Shown: in pieces, positions 1 through 64,000 of the stretch
Numbering within the stretch: the stretch's first letter is position 1
Layout: each line of letters starts with the position of its first letter
NCBI GenBank assembly: GCA_036873755.1
Contig: JAVTVY010033859.1
Coordinates: 1 to 64,000 of the forward strand
DNA length: 64,000 nt
Reading direction: 5' to 3'
Origin: Hanleya hanleyi
Taxonomy: Eukaryota; Mollusca; Polyplacophora; Lepidopleurida; Hanleyidae
Translations under genes and position numbers: made by a program
Notes under the pieces: model-generated
The model's input: the letters and a program-made list of their open reading frames with translations, nothing else
Database searches by the model: none
Told to the model about the DNA's origin: nothing

Positions 1-1490
1 ATCACACTGTGCTGGAAATACAATAACGTTGATCACTCGAAAACTCGTCATTTCGAACTGATTCCCCCCCCCCCCCCCCTCCAGAAGGTGTATAACTCAA
101 ATTTTATTCACATAACTTTTATTTTTGGGGAATTCTCAAATCCACGCCTAAAGTTTTTTCGTTTGCTAGAATGGTTTAACGAAGATCAGTATCTACAAAA
201 AATAGCACCATCAACAACAACATGGTCGGGTGAGACTGAAACTCGGAAAAACGGGAATTTTTTTGAGATTCTGAAAAATCTGAAAATATATGGAACACTC
301 CAATCTCTGAATTCAGTGTATCAGTCAGAAATAAAGCCTCTGTTGACTATAAATGTACACCTGTAAGGTCCATTGCTTAACCTTATAATGAAGAAAATAG
401 AGCCACAAGTGGATACCAAACTACTGATTACAAGTGGTTTATAGGTATTCCCACGGTGTGGAAATTTCACGAATTACAACTGAAGCATAATTGAAGCCAA
501 CTGAGTAATTTGTGAATGGTAATTCACGAGTAGAAATGGTTGTGGAGATTTATTACAGTTCCTATAGCCATCCTATCAGCCTCAGTATTACCTTTGATGC
601 CAACGTGACTAGGCAACCAACAGAACACAATATCAATCTATTGATCAAATCTACGGTCATGTAAATGTAGAATACTCAAGATAGTGAGATGAGGCGAAGT
701 TCCGCTTTTAATCGCTCTTGTTTTCCACGACGAAGTGTACACGCGAACAATTATTTTTGGTTGGGATAGGTTTTCACGTTATTTTTTCGGCCAGTTAAAA
801 TGTTACAGTATTTCGCAAAACACACGGACCAGTTTACATCGAACCTTGCAAAATTGTCAAAGAAAACTTGGTAGTGTGTAGGGGCCTTTAGCGGGACCAA
901 GGGTCTGGAGTCCTCAACTGAAATAACGATGAAAGAAAACAGTATAGCTTACAGTAGACGGGGTGTCCCTTCTCCATGGGGATTCCTTGCAGCAGCAAGG
1001 TCTCAGCTATCCTAGATCCCGGACATCTAGATGTCAGTAGTATCGGAGGACTAGACTCACATTTTCCGTCCCTGTTCAGAAGAAAACAAACATCCAGAAC
1101 ATCGTTGAATGTTATACATGTAGCTCATTGCTACATATAGTTATGATTTGGTGCGTACCATATCTTACACATGTAGTCTATGTTCTACGATACTCTGCCT
1201 CTTTCATACCTGTTCACTATCCCACCGCCACGAGATGTTGTTCATTTATATAGAACAAACTTGTTCGACCAAGATTGGTTTATGTTTCAATTGTCAATAT
1301 AACGAGTCTGTTAAAACAACATCGATAGCAGCAAATAACTTCATAATGTCGCCGTATGTACATGAGACGATTAGATTATTTTATACAAATCTGCGGCGAT
1401 GCAGTGACCAAACGATACTGTCATCTATTTACCTAGTTTTTTTATTATATCAACCCCCTCTGCAAGCTATGGGTTGAAGAAAGGTGTATC
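1..1490. other. AT-rich stretch without a recognisable gene
   Basis: Contains a 16-base C homopolymer (64-79). Short open frames such as 88-366 and 1148-1477 have no recognisable motif, no convincing splice sites and unremarkable composition. I see no gene here. Confidence 0.5.
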
Positions 1491-1709
1491 GTGTGCAAAC
1501 TGGATGTTTCTATTCCCTCTTGGAAAATACGGAACGAGGTTTACAAGAAAAGAGATAGTTGCCGGATGGAACCGAAGATTCTAGACGATAAGGGTTGTGA
1601 TTACAAAGAAATCGACTTTTACGAAAAGGAAATTCAGCACGCTATTACACAAAATAAGAGATTGAGGACAGCCTTGACAAACATATTGCTGAAACTTACA
1701 GTGGAGTAG
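1491..1709 (+). CDS. Possible exon or gene fragment, unknown protein
   Basis: A 72-codon open frame ends in a stop at 1707-1709. It begins on a GTG and its first ATG is at about 1566, so it is not a complete gene as it stands. The translation is rich in Lys, Glu, Asp and Arg with heptad-like spacing (for example YEKEIQHAITQNKRLRTAL), as expected of a helical or coiled-coil segment and unlike the low-complexity frames around it. I do not recognise a family. It could be an internal exon of a plus-strand gene, a decayed gene fragment, or chance. No partner exon or canonical acceptor was found nearby. Confidence 0.2.
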   Translation: MCKLDVSIPSWKIRNEVYKKRDSCRMEPKILDDKGCDYKEIDFYEKEIQHAITQNKRLRTALTNILLKLTVE

Positions 1710-2590
1710 CTGAAGGACAACAATATGCGATCCAAGGATCTAACGAAGACCAGTTTGGTGAGATGGCAGAAGATACCGAATAGATGAGGCAGAAATTACC
1801 TAAATCGAATTGACACATCCTGGATAATGTTTATATCCAAAACAAAATATTTGAAAACCACCAGGCTCCTCTACTAAAGAGATGCACCATTATATATCAC
1901 TTACGTCTCGTTTATGAAGGAGATATGCAGGTTACCATCGGCAGTGGGAGTAGCACAACGCGCGAGTGAGTATGCAGCTCTGTTCGTTCTTATGGAGTAC
2001 CAGACACCAGCAAACTAGCAACGATAAAAAGTAACATAGTGTCAAATGGTGGGTTGTACGGGGTCTTTTCCCTAGTTTCAAATCCTAAATTCCAATATTT
2101 CAGGAGAGAAAAATCAGACAACCTATTTATGTCTAAGCGGGTAGCCATGACCCGTGACGCCTGTTTCAGGTAGTTGTAAGTTTGAGGGATGTTCCAACTT
2201 CACCCGTATCAGCGTGAAACCGCATTTATCTCTACCAGGGCTATTAAACCTTCTACACTATCTCTGAAACACTTATGTGCTGATACTCTGTGACTATTTA
2301 TTCACCCATTCGAGCAAATTATCATGATAAATTCAAAATGGCGGCCATGCGGCGAAGTGATTTCTCTGTTATTTGTGTTTTTAAAAAATATTTTTGATTT
2401 TCTGTGGATAAAAATGTGTCAAACAATTTTATTCGACATCAGATAATTACTGCCTGATTCACTATGTACATTTGCCAAGAATTTAGCATAGATAAAACAT
2501 TCAGAAAATCTGATGGCTTGATGACATGATGATGAAGATGTCCAGAAACACATTTGTAGTACTTATATAGGTCACACTTGCCCCGCGGCG
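1710..2590. other. No gene seen; fragment of dispersed repeat C
   Basis: Around 2320-2395 a short segment with the phrase 'attcaaaatggcggccatg' matches the repeat family described at 28004-29278. The rest is unremarkable. Confidence 0.4.
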
Positions 2591-2639
2591 CAAATAAAGT
2601 CCCCCACGCGCGGTGTCGACATCGACGCTAACTCTGCAG

Positions 2640-2837
2640 CTATACCACCGCCTCAATTCGGGCGGCAATGCGGTCCAACACCACGCCGCTTGGAATGCGG
2701 TTGAAGACGAGTTCGTTCAAGGCCCTCCGTCGATCACCGGACCGTGTACTCCCGCGATCTAGGTCATCTGTATGACGCTCCTCTTCCAAAAAATACCGCG
2801 CTGTAATTTTTTGTTTCGGCGTTCGGTGTCGATCACC
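2640..2837 (-). CDS. Open frame in an isolated GC/CpG-rich island
   Basis: On the minus strand an open frame of 65 codons runs from just after a TAG (2838-2840) to a TAG (2640-2642). It lies in a CpG-rich block (about 2580-2880) that stands out sharply from the AT-rich flanks. The translation is charged and protein-like (KITARYFLEEERHTDDL near the start, NRIPSGVVLDRIAARIEAVV at the end). There is no ATG at the start, so it would have to be a terminal exon or a decayed gene. I do not recognise the family. It could be an exon of an unseen gene, a fragment of a transposon or virus, or chance in GC-rich DNA, where stops are rarer. Confidence 0.25.
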   Translation of the reverse strand, partial: GDRHRTPKQKITARYFLEEERHTDDLDRGSTRSGDRRRALNELVFNRIPSGVVLDRIAARIEAVV

Positions 2838-3229
2838 CTACTTAGACGTATCGCGCCACTTTCTCTCCGTTATGCCGTGACCTCTTGATCTAAACATTTA
2901 ACGATGACATCGACCAACGTTTAGTAGTCGCCAAAAGCCCCCTCCACGAGTATTTTATCCATAACGGAGGTGATACTTATCGAATCCAAGACATTCTTAT
3001 TTATTTAAAATCGTGGCATTGCTTAACGTATGTGACGGTTACATCCTGTGTGGCGTCTTTATGATTGTCCAGTGACTAAAAGTGTCCAGCTTCTATCTTC
3101 TAACCCATCTAGAATATTGGTCACCGCGTTTGCCACTAAGGCCATACATTTATTCCTAAAGACAAAGATCTTAGAAGGGACACTACTCTCCAGGATAAGT
3201 ATTACCCATCACTCCGAATCTTGAGATTA

Positions 3230-3925
3230 CAGCACATATAAGGGAAGTGGAAGAGGTGCCGACATACTGACAGCGTCACATGACTTCACAGTATAATGTT
3301 CCGGTTAACCTATTCTAAAGCACATACCAAGAATCTTTGCGATTCGTGATATGTGTTGTATCTCAGGTACGCTTTTATTGTACCTGTTCATGTGGCAACT
3401 TGGATTATATGACCACACGGCCCCTAGCACCGGCATAAGCGGTATTAGATACAAATCTAGAGAGCTATGATGGAAATGCTCTGACAACTCGTATATTGGT
3501 AATTGGTGAGCTGTTTCGCTGTGACAACTCGTACACTGGAGATTAGAACTGTATCGTCGTCAGATGAAAATGACGGCATTTAACACAAAAGACTAGTTTG
3601 TAATAACAACACATATAAGGGAAGTGGGAAGAGGTGCCGACATACTGACTGCGTCATATGACTTCACAGAATAGTCCTCTGGTAAACCTATTCTAAAGCA
3701 CATACCAAGAATCTTTGCGATTCGTGATATGTGTTGTATCTCAGGTACGCTTTTATTGTACCTGTTCATGTGGCAACTTGGATGACATGACCACACGGCC
3801 CCTAGCACCGGCATAAGCGGAATTAGATACAAATCTAGAGAGCTATGATGGAAATACTCTGACAACTCGTATATTGGTAATTGATGAGCTGTGTCGCTGT
3901 GACAACTCGTACACTTGGGATTGGT
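3230..3925. repeat. Dispersed repeat A, two direct tandem copies
   Basis: Copies at about 3230-3545 and 3607-3925 are offset by 378 bp and are nearly identical over the part containing 'cacggcccctagcaccggc'. Related pieces occur at 15355-15480, 25380-25530, 29410-30290 (reverse orientation), 34210-34325 and 34625-34710. This looks like a non-autonomous interspersed repeat. Open frames 3305-3487 and 3593-4006 on the minus strand fall inside it and are not genes. Confidence 0.7.
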
Positions 3926-4658
3926 GATATGTACAGGGGGCTGGCCTCGGGGACGAAACATCCACCAGCAGAATCTCCATAGATGCCCCTCGTTTCGGCT
4001 GAGCAAATTTTCACATTTCCACAGAACTATGCCTGTGACCCGATCATGTCGATCATGGTCTCCAACTTTCCAATCGAATGGCTAAAAGGTTCAGTTCTAC
4101 GAGATTGGGTAAATCCAAGCTGGTCACCATAAATAGACCGGAGAACAGGATAGACCTCAAAAGTTTCAATCAGTATGATAGTTATGTCGTTCCATACTCA
4201 CACTGTCGTGGTCAAATTCTCTCACTGGTTTCAAATTACTGAGGCGGCATTCTTGACTGCCATCATCTTTGACGGAATCTAGGAGGGTGGATATGCAATC
4301 CGCTGAAAATAACAGTCATTGTTTACAATAACAAATATTGATTATACTAAAAAGCATTGATTATAATAATAGTTATTGCTTATAACAACGGCTATTGCTT
4401 ATAAAAATAATGATTAATAATAACCATACTCATTGATTATAATACTGAGAGATATTGATTATTATAGGCCCTTACTGATTCTGTTAATTTTAGCAGCTTT
4501 GATTGTCGCCCTAAATATTCGGCTATCATTTTCTGTAGGAAGAAATGACCAGACACCAATATTTTGATAAGTTCAACTATGTCCATAACTATAACATCAA
4601 TCCTATAATCACACTATATACATGATAAAGACTGTGGAATAAGCCACGCCTAAAATAC
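3926..4658. other. Gene-free stretch downstream of the last resolved lipocalin exon
   Basis: The first part (about 3926-4000) is an inverted segment of the repeat that carries 'ctggtggacgtttcgtcccc' at 29809. From 4320 to 4460 there is a degenerate AT-rich array of 'ttgattataat'-like units. The missing terminal exon of the lipocalin gene may lie here. One frame-compatible but weak candidate is 4251-4166 on the minus strand, which would add Glu-Cys and a short tail before a TGA. Confidence 0.35.
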
Positions 4659-4880
4659 CTTCCCTAACCGTTGGCTGAAGATCCGAGGGCGCAATCCCTG
4701 TTTGGTTGTACAACAATTCCTTCAAAAAGTCCAAAACCTTTGGTTCAACGATGTTACTATCCCCATGTCGAACTGTGATAGCGGCCAAGGACAAATCTGG
4801 TAGACATCTCCCATTGGATTGAACAATACAGTAAAACTCCAAAGCCACGTTGTAATCGGTGTATAATATTCTCATCTCGG
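4659..4880 (-). CDS. Lipocalin (apolipoprotein D-like), exon 4
   Basis: This exon encodes 74 residues of the second half of a lipocalin barrel and the C-terminal helix. The TDY signature (lipocalin conserved region 2) sits in ILYTDYNVALEFYC, followed by the lone conserved Arg of region 3 in AAITVRHGD, then the amphipathic helix VLDFLKELLYNQTGI. The order and spacing match apolipoprotein D. The acceptor is strong, with a pyrimidine tract (TTTTTCTTTACAG), and the exon enters in phase 1, completing a codon begun in exon 3. It ends at AAG|GTATTT, again in phase 1. A last exon with the usual C-terminal Cys is expected to the left but is not resolved. Without splicing, the frame would run on 16 codons to a stop at 4609. 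An N-glycosylation site (NQT) is present. Lipocalins are secreted carriers of small hydrophobic molecules; the ligand cannot be inferred here. Confidence 0.85.
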
Positions 4881-5883
4881 CTGTAAAGAAAAATAACCGT
4901 TGATGTCGAATAATGATTGGCCCCAAGAAAGAGGGACACAGCACCATCAATATCTCACAAGCGACTGGCTGTGAGCAGCCGTTTGTTCACCAGGCATAAT
5001 AGGAAGTTTTAATATACACTTACATGTATTTCGCAGTGACAAAAACGTTTGATTAAATTAATACAGGTCAGGGAAGTAACTCAGGTGTATCTGTATGCAT
5101 TCCACTGTAGAATGTATCCATTATATTAGCTTTGGAGATATAATTGTGCTGTATGAAAAATGTTGTATTTCCACCCGGTCCCCAAATATTATCATGGATA
5201 GACGATACCGAACATTTGCTTGAATAGCTGTTAGATACGCTGAGTCCGCAATTCCACGTCAGATCCAGAAAGATATGAAAGAAATTGTCATATATAATTC
5301 TGACAGTACAGAATAGCTCATCTCCACTATTTGAAATAGTGATAATGTTCAATTGTACTGTACAAGATCTCTGGCACTACGTTTCGTAACGAAGATAGGT
5401 CAGTTTAAATATTATGTGTTTTACATATCCATAATGTTCGACTGAACAATCACATCCAAAGCGTGACTGAGATACGTACTCGGGAAAACGACTTGGAAAT
5501 TCATGTAGATGAAGAATATTGGTCAGGTGTTAGGATTTTGTTAAAAGAACATCATCTTGTCTCATCTTGTCTCAGGGGAATCATTGAACACAGTTGGCCG
5601 CTTCTTTCTTGTATTAATCATCTTTTTTTTTCTTACACATTTGGAATTGGTGCTGTCATACAAATAGGTATTTCGATTATTGACGCGGAAATCATTTTAT
5701 GGACGAGGGATGAATATTGAATTTGGGATCTGACACTTGCTTGTTATATATTTCATGTGCCAACAGTATTTCATAAGACTATATCTTTGCTTCTTATCAT
5801 GAAAGTCATATGGGCGAGAGTTATATTGATAGATATACGAAACTGGGAATAATTATATTTCTAGAAGTCAACAAGACATTCAC
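4881..5883. other. Lipocalin intron 3 (1.0 kb) with part of repeat B
   Basis: GT and AG ends lie next to exons 3 and 4. About 5570-5740 carries a diverged copy of dispersed repeat B. A minus-strand frame at 5068-5352 has some protein-like stretches, but no motif and no need in the spliced product, because exons 3 and 4 join in phase. Confidence 0.6.
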
Positions 5884-5997
5884 CCACCCCATGGTGTTTC
5901 AGTTGTACCGATGAGTCGGGTGAAATATACAGCCGGTCCTTCTTCTTGGCATCTCGGCTTGGTGTATGCCTTCTTTGGAGGTTGGCACGTTCCGTTG
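5884..5997 (-). CDS. Lipocalin (apolipoprotein D-like), exon 3
   Basis: A 114-base exon enters in phase 1 after a strong acceptor (ATTCTTTTTCAG) and leaves in phase 1 at GTGG|GTGAAT. It encodes the middle strands of the barrel, including DAKKKDRLYISPD, which corresponds in position to the 'EPAKLEVKFSW' region of apolipoprotein D. The alternative donor TCG|GTACAA, 15 codons earlier, is in phase 0 and would not join exon 4 in frame. The donor is only moderate, so the right-hand boundary is the least certain part. Confidence 0.7.
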
Positions 5998-8207
5998 CTG
6001 AAAAAGAATATGCCACATGCTTTTATAGAGTTTACCTAAAACTGTGAAGTTTAGCCAACTGGATGCATGATAGTTCATGTAAACCAGTAAATTGAAAATA
6101 GTCTGTATTGATATTGGGAAGATGTCATCTAGAGTTGTTATTGGTTTTATTGTATACACATTTGGAATTGATGCATTCCACAAAGGTCTGTCGATTATTG
6201 ACGCGAAAATTCTTTTATGGACGACGGCTGAATATTGAGTGTCGGATCTGACGCCCGCTTGTAGAGAGGAAGCAACTTCGTAGATATGCTAGGCCCATAT
6301 ATCTAGCAAAATGATACCCGGGAGGCGGCTGTACCACGGCGATGCCCGTGCAAAAACTATGACGCACGAACACAGGACCTCGGAGTTCATGGGCTCCTTG
6401 GTTGTCCAGGCCTTGGGGGGCCATTTTTTCTTGCCCTTGAGATAGAGATCTGAAACTTACCACACTATATTCGTGGGTCAGGCTGTACCAGAAAATGTAA
6501 AAAAATATATAAGATGGCCGCCATGATGACGTCACAGTGACGTCATCTTAAAACGAATTTTTGGTTGCATTTTAGGTCAGATTTTTCGATTTTTTTATGT
6601 GTTTTCTTTTAAAAAAACTGCATAATAATAAATTAGTAAGTTATAATCTGATGTGAAAAAAAAAAAAATTCTGGCCAATTTTCTTTTGAAGAAAAGCAGG
6701 AATTTTGAATTCAACCATGATCCTCTACTCGATGGGTTATATATCCAAATAGGCTCAGGATGACCCCCAATATGATAAACTAAAAAGTCGCAGAGGGTCA
6801 GTCTTCATTTTTTCGTCGTTCCGGAGATAGGGTAGAAAGTTTCGTAGGGTGGGCATAATTTCAATCAAATACGAATGGAAACTGATTCCAATCAACCAGA
6901 GTGAAATTCACTCAACTTGAGTTATTCTTTTTCTTACTAATAGCGTAATGAGAGGTCATCACACTTCGTCAGTCAGTTCACTCAGTGGGACAGTGTATAG
7001 CAAGTGTGCTGATGTTCTGAGAAATCCCGTTATTCTCAAATTTCAGCTGAAGGTTAACTGACAGATATGTTACGGTCCGTCAGCCTTCGGAGAAATCGTT
7101 TCGCGCCATTGACCTTGATCGACATGGGACAGCCGGAGTAAAGCTAAAATGCCCCCAGGACGGATTGTCTCCCCTATATGATGTAGAACTGGACCTTTTA
7201 GGGGCGGGGGGCACATATAAGATATAAAAGGAGGCGGTAGTAACATGGAAGGAGTCCACTGTGAGTGAGTGCGTCCGTGCCGTGTGATATGATCGCAGAA
7301 TTGGTGCCTTGTGACTGTAGGAGCTGAGAAAGGTGAACACAGTAACGCAACATCATAGGGGTAATGTTCTAGTTACGCTGTTCTCCTACGTTCAGATTTT
7401 CCTATGTATTATTGCTATTGAAAATTAGAAGAAGGAGGATATCATGTTTCAGGAGGACAGATGACACTTCTCATACCAGACAAGGGAAAACATTAGAGTT
7501 GCTTGCCAGCCAAGCACAGCTCATCTCAATTCCATTCAGACTCATTTTCCATGTTCCATTTCCGTTTTAAGGGCAAATCCAAGTGAATCATTGCTTTTGC
7601 TAATATATCTGATAGCCGTCTTCAAACATTGCAATATCTCACATCTAGTTCTTGCCCTGAAACTCTGATTTTACCAAATATTTCTATAAAAAAAAATTAT
7701 TTGGTCAATATTTGGGACACCATATCTTAATTTTGGGAATAAGAATCCCCATATATAGCCCTATCAGTGACAAATGTGAAGCCATTATAGTGTTCAGTTA
7801 GCACTTGATTTTCTTTTTTTATTTCCTGTAAGAATTATTATACATTATAGAACACATCTACATAATGTGAAGAGCTTTTCTTGAAATAAATATTTTGAAA
7901 ATAACTGGACATACTTCTTCCCAATACATTTGTTTGAAGTTACAGGCATAAATTTCCAAAATTGAGATCTGGTGCGCTGTCAAATTGACAAAAAAAATTG
8001 AATTGTTTTCCATTGTAATATTTTGCATATACAGTCACAGGAATCCAAATAATATAATGCTAATACAAAGTTTCAAATCTCTATTGCCAGTCATTTGCGA
8101 GATATTTCAATTGTTCATGACTAGTATAAATCTATTAAAACAATAACCCAATTTGATTTTGACCTTAATATATAGTCATGTAAATTTATATTGTACGTAC
8201 ATAGTAC
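5998..8207. other. Lipocalin intron 2 (2.2 kb) with repeats B and C
   Basis: About 6100-6275 is a diverged copy of repeat B. About 6395-6880 is a copy of repeat C ('gatggccgccatgatgacgtcacagtgacgtcat'-type core, read in two parts). At 7200-7240 a GC box and TATA-like combination (ggggcggggg, then ATATAAAAGG) resembles a plus-strand core promoter, but no gene follows it; the ATG at 7243 reaches a stop after six codons. The rest is AT-rich with nothing recognised. Confidence 0.5.
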
Positions 8208-8331
8208 CGGTAAAGTGCATGTTGAATGTTCCGTCAGGTCCCATGTCGTAGTACCGCACTCTCGAATGTGTTTCACCGCCGATTTCTCGGTAATGTGGTG
8301 TCCTATACACTTCGTACCAGACTCCCGACAT
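8208..8331 (-). CDS. Lipocalin (apolipoprotein D-like), exon 2 with GxW signature
   Basis: A 124-base exon begins in phase 0 after acceptor TTATTGGTAG and encodes MSGVWYEVYRTPHYREIGG, the canonical lipocalin first signature (G-x-W followed by Y-E). A strand-B segment RVRYYDMGPDGTFNMHFT follows. Aligned with apolipoprotein D, the exon 1/exon 2 join reads YDVDVKR-MSGVWYEV against its FDVNKYLGRWYEI, which is strong evidence that the two exons belong together despite 13.9 kb between them. The donor CCG|GTACTA is weak. A better-looking donor (GTACGT) lies 7 bases downstream but would leave phase 2 and break the join to exon 3. The Cys usually found after the first signature is absent. Confidence 0.85.
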
Positions 8332-8689
8332 CTACCAATAAGTAAAAATAAAGACTGTTCATGAAGAATAGACCTGAAACCTGAAGACGGTGTATACCTC
8401 ACAACGCTTCTTGATTCTAAACTAAATACTATACTACATGTTCACAGTCGTATGCTGAGACATGATGGTCTCGTATTTAGACGCGTCAGGCTGACTTGAG
8501 CCGCGAGGACGTCCATTTTGAAAATAGAAAGACGTAGTCCTACTTTCGGCTGCTTCTTCAGGGAGGTTCTGGAAATCCCATTAAGGTGCAGAAATGGTTA
8601 GTATTGTCTCGTATGCTTGTCTCGTATTGTCTTGTCTGAGGTACATCATTTTTAGATGACGACTCTATAACGAATATTATGGATTAAGA

Positions 8690-8935
8690 ATACTGATCAG
8701 CGATACGGATTTGATATTTTGGAACATCATGATGTCTTGCCGGCATCATTGAAAACTGTTGACCGCTTCTCTCTTGCAGGAAAATAGCCTATGTTTATGT
8801 ATACTTTTGTCTTTTTGAATTTGGTGCTAATACTGTTATATGGAAATGGAATAGGTCTTTGGATTATGGACGCGGATATTCTCTAATGGACGACGGCTGG
8901 ATTATGAATGACGGACTAGACGCTTGTAATTTAAC
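8690..8935 (+). repeat. Dispersed repeat B
   Basis: About 240 bp, with copies at 27215-27425, 34325-34625 (inverted) and 34705-34805, and diverged copies at 5570-5740 and 6100-6275. The copies share 'gtctttggattatggacgcg' and end in 'gacgcttgta'. Three of them keep a splice-acceptor-like tract (cttctctcttgcag or close). No coding function is supported. Confidence 0.65.
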
Positions 8936-9049
8936 AGATCTGCTACTTCGCAAATAATTTCTAAAATCAGTGATATTTAGAAAGGGGTGTGCTACTCTGA
9001 AGATACTTTCTAGGATTACTGCAAGTTAGCACTTTGACTTGCCTGTTCC

Positions 9050-9480
9050 CAAAGAAAATATATTGTATAATTAGCACAAATGCTAAATATTGAATATTTT
9101 TTTAAATTGCAGCCAGAAGAAATATTTAATATTCATGATAACTCGCAAACGCAAATTTCGGACTGCCTCTCTGGAAAGCAAATATACTGTATAATTAACA
9201 CAAATGCTACATATTTTCGAGCTTGCATGGGCTGGTGAATACGGATGTTTAAGGCAGTCCCAAGTACACCTCTGCTGGACTGTGCAACTCCTCTGACTAT
9301 AACAGGGGTTATTCTATCGTTCTTCCTGGGCGAAGGGCGGTGGTTCTCTCCGGGTACTCCGGCTTCCTCCACCAACCAAACTGACTGTCACCATATGAGT
9401 GAAACAAACTTGAGTGTGACATTAAGCCAAATTGCCTCCCTCCCTCCCTTCTTCCTGATTAAACAACGCGCAGGGGCTGG
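9050..9480. repeat. Satellite-like fragments followed by a dispersed repeat
   Basis: At 9060-9220 two short units contain 'aatgctaaatattgaatatt', a relative of the 88-bp satellite at 16.63-18.65 kb. At about 9300-9410 the segment 'gcgaagggcggtggttctct' followed by 'gggtactccggcttcctcc' resembles a repeat tail I know as widespread in mollusc genomes (from memory, not searched). Confidence 0.45.
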
Positions 9481-9599
9481 TATATAAGGATTTTTAAGAG
9501 ACTCGCAAGTACATTTTCATTTGTGGTATGTGCAACTCCACTCAGACAATAACATATTATTCTGTCGTTCTTTCTGGTTAAACAACGCCAATGTGCTGG

Positions 9600-10090
9600 T
9601 ATATAGTGAGGTGGCTTAGCAAAAAGATCGTGACACGCTGGACCAAAGCACCAAACTTGGCACATCCATCACTTGAGATATACAGAACAATATCAGAAGG
9701 GGTGCCCATTACTTTGGATCGTGTGACGCCCTCTGGCCCCCAAAAGGGCATCTAGGGGGAAATATTATCAATGAAAAAATAGATAGCTTACCAATAGCTT
9801 AATTATTTTCCTTATCCTTGAGGCTAGGAAGCTGAAACTTGCCAAACTATATCTTTGATCCCAGTGCTACCAGGAAATGTAACAAAATTCAAGATGACCT
9901 CTATGATGATGTCACAGTGACATCATATTATAAAAATAAGCCATTTTATTGAGGATTTTTCGGATCGATTTTTTAAACTTTGTACTTGTGTAATTTTCTT
10001 CGTCTAAATTGCCTTGTAAATTAGTAAATAATCATTTGATGTGATATAAGATATTACTCGGTACCTTTACATAGAAAAATACACCAATTT
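9600..10090 (+). repeat. Dispersed repeat C, long copy
   Basis: Begins near 'gaggtggcttagcaaaaaga' and continues through 'tggcccccaaaagggcatct' to an AT-rich tail with 'tgatgtcacagtgacatcat'. The segment 15950-16395 is the same unit in reverse orientation, so both ends can be compared. Confidence 0.6.
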
Positions 10091-10370
10091 TTCCTACGAA
10101 GTAGGCTCTCATTTGCAAATTGTCCGGTAATGAGTGAGTGAGTCCATCCGAATCCTTTCGTCGGCAAAATAAGGAGAACAGTTGACATTAGAGCCTTGAT
10201 TTTTGCCATGAAGGTGCATTAGGGAACTGTTACCAGCAAGTTCTGAGCAGACTAACTTTTGATGAAATTTGACCTACTTAGGTGACCTATAACATTACGC
10301 TTGGACCCTCAAGTCCTCTTCCTAACACTACTTCGTAGGTCCTGTGACGTTAGTCACACTACTCATGTGA
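10091..10370 (+). repeat. Repeat D, complete short copy
   Basis: The left end is the inverted pair cctac-gaa-gtagg (10093-10105), followed by a gtcagtcag-type microsatellite and 'tccatccgaatcctttcgtc'. The right end is ctacttcgtagg, then a stem-loop gtgac-gtta-gtcac (10343-10356) and 'actactcatg'. The fixed ends mark it as a non-autonomous mobile element. A terminal stem-loop with no terminal inverted repeat would be compatible with a Helitron, but I did not find the canonical CTRR end. Confidence 0.55.
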
Positions 10371-10816
10371 AGAAAATACTCAAAAATAAAATGTTCAAGC
10401 TACACACCATGTCGTCAAATCTGAATTTACCCATGATGGTCTTTTCCGAGAATAAAATGGCCCTAATCTGATTTGTTATAAAGACACAAAGTGCTAGCTC
10501 TAAACAGTTGCGAGCGCCAGAGAAAAGTTCATTGAGAAGAGGTGTGGGGGAGAGAGGGGGGGGGGGGGGTGGAGCGAGAGTGGAGCTGAATCCACTAATA
10601 ACAATTTAACACAGAATCCTCCCTATTCTGTATCATTTTGCCTACGGTGTAGATGCACAACCGGCATATAATTAGTTGTAAATGCAATGGTCTTGGCGCC
10701 CAGCGGGATATATTAGATGTAGTTTTAGACCCCTCCTCCCAATCTGCCTCTGAACCTGAAATCGTCCTAAGCACTCCCAATCATGTCAATGGCGATGGAT
10801 AGAAGTACACGTGCTA

Positions 10817-11005
10817 TTCCTACGAAGTAGGCTACAGATCGCAAATTGTCCGGTAATGAGTCAGTCAGTCAGTCCATCCGAATGCTTTCGTCGGCAAAAT
10901 AAGGAGAAACGTTGACATTAGAACCTTGATTTTTGGCATGAACGTGCATTAGGCATTGTTACTAGCAAGTTCTGAGCTGACCGAATTCTGATGAAAATTT
11001 GATTT
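10817..11005 (+). repeat. Repeat D, left portion
   Basis: Starts cctacgaagtagg at 10819 and follows the first 170 bp of the copy at 10091, then diverges near 'gagctgaccgaattctgatg'. Confidence 0.5.
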
Positions 11006-11499
11006 ATAATTATTTTTTTTATATTATTTATTGATGGCTCAGCGAGTGCACCGTCATGCCCATCGGGAACCCTTGGCTGTATGTTTCACTGTGACTTTTG
11101 AAGGTTCCCTGATACGGCATATCAAGACGCACCGGTTCTGGTAAAATCAGCGAAGTTAAGCCCGGTCAAGACTTTGTGTAAACGGGGCCCATTTAACAAA
11201 TGGATAAATGAGTGAATTCAGTCTAATAGACTAAGGCCCCAAGCTGAAAGCGCAAGCTGATACAATAAGCATAGTAATGAAAACGTACATTTACCTTCTG
11301 TCATAGGTCTGTTAAATTTACCACTGTGCTATCCGACATCCGAAGTAGGGTGGGCATTAGGACTCCGACGCGCACCGAACTCCTGGTCATAGCTAATCTA
11401 AGTGTAAACGTTTTGGTGGGCTATATTATCATGTATGAAATAGGAACTGCTAATTTTCCATCATTTGTTAGTGCATTTATCTACACTGCTATCACCAAC

Positions 11500-12440
11500 T
11501 TCCCAGCCTCAATTTCACACAATTCAGTATATTGTTTTTGATGTAAACTGTAGCCTTTAGCTTGTATCCTATTTCACATCCAAACATTTCATCACACACC
11601 ACATCAGGCTTCAAATTCAGGTCAAATTTCGCACTGGTTGTGAAATATCCTACATCAACCAATTAAGTCAGCCTGGTGCAATAACCCAGCAGGAGAAAGA
11701 AAGATGTGGTATCATCCTTCAGATTAGTCTGTGTGACCAACAATGATAAAAGTTTACTAAGGGTGAAACAAAGCCATGACGGCATGTTTAAAGGGTCTTA
11801 ATTTATTTTCTTTGGGTAGAATTGAACTAGATAAAGTAACTTTGATCATAATGTGAGAATCTGAGAACATACTTCTTTTTTGTACCTCTTGAATATTGAC
11901 TATTCCTACGAAGTAGGCTACAGATCGCAAATTGTCCGGTAATGAGTCAGTGAGTCAGTCAGTCAGTCCATACGAATCCTTTCGTCGGCAAAATAAGGAG
12001 AACCATTGACATTAGAACCTTTATTTTTGGCATGAACGTGTATTAGGGCATTGTTACCAGCAAGTTCTGATCTGAAATAATTCTGATTAGAATTAGATTT
12101 ATAATTAACACTTCAGTATATTGTTATAGATATATGTAAACTGTAGCCTTTAACGTGTATCCTATTTCACATCCAAACATTTCATCATTGACCACATCAG
12201 GCTTCAAATTCAGGTCAAATTACCCACTGATGGTGAAGTATCCTACATCAACCAATTAAGTCAGTCTGGTGCAATAACCCAGTAGAAGAAAGAAAAATGT
12301 GGTATCATCCTTCAGATTAGTCTGTGTGAGCAACAATGATAAAAGTTTACTGAGGGTGAAACAGAGCCATGACGGCTGTTTAAAGGATCTTAATTTATTT
12401 TCTTTGGGTAGAATTTAACTAGATAAAGTAACTGTGATCA
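11500..12440 (+). repeat. Tandem duplication interrupted by repeat D
   Basis: About 11510-11870 and 12110-12440 are near-identical copies (shared 'cttcaaattcaggtcaaatt' and 'ggtatcatccttcagattag'). Repeat D lies between them (left end cctacgaagtagg at 11905). The tail of the first copy ('tacctcttgaatattgacta') reappears at 13001-13020, so the second copy seems to carry an extra block of about 500 bp (12445-12960). Confidence 0.6.
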
Positions 12441-13120
12441 TCATGCCAAGAAAACTGTGGTCCGTTTTGCTCCGGCGTTTTATCGCGTTTAATGAGTATC
12501 AGTTTCCACCACCGAGTCCTGTAGGGCTAAAAATACCCTGTCAGTGATCCACACTCCACTGTATGCCACATGGCCCTATTACTGAGGTTAATCTTAACGT
12601 GCATCTGGGACAATTCCACAATTGCCCGACAACATAGGCCTACTGCATATACCCTCAAACAATCAGCGTTGTTTGCATAACTTAAATTGTTAAACCATAT
12701 CATTGAAATAATATAGCAGAAAACATTGATGTGAGTTATGATATGTACACTATGACCAAAGACATGTTCATAATGTGCTAATCGGATAGTTAGGACAATC
12801 ATTACTTTGCATCAGAGAGTGTGTGACTTGGATTCAAGGGTTAAGACTTTGGAGGGAAATACAATTTTGACAGCAGAAATATGACCCCGCCATTTGCTGA
12901 TTAGAGCGATAAAACAGGGTAGGCTAAATGGACCCTTTTCAATGCAGTATTTCTTGGCATGGATGTGAAAATATGAGGACATACTTTGGGTTTTTTTTTG
13001 TACCTCTTGAATATTGACTATATATCACACTTGGATGTAATTTGAAAAAAAAATTACATGTGTAAACAAAATACGTCTAAATTTCTCTTGTCATTTTAAA
13101 TCTTGATCCATTTTGATTCC

Positions 13121-14720
13121 TTGATTAGGGGATACAGAATCACTGCCACGGAGTGTGTTGGTGTGTCACAGCAATGCAATTCCGATTCACACAACGAAGC
13201 TGAGGTGGTTTAACGTTTATCAATGAAGAAAATCACCGATCAACCGCCATAGAATATAATGTGAAACAAGAAAACCGGAATAGTACATTCATCAGATTGC
13301 CGATACCCAAAATGTGTTGTCTCATATATCTAGATAACAACGTGATGTAGAGATGCTATTTATTCGTTTTTGTACCGGTTATGCTCAGGAGAATGACATA
13401 GAATCATTATTATCGTGTGCATAGAAGGTGTTGGTCTTGAGTTGAATTACCGTAACCTACATAAATGCTACCTTTCTACCATAGTACTATATATTAAAAT
13501 TTGTTGTATTGTTGGGAAAATAATGTGATTCAAAAAGTTGTTTTGATCCTGGACAAGGGCACTGAAAACCATTAAAGAGATGTAAATGTATTTTCACACG
13601 TAAAGCTTGAAATCTACTGAACCTATATTATTCAATCTGTTTCCTTTAATTAAAAAATTGTAAAATTAAATCGGCGATCGTTATTTATTTTGGAATGAAG
13701 GCGCATTAGGAGACTGTTACCAACAAGTTCTGAGCTGACCTACTTTTGATGAAAATTTCTGGCGATTCTGACTTGGGCGGTGCCCATCTTAATATAGGCA
13801 GGATTTCCTGGGGGTGGGGATTTCCAAGAGTTCAGTTCGATCCTAATGCCTTGATTAGGGTGATACAGAATCACTGCCACGGAGATGATGATTGGTGTGT
13901 TGGTGTGTCACAGCAATGCAATTCCGATTCACACAACGAAGCTGAGGTGGTTTAATGTTTATCAATGAAGAAAATCACCGATCAACCGTCATAGAATATA
14001 ATGTGAAACAAGAATACCGGAATAGTACATTCATCAGATTGCCGATACCCAAAATGTGTTGTCTCATATATCTAGATAACAACGTGATGTAGAGACGCTA
14101 TTTATTCGTCTTTGTACCGGTTATGCTCAGGAGAATGACATAGAATCATTATTATCTTGTGCTGAGAAGGTGTTGGTCTTGAGTTGAATTATCGTAAACT
14201 ACATAAATGCTACCTTTCTACTATGATACTATATATAAAAATTTGTTGTATTGTTGGGAAAATAATGCGATTCAAAAAGTTGTTTTGATCCTGGACAAGG
14301 GCACTGAAAACCATTAAATAGATGTAAATGTATTTTCACACGTAAAGCTTGAAATCTACTGAACTTTTTATTATTCAATCTGTTTCCTTTAGTTAAAAAA
14401 TTGTAAAATTAAATCGGCGATCGGTATTGATTTTTGGAATGAAGGCGCATTAGGAGACTGTTACCAACAAGTTCTGAGCTGACCTACTTTTTATGAAAAT
14501 TTCTGGTGATTTTTGATGAAAATCACTGGCGATTCTGACTTGAGCGGTGCCCATCTTAATATAGGCAGGATTTCAACTGGGGGGTGGGGATTTCCAAGAG
14601 TTCAATTCGCGTTCGAGTCTCAACTGGGGGGTGGGGATTTCCAAGAGTTCAATTCGCGTTCGAGTCCTAATGCCTACTCTACTTCGTAGGCCGTGTGACG
14701 TTAGTCACACTGCTCATGTT
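13121..14720 (+). repeat. 730-bp tandem duplication ending in repeat D right end
   Basis: Positions 13121-13735 recur at 13851-14500 with few differences (shared 'ttccgattcacacaacgaag', 'atgtgttgtctcatatatct'). Each copy is followed by a repeat D-type segment ('gaaggcgcattaggagactg'). A shorter duplication, 'actggggggtggggatttcc', occurs twice (14575-14645). The block ends with ctacttcgtagg and the stem-loop gtgtgac-gtta-gtcacac (14693-14710). The whole is probably one repeat D-type unit amplified in tandem. A plus-strand frame at 13746-13955 falls inside and is not a gene. Confidence 0.6.
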
Positions 14721-15354
14721 TGACAGCCTATTGACTAAAAAAAGGCATTGTGAGACCCTATTTTTACCCTTGGTAATCCCACAGTCATTCTGACAAAATC
14801 ACACAAACATTCGACCAAAGCTATGGCCATTCAATGGCAATATACAGACCACCGCTATAACATGTAAATTGTATTTCCCGGTCCCCATTAGGTGTTGAAT
14901 GCCCTTCTGATTTCTTCTTGGTTTTACAGTCCCTTCTTTGACCATATATTTCTTTTAGCTATCCCGTAATTTTCACATAATTTTCACGGCCTTCCAGAAA
15001 ACAACCCCGGCCCCCAACAGGCGTAAGATGCCCTTTTTGAGATTTTTCTTTTAAGGTTCTCCTTTACACTCTTCAGATGAAGTTTCGTACCCTCCCATCC
15101 TAAACTGTGGTTATATACGGCGGCCACAAATGAACACACAGAGACGCGAGAACTAAACATGTGTCCCCGGCCCGTGTAACACTTGTTAATTCAGCTATTC
15201 ATCTCACAAACTTGAAAGTAGAAAGATTGAAATTGGAGCGATAAGCAAGGGGTCGGAGAAATTGACGTCTGGCGCCTAAAAAGCAACTATATGACCCAAC
15301 AGGAAAGCTTCCCTCGGCACCAAACATGCAGACCCGAGTATACGGCGGATTCTC

Positions 15355-16395
15355 GGACGAAGCCTTAGTATCTCTTGTTGTATAGGTTCATGTGGAGATT
15401 ATGAACTATCCACACGGCCCCTAGCACCGGCTTAAGCGGAATTAGATACGCTAGCTTGGGAGATGTGATGGCAGATCAGCTCAAACAAATAACTCATCGG
15501 ATGTTAATGGATGAGCATCGAGGACGTCTGATGGAGTAAACGCTTCAACAATGGGTAAACCTGGTAAATGCAAGAATACATAGAAAAACTAACCAGGCCA
15601 GCCTTAAGCATTTCCATCTTTTTTCCATTTTACGAGATGGAAAGCTGAATTGTCAGTTTTACATGTATAATACGGGGCGATTGTTTCCTTTTACACAGGC
15701 GATTATGTAAACCTAATTGGTTTAGGTGGTTTCAGCCACCCTGGTACTCCAAAATGGAGGAATGTTCAGAGCTGTAACTTAGCGCAGTTTTAGCTTATGA
15801 TATTAAAGTTATTTCGAGCCTGTAGCATAATACTCGGAGCAGAGCACCTTGAGTAAATTAAAAATGGATGACATTAGAGTGTACCTGGAAGGTTCTGTTT
15901 TTCTCGTATTCCTTCAAAATTAATGTTTTGTTTTCGTAAAAGTACTCAAAAGCATTTTTTCTCGAATAAATGATTATTTACTAATTAACCAGGCAGTTTC
16001 ACCGAAAAAAATGCGAAAATGGACAGGAAAATCGTCCACAAAATGGTTTATTTTTGGAAAATGATGTCATCATGGCCTCCATCTTGGATTTTGTGACATT
16101 TTCGGGCAGCGCTTGAACCAGTGATACAGTGTGGCAAGTTTCAGTTTCCCAGCCTTAGGGATAATAAAAATAACGAAGCTGTTGGGAGATTAATTATTCT
16201 TTGAATAACAATATTGTCCCTCAGATGCCCTTTTGGGGGCCAGAGGGCATCACAGAGCCCAGAGCAACGGGCACCACTTCTGATATTGTTCTATATGTCT
16301 CAAGTGATGGGTGTGCCAAGTTTGATGCTTTGGTCCAGCGTGTCACGATCTTCTCAAAATATGGCCCTAAGCCACCTCACTAATATAGGATGTTT
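15355..16395 (-). repeat. Repeat A fragment and inverted long copy of repeat C
   Basis: 15355-15480 carries the repeat A core 'cacggcccctagcaccggct'. 15950-16395 is the reverse complement of the repeat C copy at 9600-10090, including 'agatgcccttttgggggcca'. Frames at 16201-16383 and 16214-16447 are repeat-derived. Confidence 0.6.
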
Positions 16396-16629
16396 AAGAC
16401 AGTCCCAAGTAAAGCTTGATTGGTGCCTTACAGAACGGGCGATATAAAGGCAACCTCAGTGATAACAGCTGACATGTATTCATACTGACTGGCACAACAA
16501 AACAATCATTCAACGACACTGTATGTTGGCATGCACCCAATGACCGAAGATGTTTCGGGGAAAATCGGCCCCATTCAATCTAATTTCGAAAGAAACAAAA
16601 CGCCAAAAAAACAACATCTTCCTTTGGTA

Positions 16630-18645
16630 TTTTGTTGCAACAATCAAATTATATTCTAATTAGATGATATTATAAAGGTGCTAAATATTGAATATATTGT
16701 CATTTCTCTGAAACGGTGTTACAGATATTTTAATGCGAATCTCTTCTAATTAGAGTAGATTATAAAAGGGCTAAATATTGAATATATTGTCTTTTCTCCG
16801 AAAAGGCTCTTGTGGATATTTAACTGCGAATCTCTTCTATTCAGTATAGATTATAAAAGCGCTAAAAATTGAATATATTGTCTTTTCCCAGACGCCAGCT
16901 ACATATTTAAATGCGAATCTTTTCTAATTAGATGATATTATCAAGGTGCTAAATATTGAATATATTGTCTTTCTTGGAGGCCAGCTAGATATTTAACTGC
17001 GAATCTCTTCTAATTAGATGATATTATCAAAGTGCTAAATATTCAATATATTGTCTGTTCTCAGACGTCAGCAACATATTTAAGTGTGAATCTATTCTAA
17101 TTAGATAATATTATAAAGGTGCTAAATATTGAATATATTGTCCTTTCTCCGACACGGTGTTGTAGATATTTTAATGCGAATATCTTCTAACTAGACTAGA
17201 TTATAATAGTGCTAAATATTGAATGTATTGTCTTCTCTCCGAAAAGGCTTTTGTGGATATTTAACTGCGAATTTCTTCTAATTAGTATGGATTATAAAAG
17301 TGCTAAATATTGAATATAATATCTCTTCGCAGACGCCAGCTACATATTTAAGTGCTAATCTTTTGTAATTATATGATATTATAAAGCTGCTAAATATTAA
17401 ATATGTTGTCTTTCTTCAAACGCCAGATAGATATTTAACTGCGAATCTATTCTAATTAGATGATATTTTAAAGGTGCAAAATATTCAATATATTGCCTGT
17501 TCTCAAACGTCACCTACATATTTAAATGCGTATATATTCTAACTAGATGATATTATAAAGGTGCTAAATATTGAATATATTGTCCTTTCTCCGACACGGT
17601 GTTACAGATATTTTAATGCGAATCTCTTCTAATTTGAGTAGATTATAAAAGTGCTAAATATTGAATATATTGTCTTTTCCCAAACGTCAGCTACATATTT
17701 AAGTTCGAATCTTTTCTAATTATATTATATTATAAAGGTGCTAATTATTGAATATATTGTATTTCTTCAAACGCCAGCTAGATATTTAACTGCGAATCTC
17801 TTCTAATCAGATGATATTATCAAAGTGCTAAATATTCAATACATTGTCTGTTCTCAGACGTCAGCTACACATTTAAGTGCTAATCTATTCTAATTAGATA
17901 ATATTATAAAGGTGCTAAATATTGAATATATTGTCCTTTCTCCGACACGGTGTTACAGATATTTTAATGCGAATATCTTCTAATTAGACTATATTATAAA
18001 AGTGCTAAATATTGAATATATTGTCTTCTCTCCGAAAAGGCTCTTTTGGAAATTTAACTGCGAATCTCTTCTAATTAGTATGGATTATACAAGTGCTGAA
18101 TATTGAATATAATATCTCTTCGCAGACGCCAGCTACATATTTAAGTGTGAATATATTCTAATTAGATGATATTATAAAAGTGCTAAGTATTGAATATATT
18201 GTCTTCTCTCCAAAAAGGCTCTTGTGGATATTTAATTGCGAATCTCTTATATTTAGTATAGATGATAAAACTTCTAAATACTGAATATATTGCCTTTTCC
18301 CAGACGCCAGCTACATAGTTAAGTGCGAATATTTTCTAACTAGATAATATTATAAAGGTGCTAAATCTTGAATATATTGTCTTTCTCGGACGCCAGCTAG
18401 ATATTTGTGCGAATCTCTTCGAATTGGATGATATTATCAAAGTGCTAAATATTCAATATATTGTCTGTTCTCAGACGTCAGCTACATATTTAAGTGCGAA
18501 TCTACTCTAATTGGATAATATTATAAAGGTGCTAAATATTGAATATATTGTCCTTTCTCCGACACGGTGTTACAGATATTTTAATGCGAATATATTTTAA
18601 TTAGGCTAGATTATAAACGTGCTAAATATTGAATATAGATGCTAT
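16630..18645 (+). repeat. 88-bp satellite, about 23 monomers, higher-order structure
   Basis: The phrase 'gctaaatattgaatatattg' (with variants) recurs about 23 times from 16681 to 18620, an average spacing of 88 bp. Between these anchors the sequence falls into five recognisable variants: C (cacggtgttacagatatttt), D (aaaggctcttgtggatattt), A (cagacgccagctacatattt), B (gccagctagatatttaactg) and A' (cagacgtcagctacatattt). Read in order they give C D A B A', then C D A B A', C A B A', C D A, D A B A', C. That is a five-monomer higher-order unit of about 440 bp with small deletions and rearrangements. The array is AT-rich and lies wholly inside lipocalin intron 1. Confidence 0.9.
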
Positions 18646-20024
18646 TAAAGCAACCCACTGTTCTGCCTACGGCGGATTTGAGCAAATTGCCAAGTATGCT
18701 ATTTAGCACCATGTTAAAGCATAGGAAATTTGAAAAATATCTTTAAAAAAGTCAATCCTGCACCGAACTCGGAAATCCCCGTCCTAGCGTCTGGCAATAA
18801 ACACCACCTGGGTTGCGTCAGCCAATGACTGCACCATCTTTCGCTAGCCGATGTCATACTTGTTTGGAATTTCAGTTTTTACAACCCGTCCTAAACGTGG
18901 ATCGTTTTCATGTTGTGTCTCGGAGTAGAGTTCTTAATAGTAGTAGCAAATGCATTAAATTGATAGCATTTCTGAGATGGGGCAATCGCCCATTTAAGAC
19001 TGAAGATTCTCGGTATACGATCAAGTAAGATATATCACTCCATAGTGAGAGATACTCTAGATCTGCAAGCCATCTTACAGATGTTGTAGCGGCCCCAGTG
19101 TACTCAATAAAGTGAATATCGCGTTTCATACAAATCAGTCAGACGCTCCCCACGTGGAAAGGATAGCACACGACAATGACCTGACCTAATAATATAAATG
19201 ACATGCGAACTGCTTTCACATAATTGCTATCCGTATCAAGTGACACGAGCGGTGTCCTCATGTTTTAAAAGTTCTTCGTGTAAAATGTAAGGAATCGTAT
19301 TACGATATATTAGTGGATGTTTGTGATAGCGTATGCCCATATACCAGATTGTCCCACTACGTTCCTTACTCTACTTGTTCCCTCGCTGATCCGTACCGCC
19401 AAAATATTCCCCTATTTCCTAATAGGGGATACTTCGAACAACCATTTACGGAGGACCAGTTGTAATCGATTTTATAAACGGCATTTTGGACATTGTTCAC
19501 CTCGGTGACCGAAATCAAATGAATAGCCCGAGTTCAAATTACATGTTAATTTTACGCGCCACGATGTTCATAACAAATTTGTTTTGTGGTATCAAATGTG
19601 CTAGCAGCCTCACACAGTACAAAAAAAGCACTTATCCCACACATCGAATTTGTCAGTTCGTGTTTAGTTTGCAATATCACGTGTCCAGATACCATTCAGG
19701 GTTGATTTGAGGAATTCGACATGAACTAACCATTACAGCGAAGCGATTGGATAACGTAAATAAAGCGCCTCTAGTGGTCAATAGATTAATATCACGCTGT
19801 TGAATCAGCGGGGGAACAACGTAGTGAGACAAGCTGAAATATGAGTGCAGTGATACCGGTACACGTAATAAACAATTTCAGTTGGTATATTACTACGAAC
19901 AGCAGAAGCACTTCCCGGAAGAGAGGGATGGGCTGGGGGTGAAATTCACTAGGGAAAGTGTCAATCGCTAGATAGTGACGACAATAATGGGAACGATGAT
20001 CTCTTAGTGCGTGGCGATTCTTCA

Positions 20025-20370
20025 AAATGATTGTTTCAAATGAGAGTTTCAGGGATAATTTTGCACTTTCACTGACTGTCACCGACTATATTGAGATGGA
20101 CTTAGGCACCGTTTCCAATTATCGTTCGCGAATGAATCGTTTATTTCGTCAAATTTTCTCGAAGTCGCGATTTTCCAAGGCGCGAGGGAATGGTTTTTTT
20201 TCTTCAAAATAAACGATTCATTCGCGATCGCTGTTCGAATGGTTTTTTTTTCTGTTGGCAATCGTTTTTCAATCGAGAAAATTCTCGCGAATAAAAAGCG
20301 ATATCGCGATTCAATCGCTTTTTAATCGAGAAAATATAAACGATTGAAAAAAAACGATTGAGGATTATAG
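20025..20370. repeat. Palindrome-rich MITE-like element, copy 1
   Basis: Dense in short palindromes built on cgattcaatcg, tcgcga and ttcgcgaa. It opens with 'ggcaccgtttccaattatcg' (20105) and runs through alternating 'aatcgagaaaat' and 'aaaacgatt' blocks. A second copy is at 21835-22095. The outward-facing 'ccgtttccaatta'/'taatggaaacg' ends suggest a non-autonomous DNA transposon, possibly hAT-like; the superfamily is a guess. Confidence 0.5.
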
Positions 20371-21834
20371 CCAAAAGTAGTACGCCATTGGTTCAGCCTG
20401 ACTGACCCGCATACACGTTCGAGTTTCTAACACTTCAGTCAGACTATATAAAGTTCGATCATTTTTTCTTCTTCCTTTTCCATTCTTTGCCTAGTGTAAA
20501 ACTATAGCGTGTTTCTGTACAGTTGGCGGTTATATAGATACGATGGGGATATTGAAACAAATTGAAAAAAAAATATCTATATATATACATAGGAATAATG
20601 GTTATGCACATAATTATAACTTCATATTTACATATATTTTGTACGGGACACAGGCTCGGATATGGTCAGATTGGATCATTTGCACTTGCAATTTCGTCTG
20701 TTATTTTGGGTATTTCTGTGTTTTAAAGCTGGTATTATTCCAGATTTCTTGTGTAGTATTTTTCGTGAACGTTTTTGACATCTGTGCGGGCTGAAATTTT
20801 GAGTTGATTCATCAGATTTTCGCTGTACGCGTGGTTTTTTGTCCTACGATCACCATTTTCCTTGTGTAGATAGATGGCGATGTATTGAATATAACATTGT
20901 CATACGGGGCTTTTGAGTCTTCGCAAGCACTTAATTATTAATATATAGCGCAGGCTATTTGTAAAAATTTTCACAACTGGTTAATCCAGTAAGAGATGAA
21001 ATTATATAATATTCAGTTGGTTTTTGGCTTGAGCTTCCCTTTGGAATCATTCATAGTTCATTTATCAAAATATAAAATTAAAATAAAATGTATTGTACAT
21101 ATGCGAATCCAACCGTTATATGCGATTCAATCAAAAAGATATGTATTTGATATAAATATGAAATCACTGCCGCGAATATTCTTATAATAAATAAAATTAA
21201 CTTGATGGTGATTTTTTGAACTTATTCACATCTCAATAGTTTAAAAACTGTACCAAAACATGAATGGATACCCTTTCCTAATGTATGTTTTACTATAACA
21301 AAATATACATATTTAATTACACTATTTTTCACCTTAATTAACCTAGAAATTCTCGGCTGGAGGGCTAGGCTGTTCTGGGTTATTGCCATGCGCCCATTCA
21401 CACCTCTATCAAGCCTGTGCCGTAATCATTCTGATAATGCAATCAACGAACTCAAATCCACTTATGACCTGTACCCGGTATTTACAAAACAAGATATTGT
21501 GACTATCATCCTGTATCATTAATACATTGTCGACTCACACGATTATTGAATAAACATGTAATTTTGTCATTTACGCTTCGCCAGAGTAAATCTGAGCGCG
21601 AACGTCACAGGAAGCATGGTACAGGAATATGAAAAGATATTTCCAGCACACGCCCTACTTCGGCTTGTAGGAGACTATAGATCGTGAATCATATATATTA
21701 TTCGGTTATCTTACGATTTATACAGTATAGTATAGTAATATAGGTTTTTCCATCGACAAATCCGCAATCAACATTACATGTAGTTCCCAGTTCGCGGATA
21801 GAGCGGCGTACGACGGCAACACGGCCTATGTGTC

Positions 21835-22095
21835 AAATATCACTCCGCCTCACGATTCTCTCGCGCCTTGAAAAAAACGATTCTCTCGCGATTGAAGATT
21901 CGCGATCAAGAACGGATCGCGCATGGGTAAACGATTCAAAAACGATATCGCGAGAGAATGGTTTTTTCCAGAAAAGGTTCAATCGTTTTTTCTCATTTTT
22001 TTTCTCGATATCCTCGCGACTGATTCGCGATTGATCGTTTTTCAATCGAGAAAATTGAAGAAAAAACGATTAATGGAAACGATCCCTTAAATATC
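21835..22095. repeat. Palindrome-rich MITE-like element, copy 2
   Basis: Same vocabulary as 20025-20370, ending 'aacgattaatggaaacgatc' at about 22066-22085. The paired frames 21828-22034 (+) and 21833-22045 (-) are shadows of the palindromes, not genes. Confidence 0.5.
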
Positions 22096-22243
22096 ACACT
22101 GGCCGAGGCGCACATTTATCAGAAACAAAATACCGATTTTTGGCCTAACATGCCTTAGAGATATCATGTTGCAAATATACGCCCCAATAGATCAGTGGTG
22201 ACGGGATGATATTCCTAGAAATGAAGTTGAATCTCTGTCTTAC

Positions 22244-22390
22244 CCTCTTCACATCGACGTCATATTGAGCTCCTATGTCTTCGACCAAAGGCCCAGCGGC
22301 ATCGGATGTTGTTCCCTCAGTTTGGTTGACAACTGTACCGTGGTTAAATCCAAGATGTAACAGACAGCAAACAGCCAAAAATGTCTTCAT
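22244..22390 (-). CDS. Lipocalin (apolipoprotein D-like), exon 1 with signal peptide
   Basis: The ATG at 22390 opens a 49-codon exon. Residues 1 to about 17 (MKTFLAVCCLLHLGF) form a typical secretory signal: short basic start, hydrophobic core, small residues after. An N-glycosylation site NQT follows, then an acidic linker, and the exon ends AQYDVDVKR, which aligns with the FDVNKY segment immediately before the GxW motif of apolipoprotein D. The exon ends in phase 0 at a strong donor AGG|GTAAGA, matching the phase-0 start of exon 2. An upstream TTG at 22399 is in frame, but the ATG at 22390 is the natural start. The product is inferred to be a secreted lipocalin of about 202 residues plus the unresolved last exon. 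Confidence 0.85.
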
Positions 22391-22560
22391 TTTTAGCAAT
22401 TATGGTCTACGTATTTTGTTACAAATTGTAACTTATAACTGACTTTTCCCGTCCGAGCGAATAAGGTCAGCGCCGAAGTTCTCTCTTTATCTTTAAGTAT
22501 ATCGAAATATACGCTCCTTCAGACATGCAGCTTGCATGGAAGCCGGTCAAACTGCGAAGG
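22391..22560 (-). promoter_or_regulatory. Presumed 5' UTR and promoter side of the lipocalin gene
   Basis: Upstream of the ATG on the minus strand, TATA-like sequences (GCGTATATTTCG and TATACTTAAAGATAAAG) lie about 100-120 bp from the start codon. No other element is convincing. The transcription start cannot be fixed from sequence alone. Confidence 0.25.
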
Positions 22561-24170
22561 ACGTAAAGAGGAAATCTGGGGTTAACGTATTGTTCCCAAA
22601 ATGAAACCGTCTGGGTCAGCATCTGTGAAGCCTGCGACCTAATATTAAATGGACTGTTATTCGATCCGTCGACATGGTATTACTTGATCACTTTAGACGT
22701 TATCTCAAAGTCACTGTCTGCGGAGGGAAATGTGTAACGTATATCTCGCTGTCACCAGTTCCGTCTGTTGGTTCACTTTATATCAGTTGAAAGTGAGTAT
22801 GTCTGTTGCCCTCTCCCAATGTCAGAGTTTGTAACCGGAACCTCCTAAACTGTCGGTGCATCACTCTCTGACTGTAGTGGGTCGAAATAAGCATCGCGCA
22901 AGCGAATTCTATCTGTATCCATTCTGATCGACACAGGAAACGTGTATCTGCATACGAGAGTGATGGAGAATGCATCCAGTGTATTTTACAGAAGATTGAA
23001 TAAATTAAATGCTCGCCTATCTGTTTTCCTCACACATAACGTATGTTCGTACTCCTGGCTGCGTTTGAGGCATGAAATATGCGTTAAGGCAATCTACAGA
23101 ACGTGCATAGCCTTCTTCTCGGCCGTAATGTGGATTCGTTAGGTTTCGAAATGTCACACTGTCAATCTCGCGTTGTGGAGTAGGAGCACGTTTTCTTCGG
23201 TCTAATATACGTGACAAGATCTCATTTTCTCGGTGCCATTTTCCATGCGGATTTCAGCTGATGGAGTGTAGCTTTGGACTTCAAATGTGAGAAACTTAGC
23301 AGATGGATGGCCATTGGTAAGAACAAATCTAAGGAACTCGGGACATGGAGCAGTACTGAGCAAAACAAAGCGAAGTTCACAGTTTGTCATTGCAAGCCGT
23401 TTCTCTTACAAAGTCCATCAATGTCGTGTGAAAAGATAGATGTTTATACAAGCAGCCACAACATACACGAAGGGAAAGTCCCGCCCAATGTCATACAAAA
23501 CTGCAACCAGATTGCCATGTGTGAGCGTCGACTTCCATGGCCGATTTTCGTTAAATAATTACTGACACGATTACTTTAATTTTCCCATATTTGAAAATAA
23601 TCTACCACAGCCTCCTGTCATGGTATTACTGTCACCATTTTTAAGACCACCACCATTCAAGCCACACAAGACGGACCTTCACCATTCAGACAACCACCAT
23701 TCACACCGTATCACCGTAACAATCTGGGCTGTGAACGTTGTTCGCCGAGTTATCGGCATAATTATACCGTATTATACGCATCTGGACAGTTATGATGCTA
23801 TTGGCTCATACGGAACAGTCGGTGTGTTACATTGGATAGTGCGATCCATTCAATAGCTATTCTGATTCATTCAAACAGTTATTTTGATTCATTCAAACGG
23901 TTATTGATTCATTCAACATTTATTCTGGTTCCTTCCTTCTGAGTAATAAGTGCATTTCTTCTGTGATCCCTTGTTCAACGGGGACAGACAATGTTATTAT
24001 ACGGTTGAAGACGTTTCAAATTCAGTGGGTAAAATATCGTATCAGTGCTGTGGATTTAAAAACAGTTGTGATGTCTTTTCGGTACCAAAGAATCTATTGA
24101 AGCTCTCCCATTCAGGAAACTATTTCATGTTCATTATATAGCAGAGTGGACTTTGCTGCTGAGATCGTCT
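22561..24170. other. Gene-poor stretch
   Basis: Several frames of 60-95 codons overlap on opposite strands (for example 23202-23390 minus and 23274-23558 plus). The minus one has a protein-like run, LRFVLLSTAPCPEFLRFVLT, but no recognisable domain and no ATG/splice context I can defend. Around 23620-23710 there is a simple 'caccattca' motif repeated irregularly. Confidence 0.35.
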
Positions 24171-24171
24171 T

Positions 24172-24225
24172 AAGATATATATATATATAGATTAAATGAT
24201 CACAGTATATATATATATACATGCA
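24172..24225. repeat. (TA)n microsatellite, two blocks
   Basis: Two short 'tatatatatata' runs (about 24175-24190 and 24207-24222) separated by about 17 bases. Confidence 0.8.
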
Positions 24226-26799
24226 TCAAATAATTGTGTTATGTAAATGTTTGTGCTGTTTTCGACTGGACTGGGGAACGCTTTGAGTCATCCTATTGTG
24301 CTGCGGCAGACCACTGTCCAACTGCACACGATGACTGTCATGTATTGTTCCTGCGAAGAGGTCGAACGATGGCAGATGTTTCAAAAGGGATATATTCGTA
24401 TCATGATGCAAGGGATCACTTAAATTTAATTTGTGTTTGATGAAAGTACTTACTCGTAATTTGAGTCCATTCCCAGAAACTCACTAGACAATTTGTAAGA
24501 GATGTAATCTAAGATCTAAGAGCATGTCTAGAAGTCATAGGAACTAAATCAACTGGATGCTGTAGTATGATCTTATTCGACGCTAAGCATGGTATATATC
24601 CAACTGTACTGATCTTTTATCATCCAGGGATATTTCGCCTAAACTAGACCCTCACATATTTCATATCAGTAATGATCTCATCGACTCTGACAGCATGAGA
24701 TATAATGTTCAGACAGTATTCATAGAACACAGTATTATTTGACATTTCTGTTGATGATACTTTCTGGTGTAACATTCCATGAATTGAAATGTAGAACAAT
24801 TCAGTTCTTGAACTAAGTAGTGATAGTAGAGCCTTTGTTTTTAGGAAAATAATTTCATTCTTTTTGAGACAAATAACGGTCTTCGTGATAACAGTGTAAT
24901 GAGAACACTAATATTTTCACTATGCAAACGACTGATTTTGACAACTAGATTCTTTGCATGACAAAATAGGATTGGAATAAATCCTAGTAAACAGAACAGA
25001 ACATAACAGTAGTTTATTATCAGAATAATGGTATAATTTATTACGTAAATATATTAAATAAATTATCATTTATATTGCTATGATATATGATAACAAGATA
25101 TTATTTTGCTATGAGAACGTCTGAATGAGAAAATAATGTGTTTTTATCATAGCAATGCAATTAGAATATTAGGTTTATTCGTTACAGTGCAATAGATTAT
25201 TGTTTTAGGGAGAACAATATAACCTAATCATTTTTTTTTATGGTGGAGACTGAAGCGCTTGGTCGGAGTCGGATCTCATAGTTATTTGTTCTGAACACGA
25301 ACTTGTATTCAATAAGAACCCCCTCGTTTTGGCCGTTAATTAATATCTGGCGGTCACAGAGTTCATCATTTCCCAACAGATGACTTGATAGGGCTATTAC
25401 ATCATGGCTCTGAAATATTTGTATCTAATACCGCACAAGCCGGTGCTAGAGGCCTTGTGGTCATGTCAATTCAATATATCCACATGCACATCTTCAATCA
25501 AAGCGAGGCTGGAATACAAATCATCACGGGGATTACATTTGGTTCATGTGATGTTTTAGAAATATGCACTCAGTATATTTATCTGTTGGGTCATAAGACC
25601 TATTGTTAGTCCCCGGCATCGTTTTCCACCACCCTTTCAATGTTGCGTATAATTGTGGATGTTAAATGCATCGTCCAGATTAAATGCAATTTGAGAGTAA
25701 ATAGACGTTTTTGACGATGGTGTGCTTATACTTAATTCTTTAACCAGCATCTGGTAATAGTAACATTAACATATGAATAGCACATTATACAGATCTTTGT
25801 CTGCTGGGACTATGACGAATGAGTGAGTAGTAGGGTTTAACGTTGCTTTCAACCTTGTTTCATTTATATAATGACGGTGCCCACACGTGCCAGAACACGA
25901 GAGTGCTCACAGTTCCTATTACCCTGGACACTGATCAGCCCAGCCAGTACAGCACCCGGGGACTATGACGAATTTAATCTAGAGGTTTGTTAGAACTTCT
26001 TGTGAATTAAAGTTTTTTAGTAAAAAGCTTGTTTTGGTTGGGGAAGGATACTTCTGTCAATATGACCGATAGTTTCGACTTGCTTGTTCTTGGTGAGGTC
26101 TAGACAATCGGCGAGTACCGTAGATTTTTCTCGCTTTGATCACTCAATAACATACTGGGCTCTCTATATTTAGGCCCCTTCATCGTGAGTGTTTTTAGGT
26201 CTATCACTCACTCTATCAAAGGTATCAGTCACAATGTTTGCATGGTATATAGATGAAGTTCGACGACTCACAATCACAACTATCGCCTCCCGACGTCTAA
26301 AGTCAGTGAAACCAAGTGAATCACACTTCAAACATCACACATATGATGTTTCACCTAGCCAGTTCATCCGTAATATATGTCATGTTTGGACAAAATGTGA
26401 TATTTTCGCATACATTCGAGTTGTGGTCATTCACACTCTTCCATCTATAATTCAATCACAGAGATTATCGATGATGTACAAGCGTGAACACTACAGACAG
26501 GAGAGATAGCCTGTATTTCTATCGTGTGCATTGGTGTGTTGGTGAATTCAAGTTTGACGTTCGTGTAATGTTGGATGTTTGTAGCTTCCTATCGGTTAGG
26601 AACGATGACCGATTCGGCAAGGAATTATGACCTTGGCCTGAGTATAGTCACATCGGTGAACCGTGATGATAACCACCAAGTCCAATAAATTGGGTCACCA
26701 GTCGACTGGTATCATTTGGTAAAACTCCGATATCTCTAACCCATATCATTGTCCGTAGATATTTCCTCTTTCGGAGTCGCATGCGCAGCCGACTCAATG
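24226..26799. other. AT-rich stretch with repeat A fragment and SINE-like pieces
   Basis: 25415-25480 matches the repeat A core ('taataccgcacaagccggtg'). 25825-25985 resembles the SINE-like repeat of 58505-58730 ('gtgagtagtagggtttaacg', then 'ccagccagtacagcaccc'). A 106-codon plus frame at 26189-26509 has no motif and was not accepted as a gene. Confidence 0.4.
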
Positions 26800-27215
26800 G
26801 ATGAATATTGATCTAACAGTCACACCGGTGATGTATCATACGAAGATTGATCCTTCAGACATGCAGATTGATCCATCAGTCACGCCGGTGAAGCATCACA
26901 CGAAGATTGATCTATCCGTCACACCGGTGATGTATCGCCTGAATACTGATCCATCAATCATAACTGTGATGTAGCCCATAAGAATTGATCCATCAGTCAC
27001 ACAGATGATCTAGCATATCAAAATTGATGCATCAGTCACACCGTTGGTGTATCACATGTTTATTATCATTCGGTCAAGCCGGTGATGTGTCGCATGTTTA
27101 TTATCATTCAGTCAAGCCGGTGATGTGTCGCATGAGGCTAGTTCATCCGTCACACCGATGATGTTTCACATGACCATTGATCCGTCAGTCACACCGGTTG
27201 TTCTTCCCTTTCCCT
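26800..27215 (+). repeat. About 42-bp minisatellite, roughly nine copies
   Basis: The unit is approximately 'ccatcagtcacaccggtgat' followed by 'gtatcacacgaagattgat'. Copies vary in length and sequence; two adjacent ones share 'cgcatgtttattatcattc'. It runs directly into repeat B. Confidence 0.7.
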
Positions 27216-27425
27216 TTCATTATGTCTTGTCGGCATCAGTGAAAACTGTTGACCGCTTCTCCCTTGCAGGAAACTAGCCTATGTTTAAGTATACTATGGT
27301 TGTCTTTTTGAATTTGGTGCTAATACTGTTATATGGATATGGAATAGGTCTTTGGATTATGGACGCGGATATGCTTTAATGGACGAAGGCGGAATTCTGA
27401 ATGACGGACTAGACGCTTGTATTCC
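27215..27425 (+). repeat. Dispersed repeat B
   Basis: Close match to 8690-8935, including 'gaccgcttctcccttgcagg' and the 'gtctttggattatggacgcg' core. Confidence 0.65.
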
Positions 27426-28003
27426 TGACGCTCACATCCTAGACACCGTTAACGAAAAGATGAGAGCTGGATAGAGATATCTATATCTCAAGTTGTTTAA
27501 CGTGCCATCCTTCACAGACCGTCTCCACTGCGTACCAATGAAGAGAATGTTTCTGAAATGCATTAATGCGAAATTCAAAGCTTGATGTGCCCGGCGGATT
27601 TCTGGTAGATCTCCTTGAATAAAGTACAGACGGCTCGTGTTGCCTCCTTATAAATATTTATCATTACGCGAATACCCATATCCACAGACTTCTTGAGCAT
27701 GCTGGGATTTGTTTCCATATTCATAAAGAACCGGGTTACCATTTGTCGCGTGGCATAAACGTTGATTATTCCGCTTTGTGAATTCTTCAAGGAGTTTAAT
27801 TCAGTAATTCATGGTTTGCAAACCTCTTACCTGGAAGAGCTTTCATTTGTTGTGATTGAATTACCGAACGTGACTGTTACCGAACGGATAAGTTTCAACT
27901 CCAAATAATGATCTAATAAAATGAACGTATTGCAGCACGCACAGAATATTAAAGCCTTTCAATGTATTACGTTTCGCAAACATATGGCTCTCTGCGTCCA
28001 ATT
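27426..28003. other. No defended gene; one protein-like minus frame
   Basis: A minus-strand frame at 27575-27790 (71 codons, basic, for example MLKKSVDMGIRVMINIYKEA) has reasonable composition. A strong donor TTCCAG|GTAAGA lies just upstream on the same strand, near 27828, but the distance leaves no room for a normal intron. I could not assemble a gene. Confidence 0.25.
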
Positions 28004-29278
28004 AACCCTACCTGACCTGGGGGGGGGGGCACTTTTCACCCCCCGAGCAGAGAATCATGGGTAAATTCAAAATGGCGACCATGTGGGGGTACCATAAAAG
28101 TGAGGTTTTTGCCATATTTCTTCAAAAATTTCGCAAAAATTCAGCATGTTGATTCAACGCGATTCTATACATTTTACTGAAACCATATGTCTTAGCCTCA
28201 CCAAAAACATCCCCTGATTTGTTCCCCCTCCCTCCCTTCCCACATTAACCCTACCAGGCCTGGGGGAGAGGGGGGGGGGCCAAAATGACCCCTTACCAAA
28301 CTTTTTACGATATCTCCGGAACGCCAAAAAATGGAGAGCTGAAACATCGTGATATTATAGGTTATGATATTGGGGTCATTTTGAGCCTATTTGCATAACC
28401 TCACGAGCAGAGAATCATGGGTCAATTCAAAATGGCGGCCATGTGGGGTACCAGAAAAGTGATGTTCTCGTCATATTTCTTCAAAATTCTTGCTTTTCTG
28501 TACGGAATAGTGGGTAGAACTTATTTTATATCATATCAGATTATTTAGTGTGGGGCCAATTGTCGCAAAATATGCCCGAGTAGTTTTGGCGTGTAAATGA
28601 TTGGCACCATGTGAATTCTTATTTGTTATAATGTTGTGAAACAGAAAAGTTTGGTGCCAGGTTTTCTTTGCCATTTAATGTCATTTTGAGCTCAACCAAT
28701 TCCGGTCTGCGCGTATTTGAGGATGTCATGCAAATTTGGGGATGATATTTCGGCAACCGTTCATATTTTGTTATCCTTGGGCTGGAGGGTTGAAACTTTG
28801 CATACTATATATTGGAATTCAAGCTCTATCAGAAAATGTAAAATCTGTTTTAAAGATGGCCGTCAATTTGACGCCACAGTGACGTCATTTGCTCGGAAAT
28901 CATTTTTCAGCCTGTTTTTGGACCGATTTTTCTCTTTTTTTTCTTTTCTTTTTAAGGTTTGAATTTTTATTTTCGCAAAACTAATAAATATCATAAATAA
29001 TAATTAGTTTTAGCAAAATAAATTACTTTTTTATTTTTTGGGTAAGGCGAATGGGAAACAAAATTAACCGAAAAAGCCAAATACGTGCCTTCCAGAAAAC
29101 TCATTCTCAACTTTGTGCAATATACCCATGATCTTTTGCTCCTAGGTGCATGCAAATACGCTCAAAATGATCAAAACGTTTCAGCACCCTATTCCTTTAT
29201 TGCCCCATTGTTATGATTAAAAATTGGGGATGGAAACTAAAAAGAGGGGGGTGCATCAGTAGGCCAGACATGGTTGAA
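28004..29278. mobile_element. Non-autonomous piggyBac-like element (repeat C family)
   Basis: The left end is TTAA followed by CCCTACCTGACCTGGGGG (28004). The right end reads, on the opposite strand, TTCAACCATGTCTGGCCTAC (29250-29278), an imperfect inverted match. A second left-type end, TTAACCCTACCAGGCCTGGG, lies at 28244, so one copy may be nested in or duplicated within another. TTAA plus CCCT termini are characteristic of piggyBac-type transposons. There is no transposase frame. The interior has 'aattcaaaatggcggccatg' and 'acgccacagtgacgtcattt'. A related inverted copy is at 32330-32960. Confidence 0.5.
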
Positions 29279-29409
29279 ATGGCAAGATGCCCAATTCAAC
29301 AAGAAAATCATCAATTGTTCTCCTCTACAAAGCAGGGTTATGAAAGATGACGAAAACAAAACCAACAGATCATAGCCTATGTTTGAAATGTCAAACAGAT
29401 AGTGATTTA

Positions 29410-30290
29410 GTGAAAAATCCGAGGCTGCTTCATACGAGCCCCTAGCCGGTGCTCGGGGCCGTGTGGATACTTCATATTCTACACATGAACATGTGCAATA
29501 AAAGCGCGGCTGAGTTTCTAAGTCTACGTCCGAGAACCCACCGTATTCTCGGATCTGAATGTTAGGTGTCGACGGACACTGTAGAGTCATATGGTTGCCA
29601 GACGTCGTCAATTTTTCCCACCTCTTGCATATCACTCCAATTTAACCCTCAGCCCGATTGGGCTCAGGATATTGTTGTCGCCCCATCTGCTCGTCTGTCC
29701 AGGCGTCTGTCCGTCCGTCCTCTTTTCTTTAGCACTTTTGAGCTCAACCAATTTCGGTCTGCGCGTATTTGTGGGTTTCATATCATACCTGTATATGGCG
29801 AGATTCTGCTGGTGGACGTTTCGTCCCCGAGGCCCGCCCCCTGTACAGACCTTTTGGTCTTTGATATATGTTGGCATTTGTGGGAAGTTGATGCTGGGTC
29901 GACATCGGGCCTTACAGACTAGTCTTTTGTGTTCAATGCCGTCATTTTCATCTGACGACGATACAGCTCACCAATCCCCAGTGTACGAGTTGTCACAGCG
30001 ACACAGCTCACCAATTACCAATATACGAGTTGTCAGAGCATTTCCATCACAGCTCTCTAGATTTGTATCTAATACCGCTTATGCCGGTGCTAGGGGCCGT
30101 GTGGTCATATCATCCAAGTTGCCACATGAAAAGGTACAATACAAGCGTACCCGAGATACAACACATATCACGAATCGTTAGATTCTTGGTATGTGCTTTA
30201 GAATAGGTTAACAGGAAGACTTTTCTGTGATGTCATGTGGCTCTGTCAGTATGTCGGTACCTCTTCCCACTTTCCTTATATGTGTTGTAA
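29410..30290 (+). repeat. Composite of repeat A and a second dispersed family
   Basis: 29420-29560 has a repeat A relative ('ccctagccggtgctcggggc'). 29660-29900 has 'gtctgtccgtccgtcctctt' and 'ctgctggtggacgtttcgtc'. 29930-30290 is the reverse complement of the tandem repeat A copies at 3230-3925. The 196-codon frame 29591-30181 lies entirely in this repeat mosaic and is not a gene. Confidence 0.6.
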
Positions 30291-30749
30291 TTCATGGTTT
30301 TGAACTACTGAACGCAGCCCGACAAAGCTTCTATACATTATACCAAGTAATATGTAGATGTGCCTTTTATACGATTCATTGGTCAGATCATTGTCCGTCT
30401 ATCTGCCCACTTTTCTGTACATCTGTATCATGGTTTAATTCCAACCTTATCTATTATGGGCCTTCTTATAGTAAGTTTCGAAAATCCAATGGTGGATGAA
30501 TCATTTACATAATAATTTTTCTTTTCATTCTATTTCCAAAATATTCATGGGATGTTTTCCCTGATCTACATATTACATCAAAACATGTTTCTGCAAGGGG
30601 TGTGGACAGGACAGATAACCACATGGAGAATTGAGCTGTAATGTGTTGGGAAATGTAGAGCAAGTTTGCATATCCAGTTTAATTACCATTTACCCATTAC
30701 TCGTTTGGCTTTAATTATGCTTCAATTCTAATTTGTGAATTTCAAAGCC
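30291..30749. other. No gene seen
   Basis: AT-rich sequence between repeat blocks, with no motif or repeat recognised. Confidence 0.4.
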
Positions 30750-31505
30750 TTGTATATATCATGCCATGAGCTGTCACTTGGGATTGTGTTTCGCCCACTT
30801 ACACACAGTGGCGCCAACTGAAATTTGTTTCCGGGCAAACAACTTGAGAACTGCTCATCGGATTCTTCTCGAATTTGGTATGAATATATAATGCCATGTC
30901 ACTTGGGATTGCGTTTCGCTCACTTCCACCTACAGGTGACACCACCTGGTGGCAAATCTAAATTTGGTTTCCAAGCAGAACCACTTGAGAACCACTAATC
31001 AGATTTTTCTCAAATTTGGTGTGCATATACCATACAATGATATGTCGCTTGAGATTGAGTGTCGACTACTTGCGCCTAGAGGCGGGACCACCTGATGGCA
31101 AAACCCAAAATACATTTCCAGGCAAGGCCTCTCTAGAAGGCCTTGAGAACCGTTCATCGAATTCTTTTCAAATTTGGTATGCATATACCATGCCTTGAGT
31201 TGTCCTTGTGAAAGTGTTTCGCCCTCTTATGTCTGCAGGTGGCCTTCTTAATTTGGTTTCCATGCAATTACTTCAGACCCCCTTATCAGGTTCTTCTAAA
31301 ATTTGCTATGCGGATGAGCTGAGATGTCGCTTGAGATTGCATTTCGTGCACTTGTGTCTGAAGGTGGCAACAGTTCATTTCCGGGCCTTTGCATGAGATG
31401 TCCCACCGTACCATATGTGTACAATATGACAACTGAATGCCCAGTGGTGAAGCTCTGTTATGTAGATAGTCAGAAGGATTTCGATGTAGTGGCAACCTCT
31501 GTTTG
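30750..31505 (+). repeat. Diverged tandem repeat, about 135 bp, roughly five units
   Basis: Successive units share 'gtcacttgggattgtgtttc' or a variant, a pair of 'ggtggc'-type positions, 'gagaaccgttcatcgaattc' or a variant, and 'aaatttggtatgcatatacc'. Overlapping short frames on both strands come from the repeat. Divergence between units is high, so the array is old. Confidence 0.65.
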
Positions 31506-32329
31506 ATTTGGTGCCCTTTGTTGTCTTTAATGGTTTGTGGAATTGTGTAATGTCTTTTCCTTTATATCTGTTGTTTGGTACCGTTTGTTGTGCTTATCCT
31601 TTGGCTTTGGTGGTCTGCGTGAATGCATTCCCAAGCAACACCTGCGAGAAACGTGATTACAGGGGTATCATGTAATCATGCGTGCAAACATATATAACAA
31701 AAAATCCACCATTTGCATATCAGCTATACTTCACGGGTCAAACAGTAACTGTAGTTTTTTCCAACTTAGCGATGTGGACACCTTGTCACAAGAAAACTAA
31801 GGTTGATTAAATAAATTTCGCCTCAGCTATTTCGCCATTTCATCAACCTTTAAACAATTTTTTTTTTTACATTTTTTTTTTTTTACAATTCTTCCAAAGT
31901 TTTGCCAAAAATTGTGTACTTGAACATTGAGCGGTTTGATGTTTTGGGCAGGAAATAGTATTGGTGAGCTTGGCTGACTCTTCCCGTGCGGCAACTCGAC
32001 GAACATTGTTGGTTTCATGCAGATTGCATCAGTTTGCCCCAAAAAATTGGATATATTTGCATCTGTACAAAAGAAGGAAAAAAAAGATTAAAAGCTTTCC
32101 TCCCTCATTTCTTTTTAGTCCGATGGTTCAATCAGTAGTACAAAAGCGTCTCCATTATACACGAACCGTCTCAAAAAATGTTATAACCGAATCTAGTCCA
32201 GGTTAGTTATGCGTATAATTGTAACCTAGTGGAGGGCAGAAATTAACTATGTAAGTAAAACAAAATAATTGTATGGACTTTGGGAAATAAATGTGCATAA
32301 AAGTGGGGGAAAGGCCAAAAAACACGCAA
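31506..32329. other. No gene seen; poly-T tracts
   Basis: 31858-31887 holds two long T runs. Nothing else is recognised. Confidence 0.4.
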
Positions 32330-32960
32330 GTTTTAGGTACACCCCCCAGCAACGCTATTTTGAATTTACCCGCAATGCCCTTCTTCTAACATTATATAAT
32401 TAGAATGAAAATGGTCGCATTATAATGAGGAAGATACTCAGAAAGTTTGGATTCTTGAAATTGATTAGCTCTCAAGATACAGATAAAATTATACCTTGGG
32501 CTTATTCTACAATCATAGCCCACTCAGGCCAAAACGAGTTAGCAAAAATTTCCTGGAAGCCAATGAAAGTAAACCTGGCACCAATGATTTTCGCAATTCG
32601 CAAGGTCCAACCTATCAGAAAATGTAAAGTTACAAGAATTTACAAACCAAAACTACTCGGCGACAATTGGCCCCACACTAATTATTTACTAATTTATCAT
32701 GCGGTTTTTGCGAAGAGAAAAAATAAAAAATAAAAAAATCGAAGATTTTGACCGGAAAATCATCCAAAAATGTTGCTTTTTGAAAGTGACGTCATCCTGG
32801 CGGCCATACTGGGTGTTCATATTTTCTTGTACAGCTTGACCCAAAGATATAGTGTAGTGAGGTTTCAGCCCTCTAGCCTTAGCAAATGGCAATGCTATAG
32901 GGGGCACTTCTCCCCCAGGCTGCGGTACACCCCAAATCGCTCAGGCCAGATAGGGTTGTA
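32330..32960 (-). repeat. Repeat C, inverted copy
   Basis: Reverse-complement relative of 28004-29278, ending near 'caggccagatagggttgtaa' (32941-32960), the counterpart of the TTAACCCT end. Frames 32425-32733 (+) and 32689-32907 (-) are repeat-derived. Confidence 0.55.
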
Positions 32961-34209
32961 AATATTTAATACATTGAATTGTCTCCACACATGTCTAAGC
33001 ACGTTTATATTAGTGTGTAGGCACACGCAAGGGTATTGACTGGCATTTAAATCTGTCATCGCAAAATCTTCCATTTGTTGGATGCGAAGCTGTGGGTGTC
33101 ATGGTTCTCCTACTGAAGATGACCAGTTATTGGCTGTTGTTGTTAATGTGTAAGTATTAAACACATCGCCTATAGTTATCATATATCAGCAATATCTTGA
33201 AAATTGCTTGTATATCGGACTTCGATATTTCGGCACTTTGCGAACATCCCCGTTCACTCTTGGGAGACTTCGGTAATACTCGTTAATGCCGATGTCAATG
33301 TATATATTAATACATTTATAGTTATTGTCAAACAAAACGACTCGCAAGGCTTCTAAATTTTAATCTATTTACAAAAGTGTCAAATATCGCCAGCATTAAA
33401 TTCCCTTCAATGATCTGTTATACTGAGTCGAAAAAAAAAATAATGAGAAGCTTTCAATTGTTAGAACATATCCATTATTGCATTGCTCAGTGTCTAACGG
33501 TCTGTTCACACCGTCTAATATTTTCCCCGGTTAAAACAGAATTCAACACCGGGTTATAAACCGTAACATCATTAGACATGGCACACTGTTATATTTGAGA
33601 ATGTTGAATACATATTTTACATTCATTAATATTATCGCCTGGATGACTTAAAGTGGTCACTACTTCCTTCGAAGCTTTGTTCAGTTTTACTTCAAATTGA
33701 GGACATCATTCGTGGCATGTTTTTTTGATAGAGTTGCTTGAATTTCTCATTAGTATCAGGTATTTCAGTATTCCAATTCTTTTGAAATTCCGCTTCTTTC
33801 ACGAACCGTATCCCCTTTACAGCAATACAGCAGAAATGTCGGTTCAACGTGTTTATATAACTCACCAATCGTTGGAGGTTTGTTACTAGATCTTGTGTGA
33901 AATGTGACAAATTCCTTTAACGTCGCAAACGATTTTGCATGCACAACAAACGCCTAAATTAAAATTCTGTGCTAAGTATCACATACTGATAGCCAACCAA
34001 GTCTGTAGTGCCGGACTAACAGATAACATTCGGATGCCTTTTTACAGCAGCAAACAAAATGTGGGATAGATCACGTCCTGTATGTAGTCAATCGCTGTTA
34101 GTATAAGGAATTAGGATAGCTCCGGGGCATTATGGAACGATAGACGGATAACACAAAAAAGCGCCCCTAGCGACAAATGTATCTGTCTGAATAAGGGGAA
34201 CAAAGATAG
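32961..34209. other. Gene-poor stretch with one protein-like minus frame
   Basis: The minus frame 33692-33910 (for example LVTNLQRLVSYINTLNRHF) has good composition and contains a donor-like CAACGATTG|GTGAGT, but I found no matching exon and no domain. Confidence 0.3.
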
Positions 34210-34810
34210 TAAGGCACGTATGACCTTTGCTGTGTGGTTACAACTTGCTATAAGGGAAGTGGGAAGAGGTGTCGACGCTTTGACAGAGCCACATGACTTC
34301 ACAGTATAGTCTTCTGGTTAACCTATTCTAATTACAAGCGTCTAGTCCGTCATCCATAATTCAGCCGTCGTCCATTAGAGAATATCCGCGTCCATAATCC
34401 AAAGACCTATTCCATATTCCATATAACAGTATTAGCACCAAATTCAAAAAGACAATCATAGTATACATAAACATAGGCTCGTTTCCTGCAAGAGAGAAGC
34501 GGTCAACAGTTTTCAATGATGCCGGCAAGACATCATGATGTTCCAAAAATATCAAATCCGTATCGCTGATCAGTATTCTTTATCCATAATATTCGTTGTA
34601 AAGTCGTCATCTAAAGAATGATGTATCTCAGTCACGCTTTGATTGTGACTGTTCATATGAGTATCTTGAAGTACATGGGTTCATACGGCCCCTAGCCCCG
34701 GGTTAAGCTGTTATATGGATATGGAATAGGTCTTTGGATTATGGACGCGGATATTCTCTAATGAACGACGGCTGAATTATGAATGATGGACCAGACACTT
34801 GTAATCACAG
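34210..34810. repeat. Repeats A and B in opposed orientation
   Basis: 34215-34325 is a repeat A fragment. 34325-34625 is an inverted full copy of repeat B. 34625-34705 is a repeat A fragment ('catacggcccctagccccgg'). 34705-34805 is the right half of repeat B in forward orientation. The two B copies face each other across about 80 bp. Confidence 0.65.
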
Positions 34811-35931
34811 TATGTCTATTTGTCCAAAATACCCTGCTTTTCAAGCTCGCTTGAATCCTTGCAATTCTCCATACAGTATCACACCATAATGATGGCAGCA
34901 TATTTTCTCTGACTCCATTATAGTCATGCGTGTAAGCAGGGGCTGATGTAGCATAGACTTAGATATATTTAGCTGCCAATAAAACTTCTTTTTTGAAACG
35001 CGAAAAACGTGCCTTTATAATTATGCCCGCTACACCAAAACCTTTTCAGCACATTGCCTATCCTTTAAGACCATTGTAATAAAATTTCATAGAAATCAAA
35101 CAAATCGTAACAGAAAGGTTTACCTATGCTCCGACTACAACGCCACCTTGTGATGAGCAGCGGCTATCGAAACACAACCAGACAAATTTCCCAGGTCTAA
35201 GGAGATGGCACACAAAGTCTGACCCGAAAATATTTAACGGCTTCAGAGATATTCACGTTTAAAGTCGCGGCGGCGGCGGATTCGTTTCTCATGAAAACAT
35301 AAGAGCATCCAATTTGCGGAAATGCTCTAATTATGCATGGGCATACCTGGTATAAGCTTAAATACTATAGTGTGTGAAATACGATTGTATATTGTCTGGA
35401 ATGTCATTACATCATAATTAGGCATGCCAGGGGATTCCTTATGTGTTTGTTAGCTTCTCCTTCCGCTTCTACTTTTTCCCACTTCTCTTTTCCGTTGGAT
35501 AACATTTGAATGCCTTTGTCAATCAACTTCAAATTTGTGAAGCATATTGCTCATGTCTAGGGGAAGACACATTTTTCAGCTCTGTCCGAAACTGGGAACT
35601 GAGTTTCTATCTACAATTTCCCTTATATGCAAATTTTCCTTTTGTCCAGTCTCGGGGAAGACACCTATTGTTTTTTTTTCAGCTCAGACCGAAACTGGAT
35701 ACTTGTATTTTTTCTGCAATTTCTCTTATTTGTAAATTTTCCATCTGGACCTATATGGTAAAGTTTCTCTCTGTTTGGGTACCAATTTTTATATTCTCAT
35801 TTGCATAGATAGCACATCAGTGATTGGTTCACAGACAGACCACGGTTTGGGATCAAAATAGTGGCTGGCCATTGGCTCAATGTACATGTATGACCTCTGA
35901 AGCCATTTGCATCTAAAGTATATTCAGCGCC
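34811..35931. other. No gene; short tandem duplication at 35550-35735
   Basis: Two units of about 105 bp begin 'ggggaagacac' and contain 'cagctctgtccgaaactggg' or 'cagctcagaccgaaactgga'. The 100-codon frame 35506-35808 reads through both and is a repeat artefact. A purely A/T-rich remainder shows nothing. Confidence 0.4.
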
Positions 35932-36243
35932 TGGTTTACAGCCATGCCATGGTGATGGTGATTTTAGAACCTGCAACGTGAGTAGTATATAAACGTGAAA
36001 TTGACCCCCTATTGAGCCACCAATTTTCTCTTTGTGGAGGTCACGTGACCGGAAGTGACCTTTGATTCCTGCGCATGCGCACAATACCGGATAATAATGG
36101 CACACAGGGGTCAAAGCTCACGTGACCTCCACAAAGAGCAAATTGGTGTCTCAATGGAGTCAATTTCAGGTTTATATACTACTCACGTTGCAGGTTCTAA
36201 AATCACCATACTGTACATGACTGCATGGCATGGCTGTAAACCA
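35932..36243. mobile_element. Hairpin element at the left end of the palindrome
   Basis: About 310 bp folding on itself: the left end 'ggtttacagccatgccatgg' is answered by 'ccatggcatggctgtaaacc'-type sequence at the right end. The stem includes 'ttctaaaatcaccat', 'agtagtatataaacgtg' and 'ctttgtggaggtcacgtgac'. The loop side contains ccggaagtgacc and tgcgcatgcgcac. A related hairpin lies just outside the right end of the giant palindrome (56618-56817). Confidence 0.7.
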
Positions 36244-36278
36244 TACATAGCCATACAGTGGAAGAAGGGGAATCCTCC

Positions 36279-36352
36279 TGGTCCCAGCGGAAGTCGAACC
36301 CGGGTTGCTCCCTTCAGAAGCAGGCACGTTATCCACTACACTCCAGTCAGCC
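36279..36352 (-). ncRNA. tRNA-like sequence (Pol III A/B boxes), left copy
   Basis: On the minus strand, an A-box-like GTGTAGTGGATAACGTG and a B-box GGGTTCGACTTCC sit at tRNA spacing. The anticodon arm can be drawn TGCTT-CTGAAGG-GAGCA, which would give a GAA anticodon. The acceptor ends do not pair well, so this is more likely the head of a tRNA-derived SINE than a working tRNA gene. The mirrored copy is at 56364-56442. Confidence 0.4.
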
Positions 36353-36589
36353 AATACTAGGCAAGGTTGAAAATACCCTCAGAGGGCCGATCACTATACC
36401 GATATGGTGTAGGCCCAATCGGGAATCCACACATGGACATTTGCGGTATGCAATGCTTAACCTAATGGAAAACCTACTCATGGACATTTGCGGTATGAGG
36501 CGTGGCCCCTTGTTTTCTTCATCTCGAGCTGCAGAACACGATGGGAGGGGTCTCGAGGCCATGCGTTGAAATTTTGTTGAAAAATGACT

Positions 36590-38700
36590 GTGCGCATGCG
36601 CCCTGGGCAAGTAGCGCTGGGGTGGACGTTTTAAGGTCTTGGTGGACCCTAGTGGTCCGATTGAGTCGGGTTAGGTGTCATTGTGAAGCACTCGTTGGGA
36701 AGCGTCCAACTGCATGCGCATGCGCAGTAGAAAAGGGGCATTGGAATGGACGTTTTGAGGTCTAGATGGACCCATAGTGGCCCGATTGGCCCGTGGGAGG
36801 GCTTATTTTGAAGTTCACTTCGTCGGATTGGACGGGTGTCTAGTCCGGTTTCATCATTCTGCGCATGCGCAGTCTGGCCTTGGTATAGAAAGCAGGCATT
36901 TCGGGGGTTTGTGGGGGCCTGTTGAGTGATTGAGGGACCATCCGTGGTCCGAATGAACCGTGTGGGGTATTATCTTGAAGCTCTCGGGTGTAGACTACGA
37001 TCTGTGGGATATTCACGTCATCTGTGACGTCATCAGTACGAGTAGTAGCGAAAGCGGGCGTTATTGGGGTCCGAATGCGTCGTGTTGGATGCCATCTTGT
37101 CGCTCTCGAGGCGTAGACCACGAATTGAGAGATGTCCACTTCATCTGTGACGTCATTGGTGACGTCATCAGTAGGAGTAGTAGCGAAAGCGGGCGTTTTG
37201 CGGGGGGTACGTGCAGGTGTGTTTGATGGACCATCCGTGGTCCGAATGCGTCGTGTGAGGTGTCAAAGTGAAACCCCCCTCGGGGTGTAGACCACGACTT
37301 GAGATGTCCACATCGTCTGTGACGTCATTAGTGAAGTCATCAGTAGAAGTAGTAGCCAAAGTGGGTATTTTGGGGTGTGAAGAAAGGTGTTTGGGGTAGA
37401 GATGGATCATCCCTGGTCCAAATGGCCCGTGCGTGGTGTCATCTTGTGGCTTTCTGCATGTAGACGACGCATGGTAAGGTGTTTGTTGGTAGTCGCATCG
37501 TGCTACGCATGCGCAGTAGTAACAAAAGATGTCATTTTGGGCGTGGAAAATGACATATTTGGGCAACCAAGGGACCCATCTTTGGTCCAAATGGACAGGT
37601 TGGTGCATCCTAGTGAAGCTTTCGTCGGGTAAAGTCAGACTGGCGTGTTTTTTATTGAAAGTCGCTCCAATCTGCAGATGGACAGTTGGGGTGTAGTAAT
37701 TAAAGTGGTCATTCTGGAGGAGCGCAGGGGTATATATCAGCGATTGAGGGACCATTCTTGGTCCGAATGCGTCGTGTGAGGTGTCAAAGTGAAACCCTCG
37801 GGGTGTAGACTACGACTTGAGGGATGTCCACTTCATCTGTAACGTCATTGGTGACGTCATCAGTAGGAGTAGTTGCCAAAGTGTGTATTTTGTGGGTGTG
37901 AAGGAAGGTTTTTGGGGTAGAGATGGACCATCCGTGGTCCAAATAGACCTTGTGGGGTGTCAACATGTAGCTCTCTGCATGTAGAAGACGAATAGTATGG
38001 TTTTTGCTGGAAATCGCATCGTGCTACGCATGCGCAGTTGGGCAGTAGTATCGAAAGATGTCATTTTGGGCGTGCGTGGGAGTGTGTTTGAGTGACCACA
38101 ATTGGTCCGATTGGGTCGTGGGAGGTGTCATAGTCAAGCACTCGTAGAATAGACCACAACTGGAGGGATGTGTCGTGGAAGTAAGGCTATGGCCCGCATA
38201 CGCAGAAACGGGCATTGAAAGGGACGGTATGGGGTCGAAATAGACCAATATTGGTCTGAATGAGTCTGGGGAAGTATCCGTTTGAAGCACTCGTGGCTTC
38301 GATTGGAGGGGTTGACGTCATTCTGCACATGCGCAGTCGTGGAGTAGTAGAAATATGACAGTTTCGGAAGTGCGCAAGGGCATCATATCACATTTGGGAG
38401 TATATTTTTCATCCAAGCATAGCGGATAGCGGGTGCCTAGTCCGCGCAGTTTGACCGTAATATAGAAAGCAGACGTTTTAGTGGTTCGTTTGTGAGTGAT
38501 TGATGGACCGTTCTTAGTCCTAATAGGTCGTGTAGGGTGTCAAATTGAAGCTCTCATGGTGTAGAGCACGACTTGGAGCATGTCATCTGTCTGTGTCGTC
38601 ATCAGTAGGAGTAGGAGCCAAAGTGGGCATTTTATGAGTGTGATGAAAGGTGTTTAGAGTAGAGATGGACTATCCCTGGTCCAAATGGCCCGTGAGGCGT
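36590..38700 (+). repeat. About 170-bp satellite array in the left arm
   Basis: The palindromic anchor 'ggaccatccgtggtcc' or a variant recurs at about 36642, 36768, 36937, 37229, 37402, 37570, 37748, 37924, 38092, 38243, 38503 and 38667, mostly 150-190 bp apart. Units also share 'ctctcgtggtgtagaccacg'-type sequence, 'tgtgacgtcatcagtaggag' and 'cgcatgcgcagtagtag'. Frames 37168-37755, 37387-37632 and neighbours on both strands are repeat-derived and not genes. Confidence 0.85.
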
Positions 38701-38828
38701 GCCCAACGCCCGACTTAACGCATGGACGCACTAACGATGTTGAGTGAGCGAGTGCCTGCGCGTGTGTGCGTATGTTAGTTAGCCGTCTCTCGTTCGGAAG
38801 ACATGGAGGCTCTGGAGAGCTGTCGCTG

Positions 38829-39146
38829 TCACTGTGTAAGACAGAACTGCCATGACCACAGCGTCAGGATCAATAGAGTAAAGACCATTGTGAAGTCAAC
38901 GAGCCGTCGCTGGTTCCGGCGTGAGCGCTCGTGGTTCATAGCCCGGGCATCATGAATGGTTGTCATAGTCCAGTAGTGGAGTCTGTCGAGAACCGCCTCT
39001 GTGAACTCTTCCAGGATCTGGCGTCGCCCCTCGTTGTCGTCGCCATCTCCAAACATGGACCGAACCACTGCTCGGTAACCGGTGAGTGAATTAACCACGG
39101 TTGCATGCTGTAAAATGCGAGTCGCGTAGGGATGGGTCTCCGTCAT
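38829..39146 (-). CDS. Unknown 105-aa ORF of the palindrome (left copy)
   Basis: The ATG at 39146 opens a 105-codon frame. Residues 1-80 are polar and helical (for example TGYRAVVRSMFGDGDDNEGR), followed by a hydrophobic tail (TMVFTLLILTLWSW) that could be a membrane segment. The mirrored copy in the right arm (52194-52466) keeps the reading frame through the same core, with many changes at third positions, which hints at past coding constraint. Just upstream, both arms keep an acceptor-like 'cctactgttgcag'. With the retrotransposon removed it would lie about 370 bp downstream of the zinc-finger ORF on the same strand, so the two may be exons of one gene. I do not recognise a family. It could be a transposon-encoded protein or a captured exon. 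Confidence 0.4.
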   Translation of the reverse strand: MTETHPYATRILQHATVVNSLTGYRAVVRSMFGDGDDNEGRRQILEEFTEAVLDRLHYWTMTTIHDARAMNHERSRRNQRRLVDFTMVFTLLILTLWSWQFCLTQ

Positions 39147-39318
39147 GGCTCTGCAACAGTAGGAATTGGGTCTGGTGTCCAGAGGAACATTTTATGGACG
39201 ATGTCACACATGCGCGCCTATACGTAGCTCTACGGGTGTAGTCCGTGCTAAGCACTACTCTGATTGGTCAGTCCACTGAGAGAACAACAACAAGGATTTA
39301 CAGGTCAATCATTTTATC

Positions 39319-39322
39319 ATCT
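39319..39322 (+). repeat. Target-site duplication of the Ty3/gypsy element, left
   Basis: ATCT here and at 47536-47539 flank the element. Removing the element and one ATCT restores 'caggtcaatcat...catcc', which aligns with the uninterrupted right arm near 52025-52045. Confidence 0.8.
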
Positions 39323-40485
39323 TGTGACGAAAATGCCCGTGACCTGAAGAATGTCATTTTCGTTCTACGCTGACATTCTAAATAACATTGTGAATGGACC
39401 GATAATGGTGGATATTCGACTTACCTGTATTAACTGTGCGCTGAAACTTTCAGCGAGGGACGCGTAAATATCCCTGACACGGATCTTGCATCGAAACCGG
39501 GCGAGAGAAGTCGAACTCTGTTGATCTGACACGAAATCCAACACCGCCTGAGTCTATACTTTCTGATGTTTGGACGCGCAATGGATTCTGGGAGCCAGAG
39601 CCTATATAAGACGCAGAGAATGGACGTTCGGCATTCTGTCCCAGACGATCGGCGGGTGAACATCGTGCGGGAGAGCACAGAGACAGGATCGCCGCAAATG
39701 CGCCGAAAGTGCCGAATTGACTGCCGAAACAGCGCCGAACCATCCGCCGAAGGGTTGGAAAGCCGAGAGCTTAGCCATAGCTTGGGGATAATAGATACTA
39801 ACACGCACAGTATCTGATGACGAGACGAACCGCCAAACGGGGATAAGATGCTAACACGCACAGCATCTGAAGACGAGATGTCCATCAACGGGAAATACAG
39901 AGCACCAAATATCCCACACTGCAGCCCATCACCCGAATACCATTTTACATGATTACATATATTTGCTTACATACAAGATCGTCGGCCTTAGGGACGGAAT
40001 AGATCTAATCACACTCACCTACGCTAGTTACCTACAGGCCTCGGCTAGAGGTGACGGATTACACAAGCTTACATCCACTGTACATATTTACACTGCCGCA
40101 GGGCTCGAATTATGCTTTGCCGCAAGTCTTGAATACTATTACAAATCATTGATATTAATTGACATTACACTGTAAGGTAATAATACGCCCCCGAGACCAG
40201 GGCATTATTACCACATATATATGCAGACAATCTGAACCTATTAACTCGTCCTTGGGTCAACGCCGTGAGGGCCGAAGTTGGGCCGCCGAAGACGTGAAGT
40301 CTGCCGAGCCGAAGACGGGTCGCCTTAGACGTGAGGTCTGCCGAGCCGAAGACGGGTCGCCGAAGTCGGGCCGCTGAAGACGTGAAGTCTGCCAAGCCGA
40401 AGACGGGTCGCCGAAGACGGGCCGCCGAAGACGTGAAGTCTGCCGAGCCGAAAGGGAGCGCCGCCGAATTCGGGCCGCCGAAGAC
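39323..40485 (+). repeat. 5' LTR of the Ty3/gypsy element
   Basis: Starts TGTGACGAAAATGCCCGTGA, with a TATA box TATATAAG at 39603-39610. The first 400 bp match the 3' LTR closely. Then comes a block of about 510 bp (39722-40235) that the 3' LTR lacks, followed by shared GC-rich tandem units ('gtctgccgagccgaagacgg'). It ends 'gccgccgaagac' directly before the primer-binding site, without the CGTCACA terminus seen in the 3' copy. Confidence 0.75.
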
Positions 40486-40503
40486 TGGTGGCAGCGGTGG
40501 GAT
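40486..40503 (+). promoter_or_regulatory. Primer-binding site for tRNA-Leu
   Basis: TGGTGGCAGCGGTGGGAT is complementary to the 3' end (…CCCACCGCTGCCA-CCA) of the metazoan tRNA-Leu with UAG or AAG anticodon, as I know it. It touches the 5' LTR end and overlaps the gag start codon at 40502. Confidence 0.8.
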
Positions 40504-43500
40504 GGCCAACACCGGGAAACCGATGGAGAAGGGACCACGCTGGGAAGAAATAAGAAAACCAAGCATGATGACTATTGGAGATGTCGGCGCCGAACTACGT
40601 CCAGCGGATAGCGACTCGCAGTCAGGCTGGACGAGAAGCCAGCGGCAGCTGTCCACAACGCCAACTCCAAGGGACCGAGAAGAGTCACGACAAGGAGTGG
40701 GGACCGGACGATCAGCGTTTGGGGCGCCGAAGAGAGTGGAATTGCTGGACCTGTCCACAGTAGAGCTGGACACAGTCCTATCGGCTCCCCCAGCTGACCT
40801 GTCGCCGAGACCTTCGAGGCAGACGTTATCCGACGTGAATGGAAGTTATCGAGCCCCTAAAGACTCTGGTTCTGATAACCACGGTCTCGGGGGCCGATAC
40901 GAACCCCGTGACGACTATTCGACCGTACAGATGATGGAAGAGATTGCCGAGCTACGACAAACCATCGGGTCTATAGCCGGGACTGTATCGATGATGGCGA
41001 GCCAGATGTCCAGAATCACCGACAGTCAGATACGGGAAAGAGAGGCGATCCGACGACCGGACACTGAAAACGACGCCGAAGAGCTGAATGCGAGTTGTGG
41101 AGCTGCTGAAACGGTTGGTGATAAACGCCGAACCGAATATATGTCCGGGTCGCAGCAGGGTTGCGATCAGACGCCACCGTCGCCGAAGAGAGGACGAGAT
41201 GAGCCCATGAGTTGGGGGCAGCCATTACAGACATCGACCCCTGCGGCTGAGGTGAGGCGACCGATGTTGACTGCGGCAAAGGCAGCTACCTATGATGGAA
41301 CGACGCCATTACGAGATTATCTCTCCCATTTCGACCACTGTGCTGCTATCAACGGATGGACATACTCACAACAGGGTCAATATCTGGCCGTCGCCCTCCG
41401 AGGATCTGCCCAGCAGCTTTTAGCCAGCTTGAAATCAGAACCAGGGAGTGCTGACTATGGACGATTGAGGGATGCCTTGGAGAAGCGTTTTGCCCCGCCG
41501 AATCAACTAGATTTGCACAAAGCGCAGTTAAAATCCAGATACCGCGAGAAGTCAGAAGATCTTCCGGGCTTAGCTCAGGCATTAGTTCGGCTTGCACAAC
41601 AGGCTTATCCCGAGGCCGGAGATGACGTACAGGATACCTTGGCAAAGGATCAGTTTTTGGAGGCTATTGGGGACGAGCTTAGATTTCTTGTATGGCAGAC
41701 GCGGCCGAAGACCTTAGATGCAGCTGTACACTCTGCTGTAGAAGTAGAAGCATTCAAGTTCTCGCAACGCCGTAAGACTTGGGCAACCGCGAAGTCCACG
41801 GTTCCTAGCAAAGATGAGGGATTAGCTGCAACCTCCGAGGATGACGAAGAATCTGAAGCTCGCCTGAGAAAACAGATCAAAGAATTGATGGAGGAAATAA
41901 TGCGAAAGTCTCAGCCTCAACCACGGCGACGACCACAAAGATACACCAGAGGTCAACAACGGACGTATGGGAATCGGGAACGAAGTAATGCTTGCTGGTC
42001 GTGCGGCAGAGAGGGTCATTACCGGGCGGACTGTCCAGATGTGTCCAGAACAGATGACTCTAAACCGCCCAGATCGCCCAAGAGTCCTCCCAAAGTTAAT
42101 ACTTCCGGGAAAGCTGGACTTTATTTACCTGCCAAGATCGGGCCAGTGAAGATGTGGTGTTGTGTTGACACGGGGGCGTCGATTTCCCTCCTGAGCGAGA
42201 AAGTATACAAGCAGCTGAGTCCGCGGCTCAGACCAGCCTTGAGTAGCCCATCTTACGCTAGTATTCGTATGGCTGACGGTACGCTGATGCCCCTGAAAGG
42301 TGAAGCTGATTTTAAAATCACTATAGACGGTACCACACGAACACAGAAGATGATAGTCGGAGATCTGACAGTGGACGCGCTTCTAGGGTACGACTTTCTC
42401 GGCACCCACTGTACCAAGATCGACACGGAGCGCCACAGGGTCAAGTATGGTGGCCGCTACATTCAATGCGAGGTCGTGGGGAGCGCAGGCTGTTACCGGG
42501 TAGCCGTGACCGAGACTGTGACTATTCCTGCTGGAGCCGAAGCCGTTGTAACAGGAAAAGTTCGTGGGGGCCTACCAGGCGAGGTAGGGATGATCGAAAA
42601 CGAACCGGAGTTTACCCAGAAGACAGGAGCCATGGTGGCCAGGGTCCTCACCGAGATTGACCGTGACCGCGAAGTCACACTGAGGTTTCTCAACTTGTCC
42701 TCAGATCCGACTGTAGTCCAGGCCGGGACGCTCTGTGGTCGTATGGGTGAAGTAGAAGTAGTGGGCGATCAAGTTTCGAGTGCGGCCGAAGCGTCGACGC
42801 CGAGCCGTGCGAAACCTAGTAGACAGAGGCCCGCCGTGCTGACCAGCGCATGTCCAGACCACCTTACAGATCTGGTTCGACGATCCAGCGAAGGCCTAGA
42901 GACAGACCAAGCCCTGGCTGTAGAAGATTTGGTCACCCGATATACTGACCTGTTCGCTAAGGACGATACTGATCTAGGTCGAACGACGAAGGTACAACAT
43001 CACATAAAGACTGGAAGTGCACCACCCATCCGCATTCCGCCGAGGCGACCGCCGATTCACGCCCGTGAAATGATCGATGAGCAAGTTGAAGACATGTTAC
43101 AGCGTGGAGTGGTCGAGCCATCCAGTGGACCGTGGTCAGCGCCGGTAGTTCTGGTGAAAAAGAAGGACGGGAAAATGCGCTTCTGCGTTGATTACCGTGC
43201 TTTGAACAAGATCACAGAGAAGGATGCTTACCCGTTGCCGAGGATCGACGACTCTCTGGATTCTTTAGCAGGTGCCAGTTGGTGGAGTACCCTTGACTTA
43301 ATGTCAGGGTACTGGCAAGTTGAAGTGTCCCCCGAAGATAGATGCAAGACAGCCTTTGCAACCAGGAAAGGTCTATACCAGTTCCGGGTTATGCCGTTCG
43401 GGCTCTGCAATGCGCCCGGGACCTTTGAGCGGCTAATGGAAGCCATCCTAGCAGGACTCCAGTATGATACGTGTCTCGTCTACCTTGACGATATCATCGT

Positions 43501-43690
43501 TTTTGGACGAACGTTTGACGAGATGATTCAGCGTCTGGATGGGGTCTTCGAGAGGTTAAAACAGCACGGTCTTAAGCTCAAGCCATCCAAGTGCGTCATA
43601 GGGGCACGACAAGTCCTTTATCTAGGCCACGTAGTATCACAGAATGGGATTGGAACAGACCCACAGAAGATCCGTGCTGTGCGAGACTGA
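40502..43690 (+). CDS. Ty3/gypsy gag-protease-reverse transcriptase portion, ends at an in-frame stop
   Basis: I take the start at ATG 40502 (MANTGKP). The longer open frame from 40331 only translates LTR tandem repeats. Domains, counted from this Met: a charged N-terminal region; a gag capsid-like segment (about 265-400, TYDGTTPLRDYLSHFDHC); a CCHC zinc knuckle CWSCGREGHYRADC at 498-511; aspartic protease active site DTGA at 556-559 with the later LLGYDFLG; reverse transcriptase with FCVDYRALNK near 893 and the catalytic YLDD at 994-997. The frame is closed by TGA (codon 1063) where related elements have Trp in the RDW-P-P motif. The frame then stays open in the same phase, so this is one nonsense change in a fused gag-pol. 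Gag and pol are fused, with no frameshift. Confidence 0.9.
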   Translation: MANTGKPMEKGPRWEEIRKPSMMTIGDVGAELRPADSDSQSGWTRSQRQLSTTPTPRDREESRQGVGTGRSAFGAPKRVELLDLSTVELDTVLSAPPADLSPRPSRQTLSDVNGSYRAPKDSGSDNHGLGGRYEPRDDYSTVQMMEEIAELRQTIGSIAGTVSMMASQMSRITDSQIREREAIRRPDTENDAEELNASCGAAETVGDKRRTEYMSGSQQGCDQTPPSPKRGRDEPMSWGQPLQTSTPAAEVRRPMLTAAKAATYDGTTPLRDYLSHFDHCAAINGWTYSQQGQYLAVALRGSAQQLLASLKSEPGSADYGRLRDALEKRFAPPNQLDLHKAQLKSRYREKSEDLPGLAQALVRLAQQAYPEAGDDVQDTLAKDQFLEAIGDELRFLVWQTRPKTLDAAVHSAVEVEAFKFSQRRKTWATAKSTVPSKDEGLAATSEDDEESEARLRKQIKELMEEIMRKSQPQPRRRPQRYTRGQQRTYGNRERSNACWSCGREGHYRADCPDVSRTDDSKPPRSPKSPPKVNTSGKAGLYLPAKIGPVKMWCCVDTGASISLLSEKVYKQLSPRLRPALSSPSYASIRMADGTLMPLKGEADFKITIDGTTRTQKMIVGDLTVDALLGYDFLGTHCTKIDTERHRVKYGGRYIQCEVVGSAGCYRVAVTETVTIPAGAEAVVTGKVRGGLPGEVGMIENEPEFTQKTGAMVARVLTEIDRDREVTLRFLNLSSDPTVVQAGTLCGRMGEVEVVGDQVSSAAEASTPSRAKPSRQRPAVLTSACPDHLTDLVRRSSEGLETDQALAVEDLVTRYTDLFAKDDTDLGRTTKVQHHIKTGSAPPIRIPPRRPPIHAREMIDEQVEDMLQRGVVEPSSGPWSAPVVLVKKKDGKMRFCVDYRALNKITEKDAYPLPRIDDSLDSLAGASWWSTLDLMSGYWQVEVSPEDRCKTAFATRKGLYQFRVMPFGLCNAPGTFERLMEAILAGLQYDTCLVYLDDIIVFGRTFDEMIQRLDGVFERLKQHGLKLKPSKCVIGARQVLYLGHVVSQNGIGTDPQKIRAVRD

Positions 43691-45961
43691 CCTCCACCCG
43701 TTTCGCAGACCGAGGTTCGGAGCTTCCTGGGTCTCTGCAGCTACTATCGACGTTTCATCCGGGACTTTGCCACCATTGCAGCGCCGCTGCATACGCTAAC
43801 TGAAAAGAAGACAGTCTTCATATGGGACAACACAGCGCAGCAAGCCTTCGACACCCTGAAAGACAAGCTGACGACCGCGCCTGTGCTTGCTATGCCAGAC
43901 TTTAAGCTCCCTTTCATTCTGGACACGGACGCGAGTAACTTTGGCATCGGGGCCGTTTTGTCACAGGTGGTAGACGGAGAAGAGAAGGTCGTGGCATACG
44001 CCAGTCGTGTGTTGTCGAAGGCCGAACGAGCCTACTGTGTGACGAGAAGAGAACTACTTGCTGTTGTGCATTTCGTCAAATGCTTTCGACACTACCTGTT
44101 TGGGCGGAAGTTTTTGCTTCGCACCGATCACGGCTCGCTGAGATGGCTCATGCGGTTCAAGGAACCGGAGGGACAGCTGGGCCGTTGGATTCAGGCCCTC
44201 GGCGTCTACGATTTCAACATCGAGCATCGTCCGGATCGAAAACATGGTAACGCCGACGCACTGAGTCGTATCCCATGCAAACAGTGTGGTCGATCAAGCA
44301 GCGATGACGTTCAGGCAGCCGCCCGTGTGATTGAGATGGTGTCGCCAACCGAAGGATTCGGCCGAGCCCAGGCCGAAGATCCCGACCTACAACCTGTTCT
44401 CGACTGGGTGCGGCAAGGTAGCCGACCAAACCGAGAAGACGTCAGTCCGTACGGACTCGTCACGAAGAGCCTGTGGGGTGCCTTCCATATGTTGGAGATT
44501 TGCGATTCGCTGCTGGTTAGACGTTGGGTGGATGACCGTGGTAATGTCAAGCGACGACTGCTGGTTGTACCTCGTTCCTTGCGCCGTAAAGTGTTAAGAG
44601 AGTGCCACGACGGTCCCACCGGTGGACATCTCGGAGTAAAGAAGACTTTAGCGAAGGTGAGGCAGGCCTATACCTGGCCTGGCCTGCAGACGGACATACG
44701 CCAATGGTGCCGGAGCTACGATGTATGTAACAGAAGAAAGCAGGCTGGACGCAAACCGCGAGGACCACACAGTGGACAGATGACTGGTTGTCCGGGAGAG
44801 AGGATCGCAGTCGACATCCTTGGGCCCATGCCCGAGACGGGCAGTGGAAACCAGTATATTGCGGTCATCGGAGACTATTTTACTCGTTGGGTCGAAGCCG
44901 TTGCCATGCCCAACCAAGAAGCTCCTACTGTTGCACAGGCTGTGGTGGAACACTATGTGACCAAGTTCGGTGTTCCGATGGCGATCCATTCAGACCAAGG
45001 CCGCCAGTTTGAGAGCCGTGTCTTCAAAGGGATGTGCCGAATTTTGGGGATGAGGAAGACAAGGACGACGCCATACCACCCCCAATCGAATGGCATGATT
45101 GAGCGGTTCAACAGAACATTAGCCCAAATGCTACATGCCAGTGTTGACCGTCATCCAAGCGACTGGGACCTGCATATACCGCTTGTAGTGATGTCCTATC
45201 GTGCTACAGCCCATGAGACGACAGGATTTTCGCCGAATATGATGGTGTTCGGGAGAGAAGTCTCTCTGCCGTCTCACTTGGTACTGGGAGCTCCTCCACG
45301 TCAGCAAGTGGAACCTACAGAGTGGGTAGAAGAACTACGGGACGAGATGGACGAGGTTCATCGTAACGCCCGAGAAGTGACTGGGAAGAGCCTGCGGCGC
45401 CAGAAGAGGGTATATGATATCAAGGCCTTTCCGCAAAAGTATAAACCTGGAGATCAGGTTTACCTGTACATTTCTGCTCCCAGACGTGGAGAGAATCGAA
45501 AACTACGAGACCGCTGGGCAGGACCATACGTGATAAAGGAAGCTCTCACGGACGTGACCTACCGCATTGCAGATGCGGACGGAGGTCTCCGGGTTGTTCA
45601 CCATGACAAGCTGAAGCCTTTCTATGCTCGTGAGATGTCCACCAGTGAGTCAGAAGAAACGTCTGGCGACGATGGAGATGTAGAATTAGATGATAGCGTC
45701 GGACATGGGGCTATCTTTCCTTACCCCATGGAACCATCGACTGTCGTCAGAACGCCGACTGTTGACCGGCGACCTCGATTGACCCGGGGCGGGCGTGAGA
45801 TACGGCGACCACGGAGATTTGCCGATTTCGAGGTTGATTTGCAGTCTGCATCACCATTGGATCTCGAGATGGAAGCTTTACCCCCGGCCGAGGCCGAGAC
45901 AGAACCGCGGCGGACGACCCGAGGTCGAGTGATAAAACGCCCCACGCGTTATCGGGATTAA
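43691..45961 (+). pseudogene. Ty3/gypsy RT end, RNase H and integrase portion after the stop
   Basis: Same frame as the upstream part. It begins with the RT connection (TEVRSFLGLCSYYRRFIRDF) and continues into RNase H (ILDTDASNFGIGAVLSQ near 1139; GNADALSR near 1250). The integrase HHCC zinc domain is near 1366-1410 (H and H in ECHDGPTGGHLG, C and C in WCRSYDVC). The DDE core has D in AVDILGP near 1436, D in HSDQGRQFES near 1496 and E in GMIERFNRT near 1532. A GPY/F-type module (AGPYVI) lies near 1672 and an acidic, then basic tail ends at a TAA. It cannot be made from this copy except by readthrough or internal initiation (first ATG at 43892). Catalytic residues are intact by eye. Confidence 0.88.
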
Positions 45962-46206
45962 TGTAATTCGGCAGTGTTTGGTCAGTGCCGTGAAGCAGGG
46001 ATCTGATGTCTCCTCCTTCAGTGACGACCCAGCAGACCGCTGGGAGGAATGTCTGATGTAATTCTACCGTATTTAAGCCTTTGTTATTATACTGTGGACT
46101 ATCTACACATTCGGATAAAAGGCTGCGTGTTAATTCTACTCACCTGTGATTGGTAGCTGTGCCGAGCTCCACGACGAGGGCGTCGTGTTTTCGAAGGCGT
46201 GGGTAG
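45962..46206 (+). other. Retrotransposon 3' untranslated region
   Basis: 245 bp between the integrase stop and the 3' LTR. The bases just before the LTR (gaaggcgtgggtag) are only moderately purine-rich, so the polypurine tract is weak or diverged. Confidence 0.5.
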
Positions 46207-47535
46207 TGTGACGCAAATGCCCGTGACCTGAAGAATGTCATTTTCGTTCTACGCGGACATTCTAAATAACATTGTGAATGGACCGATAATGGTGGATATT
46301 CGACGTACCTGTATTAACTGTGCGCTGAAACTTTCAGCGAGGGACGCGTAAATATCCCTGACACACATCTTGCATCGAAACCGGGCGAGAGAAGTCGAAC
46401 TCTGTTGATCTGACACGAAATCCAACACCGCCTGAGTCTATACTTTCGCTTTATGGGGGCTGCCATGTTTGGACGCGCAATGGATTCTGGGAGCCAGAGC
46501 CTATATAAGACGCAGAGAATGGACGTTCGGCATTCTGTCCCAGACGATCGGCGGGTGAACATCGTGCGGGAGAGCACAGAGACAGGATCGCCGCAAATGC
46601 GCCGAAAGTGCCGAATTGACTGCCTATTGACTGAATTGCCTATTAACTCGTCCTTGGGTCAACGCCGTGAGGGCCGAAGTTGGGCCGCCGAAGACGTGAA
46701 GTCTGCCGAGCCGAAGACGGGTCGCCTTAGACGTGAGGTCTGCCGAGCCGAAGACGGGTCGCCGAAGTCGGGCCGCCGAAGACGTGAAGTCTGCCGAGCC
46801 GAAGACGGGTCGCCGAAGACGGGCCGCCGAAGACGTGAAGTCTGCCGAGCCGAAAGGGAGCGCCGCCGAATTCGGGCCGCCGAAGACGTGAGGTCTGCCG
46901 AGCCGAAAGGGGCTGCCGCCGAAGACGCTGTGGTGTGCCGTACGGGCCGACGCCGCCGAAGGGCTACTGCCAGGAGAGGCAGTGATACGGAGAGGATTCC
47001 AGAGACGATTAATAACGCTTAGATGAACTGGGCCGTGTAATCTTAGACACGGTAGACGTTCCATACAGTCCGGGGCTACGCCTACGACCGGAGGGGAGCC
47101 ACAGACGCCGTACCATACCACGACGAGAGCCAGTCTGGACGAGACTGGGCCGTAACGCGTCATAGATAGGGTCTCATGTATATATTGTATATTATTCGTC
47201 TTCCTCTTTAAGATAAAGATAACACTTAACGATAACGACCTCTAGAGTAGGGATCTTTATTACAGGTATTGTGCGCGTACAGAGCTGTGTACATAGCAGA
47301 ATACAATATTATTACTTTATTATTGCCTTGGTTGTTTCTACAGGCCCTCCCATCCTACCTCCTCGATCCAGACAAGGTGACAGGTTGAATCGGACCTTCC
47401 TCGTTGGCCAATTCCAGTCATACGAGACTGCGTTCACATCAGCCTGACAATTTGTCACAGGGGCCGGAGACCAGGCCGCCTCAAGTCTCGTGTACACCGC
47501 AAAGATAGACGTTTTCTGACCGCTCGAACGTCACA
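46207..47535 (+). repeat. 3' LTR of the Ty3/gypsy element
   Basis: Starts TGTGACGCAAATGCCCGTGA and ends CGTCACA before ATCT. Its TATA box is at 46502-46509. It lacks the 510-bp block present in the 5' LTR, carries 'cgctttatgggggctgccat' absent from the 5' copy, and beyond the shared GC-rich units it has a further 650 bp with 'gggatctttattacaggtat' that the 5' LTR does not have. The ORF 46453-47022 translates the tandem units and is not a gene. Confidence 0.75.
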
Positions 47536-47539
47536 ATCT
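47536..47539 (+). repeat. Target-site duplication of the Ty3/gypsy element, right
   Basis: ATCT, partner of 39319-39322. Confidence 0.8.
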
Positions 47540-47732
47540 CATCCATCCATCCAGCACACCCATGCTGGGGGGGAGGGGGGGGTGCTATGGCTGTGTTTAC
47601 AATTCACTTGTGAGCTTGTCCAATCAGAAGCCGACCCTCAGAATAAGTACAAGTCACGTTGCAAGGATGGAACACAAACTGTGGACGTCTTTTGGATTGA
47701 TGGGGATAAACTGATTTTGAACTAGCTCGACC

Positions 47733-48116
47733 TCAATGTGCGTTATGGACCGACCGTTGATGTCGCCGTAAATTATCCTTTCGATTAAATGAATTCCTGC
47801 AGATCGAACATGTATACTCGCCAACAGGACCTTGAAAAGTAGACTCGTGGATGGGGTCAAAAGCCACGGGACCCATAACCCTCAAGCGTGCATGTCCATG
47901 GATTACACGTTGGTGAAATCTCAACTGGCTGTGTAGTCTGAAGCGGTGTCCACAATCCCCACATTGATGCCTGGATGTCTCATGGAGACACCGTTCATGG
48001 CGGTGTAAACTATCCAGAAGATTAAATGTATCCTCACAGGTCTCGCAGGTGTACTGGGCAGTAGGGACAGATTCCACTTCTCTTGCTGTATGGACATGTC
48101 TCCTCCAGTACATCAT
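47733..48116 (-). CDS. C2H2 zinc-finger protein of the palindrome (left copy, intact)
   Basis: I start it at ATG 48116; the GTG two codons earlier is in frame. Counted from that GTG, three classical C2H2 fingers are complete: C26/C29/H42/H47, C54/C57/H70/H75 and C105/C108/H121/H126, all with C-x2-C-x12-H-x4-H spacing. The last one is YTCSICRNSFNRKDNLRRHQ. A 25-residue linker separates fingers 2 and 3. About 129 residues, stop soon after the last finger. Nucleic-acid binding is the family role; the target is unknown. CCAAT-type (TGATTGGAC) and ATAAAAG sequences lie upstream on the same strand. The right-arm copy is broken (51420-51803). It could be the first exon of a gene continuing into the 38829-39146 ORF. 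Confidence 0.6.
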   Translation of the reverse strand: MMYWRRHVHTAREVESVPTAQYTCETCEDTFNLLDSLHRHERCLHETSRHQCGDCGHRFRLHSQLRFHQRVIHGHARLRVMGPVAFDPIHESTFQGPVGEYTCSICRNSFNRKDNLRRHQRSVHNAH

Positions 48117-48568
48117 ACCCACGCTGGGGGAGCCGCGTTTGGGTATGTCTACAATTCTCGAAGGCTCTTGTCCAATCAGAAGCCGTCGTTTCGGCCGTGT
48201 ACCACTTTACTATACACTTGCTTTTATGGACAATAACACAGTAACGCTCGCCAACGCCTAGCTTTACGCTTACGCTTGCTTTTATGGACAGTAACACAGT
48301 AAACGCTCGCCAATGCCTAGCTTAACGCTTCAACGCCCTGGTTTAATAACCCTGAAGCTCTGATTTTCTAGATATTTCAATGGAATTGTCACTAATTCAG
48401 CGAAATGCAGTGACGCCCGTCAACGCCCGACTCAACGTCTTTCCGCCCTATCCTAACGCCCTAACAGGGAAAGTAACCATTCAGTGCAGCCATTCACGCG
48501 ACATGTGAACGCATGTAACAAAATGTAGCCCTAAATATGACTCATTATGTCCATCATAATCAACGTTG
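48117..48568. other. Arm sequence between zinc-finger ORF and tRNA genes
   Basis: Holds a ~65-bp direct repeat ('cttttatggacaataacaca'/'cttttatggacagtaacaca', then 'cgctcgccaa') and many 'aacgcc' units. It is mirrored at 51200-51415. No gene is seen. Confidence 0.5.
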
Positions 48569-48653
48569 GTCAGGATGGCCGAGTGGTCTAAGGCGCCGGA
48601 CTTAAGTGCTGGTCCACATTTGTGGGACGTGGGTTCGCATCCCACTCCTGACA
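48569..48653 (+). tRNA. tRNA-Leu (anticodon UAA), possibly functional
   Basis: 85 nt. The acceptor stem GTCAGGA/TCCTGAC is perfect, the D arm GGCCGAGTGGTCTAAGGC is type-II leucine-like, the anticodon loop is CTTAAGT (UAA), the variable arm is long, and the T arm is GTGGG/CCCAC. A TTTTT Pol III terminator follows at 48660-48664. Oddities: the T loop reads TTCGCAT instead of TTCGAAT (the near-universal A58 is C), and the last anticodon-stem pair is A-G. The mirrored copy at 51002-51086 keeps the normal T loop. Confidence 0.75.
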
Positions 48654-48746
48654 CGCACCTTTTTCGTTATTCTTCGCTATGTTGTAAAACCATTGTATGA
48701 ATATAGCACTATATATGAATCATTATGACTACAATAACCAGCGTTG

Positions 48747-48862
48747 GTCAGGATGGCCGAGTGGTCTAAGGTGCCGTCTCAAGATCTATGAAATTATCTT
48801 CCCCAAGGTATGGGTATACTGGTCTGCACATGCAGGCGTGGGTTCGAATCCCAGTCCTGACA
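48747..48862 (+). tRNA. tRNA-Leu (anticodon CAA) with intron
   Basis: 116 nt. Acceptor GTCAGGA/TCCTGAC is perfect, the leucine D arm is present, and CTCAAG is followed by an intron of about 30 nt (atctatgaaattatcttccc onward), as in animal tRNA-Leu(CAA). The T arm TTCGAAT is intact and a TTTT terminator follows. One base appears to be missing in the 5' half of the anticodon stem and one T-stem pair is G-G, so it may be weakened. The mirrored copy is split by the 49708-50813 element. Confidence 0.7.
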
Positions 48863-48894
48863 TGCACAATTTTATTGGTCACAATAACCAGCCG

Positions 48895-49425
48895 ACTATG
48901 GTGGTTGTTATTGGAAGTCACATCATTCTGCATATGTGCAGTCGGGTAGTAGTAGAGAAAGAACAGTTCGGAGGTGCGCTGGTCCGAATTGGCCCTGTAA
49001 GGTGAGCACCGCTTGTGGGGGAGAGCCAGACTGGCTACCGGGTAGTTTGTGTGTGTCTGTGTGTGTGTGTGTATGGGTGGGTATGTGTACATGTGTGTGT
49101 GTTGTAATGCGGGGATAATAAAATTGGCTATATGCTGGTTGTTTTGTTAATGTCTCTTGGTTGTGCTTACATTGAATGTGTGTGAGCATACTATCGCGAT
49201 GAGAGAAGGTTTGCTTACAGAAAGTAGTCAACATGGTCCCCGGTCACACACACACACACACACACAAACTATACCTGGTGGCCAATCTGACTCTCCCCCA
49301 CGAGCGTTGCCCACCTTAAACGGCCAATTCGGACCAGCGCACCTCCAAAATTGTTCCTTCTCTACTATTACCCGACTGCACATGTGCAGAACGATGTGAC
49401 TTCCAAAAACAACCACCACAGTGAA
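48895..49425. repeat. Central hairpin of the palindrome with (TG)n/(CA)n
   Basis: 48895-49050 is answered by the reverse complement in 49255-49425 (shared 'tgcgctggtccgaattggcc' against 'ggccaattcggaccagcgca'). A TG-rich run (about 49047-49105) and a CA run (49243-49268) lie on the inner sides. The unpaired middle is about 49110-49240. The arms belong to the ~170-bp satellite family. Confidence 0.75.
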
Positions 49426-49427
49426 AC

Positions 49428-49621
49428 CACAGGCCCGCAAAACAAGAGATTTGGGGGGTGTGGGCGGTGGTATCAGGGTGAAGTGTCGAAATATGGGGTC
49501 TCTATATATAACCCCATGCATTGATGTAAAGCATGGGGTTATATTTAGAGACCCCATATTCGACACTTCACCCTAATACCACCGCCCACACCCCCCAAAT
49601 CTCTTGTTTTGCGGGCCTGTG
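49428..49621. mobile_element. 194-bp near-perfect hairpin MITE
   Basis: Ends CACAGGCCCGCAAAACAAGA and its reverse complement TCTTGTTTTGCGGGCCTGTG. The two halves pair almost without a break around a loop at 49513-49527 (gcattgatgtaaagc). There is no coding capacity. The CAGGCCCG-type ends suggest hAT-like, but no clean target duplication was found. Confidence 0.7.
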
Positions 49622-49689
49622 AGTCAAAACTCTTCCATGAGCGTTGCCCACCTCACAAGGCTAGTTATTGTCACCAGTAAAATGGTGCG

Positions 49690-50917
49690 TGTCAGGAGTG
49701 GGATTCGTACGGAAGCGTCTAGCGGCCATGACGAGAAATACTTCTTCGAAATTTCGAGATACTAAGTCGAAATTTCGAGATACTAAGTCGAAATTTCGTG
49801 TTAATAAGTCGAAATTTCGAGATACTAAGTTGAAATTTCGAGTTGATACGAAGTGGAAATTTCGAGTTACTTAGTCGAAATTTCGAGATAGCAGGTCGAA
49901 ATTCCGAGATACTAAGTCGACTTAAAATACCAGTACCTGGAAAAATTACTCTTAATATGGCCCCTAGACACCTCCAGGAAGCGCCCACGGGCCATGCTAA
50001 TGTGAGATCTTTTTTCAAATGTCGACATCGACTTCGTAACTCAAAATGTCGACTTAACTCTAAATTTTGACTTTATAACTCTATATTTGAGTTAATATCT
50101 CGACATTTGAAAAAAGGTCTCTCCTTAGCATGGCCCATTGACGCTTCCTGGAGGCGTCTAGGGGCAATATTAAGAATATTTTTTTCAGGTATATTAAGTC
50201 GACTTAGCGGCCATGACGAGAAATACTTCTTCGAAATTTCGAGATACTAAGTCGAAATTTCGAGATACTAAGTCGAAATTTCGTGTTAATAAGTCGAAAT
50301 TTCGAGATACTAAGTTGAAATTTCGAGTTGATACGAAGTGGAAATTTCGAGTTACTTAGTCGAAATTTCGAGATAGCAGGTCGAAATTCCGAGATACTAA
50401 GTCGACTTAAAATACCAGTACCTGGAAAAATTACTCTTAATATGGCCCCTAGACGCCTCCAGGAAGCGCCCACGGGCCATGCTAATGTGAGATCTTTTTT
50501 CAAATGTCGACATCGACTTCGTAACTCAAAATGTTGACTTAACTCTAAATTTTGACTTAATAACTCTATATTTGAGTTAATATCTCGACATTTGAAAAAA
50601 GGTCTCTCCTTAGCATGGCCCATTGACGCTTCCTGGAGGCGTCTTGGGGCAATATTAAGAATATTTTTTTCAGGTATATTAAGTCGACTTAGTATCTCGA
50701 AATTTCGACTTAGTATCTCGAAATTTCGACATAGCATACTATCTCGAAATTTCGACTTAGTATCTCGAAATTTCTTAAAAGATTTCTCGTCTTGGCCCCT
50801 AGACGCTTCCGTAGATTCGAACCCACGCCCACATGTGCAAACCAGTATACCCATACCCAGGGGAAGACAATTTCATAGATCTTGAAACTGGCACCTTAGA
50901 CCACTTGCCATCCCAAT
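49690..50917 (-). pseudogene. tRNA-Leu(CAA) split by a foldback element
   Basis: The 3' part of a minus-strand tRNA-Leu (acceptor TCCTGACA, T stem) lies at 49690-49707. The rest (T loop, variable arm, anticodon TTTCAAG with intron, D arm) lies at 50814-50917. The break is in the B box, and GATTCG is duplicated at both sides. The 5' acceptor has also decayed (CATTGGGATGG). This is the mirror copy of 48747-48862. Confidence 0.75.
49708..50813. mobile_element. 1.1-kb foldback element inserted in a tRNA B box
   Basis: Terminal inverted repeats start TACGGAAGCGTCTAG and end CTAGACGCTTCCGTA, and continue inward through 'cgagaaat' and many copies of 'aagtcgaaatttcgagatac'. GATTCG is duplicated at 49702-49707 and 50814-50819. 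Inside, a segment of about 485 bp is repeated in tandem (49721 onward and 50206 onward), and each has its own inner hairpin ('ggcccctagacgcctccagg' against 'cctggaggcgtctaggggc'). No transposase. Frames such as 50204-50854 and 49719-50018 on the minus strand are read from the repeats. Confidence 0.85.
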
Positions 50918-51001
50918 GCTGGTTATCGTGGTCATCATGATTCATATATAGTGCTATATTTGTACAATGATTTTATGGCAAAGAATAACGAAAAAGGTGC
51001 G

Positions 51002-51086
51002 TGTCAGGAGTGGGATTCGAACCAACGTCCCACAAATGTAGACCAGCACTTAAGACTGGCGCCTTAGACTACTTGGCCATACTGAC
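51002..51086 (-). tRNA. tRNA-Leu (anticodon UAA), right-arm copy
   Basis: Mirror of 48569-48653. The anticodon stem-loop CCAGT-CTTAAGT-GCTGG and T loop TTCGAAT are good, but the acceptor 5' half is GTCAGTA against TCCTGAC (one mismatch), the D arm has drifted (GGCCAAGTAGTC) and the T stem reads GTTGG/CCCAC. It is followed by 'accttttt', a Pol III terminator. Probably decaying. Confidence 0.55.
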
Positions 51087-51419
51087 CAACGTTGATTATG
51101 ATGGACATAATGAGTCATATTTAGTGCTACATTTTGTTACATGCTTTTACATGTCGCGGTGTGTATGCCGTGAATGCCCTTATGGCTGCACTGATTGGGT
51201 ACTTCCCCAGCCCGCCGATTGACTTGTCTATGCGCATTAGGGCGTTAGGATAGGGCGTTGAGGCGTTGGTTAACAGGCGTCACTACATTTCGCTGAATTA
51301 GTGACAATTCCATGGAATATCTAGAAAATCAGAGCTTCGGGGCTATTTCACCTGGCGTTGAAGTGTTAAGCTAGGCGTTGGCGAGCATTGCTGTGTTACT
51401 GTCCATAAAAGCCGTGGGT

Positions 51420-51803
51420 ATGATGCACTGGAGGAGATATGGCCATACAGCAAGAGAAGTGGAATCTGCCCCTACTGCCCAGTACACCTGCGAGACCTGT
51501 GAGGATACATTTAATTGTCTGGATAGTTTACACCGCCGTGAACGGTGTCTCCATGAGAAATCCAGGCATCAATATGGGGATTGTGGACACCACTTCAGAC
51601 TATACACAGTCAGTTGAGATCTCACCAACGTGTAAGCCATGGACAAGCACGCTTGAGGGTTGAGGAAACCCGTGGTGTTTGGCCTCATCCATGAGTCTAC
51701 TTTTCAAGGTCCTGTTGGCGAGTATACATGTTCGATCTGCAGGAAGTCATTTAATCATAAGGAAAATTACGGCAACATTAACGGTCGGTCCATAAGGCAC
51801 CCA
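51420..51803 (+). pseudogene. C2H2 zinc-finger ORF, broken right-arm copy
   Basis: Corresponds to 47733-48116 read in the opposite orientation. Finger 1 keeps its Cys pair and last His but has Arg for the first His; finger 2 has lost a Cys (HQYGDCGHHF) and the frame runs to a stop near 51615. The stretch for finger 3 (YTCSICRKSFNHKENYG) is present in another frame. The left copy is intact. Confidence 0.7.
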
Positions 51804-52193
51804 GCCATGAATGCCACCATTGAGGTTGAGTTTCAGACTTCACAGTCAGTCGATCCGCATCAATTCAAAAGACTTTGGCTTCTGATTGGACAACAGCAGT
51901 CTGAGATTAGCACAATTAACTTCTGACTAGACCAGAGCAGCCGATAATGCGGCCAATACACGGATAATAGCAGAAGTGAATTGTAAACACAACCATAGCG
52001 ATTCTCGCAGCGTGGGTGTGCTGTGATGGATTGATGATTGACCTGTAATCCTTATTGTTGTTGTTCTCTTATTGGACTACCCAATCAGAATAGTACTTAT
52101 CACGGACTACACCCTTACAGCTACGTATAGGCGCACATGTGTGACATCGTCTAAAAAACATGTCTCTCTGGACCCCAAGCCCCATTCCTACTG

Positions 52194-52466
52194 TTGCAGA
52201 GCCATGACGGATACGCGACTCGCATTTTACAGCATACGACCGTGGTTAATTCAATTACGGGTTACCGTGCAGTGGTTCGGTCCATGTTTGGAGATGGCAA
52301 CAACAGTGAGGGGCGACGCCAGATTCTGGAAGCATTCAAAGAAGCGTTCCTCGACAGAGTTGACTCGATGGAGAGGTGTGCTATCACCCACCACTACTGG
52401 ACTAGGACAGCCATCCTTGATGCTCAGGCTATGAACCACGAGCGCTCACGCCAGAACCAGCGGTGA
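52194..52466 (+). pseudogene. Unknown ORF of the palindrome, right-arm copy
   Basis: Mirror of 38829-39146. A 10-base deletion after the original ATG (52203) shifts the start. The core YATRILQHTTVVNSITGYRA through MFGDGNNSEGRRQILEAF is still open, and a TGA comes after the HERSRQNQR segment, so the hydrophobic tail is lost. It is a degenerate copy, but conserved enough to support that the left frame was once coding. Confidence 0.55.
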
Positions 52467-52609
52467 TTCGTTGGCCTCGTAATGGTCTTTGCCCCGGACG
52501 CTGTGGCCACGACAGTTATCTTACAGCGACAGAAAAGAACGGCTCTTCAGAGCCTCCATGTCTTCCGAACGAGAGACGGCTAACTAAGCACAATGTTCAC
52601 ATACACACA

Positions 52610-52611
<2 letters not shown>

Positions 52612-52641
<30 letters not shown>

Positions 52642-52665
52642 TACACACATGCACTCGCTCACTCA
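52612..52665 (+). repeat. (CA)n microsatellite in the right arm
   Basis: acacacacacac run with interruptions. The corresponding left-arm site (about 38755-38770, cgtgtgtgcg) has only a short trace, so it expanded after the arms separated. Confidence 0.7.
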
Positions 52666-52699
52666 ACATCATTAATGCGTCCATGCGTTAAGACGGGCG

Positions 52700-55600
52700 T
52701 TGGGCATGCCTCACGGGTCATTTGGACCACGGATATGGTCCATCTCTACCCCAAACACATTTCTTCACACCCCTAAAATGCCCAATTTGGCTACTACTCC
52801 TACTGATGATGTCACAGATGACGTGGACATGCCTCAAGTTGTGGTCTACACGAGAGCTTCAATATGACACCCTACATGACCTATTAGGACCAAGAATGGT
52901 CCAGCAATCACTCACAAACGAACCGCTAAAATGCCTGCTTTCCATACTACGACCAGACTGCGCATCTACAGAATGGTGAAACCGGACTAGACACCCGCTA
53001 TTCGCTATACTTGGATGAAATATATACCTCCAGATGTGATATAGTGGCTTTGCGCGCTTCCGAAACTGTCCTTTTTCTACTACTTCATGAATGCATATGT
53101 GCAGAATGACGTCATTTCCACGAGTGAGTGAATATGATTTAATATTGCTTCTTACTCTTTTTCACACCCAGGAATCACACGGGTAGGTTCCTATTCCCTT
53201 TCACACCCGAAATCCCACGAGTGGGGTCCTTTTCCTTTTCACACCCGGGATCCCCAGTTATTCGCCTCTTACGACAAGCTCTCTGAGAAGCGGAGACCTA
53301 TTATTACCATGACCTGGAGTGTGCACAATGACACCCCAGGTCAATCTCCGGGAGCCTCACGGGGCCCATTTCCACTACCCAACCACTCCAATCAGAGCCA
53401 CGAGTGCTTCAAACTGATACCTCCCCCGACCCATTCAGATCAATATTGGTTCACCCCACAATTCTGTCTGCGTATGCAAGCCATAGCCTTACTTCCATGA
53501 CACACCCATCCAGTCAAAGTCTACTCTACGAGTGCTTCAATATGACACATCCCACACCCCAATAGTGGTTCATCAATCACTCAAACACACTCCACGCACA
53601 TGCCCAAAATGACATCTTTCGTTACTACGGTCCAACTGTGCATGCGTATCACGATGAGACTTCCAAAAAAAACCCATACCATTCGTCGTCTACATGCAGA
53701 GCTACAAGATGACACCCCCCACGGTCCACTTGAACAACGGATGGTCCATCTCTACCCCAAACACCTTCCTTCACCCCCCAAAATGCCCACTTTGGCCACT
53801 ACTCCTACTGATGACGTCACCAATGACATCACAGATGACGTGAACATCCCCAAGTCGTGGTCTACACCCCGAGGGTTTCACTTTGGTGGCCGTTCACAGT
53901 TTCGTAGTAATGGCCTAATATGATAGACTGCCCGTGTTCTGCTACATCATAACTTTTCTTGTCTTCTTAATAGCTTATATCTTTTATACCATCCTATTCA
54001 GCATTATCAACGCTGCAAATGAGCACATACAGATCGATCGGGATCATGGACTAAATTTTGTCCTGCCTCAGTTATGCCCCTTGGGTGTGCTCACTTACGA
54101 GAAGAAAATCTGACAAAAAAAGGGCAGGTTGACCCTCACTTTTTTTTTTGCCTTTTTAAGTGGAGATCAGACCAGGGATGTGAGTAAGAAGTTTAATTGA
54201 AATCGCTCCTACAAATTTGAGCCGAATTTGGAAATTGAGCCGAATTTGACCATTTTTTTCGACATTTTAAAGGGAACGTAAACTCTGTGGCAAAACACCG
54301 CGGGAATTATACAAGAGTCCCAATAGATTAAAAAAATTGTGACAAAGATTTGTTCACATTTTTTCCCGATGAATGAGAAAAGCGCAAACACAGAAAATAT
54401 TGTGATTTGCAATTTCTCGAGGGCGCCGCCATGTTTATTTTGGGCAGGATTTTAAACCAATGGGAAAGCGTAAAATTCAGTTGTGCCGATAATCTCCTAC
54501 GTCATCAGACATTCTCTGTGCCGAGATAGCATAGCCGCACATGGTCTTTTTTATGCACTTCTCCGTTCCCCGACTGACAGATGCAATGTTATAGATTAGT
54601 TTTTCTTTAGAATACGGCCTGATTCTAGCAGGAAGCCTACCATGCTGGGCTGCTCTGCATTTGGCTGTCACAATGTGCCAGGTAATCCCGACACGTCGAA
54701 CTACCATCCCTATTCATGTTTGTAAGCTACGGTCTCGAATACTGCACCCATGCGACAACCTATCATTGTATGTGTTTATACTTGCTGAAATCAGTGTTTT
54801 TATTTGTTGGGAGTTACTTCCCCTTGATCACTGTACGTTTACTTTGATCGTAATAAAATTTGTATCATATCGTATCGAATTAACGCGTTTTTACCTCCAG
54901 AGGCAGAAGAACTAGTGTACACTGACGTCACGATTCTTCAACCATGACGGCCTCTGTGTAGTTCCAGTGTAGCGAAGTTAAAACGTTTAGTACCACTTAA
55001 AAAAAAAATGTAAAAAAATATCTGATACACGATTTGGATTCTAGGAAAAATGAAGCAAGCTTGGAGGAGAATGTTCGAGATTCATTTTTCTATAACACAG
55101 CAGTGTTACATCTTAAAATAATAGTTCAATCATGCTCTTTCAGAAAATATATACATATAAGTGGTTTGGGTTGACGATTTTACGACAATTGGTGGCCGAA
55201 AAACGGACCCATAGTCTATTCCAAGCCAAATGGAAGAATCCCTGGAGTGCACCCTTTGACACCTCACACCATGCATTCGGACCAAGAATGGTCCCTCAAT
55301 TGCTCAAATATACCCAGGCTGCGCACCTCCAGAATGACCACTTACGTACTACACCCCAATAAAAACACGCCAGTCTGACTACTCCACGAAAGCTTCACTA
55401 GGATACCCCAACCAGACCGTTTGGACCCAAGATGAATCCCTTGATTGCCCAAACATGTCATTTCCCATGCCCAAAATGACATTATTTCGTTACTACTGCC
55501 CAACTGCACATGCGTAGCACGATGCGACTACCAACAAACACCATACCATTCGTCATCTACATGCAGAGAGCTATAAGATTACACCCCACACGGTCCATTT

Positions 55601-56140
55601 AGATCATGGTCCATTTCTACCCCAAACACCTTCCTTCACACCCCCAAAATGCTCACTTTAGCTACTCCTACTGATGACATCACAGATGACGTCAACACCT
55701 CTCAAGTCATGGTCTACACCACGAGAGCTTCAAGATGGCACCCCACACGGTCCATTCGGATCACGGATATTCCCTCAATCACTCCACAGACCCCCATGAA
55801 CCCTACAAATTGCCCGCTTTCCATACCACGGACAGTATGATGAGACCGGACTATACACCAGTCCAATCCGATGTTACCCCAAGAGAACTTCAAAATAAGG
55901 CCTCCCACCGGGCCAATCGGACCACTCTGAGTCCGTCTCGACCTCAAAATGTCTATTCCAATGCCCCTTTTCTGCTGCGCATGCGCAGGATGACATCAGT
56001 GCCAACCCACACCCATCCAGTTGAATTGCTCCCTCACGAGTGCTTCATGATGACACCTCACACGATCGGTCCATTACGAGTCCACCTAGACCCCAAAACG
56101 TCCACCCCGACCAGTGTGCATGCGCACAGTAACTTTTCAA
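52700..56140 (-). repeat. About 170-bp satellite array in the right arm
   Basis: Reverse-orientation units with 'ggaccacggatatggtcc', 'ggaccaagaatggtcc' and similar anchors, 'tactgatgacgtcaccaatg', and 'ctgctgcgcatgcgcagg'. They are interrupted by the SINE-like block near 53120-53370 and by about 1.2 kb (53890-55130) of AT-rich sequence that has no partner in the left arm and no gene I can defend. Confidence 0.8.
53120..53370 (+). repeat. SINE-like gastropod repeat inserted in the right arm
   Basis: 'gagtgagtgaatatgattta', then 'tttcacacccggg', 'cgcctcttacgacaagctct' and 'gacctggagtgtgcacaatg'. The same unit is at 58505-58730. The left arm at about 38290-38310 runs straight across this point, so it is an insertion. 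Confidence 0.7.
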
Positions 56141-56363
56141 CAAATTTCAATGCATGGCCTCGAGACCCCTCCCATCGTGTTAGCTCGAGATGAAGAAAAC
56201 AAGGGGCCACACCCCATACCGCAAATGTCCATGAGTGGGTTTCCCATTAGGTTAAACATTGCATACAGCAAATGTCCATGCGTGGGTTCCCGATTTCCCA
56301 TAGCGGTATAGTGATTGGCCCTCTGGTAGGTATACGAGGGTATTTTCAACCTTGCCTACTATG

Positions 56364-56442
56364 GGCTGACTGCATGGTAGTGTAGTGGATAGCGTGCCCG
56401 CTTCTGAAGGGAGCAACCTGGATTAGACTCCTGCTAGGACCA
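56364..56442 (+). ncRNA. tRNA-like sequence, right copy
   Basis: Mirror of 36279-36352 with TAGTGTAGTGGATAGCGTG and a degenerate B box (GGATTAGACTCC). Not expected to be functional. Confidence 0.35.
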
Positions 56443-56617
56443 GGAGGATTCCCCTTCTCCCACTTTATGGCTATTATAACCTAGAAGCTGTACCCGGGAC
56501 CCTTTGACTTCGATTACCTACCAAACATTCCTAGAGATAACCGGACATCGCCGAACACTACCGAACATTGCCGAAGAGTCCCTCATTGACCCTCGTATTA
56601 ATAGCCAGGTTTCGTGG

Positions 56618-56817
56618 GGAAAATGACCCCTCTTGGGCCACCAATTTGCTCTTTGTGGAGGTCACGTGACCGGAAGTGACCGTTGACCCCTGGGCACCTT
56701 TACTATCCGGTATTGCGCGCATGCGCAGGGGTCAAAGGTCACTTCCGGTAACAGGACCTCCACAAAGAGCAAATTGGTGGCTCAATATGGGTCAATTTAC
56801 GCTTTATATACTACTAC
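56618..56817. mobile_element. Hairpin element outside the right end of the palindrome
   Basis: 'ccaccaatttgctctttgtg' is answered by 'cacaaagagcaaattggtgg'. The inside carries gtcacgtgaccggaagtgac and gcgcgcatgcgcagg. Related to 35932-36243 but without its outer stem. Confidence 0.65.
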
Positions 56818-56960
56818 CATATTCGATCGACTGTATCTAGTTTATTGTTCACAAGCCTTAGGTATGGACAATATGAATGTGCTCTTGAAAGAGACCGACT
56901 TGTAACCCCTATATCCATAATGGCATCACTCAATCTTGTCTTGAAATATTTTTGGTCAAT

Positions 56961-57160
56961 GGGGTTATCCAGCTGATGGCTAAGGGGAGCAAATATTGTA
57001 ATTGCTGGAACAGCAGCGCCCTCTATCTCATTGAATTACAATACCTCCATTGATGAATAGTCATATCCTGGTATTGTATCTCATTGAGATAGACATGATA
57101 GAGGGCACTGGTGTTCGAGCGGTTACAGATTTGCTCCCCTCCATCAGCTAGATAATCCCG
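56961..57160. mobile_element. 200-bp imperfect hairpin MITE
   Basis: The end 'ggggttatccagctgatggc' pairs with 'catcagctagataatcccg', then 'aggggagcaaat' with 'atttgctcccct', and 'gccctctatctcattgaatt' with the matching right half. No coding capacity. Confidence 0.65.
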
Positions 57161-58504
57161 TTGAAGGTAACAGTTTGATTATTTCCATTCAATTCCAGAC
57201 AATTGATAAAGGGGTCTGTAGGTCTGTATAAAAGCTGCCCGTGTTAATTGTAACACTTGTAACACACATATATATGTACTGGGGCACCGCTTTCCTGTTT
57301 ACCAGCTTGACACCACCCCGTAACAGATTACTAGTTACAGGTGTAAAAATATGGTAAGTCATTTTATGCAAAAATTGTTCGATATATTATGTTTACTAAC
57401 ATCAGCGATGTTGCCGAGTCAAGTCTGCACTAGTCTAGTAATCAAACATATAATGGGGAATGTCCATGACTTTGCCTTTTTATGCATTTTTTAACAACAG
57501 TGGATTAACAAAGGCCTTAAAACATCAAAAGAACAACGCCTGATAAAGTTTTGAAGTGGTTTATTCCTATATCAATATAACAGATTCTTCATGAATGTAT
57601 ATGAAGAGGGCCTATCTCGTTCTGATTCGCAGGGGGTTCATTAGAAAATGGCAAGTACTTATTTTCAGGCTCGATGTACACATTCTAAAGTTCCGGTAAG
57701 CGAGTTTGATGAACTGACAATATTCTACAGTAAAATATGAAATTCATTCTAATCAAGCTATTGACTGACCATTCAACCTATGATTCTTGATCATTTACAA
57801 TGTTCTCATTTGCTGTTGACAGAAAATGGGTTATTTAATTTGTAGCCCGATTGCATCTCAATTCTCGCAGGTAGTCATAAAAATCTACCGATCTCGCAGA
57901 CCAATTATGTATTAATGTGTGGGTGTTAGAACTAAACGTGGCAATCAGCAGAATTTCAGCTATATAGCATGTGATTCACTTCTAGACTTATTCCTGTAAC
58001 TCTCTTCCAATATATGATACATACAAAATAATAAAATATACATGTAACTGGCAATAAATTGGTTATAAATAAGAAAGGCCCCTCCTCTTAAATTGGTCTA
58101 TTTCAGACCCAAGCACTGACGTTACTTTCTGACTAGATTTCTACAATATTCATGGAGCTACAGAGCTCGGCTGTCGCAAACAGAAACTCAAGGAACTATC
58201 ATAAATGGTCAAATTAACGAATCACTCTAGACATTCAATCAGCACAAAGAAGAATGCATCTTCACAAATCCAGGTAAGATCCTAAATCCTTGCAGAGGGT
58301 TTAACTGGACATTTTTGGTGATTCGAATGAGTGAGTCATTTCCGCTATATACAATCTCGTACATTTCTCCCCCCCCCCCCCACCCACGCCTGTTTTGAAT
58401 TAGCATGTCAGTACCCCAAGCCTGCATTTTTGCTTTGACTTCCGATGTCAATACCTCACAGCGGATTGGCGTAATCATCTAGCTTAGCACGTTCACGGAT
58501 TGGT
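57161..58504. other. No gene seen
   Basis: AT-rich. A C homopolymer tract lies at about 58368-58381. Short frames have no motifs. Confidence 0.4.
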
Positions 58505-58735
58505 TTTATTTAGAGGAGTGAGTGAGTGAATATGATTTAACGTCGCTTTCAACTATATTTCAGTTGGGTCCTATTCCTTTTCACACCCAGGAACCCCACA
58601 GGTGCCTCAGTTAGTCGCCTCTTACGACAAGCTCTCCGAGGACCTGAGGCCTATTCTTACCATGACCTGCGGTGTGCACGACGACATCCCAGGTCAATCC
58701 CCGGAAGCCCACAGGGCTTTATTTAGAGGAAACCC
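58505..58735 (+). repeat. SINE-like gastropod repeat
   Basis: Starts 'gtgagtgagtgaatatgatt' and contains 'cttacgacaagctctccgag' and 'ccatgacctgcggtgtgcac'. Near-identical to the block in the right palindrome arm (53120-53370). The head also occurs in 61700-61795 and, diverged, at 25825. Confidence 0.7.
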
Positions 58736-59486
58736 CTTGATCTATTTATATCTAGAACTGCTATGGGTAACTAACCAAGCCAGTGTATTGATCCCAACAG
58801 ATTGATTGTTACATTATCTCGCAGGGATGAGTAGATTGATGAACGTTACTTCGTTGAAAGTAACATAGTCTCATCAGTTTTTTTTTTAAGAATTCAGCAT
58901 TTTGATTGAAACAAACAACTTCTTGTCTATCATGACATCTATGACCCACAATATGTATTTAATTCATACATTTGCCTTTCATCAGCCCCATGTCAGTCAA
59001 GGTGAGCGAGTGGTCTTACCTAAAGGTGGCTCCCCAGCGTATACTGAATTCCATGTCATTTTCTTAATATTTTAGTTTGAAGGTTTCACAAGTTAATATT
59101 ATTCCAAATATCGAATAAAATCTGGGAGATCCCACAGGATTTCTGAATATCTTTACATTAGACTGATCAGCTGTTTGTCACTACTGCAGGCCTGCAAGTG
59201 GCTCACAGAGAAAATATAGGAGGAAATTTGCCAAAATATAGGAGAAATATAGGAATTTTCTTAATAAAATATAGGAAAATATAGAAAATAAAGTAGTGTA
59301 AGACAAGTCACTACTACATTGTATGTTCCAAACTTGGTAGTTTTCTGGTGTTTAATTAAATTATTTCCACTGAATGCGGTCATAGTGGTAGTGATTGAGG
59401 AGACCCGTTCTGCTGCTTGGTTCAACAAAGAGAGATTTGAATGTTTTCACACCTCAAATACAGACATCAAGTTTTGATAATTGTAC
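58736..59486. other. No gene seen; short 'ataggaaaatata' array
   Basis: 59205-59295 holds imperfect repeats of 'aaaatataggagaaatatag'. Nothing else recognised. Confidence 0.4.
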
Positions 59487-60255
59487 AGTGTTCAACTAAA
59501 CAGCTTTGTACATATACCAGTGTTCTACTGAACACCTCTGTGCATATATACCAATGTTCAACTAAACACCTCTGCACATACACCAGTGTTCAACTAAACA
59601 CCTCTGAACATATACCAGTGTTCAACTAAACACCTCCGAACATATACCAGTGTTCAACTAAACACCTCTGCACATACACCAGTGTTCAACTAAACAGCTG
59701 CATTTAAGTATGCCACTGTGTTCTATTAAACACCTGCATGTGTATAAACACCTCTGCACATATTCCAGTGTTCAACTAAACACCTCTGCACATATACCAG
59801 TGTTCAACTAAACACCTATGCACATATACCAGTGTTCAACTAAACACCTCTGCACATATTCCAGTGTTCAACTAAACACCTCTGCACATATACCAGTGTT
59901 CAACTAAACACCTCTGCACATATTCCAATGTTCAACTAAACACCTCTGCACATATTCCAGTGTTCAACTAAACACCTCTGCACATATTCCAGTGTTCAAC
60001 TAAACACCTCTGCACATATACCAGTGTTCAACTAAACACCTCTGCACATATTCCAGTGTTCAACTAAACACCTCTACACATATTCCAGTGTTCAACTAAA
60101 CACCTCTGCACATATTCCAGTGTTCAACTAAACACCTCTGCACATATTCCAGTGTTCAACTAAACACCTCCGCACATATTCCAGTGTTCAACTAAACACC
60201 TCTGCACATATACCAGTGTTCAACTAAACACTTGCACATGTATACAAGTGTTCAA
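59487..60255 (+). repeat. 32-bp minisatellite, about 24 copies
   Basis: The unit is 'ctctgcacatattccagtgt' followed by 'tcaactaaacac'. A short irregular stretch near 59695-59760 interrupts the array. Two sub-types (attcc and atacc) are interspersed. The plus frame 59441-59629 is repeat-derived. Confidence 0.9.
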
Positions 60256-61564
60256 ATCTGGTGTGTCTGATCATTCATTCAGCTTTTCTTTTGTACAAAA
60301 ATCCCAGTACAAGTATTCAAACAGTTTCATTTCACTACATCAGGAGACTAAAAGCACTAAATTATACAAAGAAAATACGCTAAAATGTATGTCCATTTTC
60401 AAATTGAGGTCTTTTGAATTGAGTTTTGTAGAAACAACATTGTATCATAGGGTATCTTCCATTTGATTGGTCAATTCAAATTTATAAACGAAAATTTGAC
60501 ATATTGATTGGCTCGTGATGAAAACCATAAGAAAATCGAGCCAATCATAGTCTCTGTAAAGGTCCAGTATACTAAATCAGAAAATGACCATGCTCGGACC
60601 AGGTCATGACAGTTCCCGAGGATCTGCACCACAAGAAAAAAATTATAACTGTGTCCAAAAAATGTTCTGCAATATATGCTACAATCTCAAGAACAACTGT
60701 GACATAAAATCAGAACATTTGGAAAAGTTTTGAAACAAAAATGAAATGTTTAGGTGTTCCTGATTTTCATCCGCACAACCATACAACACGACATACAATT
60801 CATAGTGCACCAGGGGTACTCGCTTGCTCTTGGAGACATTAAAGGCTCCACTCAGAGTCATCTGTCTGCCTGGCCGGGCTTTGTGGTTCCTGGATAACGT
60901 CTCAATCTATTATTTCATAACAAACTATATTTCACAGAACATATGGGATGCTGGTGGTTATATCCACTCGTATAAACCATAGTTTCATCATTCAAGCAAA
61001 TAAAGTTTAAAAGTTACTGCTTCTCACAACCGGTACACTGGTGTTCTAAGTGAAAGTTTGACAAATTCAACTGTGAAGTGGTGAACTGCTTTTATTTTAG
61101 CTGATTAGACTACCTGGTGCATCTACAGAGATACAGATGCAGCAAATTAGAATGAAACGGATATACATCATATCAGAAATCAATGTTTTAACAGCATTGC
61201 ATTTTTTCTCTACACCTGTTCTGATACCAACAATCACACGCAATAGATCGGCATCTTGATGTGTTCTATGGTTATTGCGTTGAAAAGAAGAAAGAAAAAT
61301 AAAGATATATACGCCACAGAAAACGAAATTATAGCGGAACACTCTATTTTAACTCTGTGATAACCCTTCTATACCTCCGAGAGTGGAGAGTATCTCTTAG
61401 ATAGACACTATTGATTGTTTGCGGTGTACAAAAGTGAAAGCGAAAGATAGAAATTTACATCCATGATATCAAGTCGCACAAAGCGTGCGACATGTTGATT
61501 GTTTTTGATATGATGGAACTGTGATGAACATTTTTTGTATCACATGATATCAACACCACAAATA
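60256..61564. other. No gene seen
   Basis: AT-rich sequence; frames of 60-81 codons without motifs or splice partners. Confidence 0.4.
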
Positions 61565-62545
61565 TCACACTGGAGAATTAATCATTGGAACTCTCTTGCT
61601 AAAATAATTAGAACTCTCGGGTCGGTGATGCAATTCATCAGGTAAATATGGCAGATGCGGAGCGACAAATGCAGCCCAGTGATGAAACTTGTCCCGAGAT
61701 GGAGGAGTCGGTAAATGAGCGAGCGAGCGAGAATGACTTAACATCACTTTTAACAATCTTTTAGTCACTCGTTCACTCACCACGAGTTGAATGAGCCACC
61801 AATGTAAGTACTTTAATGCACCTATCAGTTGGTGATCCATATACTTACGAATCGTTAGAGGTAAACATACAGGTGTGTTGGAATCTGGGATTTACTGATT
61901 TATCAAACTTTACAAATCGACCAGTCACTCATGCCTTAGATTTGTTGGTGCCAAATTCAGCCTTAACAATTACTAACTTTTTGGATCACTAACTGGTAGA
62001 TGCTATGAATAGATGTTATAGTTAATTCCCTCTCTAAAATGGAGGTAAAAATATTGTTTGTGCCCAATAAAGTCAAGCATACATATAAAACTAACAGACA
62101 TCCATGAACATACATATCCGCATCGGGTGGTATTAAAAGACAAATTGTCATCTATCTAATTTGCATATTAATAGACGACATGTTTTGTTCTCTTTTAAAA
62201 GTTAGACTATGCAGAATTTCATTTTGATATCACTGTTACGACATGTAACAATATATAAGGTAAGTCGCCTGAACATTTTGTCCTGAAGGAGCGTTATGAT
62301 GAATAAATCAGAAGTTATTAAGCAAAAATGACTTTTTTTGACCTCCATTTAGAGATATAGTTCCTTTAACGTGTTCAACTATTTACATTGGTGGCTCCTC
62401 CAAATAGAGTCAAGCCTCATCGCTGATTAGCATTTGTCGCTCTCAATCCACTTTCTTTACCGATGAATTGAGTTAATGACCCAAGAATTCCAATTATTCC
62501 CCCAAATACCTGAGAGTTCTAATGATTGATTCTCCAGTGCGAAGA
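61565..62545. mobile_element. Inverted-repeat element with nested SINE-like insertion
   Basis: The left end 'cactggagaattaatcattg' (61568) and the right end, read in reverse, 'cactggagaatcaatcatta' (62545) lead arms of about 160 bp that match through 'gagcgacaaatgc' and 'ggaggag|ccaccaatgtaa'. In the left arm the match is broken between 'gatggaggag' (61699-61708) and 'ccaccaatgtaag' (61796) by a block starting 'gagcgagcgagcgagaatga', a SINE-like head. No transposase. Confidence 0.6.
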
Positions 62546-64000
62546 TCGACACAAACGAATTTGGCACAGCCAACAGATACAACAATCTCAACTACCATGT
62601 AAACCGTCACACAAAACAATTATTTCTTTCAATGGCTATATGCGATCATTCAGCCAAATACGATCGAGAATATTACATGTATTAATAATCAATGACAATC
62701 AACAATGATTGATTATAAAAAAACATCAATTATATCAGTATCCATAACTATACATTATATTAATGTTGTTGTACAATGCTAAAAAAAATCACTTCAAAAA
62801 TTACGGACACATGTATTTATACAAATATAATGTATGTATGGTACATCATGTATATAGATCGACTCTGTACAGAAAAGAAATGGAAAGATCTCCTGCCTAG
62901 ACTCGAGGGGGAAAAAAAAGAGCCACAAAAAACATACAGTGCGCATCAGTTGGTTTAATCTGTACACTTAATCTATGTAGCTTAGGAACAGGCTGAACAG
63001 AATTGTATCCCATAATGGGGTAATTTTGCAGAAAATGAATACAGATCATGGAGAGTACACAAATAAAATATGCTTTTCTGAGTCTTTCCCAAAATTAAGG
63101 TTCATTCTCAAAAAATAGTATTGTTTCCAGCAGCACACTTGAAACAAGTAGGCTGGTTAATTTCACATATATCAGACCTTAAACATTTTTTTATAATTGT
63201 CATATTAATGGAAAAAAAATTCCAACAGCCCGATACAAAGATGCATCTTGATACTGATAATGATCAGGAAGGTATGGGGGGAGGGGGAAGGAAGATGGGA
63301 GACAACTCTGTTCTGTTCAGACGCTGTGTAGCCTCCATTCTTAACCTACTTCCGCTGTTCAAATGAGGCAAACATTCTGATAACTAGAAAATTAATAGAA
63401 CAATAATTTTTATTCGAAGATCTGCCCAGGGTCAGGTGAGGTGGGGGTGGGGCAGTATGACACGATCCTGATCTTTCACCTTTATTTATATACTGATCGG
63501 CCACCCCCACAACTCATTTTTTCCAACAGTAGGGATATAACGTGATGTTATTAATAGTGAGAATATTCTACTCACTCTTCTCATGGAAAATTAAAGAGAA
63601 CATCTTATATGTACTAACTGTTCATGTTTGGATGTTAATTTTGATTAAATTATGAACTGACCATATACAGAAGATAGTTTATGTAATTACAAAAATTGTT
63701 AACTTCATCAGAAGAACTGCCACCATTTCATACCACATGTGACAGAACAGGAAATAAGATTCAACCTACAATAATTAAATCAATTATTTGTTTTTAATTA
63801 AATTAACAGTTTCACATTTAACAGATCTTCTTGGTGGACCATGGCATCATGATTGAACATTTCTGCTGAAACTGGCCAACAAGACCGTGATTTCAACGTT
63901 TCATCAGGCCATTGAAAGGAATCTTATAGTTTCCTGGAACTTGCAAAAAATATTTAAGACAGTAGGTTTTCAACAACAAAAAAATCATTCTAATTTTTAC
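62546..64000. other. No gene seen
   Basis: AT-rich to the end of the window. A GA-rich patch lies at 63273-63300 and a short G-rich patch at 63430-63460. No repeat family was recognised. Confidence 0.4.

Follow-up and report, generated by a model that had tools for sequence, protein, structure and literature searches.

The DNA analysed here, a 64,000-nucleotide stretch (the window) from the mollusc Hanleya hanleyi, contains a decayed palindrome. Self-comparison of the window joins a left arm (36243-49069) to a right arm (49245-56477) by collinear inverted blocks that match in mirror order over their whole length, as a self dot-plot had been proposed to reveal. The original prediction had described 36244-48900 and 49655-56480 as reverse complements with the same order of parts; that order holds, and the inner bounds are shifted to 49069 on the left and 49245 on the right. 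The best mirror match reaches 1486 bits; when the right arm was dinucleotide-shuffled 100 times, no score exceeded 34 bits. The size of 20 kb first given to the palindrome is too large, as the inverted repeats proper come to only about 4.6 and 4.3 kb once later insertions are removed. From the outside inward, the order is a hairpin just outside the arm, a tRNA-like stretch, a satellite, an open frame without known relatives, a C2H2 zinc-finger frame and two tRNA genes. The parts of the symmetrical unit are as follows.

35932 to 36243, no strand: left outer hairpin, with a core (35981-36183) common to the right hairpin; abuts the left arm
36243 to 49069, plus strand: left arm, defined by mirror blocks; about 4.6 kb minus the retrotransposon
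36270 to 36360, minus strand: tRNA-like stretch, left arm, at its outer end, recognized by eye only; reads outward and is aligned with its mirror
36600 to 38760, plus strand: satellite of about 170-bp modules, left arm, by module comparison
38829 to 39191, minus strand: open frame of 120 aa, left arm, without known relatives; the right-arm copy is disrupted
47733 to 48206, minus strand: C2H2 zinc-finger frame of 157 aa, left arm (Pfam zf-C2H2, E 7.2e-9; three fingers by spacing, judged by eye)
48569 to 48654, plus strand: tRNA-Leu(TAA), left arm (ARAGORN, Rfam), with a changed T-loop base
48747 to 48862, plus strand: second tRNA gene, left arm (Rfam tRNA, 32 bits; an intron-bearing Leu(CAA) by eye)
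49070 to 49244, no strand: axis spacer of 175 bp, with (TG)n at its left border and (CA)n at its right
49245 to 56477, minus strand: right arm, defined by mirror blocks; about 4.3 kb minus its four private stretches
50814 to 50920, minus strand: second tRNA gene, right arm, interrupted by a MITE-like element; its 3' end is at 49685-49707
51001 to 51086, minus strand: tRNA-Leu(TAA), right arm (ARAGORN, Rfam), with changed acceptor stem, D-loop and T-stem
51413 to 52034, plus strand: counterpart of the zinc-finger frame, right arm, frameshifted
52601 to 53125, 53380 to 53885 and 55261 to 56400: mirror of the satellite, right arm
56350 to 56450, plus strand: tRNA-like stretch, right arm, at its outer end, recognized by eye only; reads outward and is aligned with its mirror
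56619 to 56815, no strand: right outer hairpin, in the opposite orientation to the left hairpin (K2P 0.174)

Over eleven mirror blocks, including that of the outer hairpins, the arms differ at 582 of 4,183 aligned sites (about 14%). K2P between the arms is 0.112-0.192 (0.155 overall) and shows no clear trend from the axis to the outer end, and a divergence this even fits one old event. The earlier argument that the arms are too diverged to be an assembly echo is borne out by the same counts. GC content is 0.45-0.53 in the arm pieces versus 0.39 and 0.37 in the two flanks; in 1-kb steps it rises at 36 kb (0.40 to 0.51) and drops at 57 kb (0.49 to 0.37). The spacer is unique sequence, and the symmetry ends in the (TG)n/(CA)n pair, which places inverted homology at both spacer borders. 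Long, internally repetitive inverted repeats, a mark of Foldback-type elements, form most of the unit, and no second such unit appeared in self-comparison of the 64-kb window. The palindrome is real, old and decayed, and each of its parts is of a known kind.

Satellite modules are spaced mostly at 149-176 bp and are too diverged for detection by TRF. For module comparison, 12 modules of the left arm were set against 11 of the right, one of 13 left anchors being dropped as too short. Left-arm modules have a mean identity to each other of 0.47. Reciprocal best matching pairs eight of the 12 with right-arm modules, in every case in mirror order and with identities of 0.63-0.88; among the remaining four, two match a neighbour's partner, one match is non-reciprocal and one module has a poor anchor. 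Because identity across the arms exceeds the left-arm mean, the satellite was mostly old already at doubling. One pair of stretches within the arm is 85.6% identical on the left and 84.8% on the right, as alike as across the mirror, so this local doubling dates from about the same time as the palindrome, and part of the array was young when the unit doubled. The GC skew of the satellite is +0.28 on the left (36400-38700), and -0.30 (52601-53885) and -0.28 (55261-56477) on the right. Two short palindromic motifs are denser in the arms than in the flank: TGACGTCA occurs 9 times in 9,057 bp of arms versus 4 times in 43,051 bp of flank, and GCATGCGCAG 7 times versus once in the same lengths; CACGTG shows the opposite, with 0 occurrences in the arms and 4 in the flank. 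A regulatory meaning for these motifs was considered and dropped, since copies of one satellite are not independent.

The original prediction that the unit carries tRNA genes, a zinc-finger sequence and satellite DNA proved right for each arm, though what is carried is damaged. In addition to the changes listed above, inspection by eye finds an anticodon-stem mismatch in the left tRNA-Leu(TAA), a changed anticodon stem and T-stem in the left second tRNA, and an altered 5' end, besides the MITE-like interruption, in the right second tRNA. The latter gene is reported by neither ARAGORN nor Rfam, and the left outer tRNA-like stretch has no Rfam listing at E up to 1. The tRNA defects identified are, as judged by eye, each private to one arm; the tRNA-Leu genes were thus probably intact when the unit was duplicated, to go by this comparison of sequences. 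Damage confined to one arm is also the expected outcome if constraint on ordinary genes was lost once they had been copied.

Conservation of protein sequence between the arms is not apparent, as neither frame has a clear third-position excess. Differences by codon position number 7, 17 and 12 (of 134, 134 and 135) in the zinc-finger frame and 18, 15 and 22 (of 114 each) in the 120-aa frame. Searches that detect only relatives with exact 5-residue words in common returned 20 candidates for the zinc-finger frame, none at E 1e-3, and 5 for the 120-aa frame, none at E 1. Pfam found no transposase domain in these two arm frames. Pattern searches of viral contigs gave 14 matches to the zinc-finger protein, 0 of them confirmed, and 0 matches each to the hairpin core and the tRNA-like stretch, the last also with 0 matches in prokaryotic genome contigs; these misses say little because the collections are viral and prokaryotic.

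Several stretches within the arms have no partner across the axis, one on the left and four on the right.

39323 to 47535, plus strand: Ty3/gypsy LTR retrotransposon, left arm (Pfam domains), with ends TGTGACG...CGTCACA and ATCT on both sides
about 49428 to 49625, no strand: hairpin, right arm only
49708 to 50813, no strand: MITE-like element with 15-bp inverted ends, a 6-bp target duplication (GATTCG) and an internal 485-bp tandem duplication
about 53126 to 53379, no strand: SINE-like stretch, right arm only, with a related copy at 58562-58717
about 53886 to 55260, no strand: 1.4-kb stretch, right arm only, its ends not clean

The left-arm element, of about 8.2 kb, encodes protease, reverse transcriptase, RNase H and integrase in the Ty3/gypsy order (Pfam), in two frames parted by one stop; the protease is matched by two Pfam models, one above the cut-off and one below. 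Its two LTRs are not fully collinear, and their alignable parts differ by K2P of 0.018 and 0.008, roughly a tenth of the divergence of the arms. It is a later insertion, much younger than the palindrome, and not cargo. Relatives of its frame have 39-53% identity among the 120 of 5,169 matches listed, in which the named sources are Pinctada, Actinostola, Trichonephila and one symbiont assembly.

On the right, the MITE-like element sits inside the second tRNA gene. Rfam microRNA matches at 49451-49598, in the right-arm-only hairpin, score under the gathering threshold, reflect a long hairpin and were rejected. The second SINE-like copy (about 80%) indicates that the right-arm piece is a dispersed repeat. 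Within the 1.4-kb stretch, a short open frame on the plus strand (54600-54725, MLGCSAFGCHN) resembles the start of a THAP domain, and GGTGGCCG is present near both ends of the stretch.

The rest of the window holds a 125-aa open frame (4609-4986, minus strand) that is lipocalin-like by eye and for which neither Pfam (E 0.1) nor PDB (E 1) gave a match. A tandem array at 16650-18637 has an 87-bp unit in about 22 copies, to which higher-order periods of 351 and 442 bp also fit, and a 32-bp minisatellite at 59486-60255 has 16 copies at 95% match in its best part. Two inverted pairs of dispersed repeats outside the palindrome (8636-8931 with 34330-34631, 95% identity; 3222-3933 with 29912-30294, 92% identity) are probably transposon copies.

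As had been noted at the outset, related hairpins lie just beyond both ends of the palindrome; they are of one family, at 35932-36243 on the left and 56619-56815 on the right. They align better when inverted (158 of 187 sites, 84.5%) than directly (149 of 186, 80.1%), with five informative sites for the inverted orientation versus one for the direct, and their K2P of 0.174 is like the divergence of the arms. By their orientation and divergence, the outer hairpins likely belonged to the doubled unit. Counting against this is the stretch that separates each hairpin from its arm (about 60 bp on the left, about 140 bp on the right), which is unrelated on the two sides; on the right it lies at 56478-56618. 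No target duplication beyond chance was found at the borders of the unit: the longest string in common over five boundary pairings is 6 bp, and 583 of 2,000 random pairs share one at least as long; the ends of the unit may be eroded. Hairpins and cargo had been held to favour a discrete unit. The GC shift and the inverted orientation and divergence of the hairpins agree with that; the argument from cargo is weakened, as the largest ORFs are those of the younger retrotransposon and damage affects the tRNA and zinc-finger sequences of at least one arm.

With a confidence evenly divided for and against, we regard the two head-to-head copies of about 4.5 kb as the product of one old inverted duplication, perhaps primed by fold-back at the TG/CA pair. 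Mirror collinearity, even K2P, the end of the symmetry in TG/CA and the lack of a target duplication beyond chance speak for it. Inverted duplications are known to arise by fold-back where short inverted homology is present (PMC3907307; PMC10622511). A break near the axis would leave a single strand ending in (CA)n that pairs with (TG)n; the paired end would prime outward copying of the block, and copying that stopped near the outer hairpin would leave inverted hairpins at both ends. After doubling, nothing would have kept the copies alike, so that decay of the tRNA and protein sequences ran independently in the two arms, each of which also received transposons. The human and yeast fold-back duplications described in these reports likewise have two inverted copies separated by a unique spacer that has inverted homology on either side (PMC3907307; PMC10622511). 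The spacers of 21 sequenced human cases are 766-70,466 bp (PMC3907307), all longer than the 175 bp found here, and the fold-back cases described are fresh, usually megabase-sized and near chromosome ends, whereas the Hanleya unit is old, measures 4.5 kb and has hairpins outside both ends (PMC3907307; PMC10622511). Against a duplication, part of the satellite array was young when doubled, and the inverted hairpins and GC change near both ends fit a mobile unit no less well. Since runs of TG/CA are common, the position of the axis at one may be coincidence. The unrelated stretches between hairpin and arm are predicted neither by duplication nor by a foldback element.

The strongest rival, a tenable though less probable one, is that the palindrome is what remains of a large non-autonomous Foldback-type DNA transposon, mobilized by a transposase encoded elsewhere. 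Its long inverted repeats would run from terminal hairpins through satellite and an inner tRNA/zinc-finger domain to a tiny middle, a layout that follows that of Tetris, a Foldback of Drosophila virilis, in its long inverted repeats, outer domain, tandem repeats, inner domain and small noncoding middle (PMC4079207). The equally diverged inverted hairpins at both ends and the GC island that changes at both ends would be accounted for as well. The internal tandem repeats of Tetris are about 220 bp versus about 170 bp here, its inverted repeats reach up to 1,735 bp versus arms of 4.3-4.6 kb, and, unlike Tetris as described, the arms hold tRNA genes and a zinc-finger frame (PMC4079207). Host-like sequence has a parallel in Tm1, a Mutator/Foldback family of root-knot nematodes with likewise composite inverted repeats and internal repeats, which carries a host-like histone-hairpin motif and so shows that foldbacks can hold such sequence (PMC3169594). 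Target duplications are where these systems part from the palindrome. Complete Tetris copies have 8-9 bp duplications and occur in several places (PMC4079207), Tm1 elements, of about 1-3 kb, have 9-bp duplications at several sites (PMC3169594), and Galileo, a P-superfamily foldback of Drosophila, has 7-bp duplications and many copies (PMC2775673), whereas the palindrome has only the chance-level 6-bp string at its borders and no second copy within 64 kb. Nor does either arm frame tested contain a transposase domain, although foldbacks often lack one, and most satellite modules had diverged far before the arms formed. That a giant Foldback-type element, with 4.5-kb inverted repeats and hairpin ends, carried an intact leucine-tRNA pair and a zinc-finger gene, and so spread tRNA genes genome-wide, is rather unlikely.

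Separate events could also have set two dispersed 4.5-kb repeat copies head to head, or mobilized a segment between two hairpin MITEs. The hairpins do look like a MITE family, and unrelated sequence parts hairpin from arm on the right; both arms end at the same module and the divergences of hairpins and arms agree, neither of which independent insertions need, and we consider this explanation improbable. Large palindromes are hard to assemble, but an assembly error that put two haplotypes or repeats together in inverse order is very improbable given differences at about 14% of aligned sites and insertions private to each arm, two of them with flanking target duplications.

Whether the unit is local, as in the inverted duplication that we prefer, or mobile, the order of events reads the same from the sequence: the satellite came first, then the duplication, then the insertions. 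The present unit is predicted to be inactive. Among the titles and abstract openings listed in literature searches, none showed a tRNA-carrying foldback or palindrome of this sort, which is not proof of absence from print. In the palindrome, hairpin ends are combined with satellite arms and tRNA genes, and the whole would be unusual only if further copies occur elsewhere in the genome. If the unit was mobile, a foldback element carrying once-intact tRNA genes would be a route by which the number of tRNA genes changes. A local duplication would instead offer a datable case of how inverted duplications age, with both tRNA pairs damaged and each arm gaining transposons of its own.
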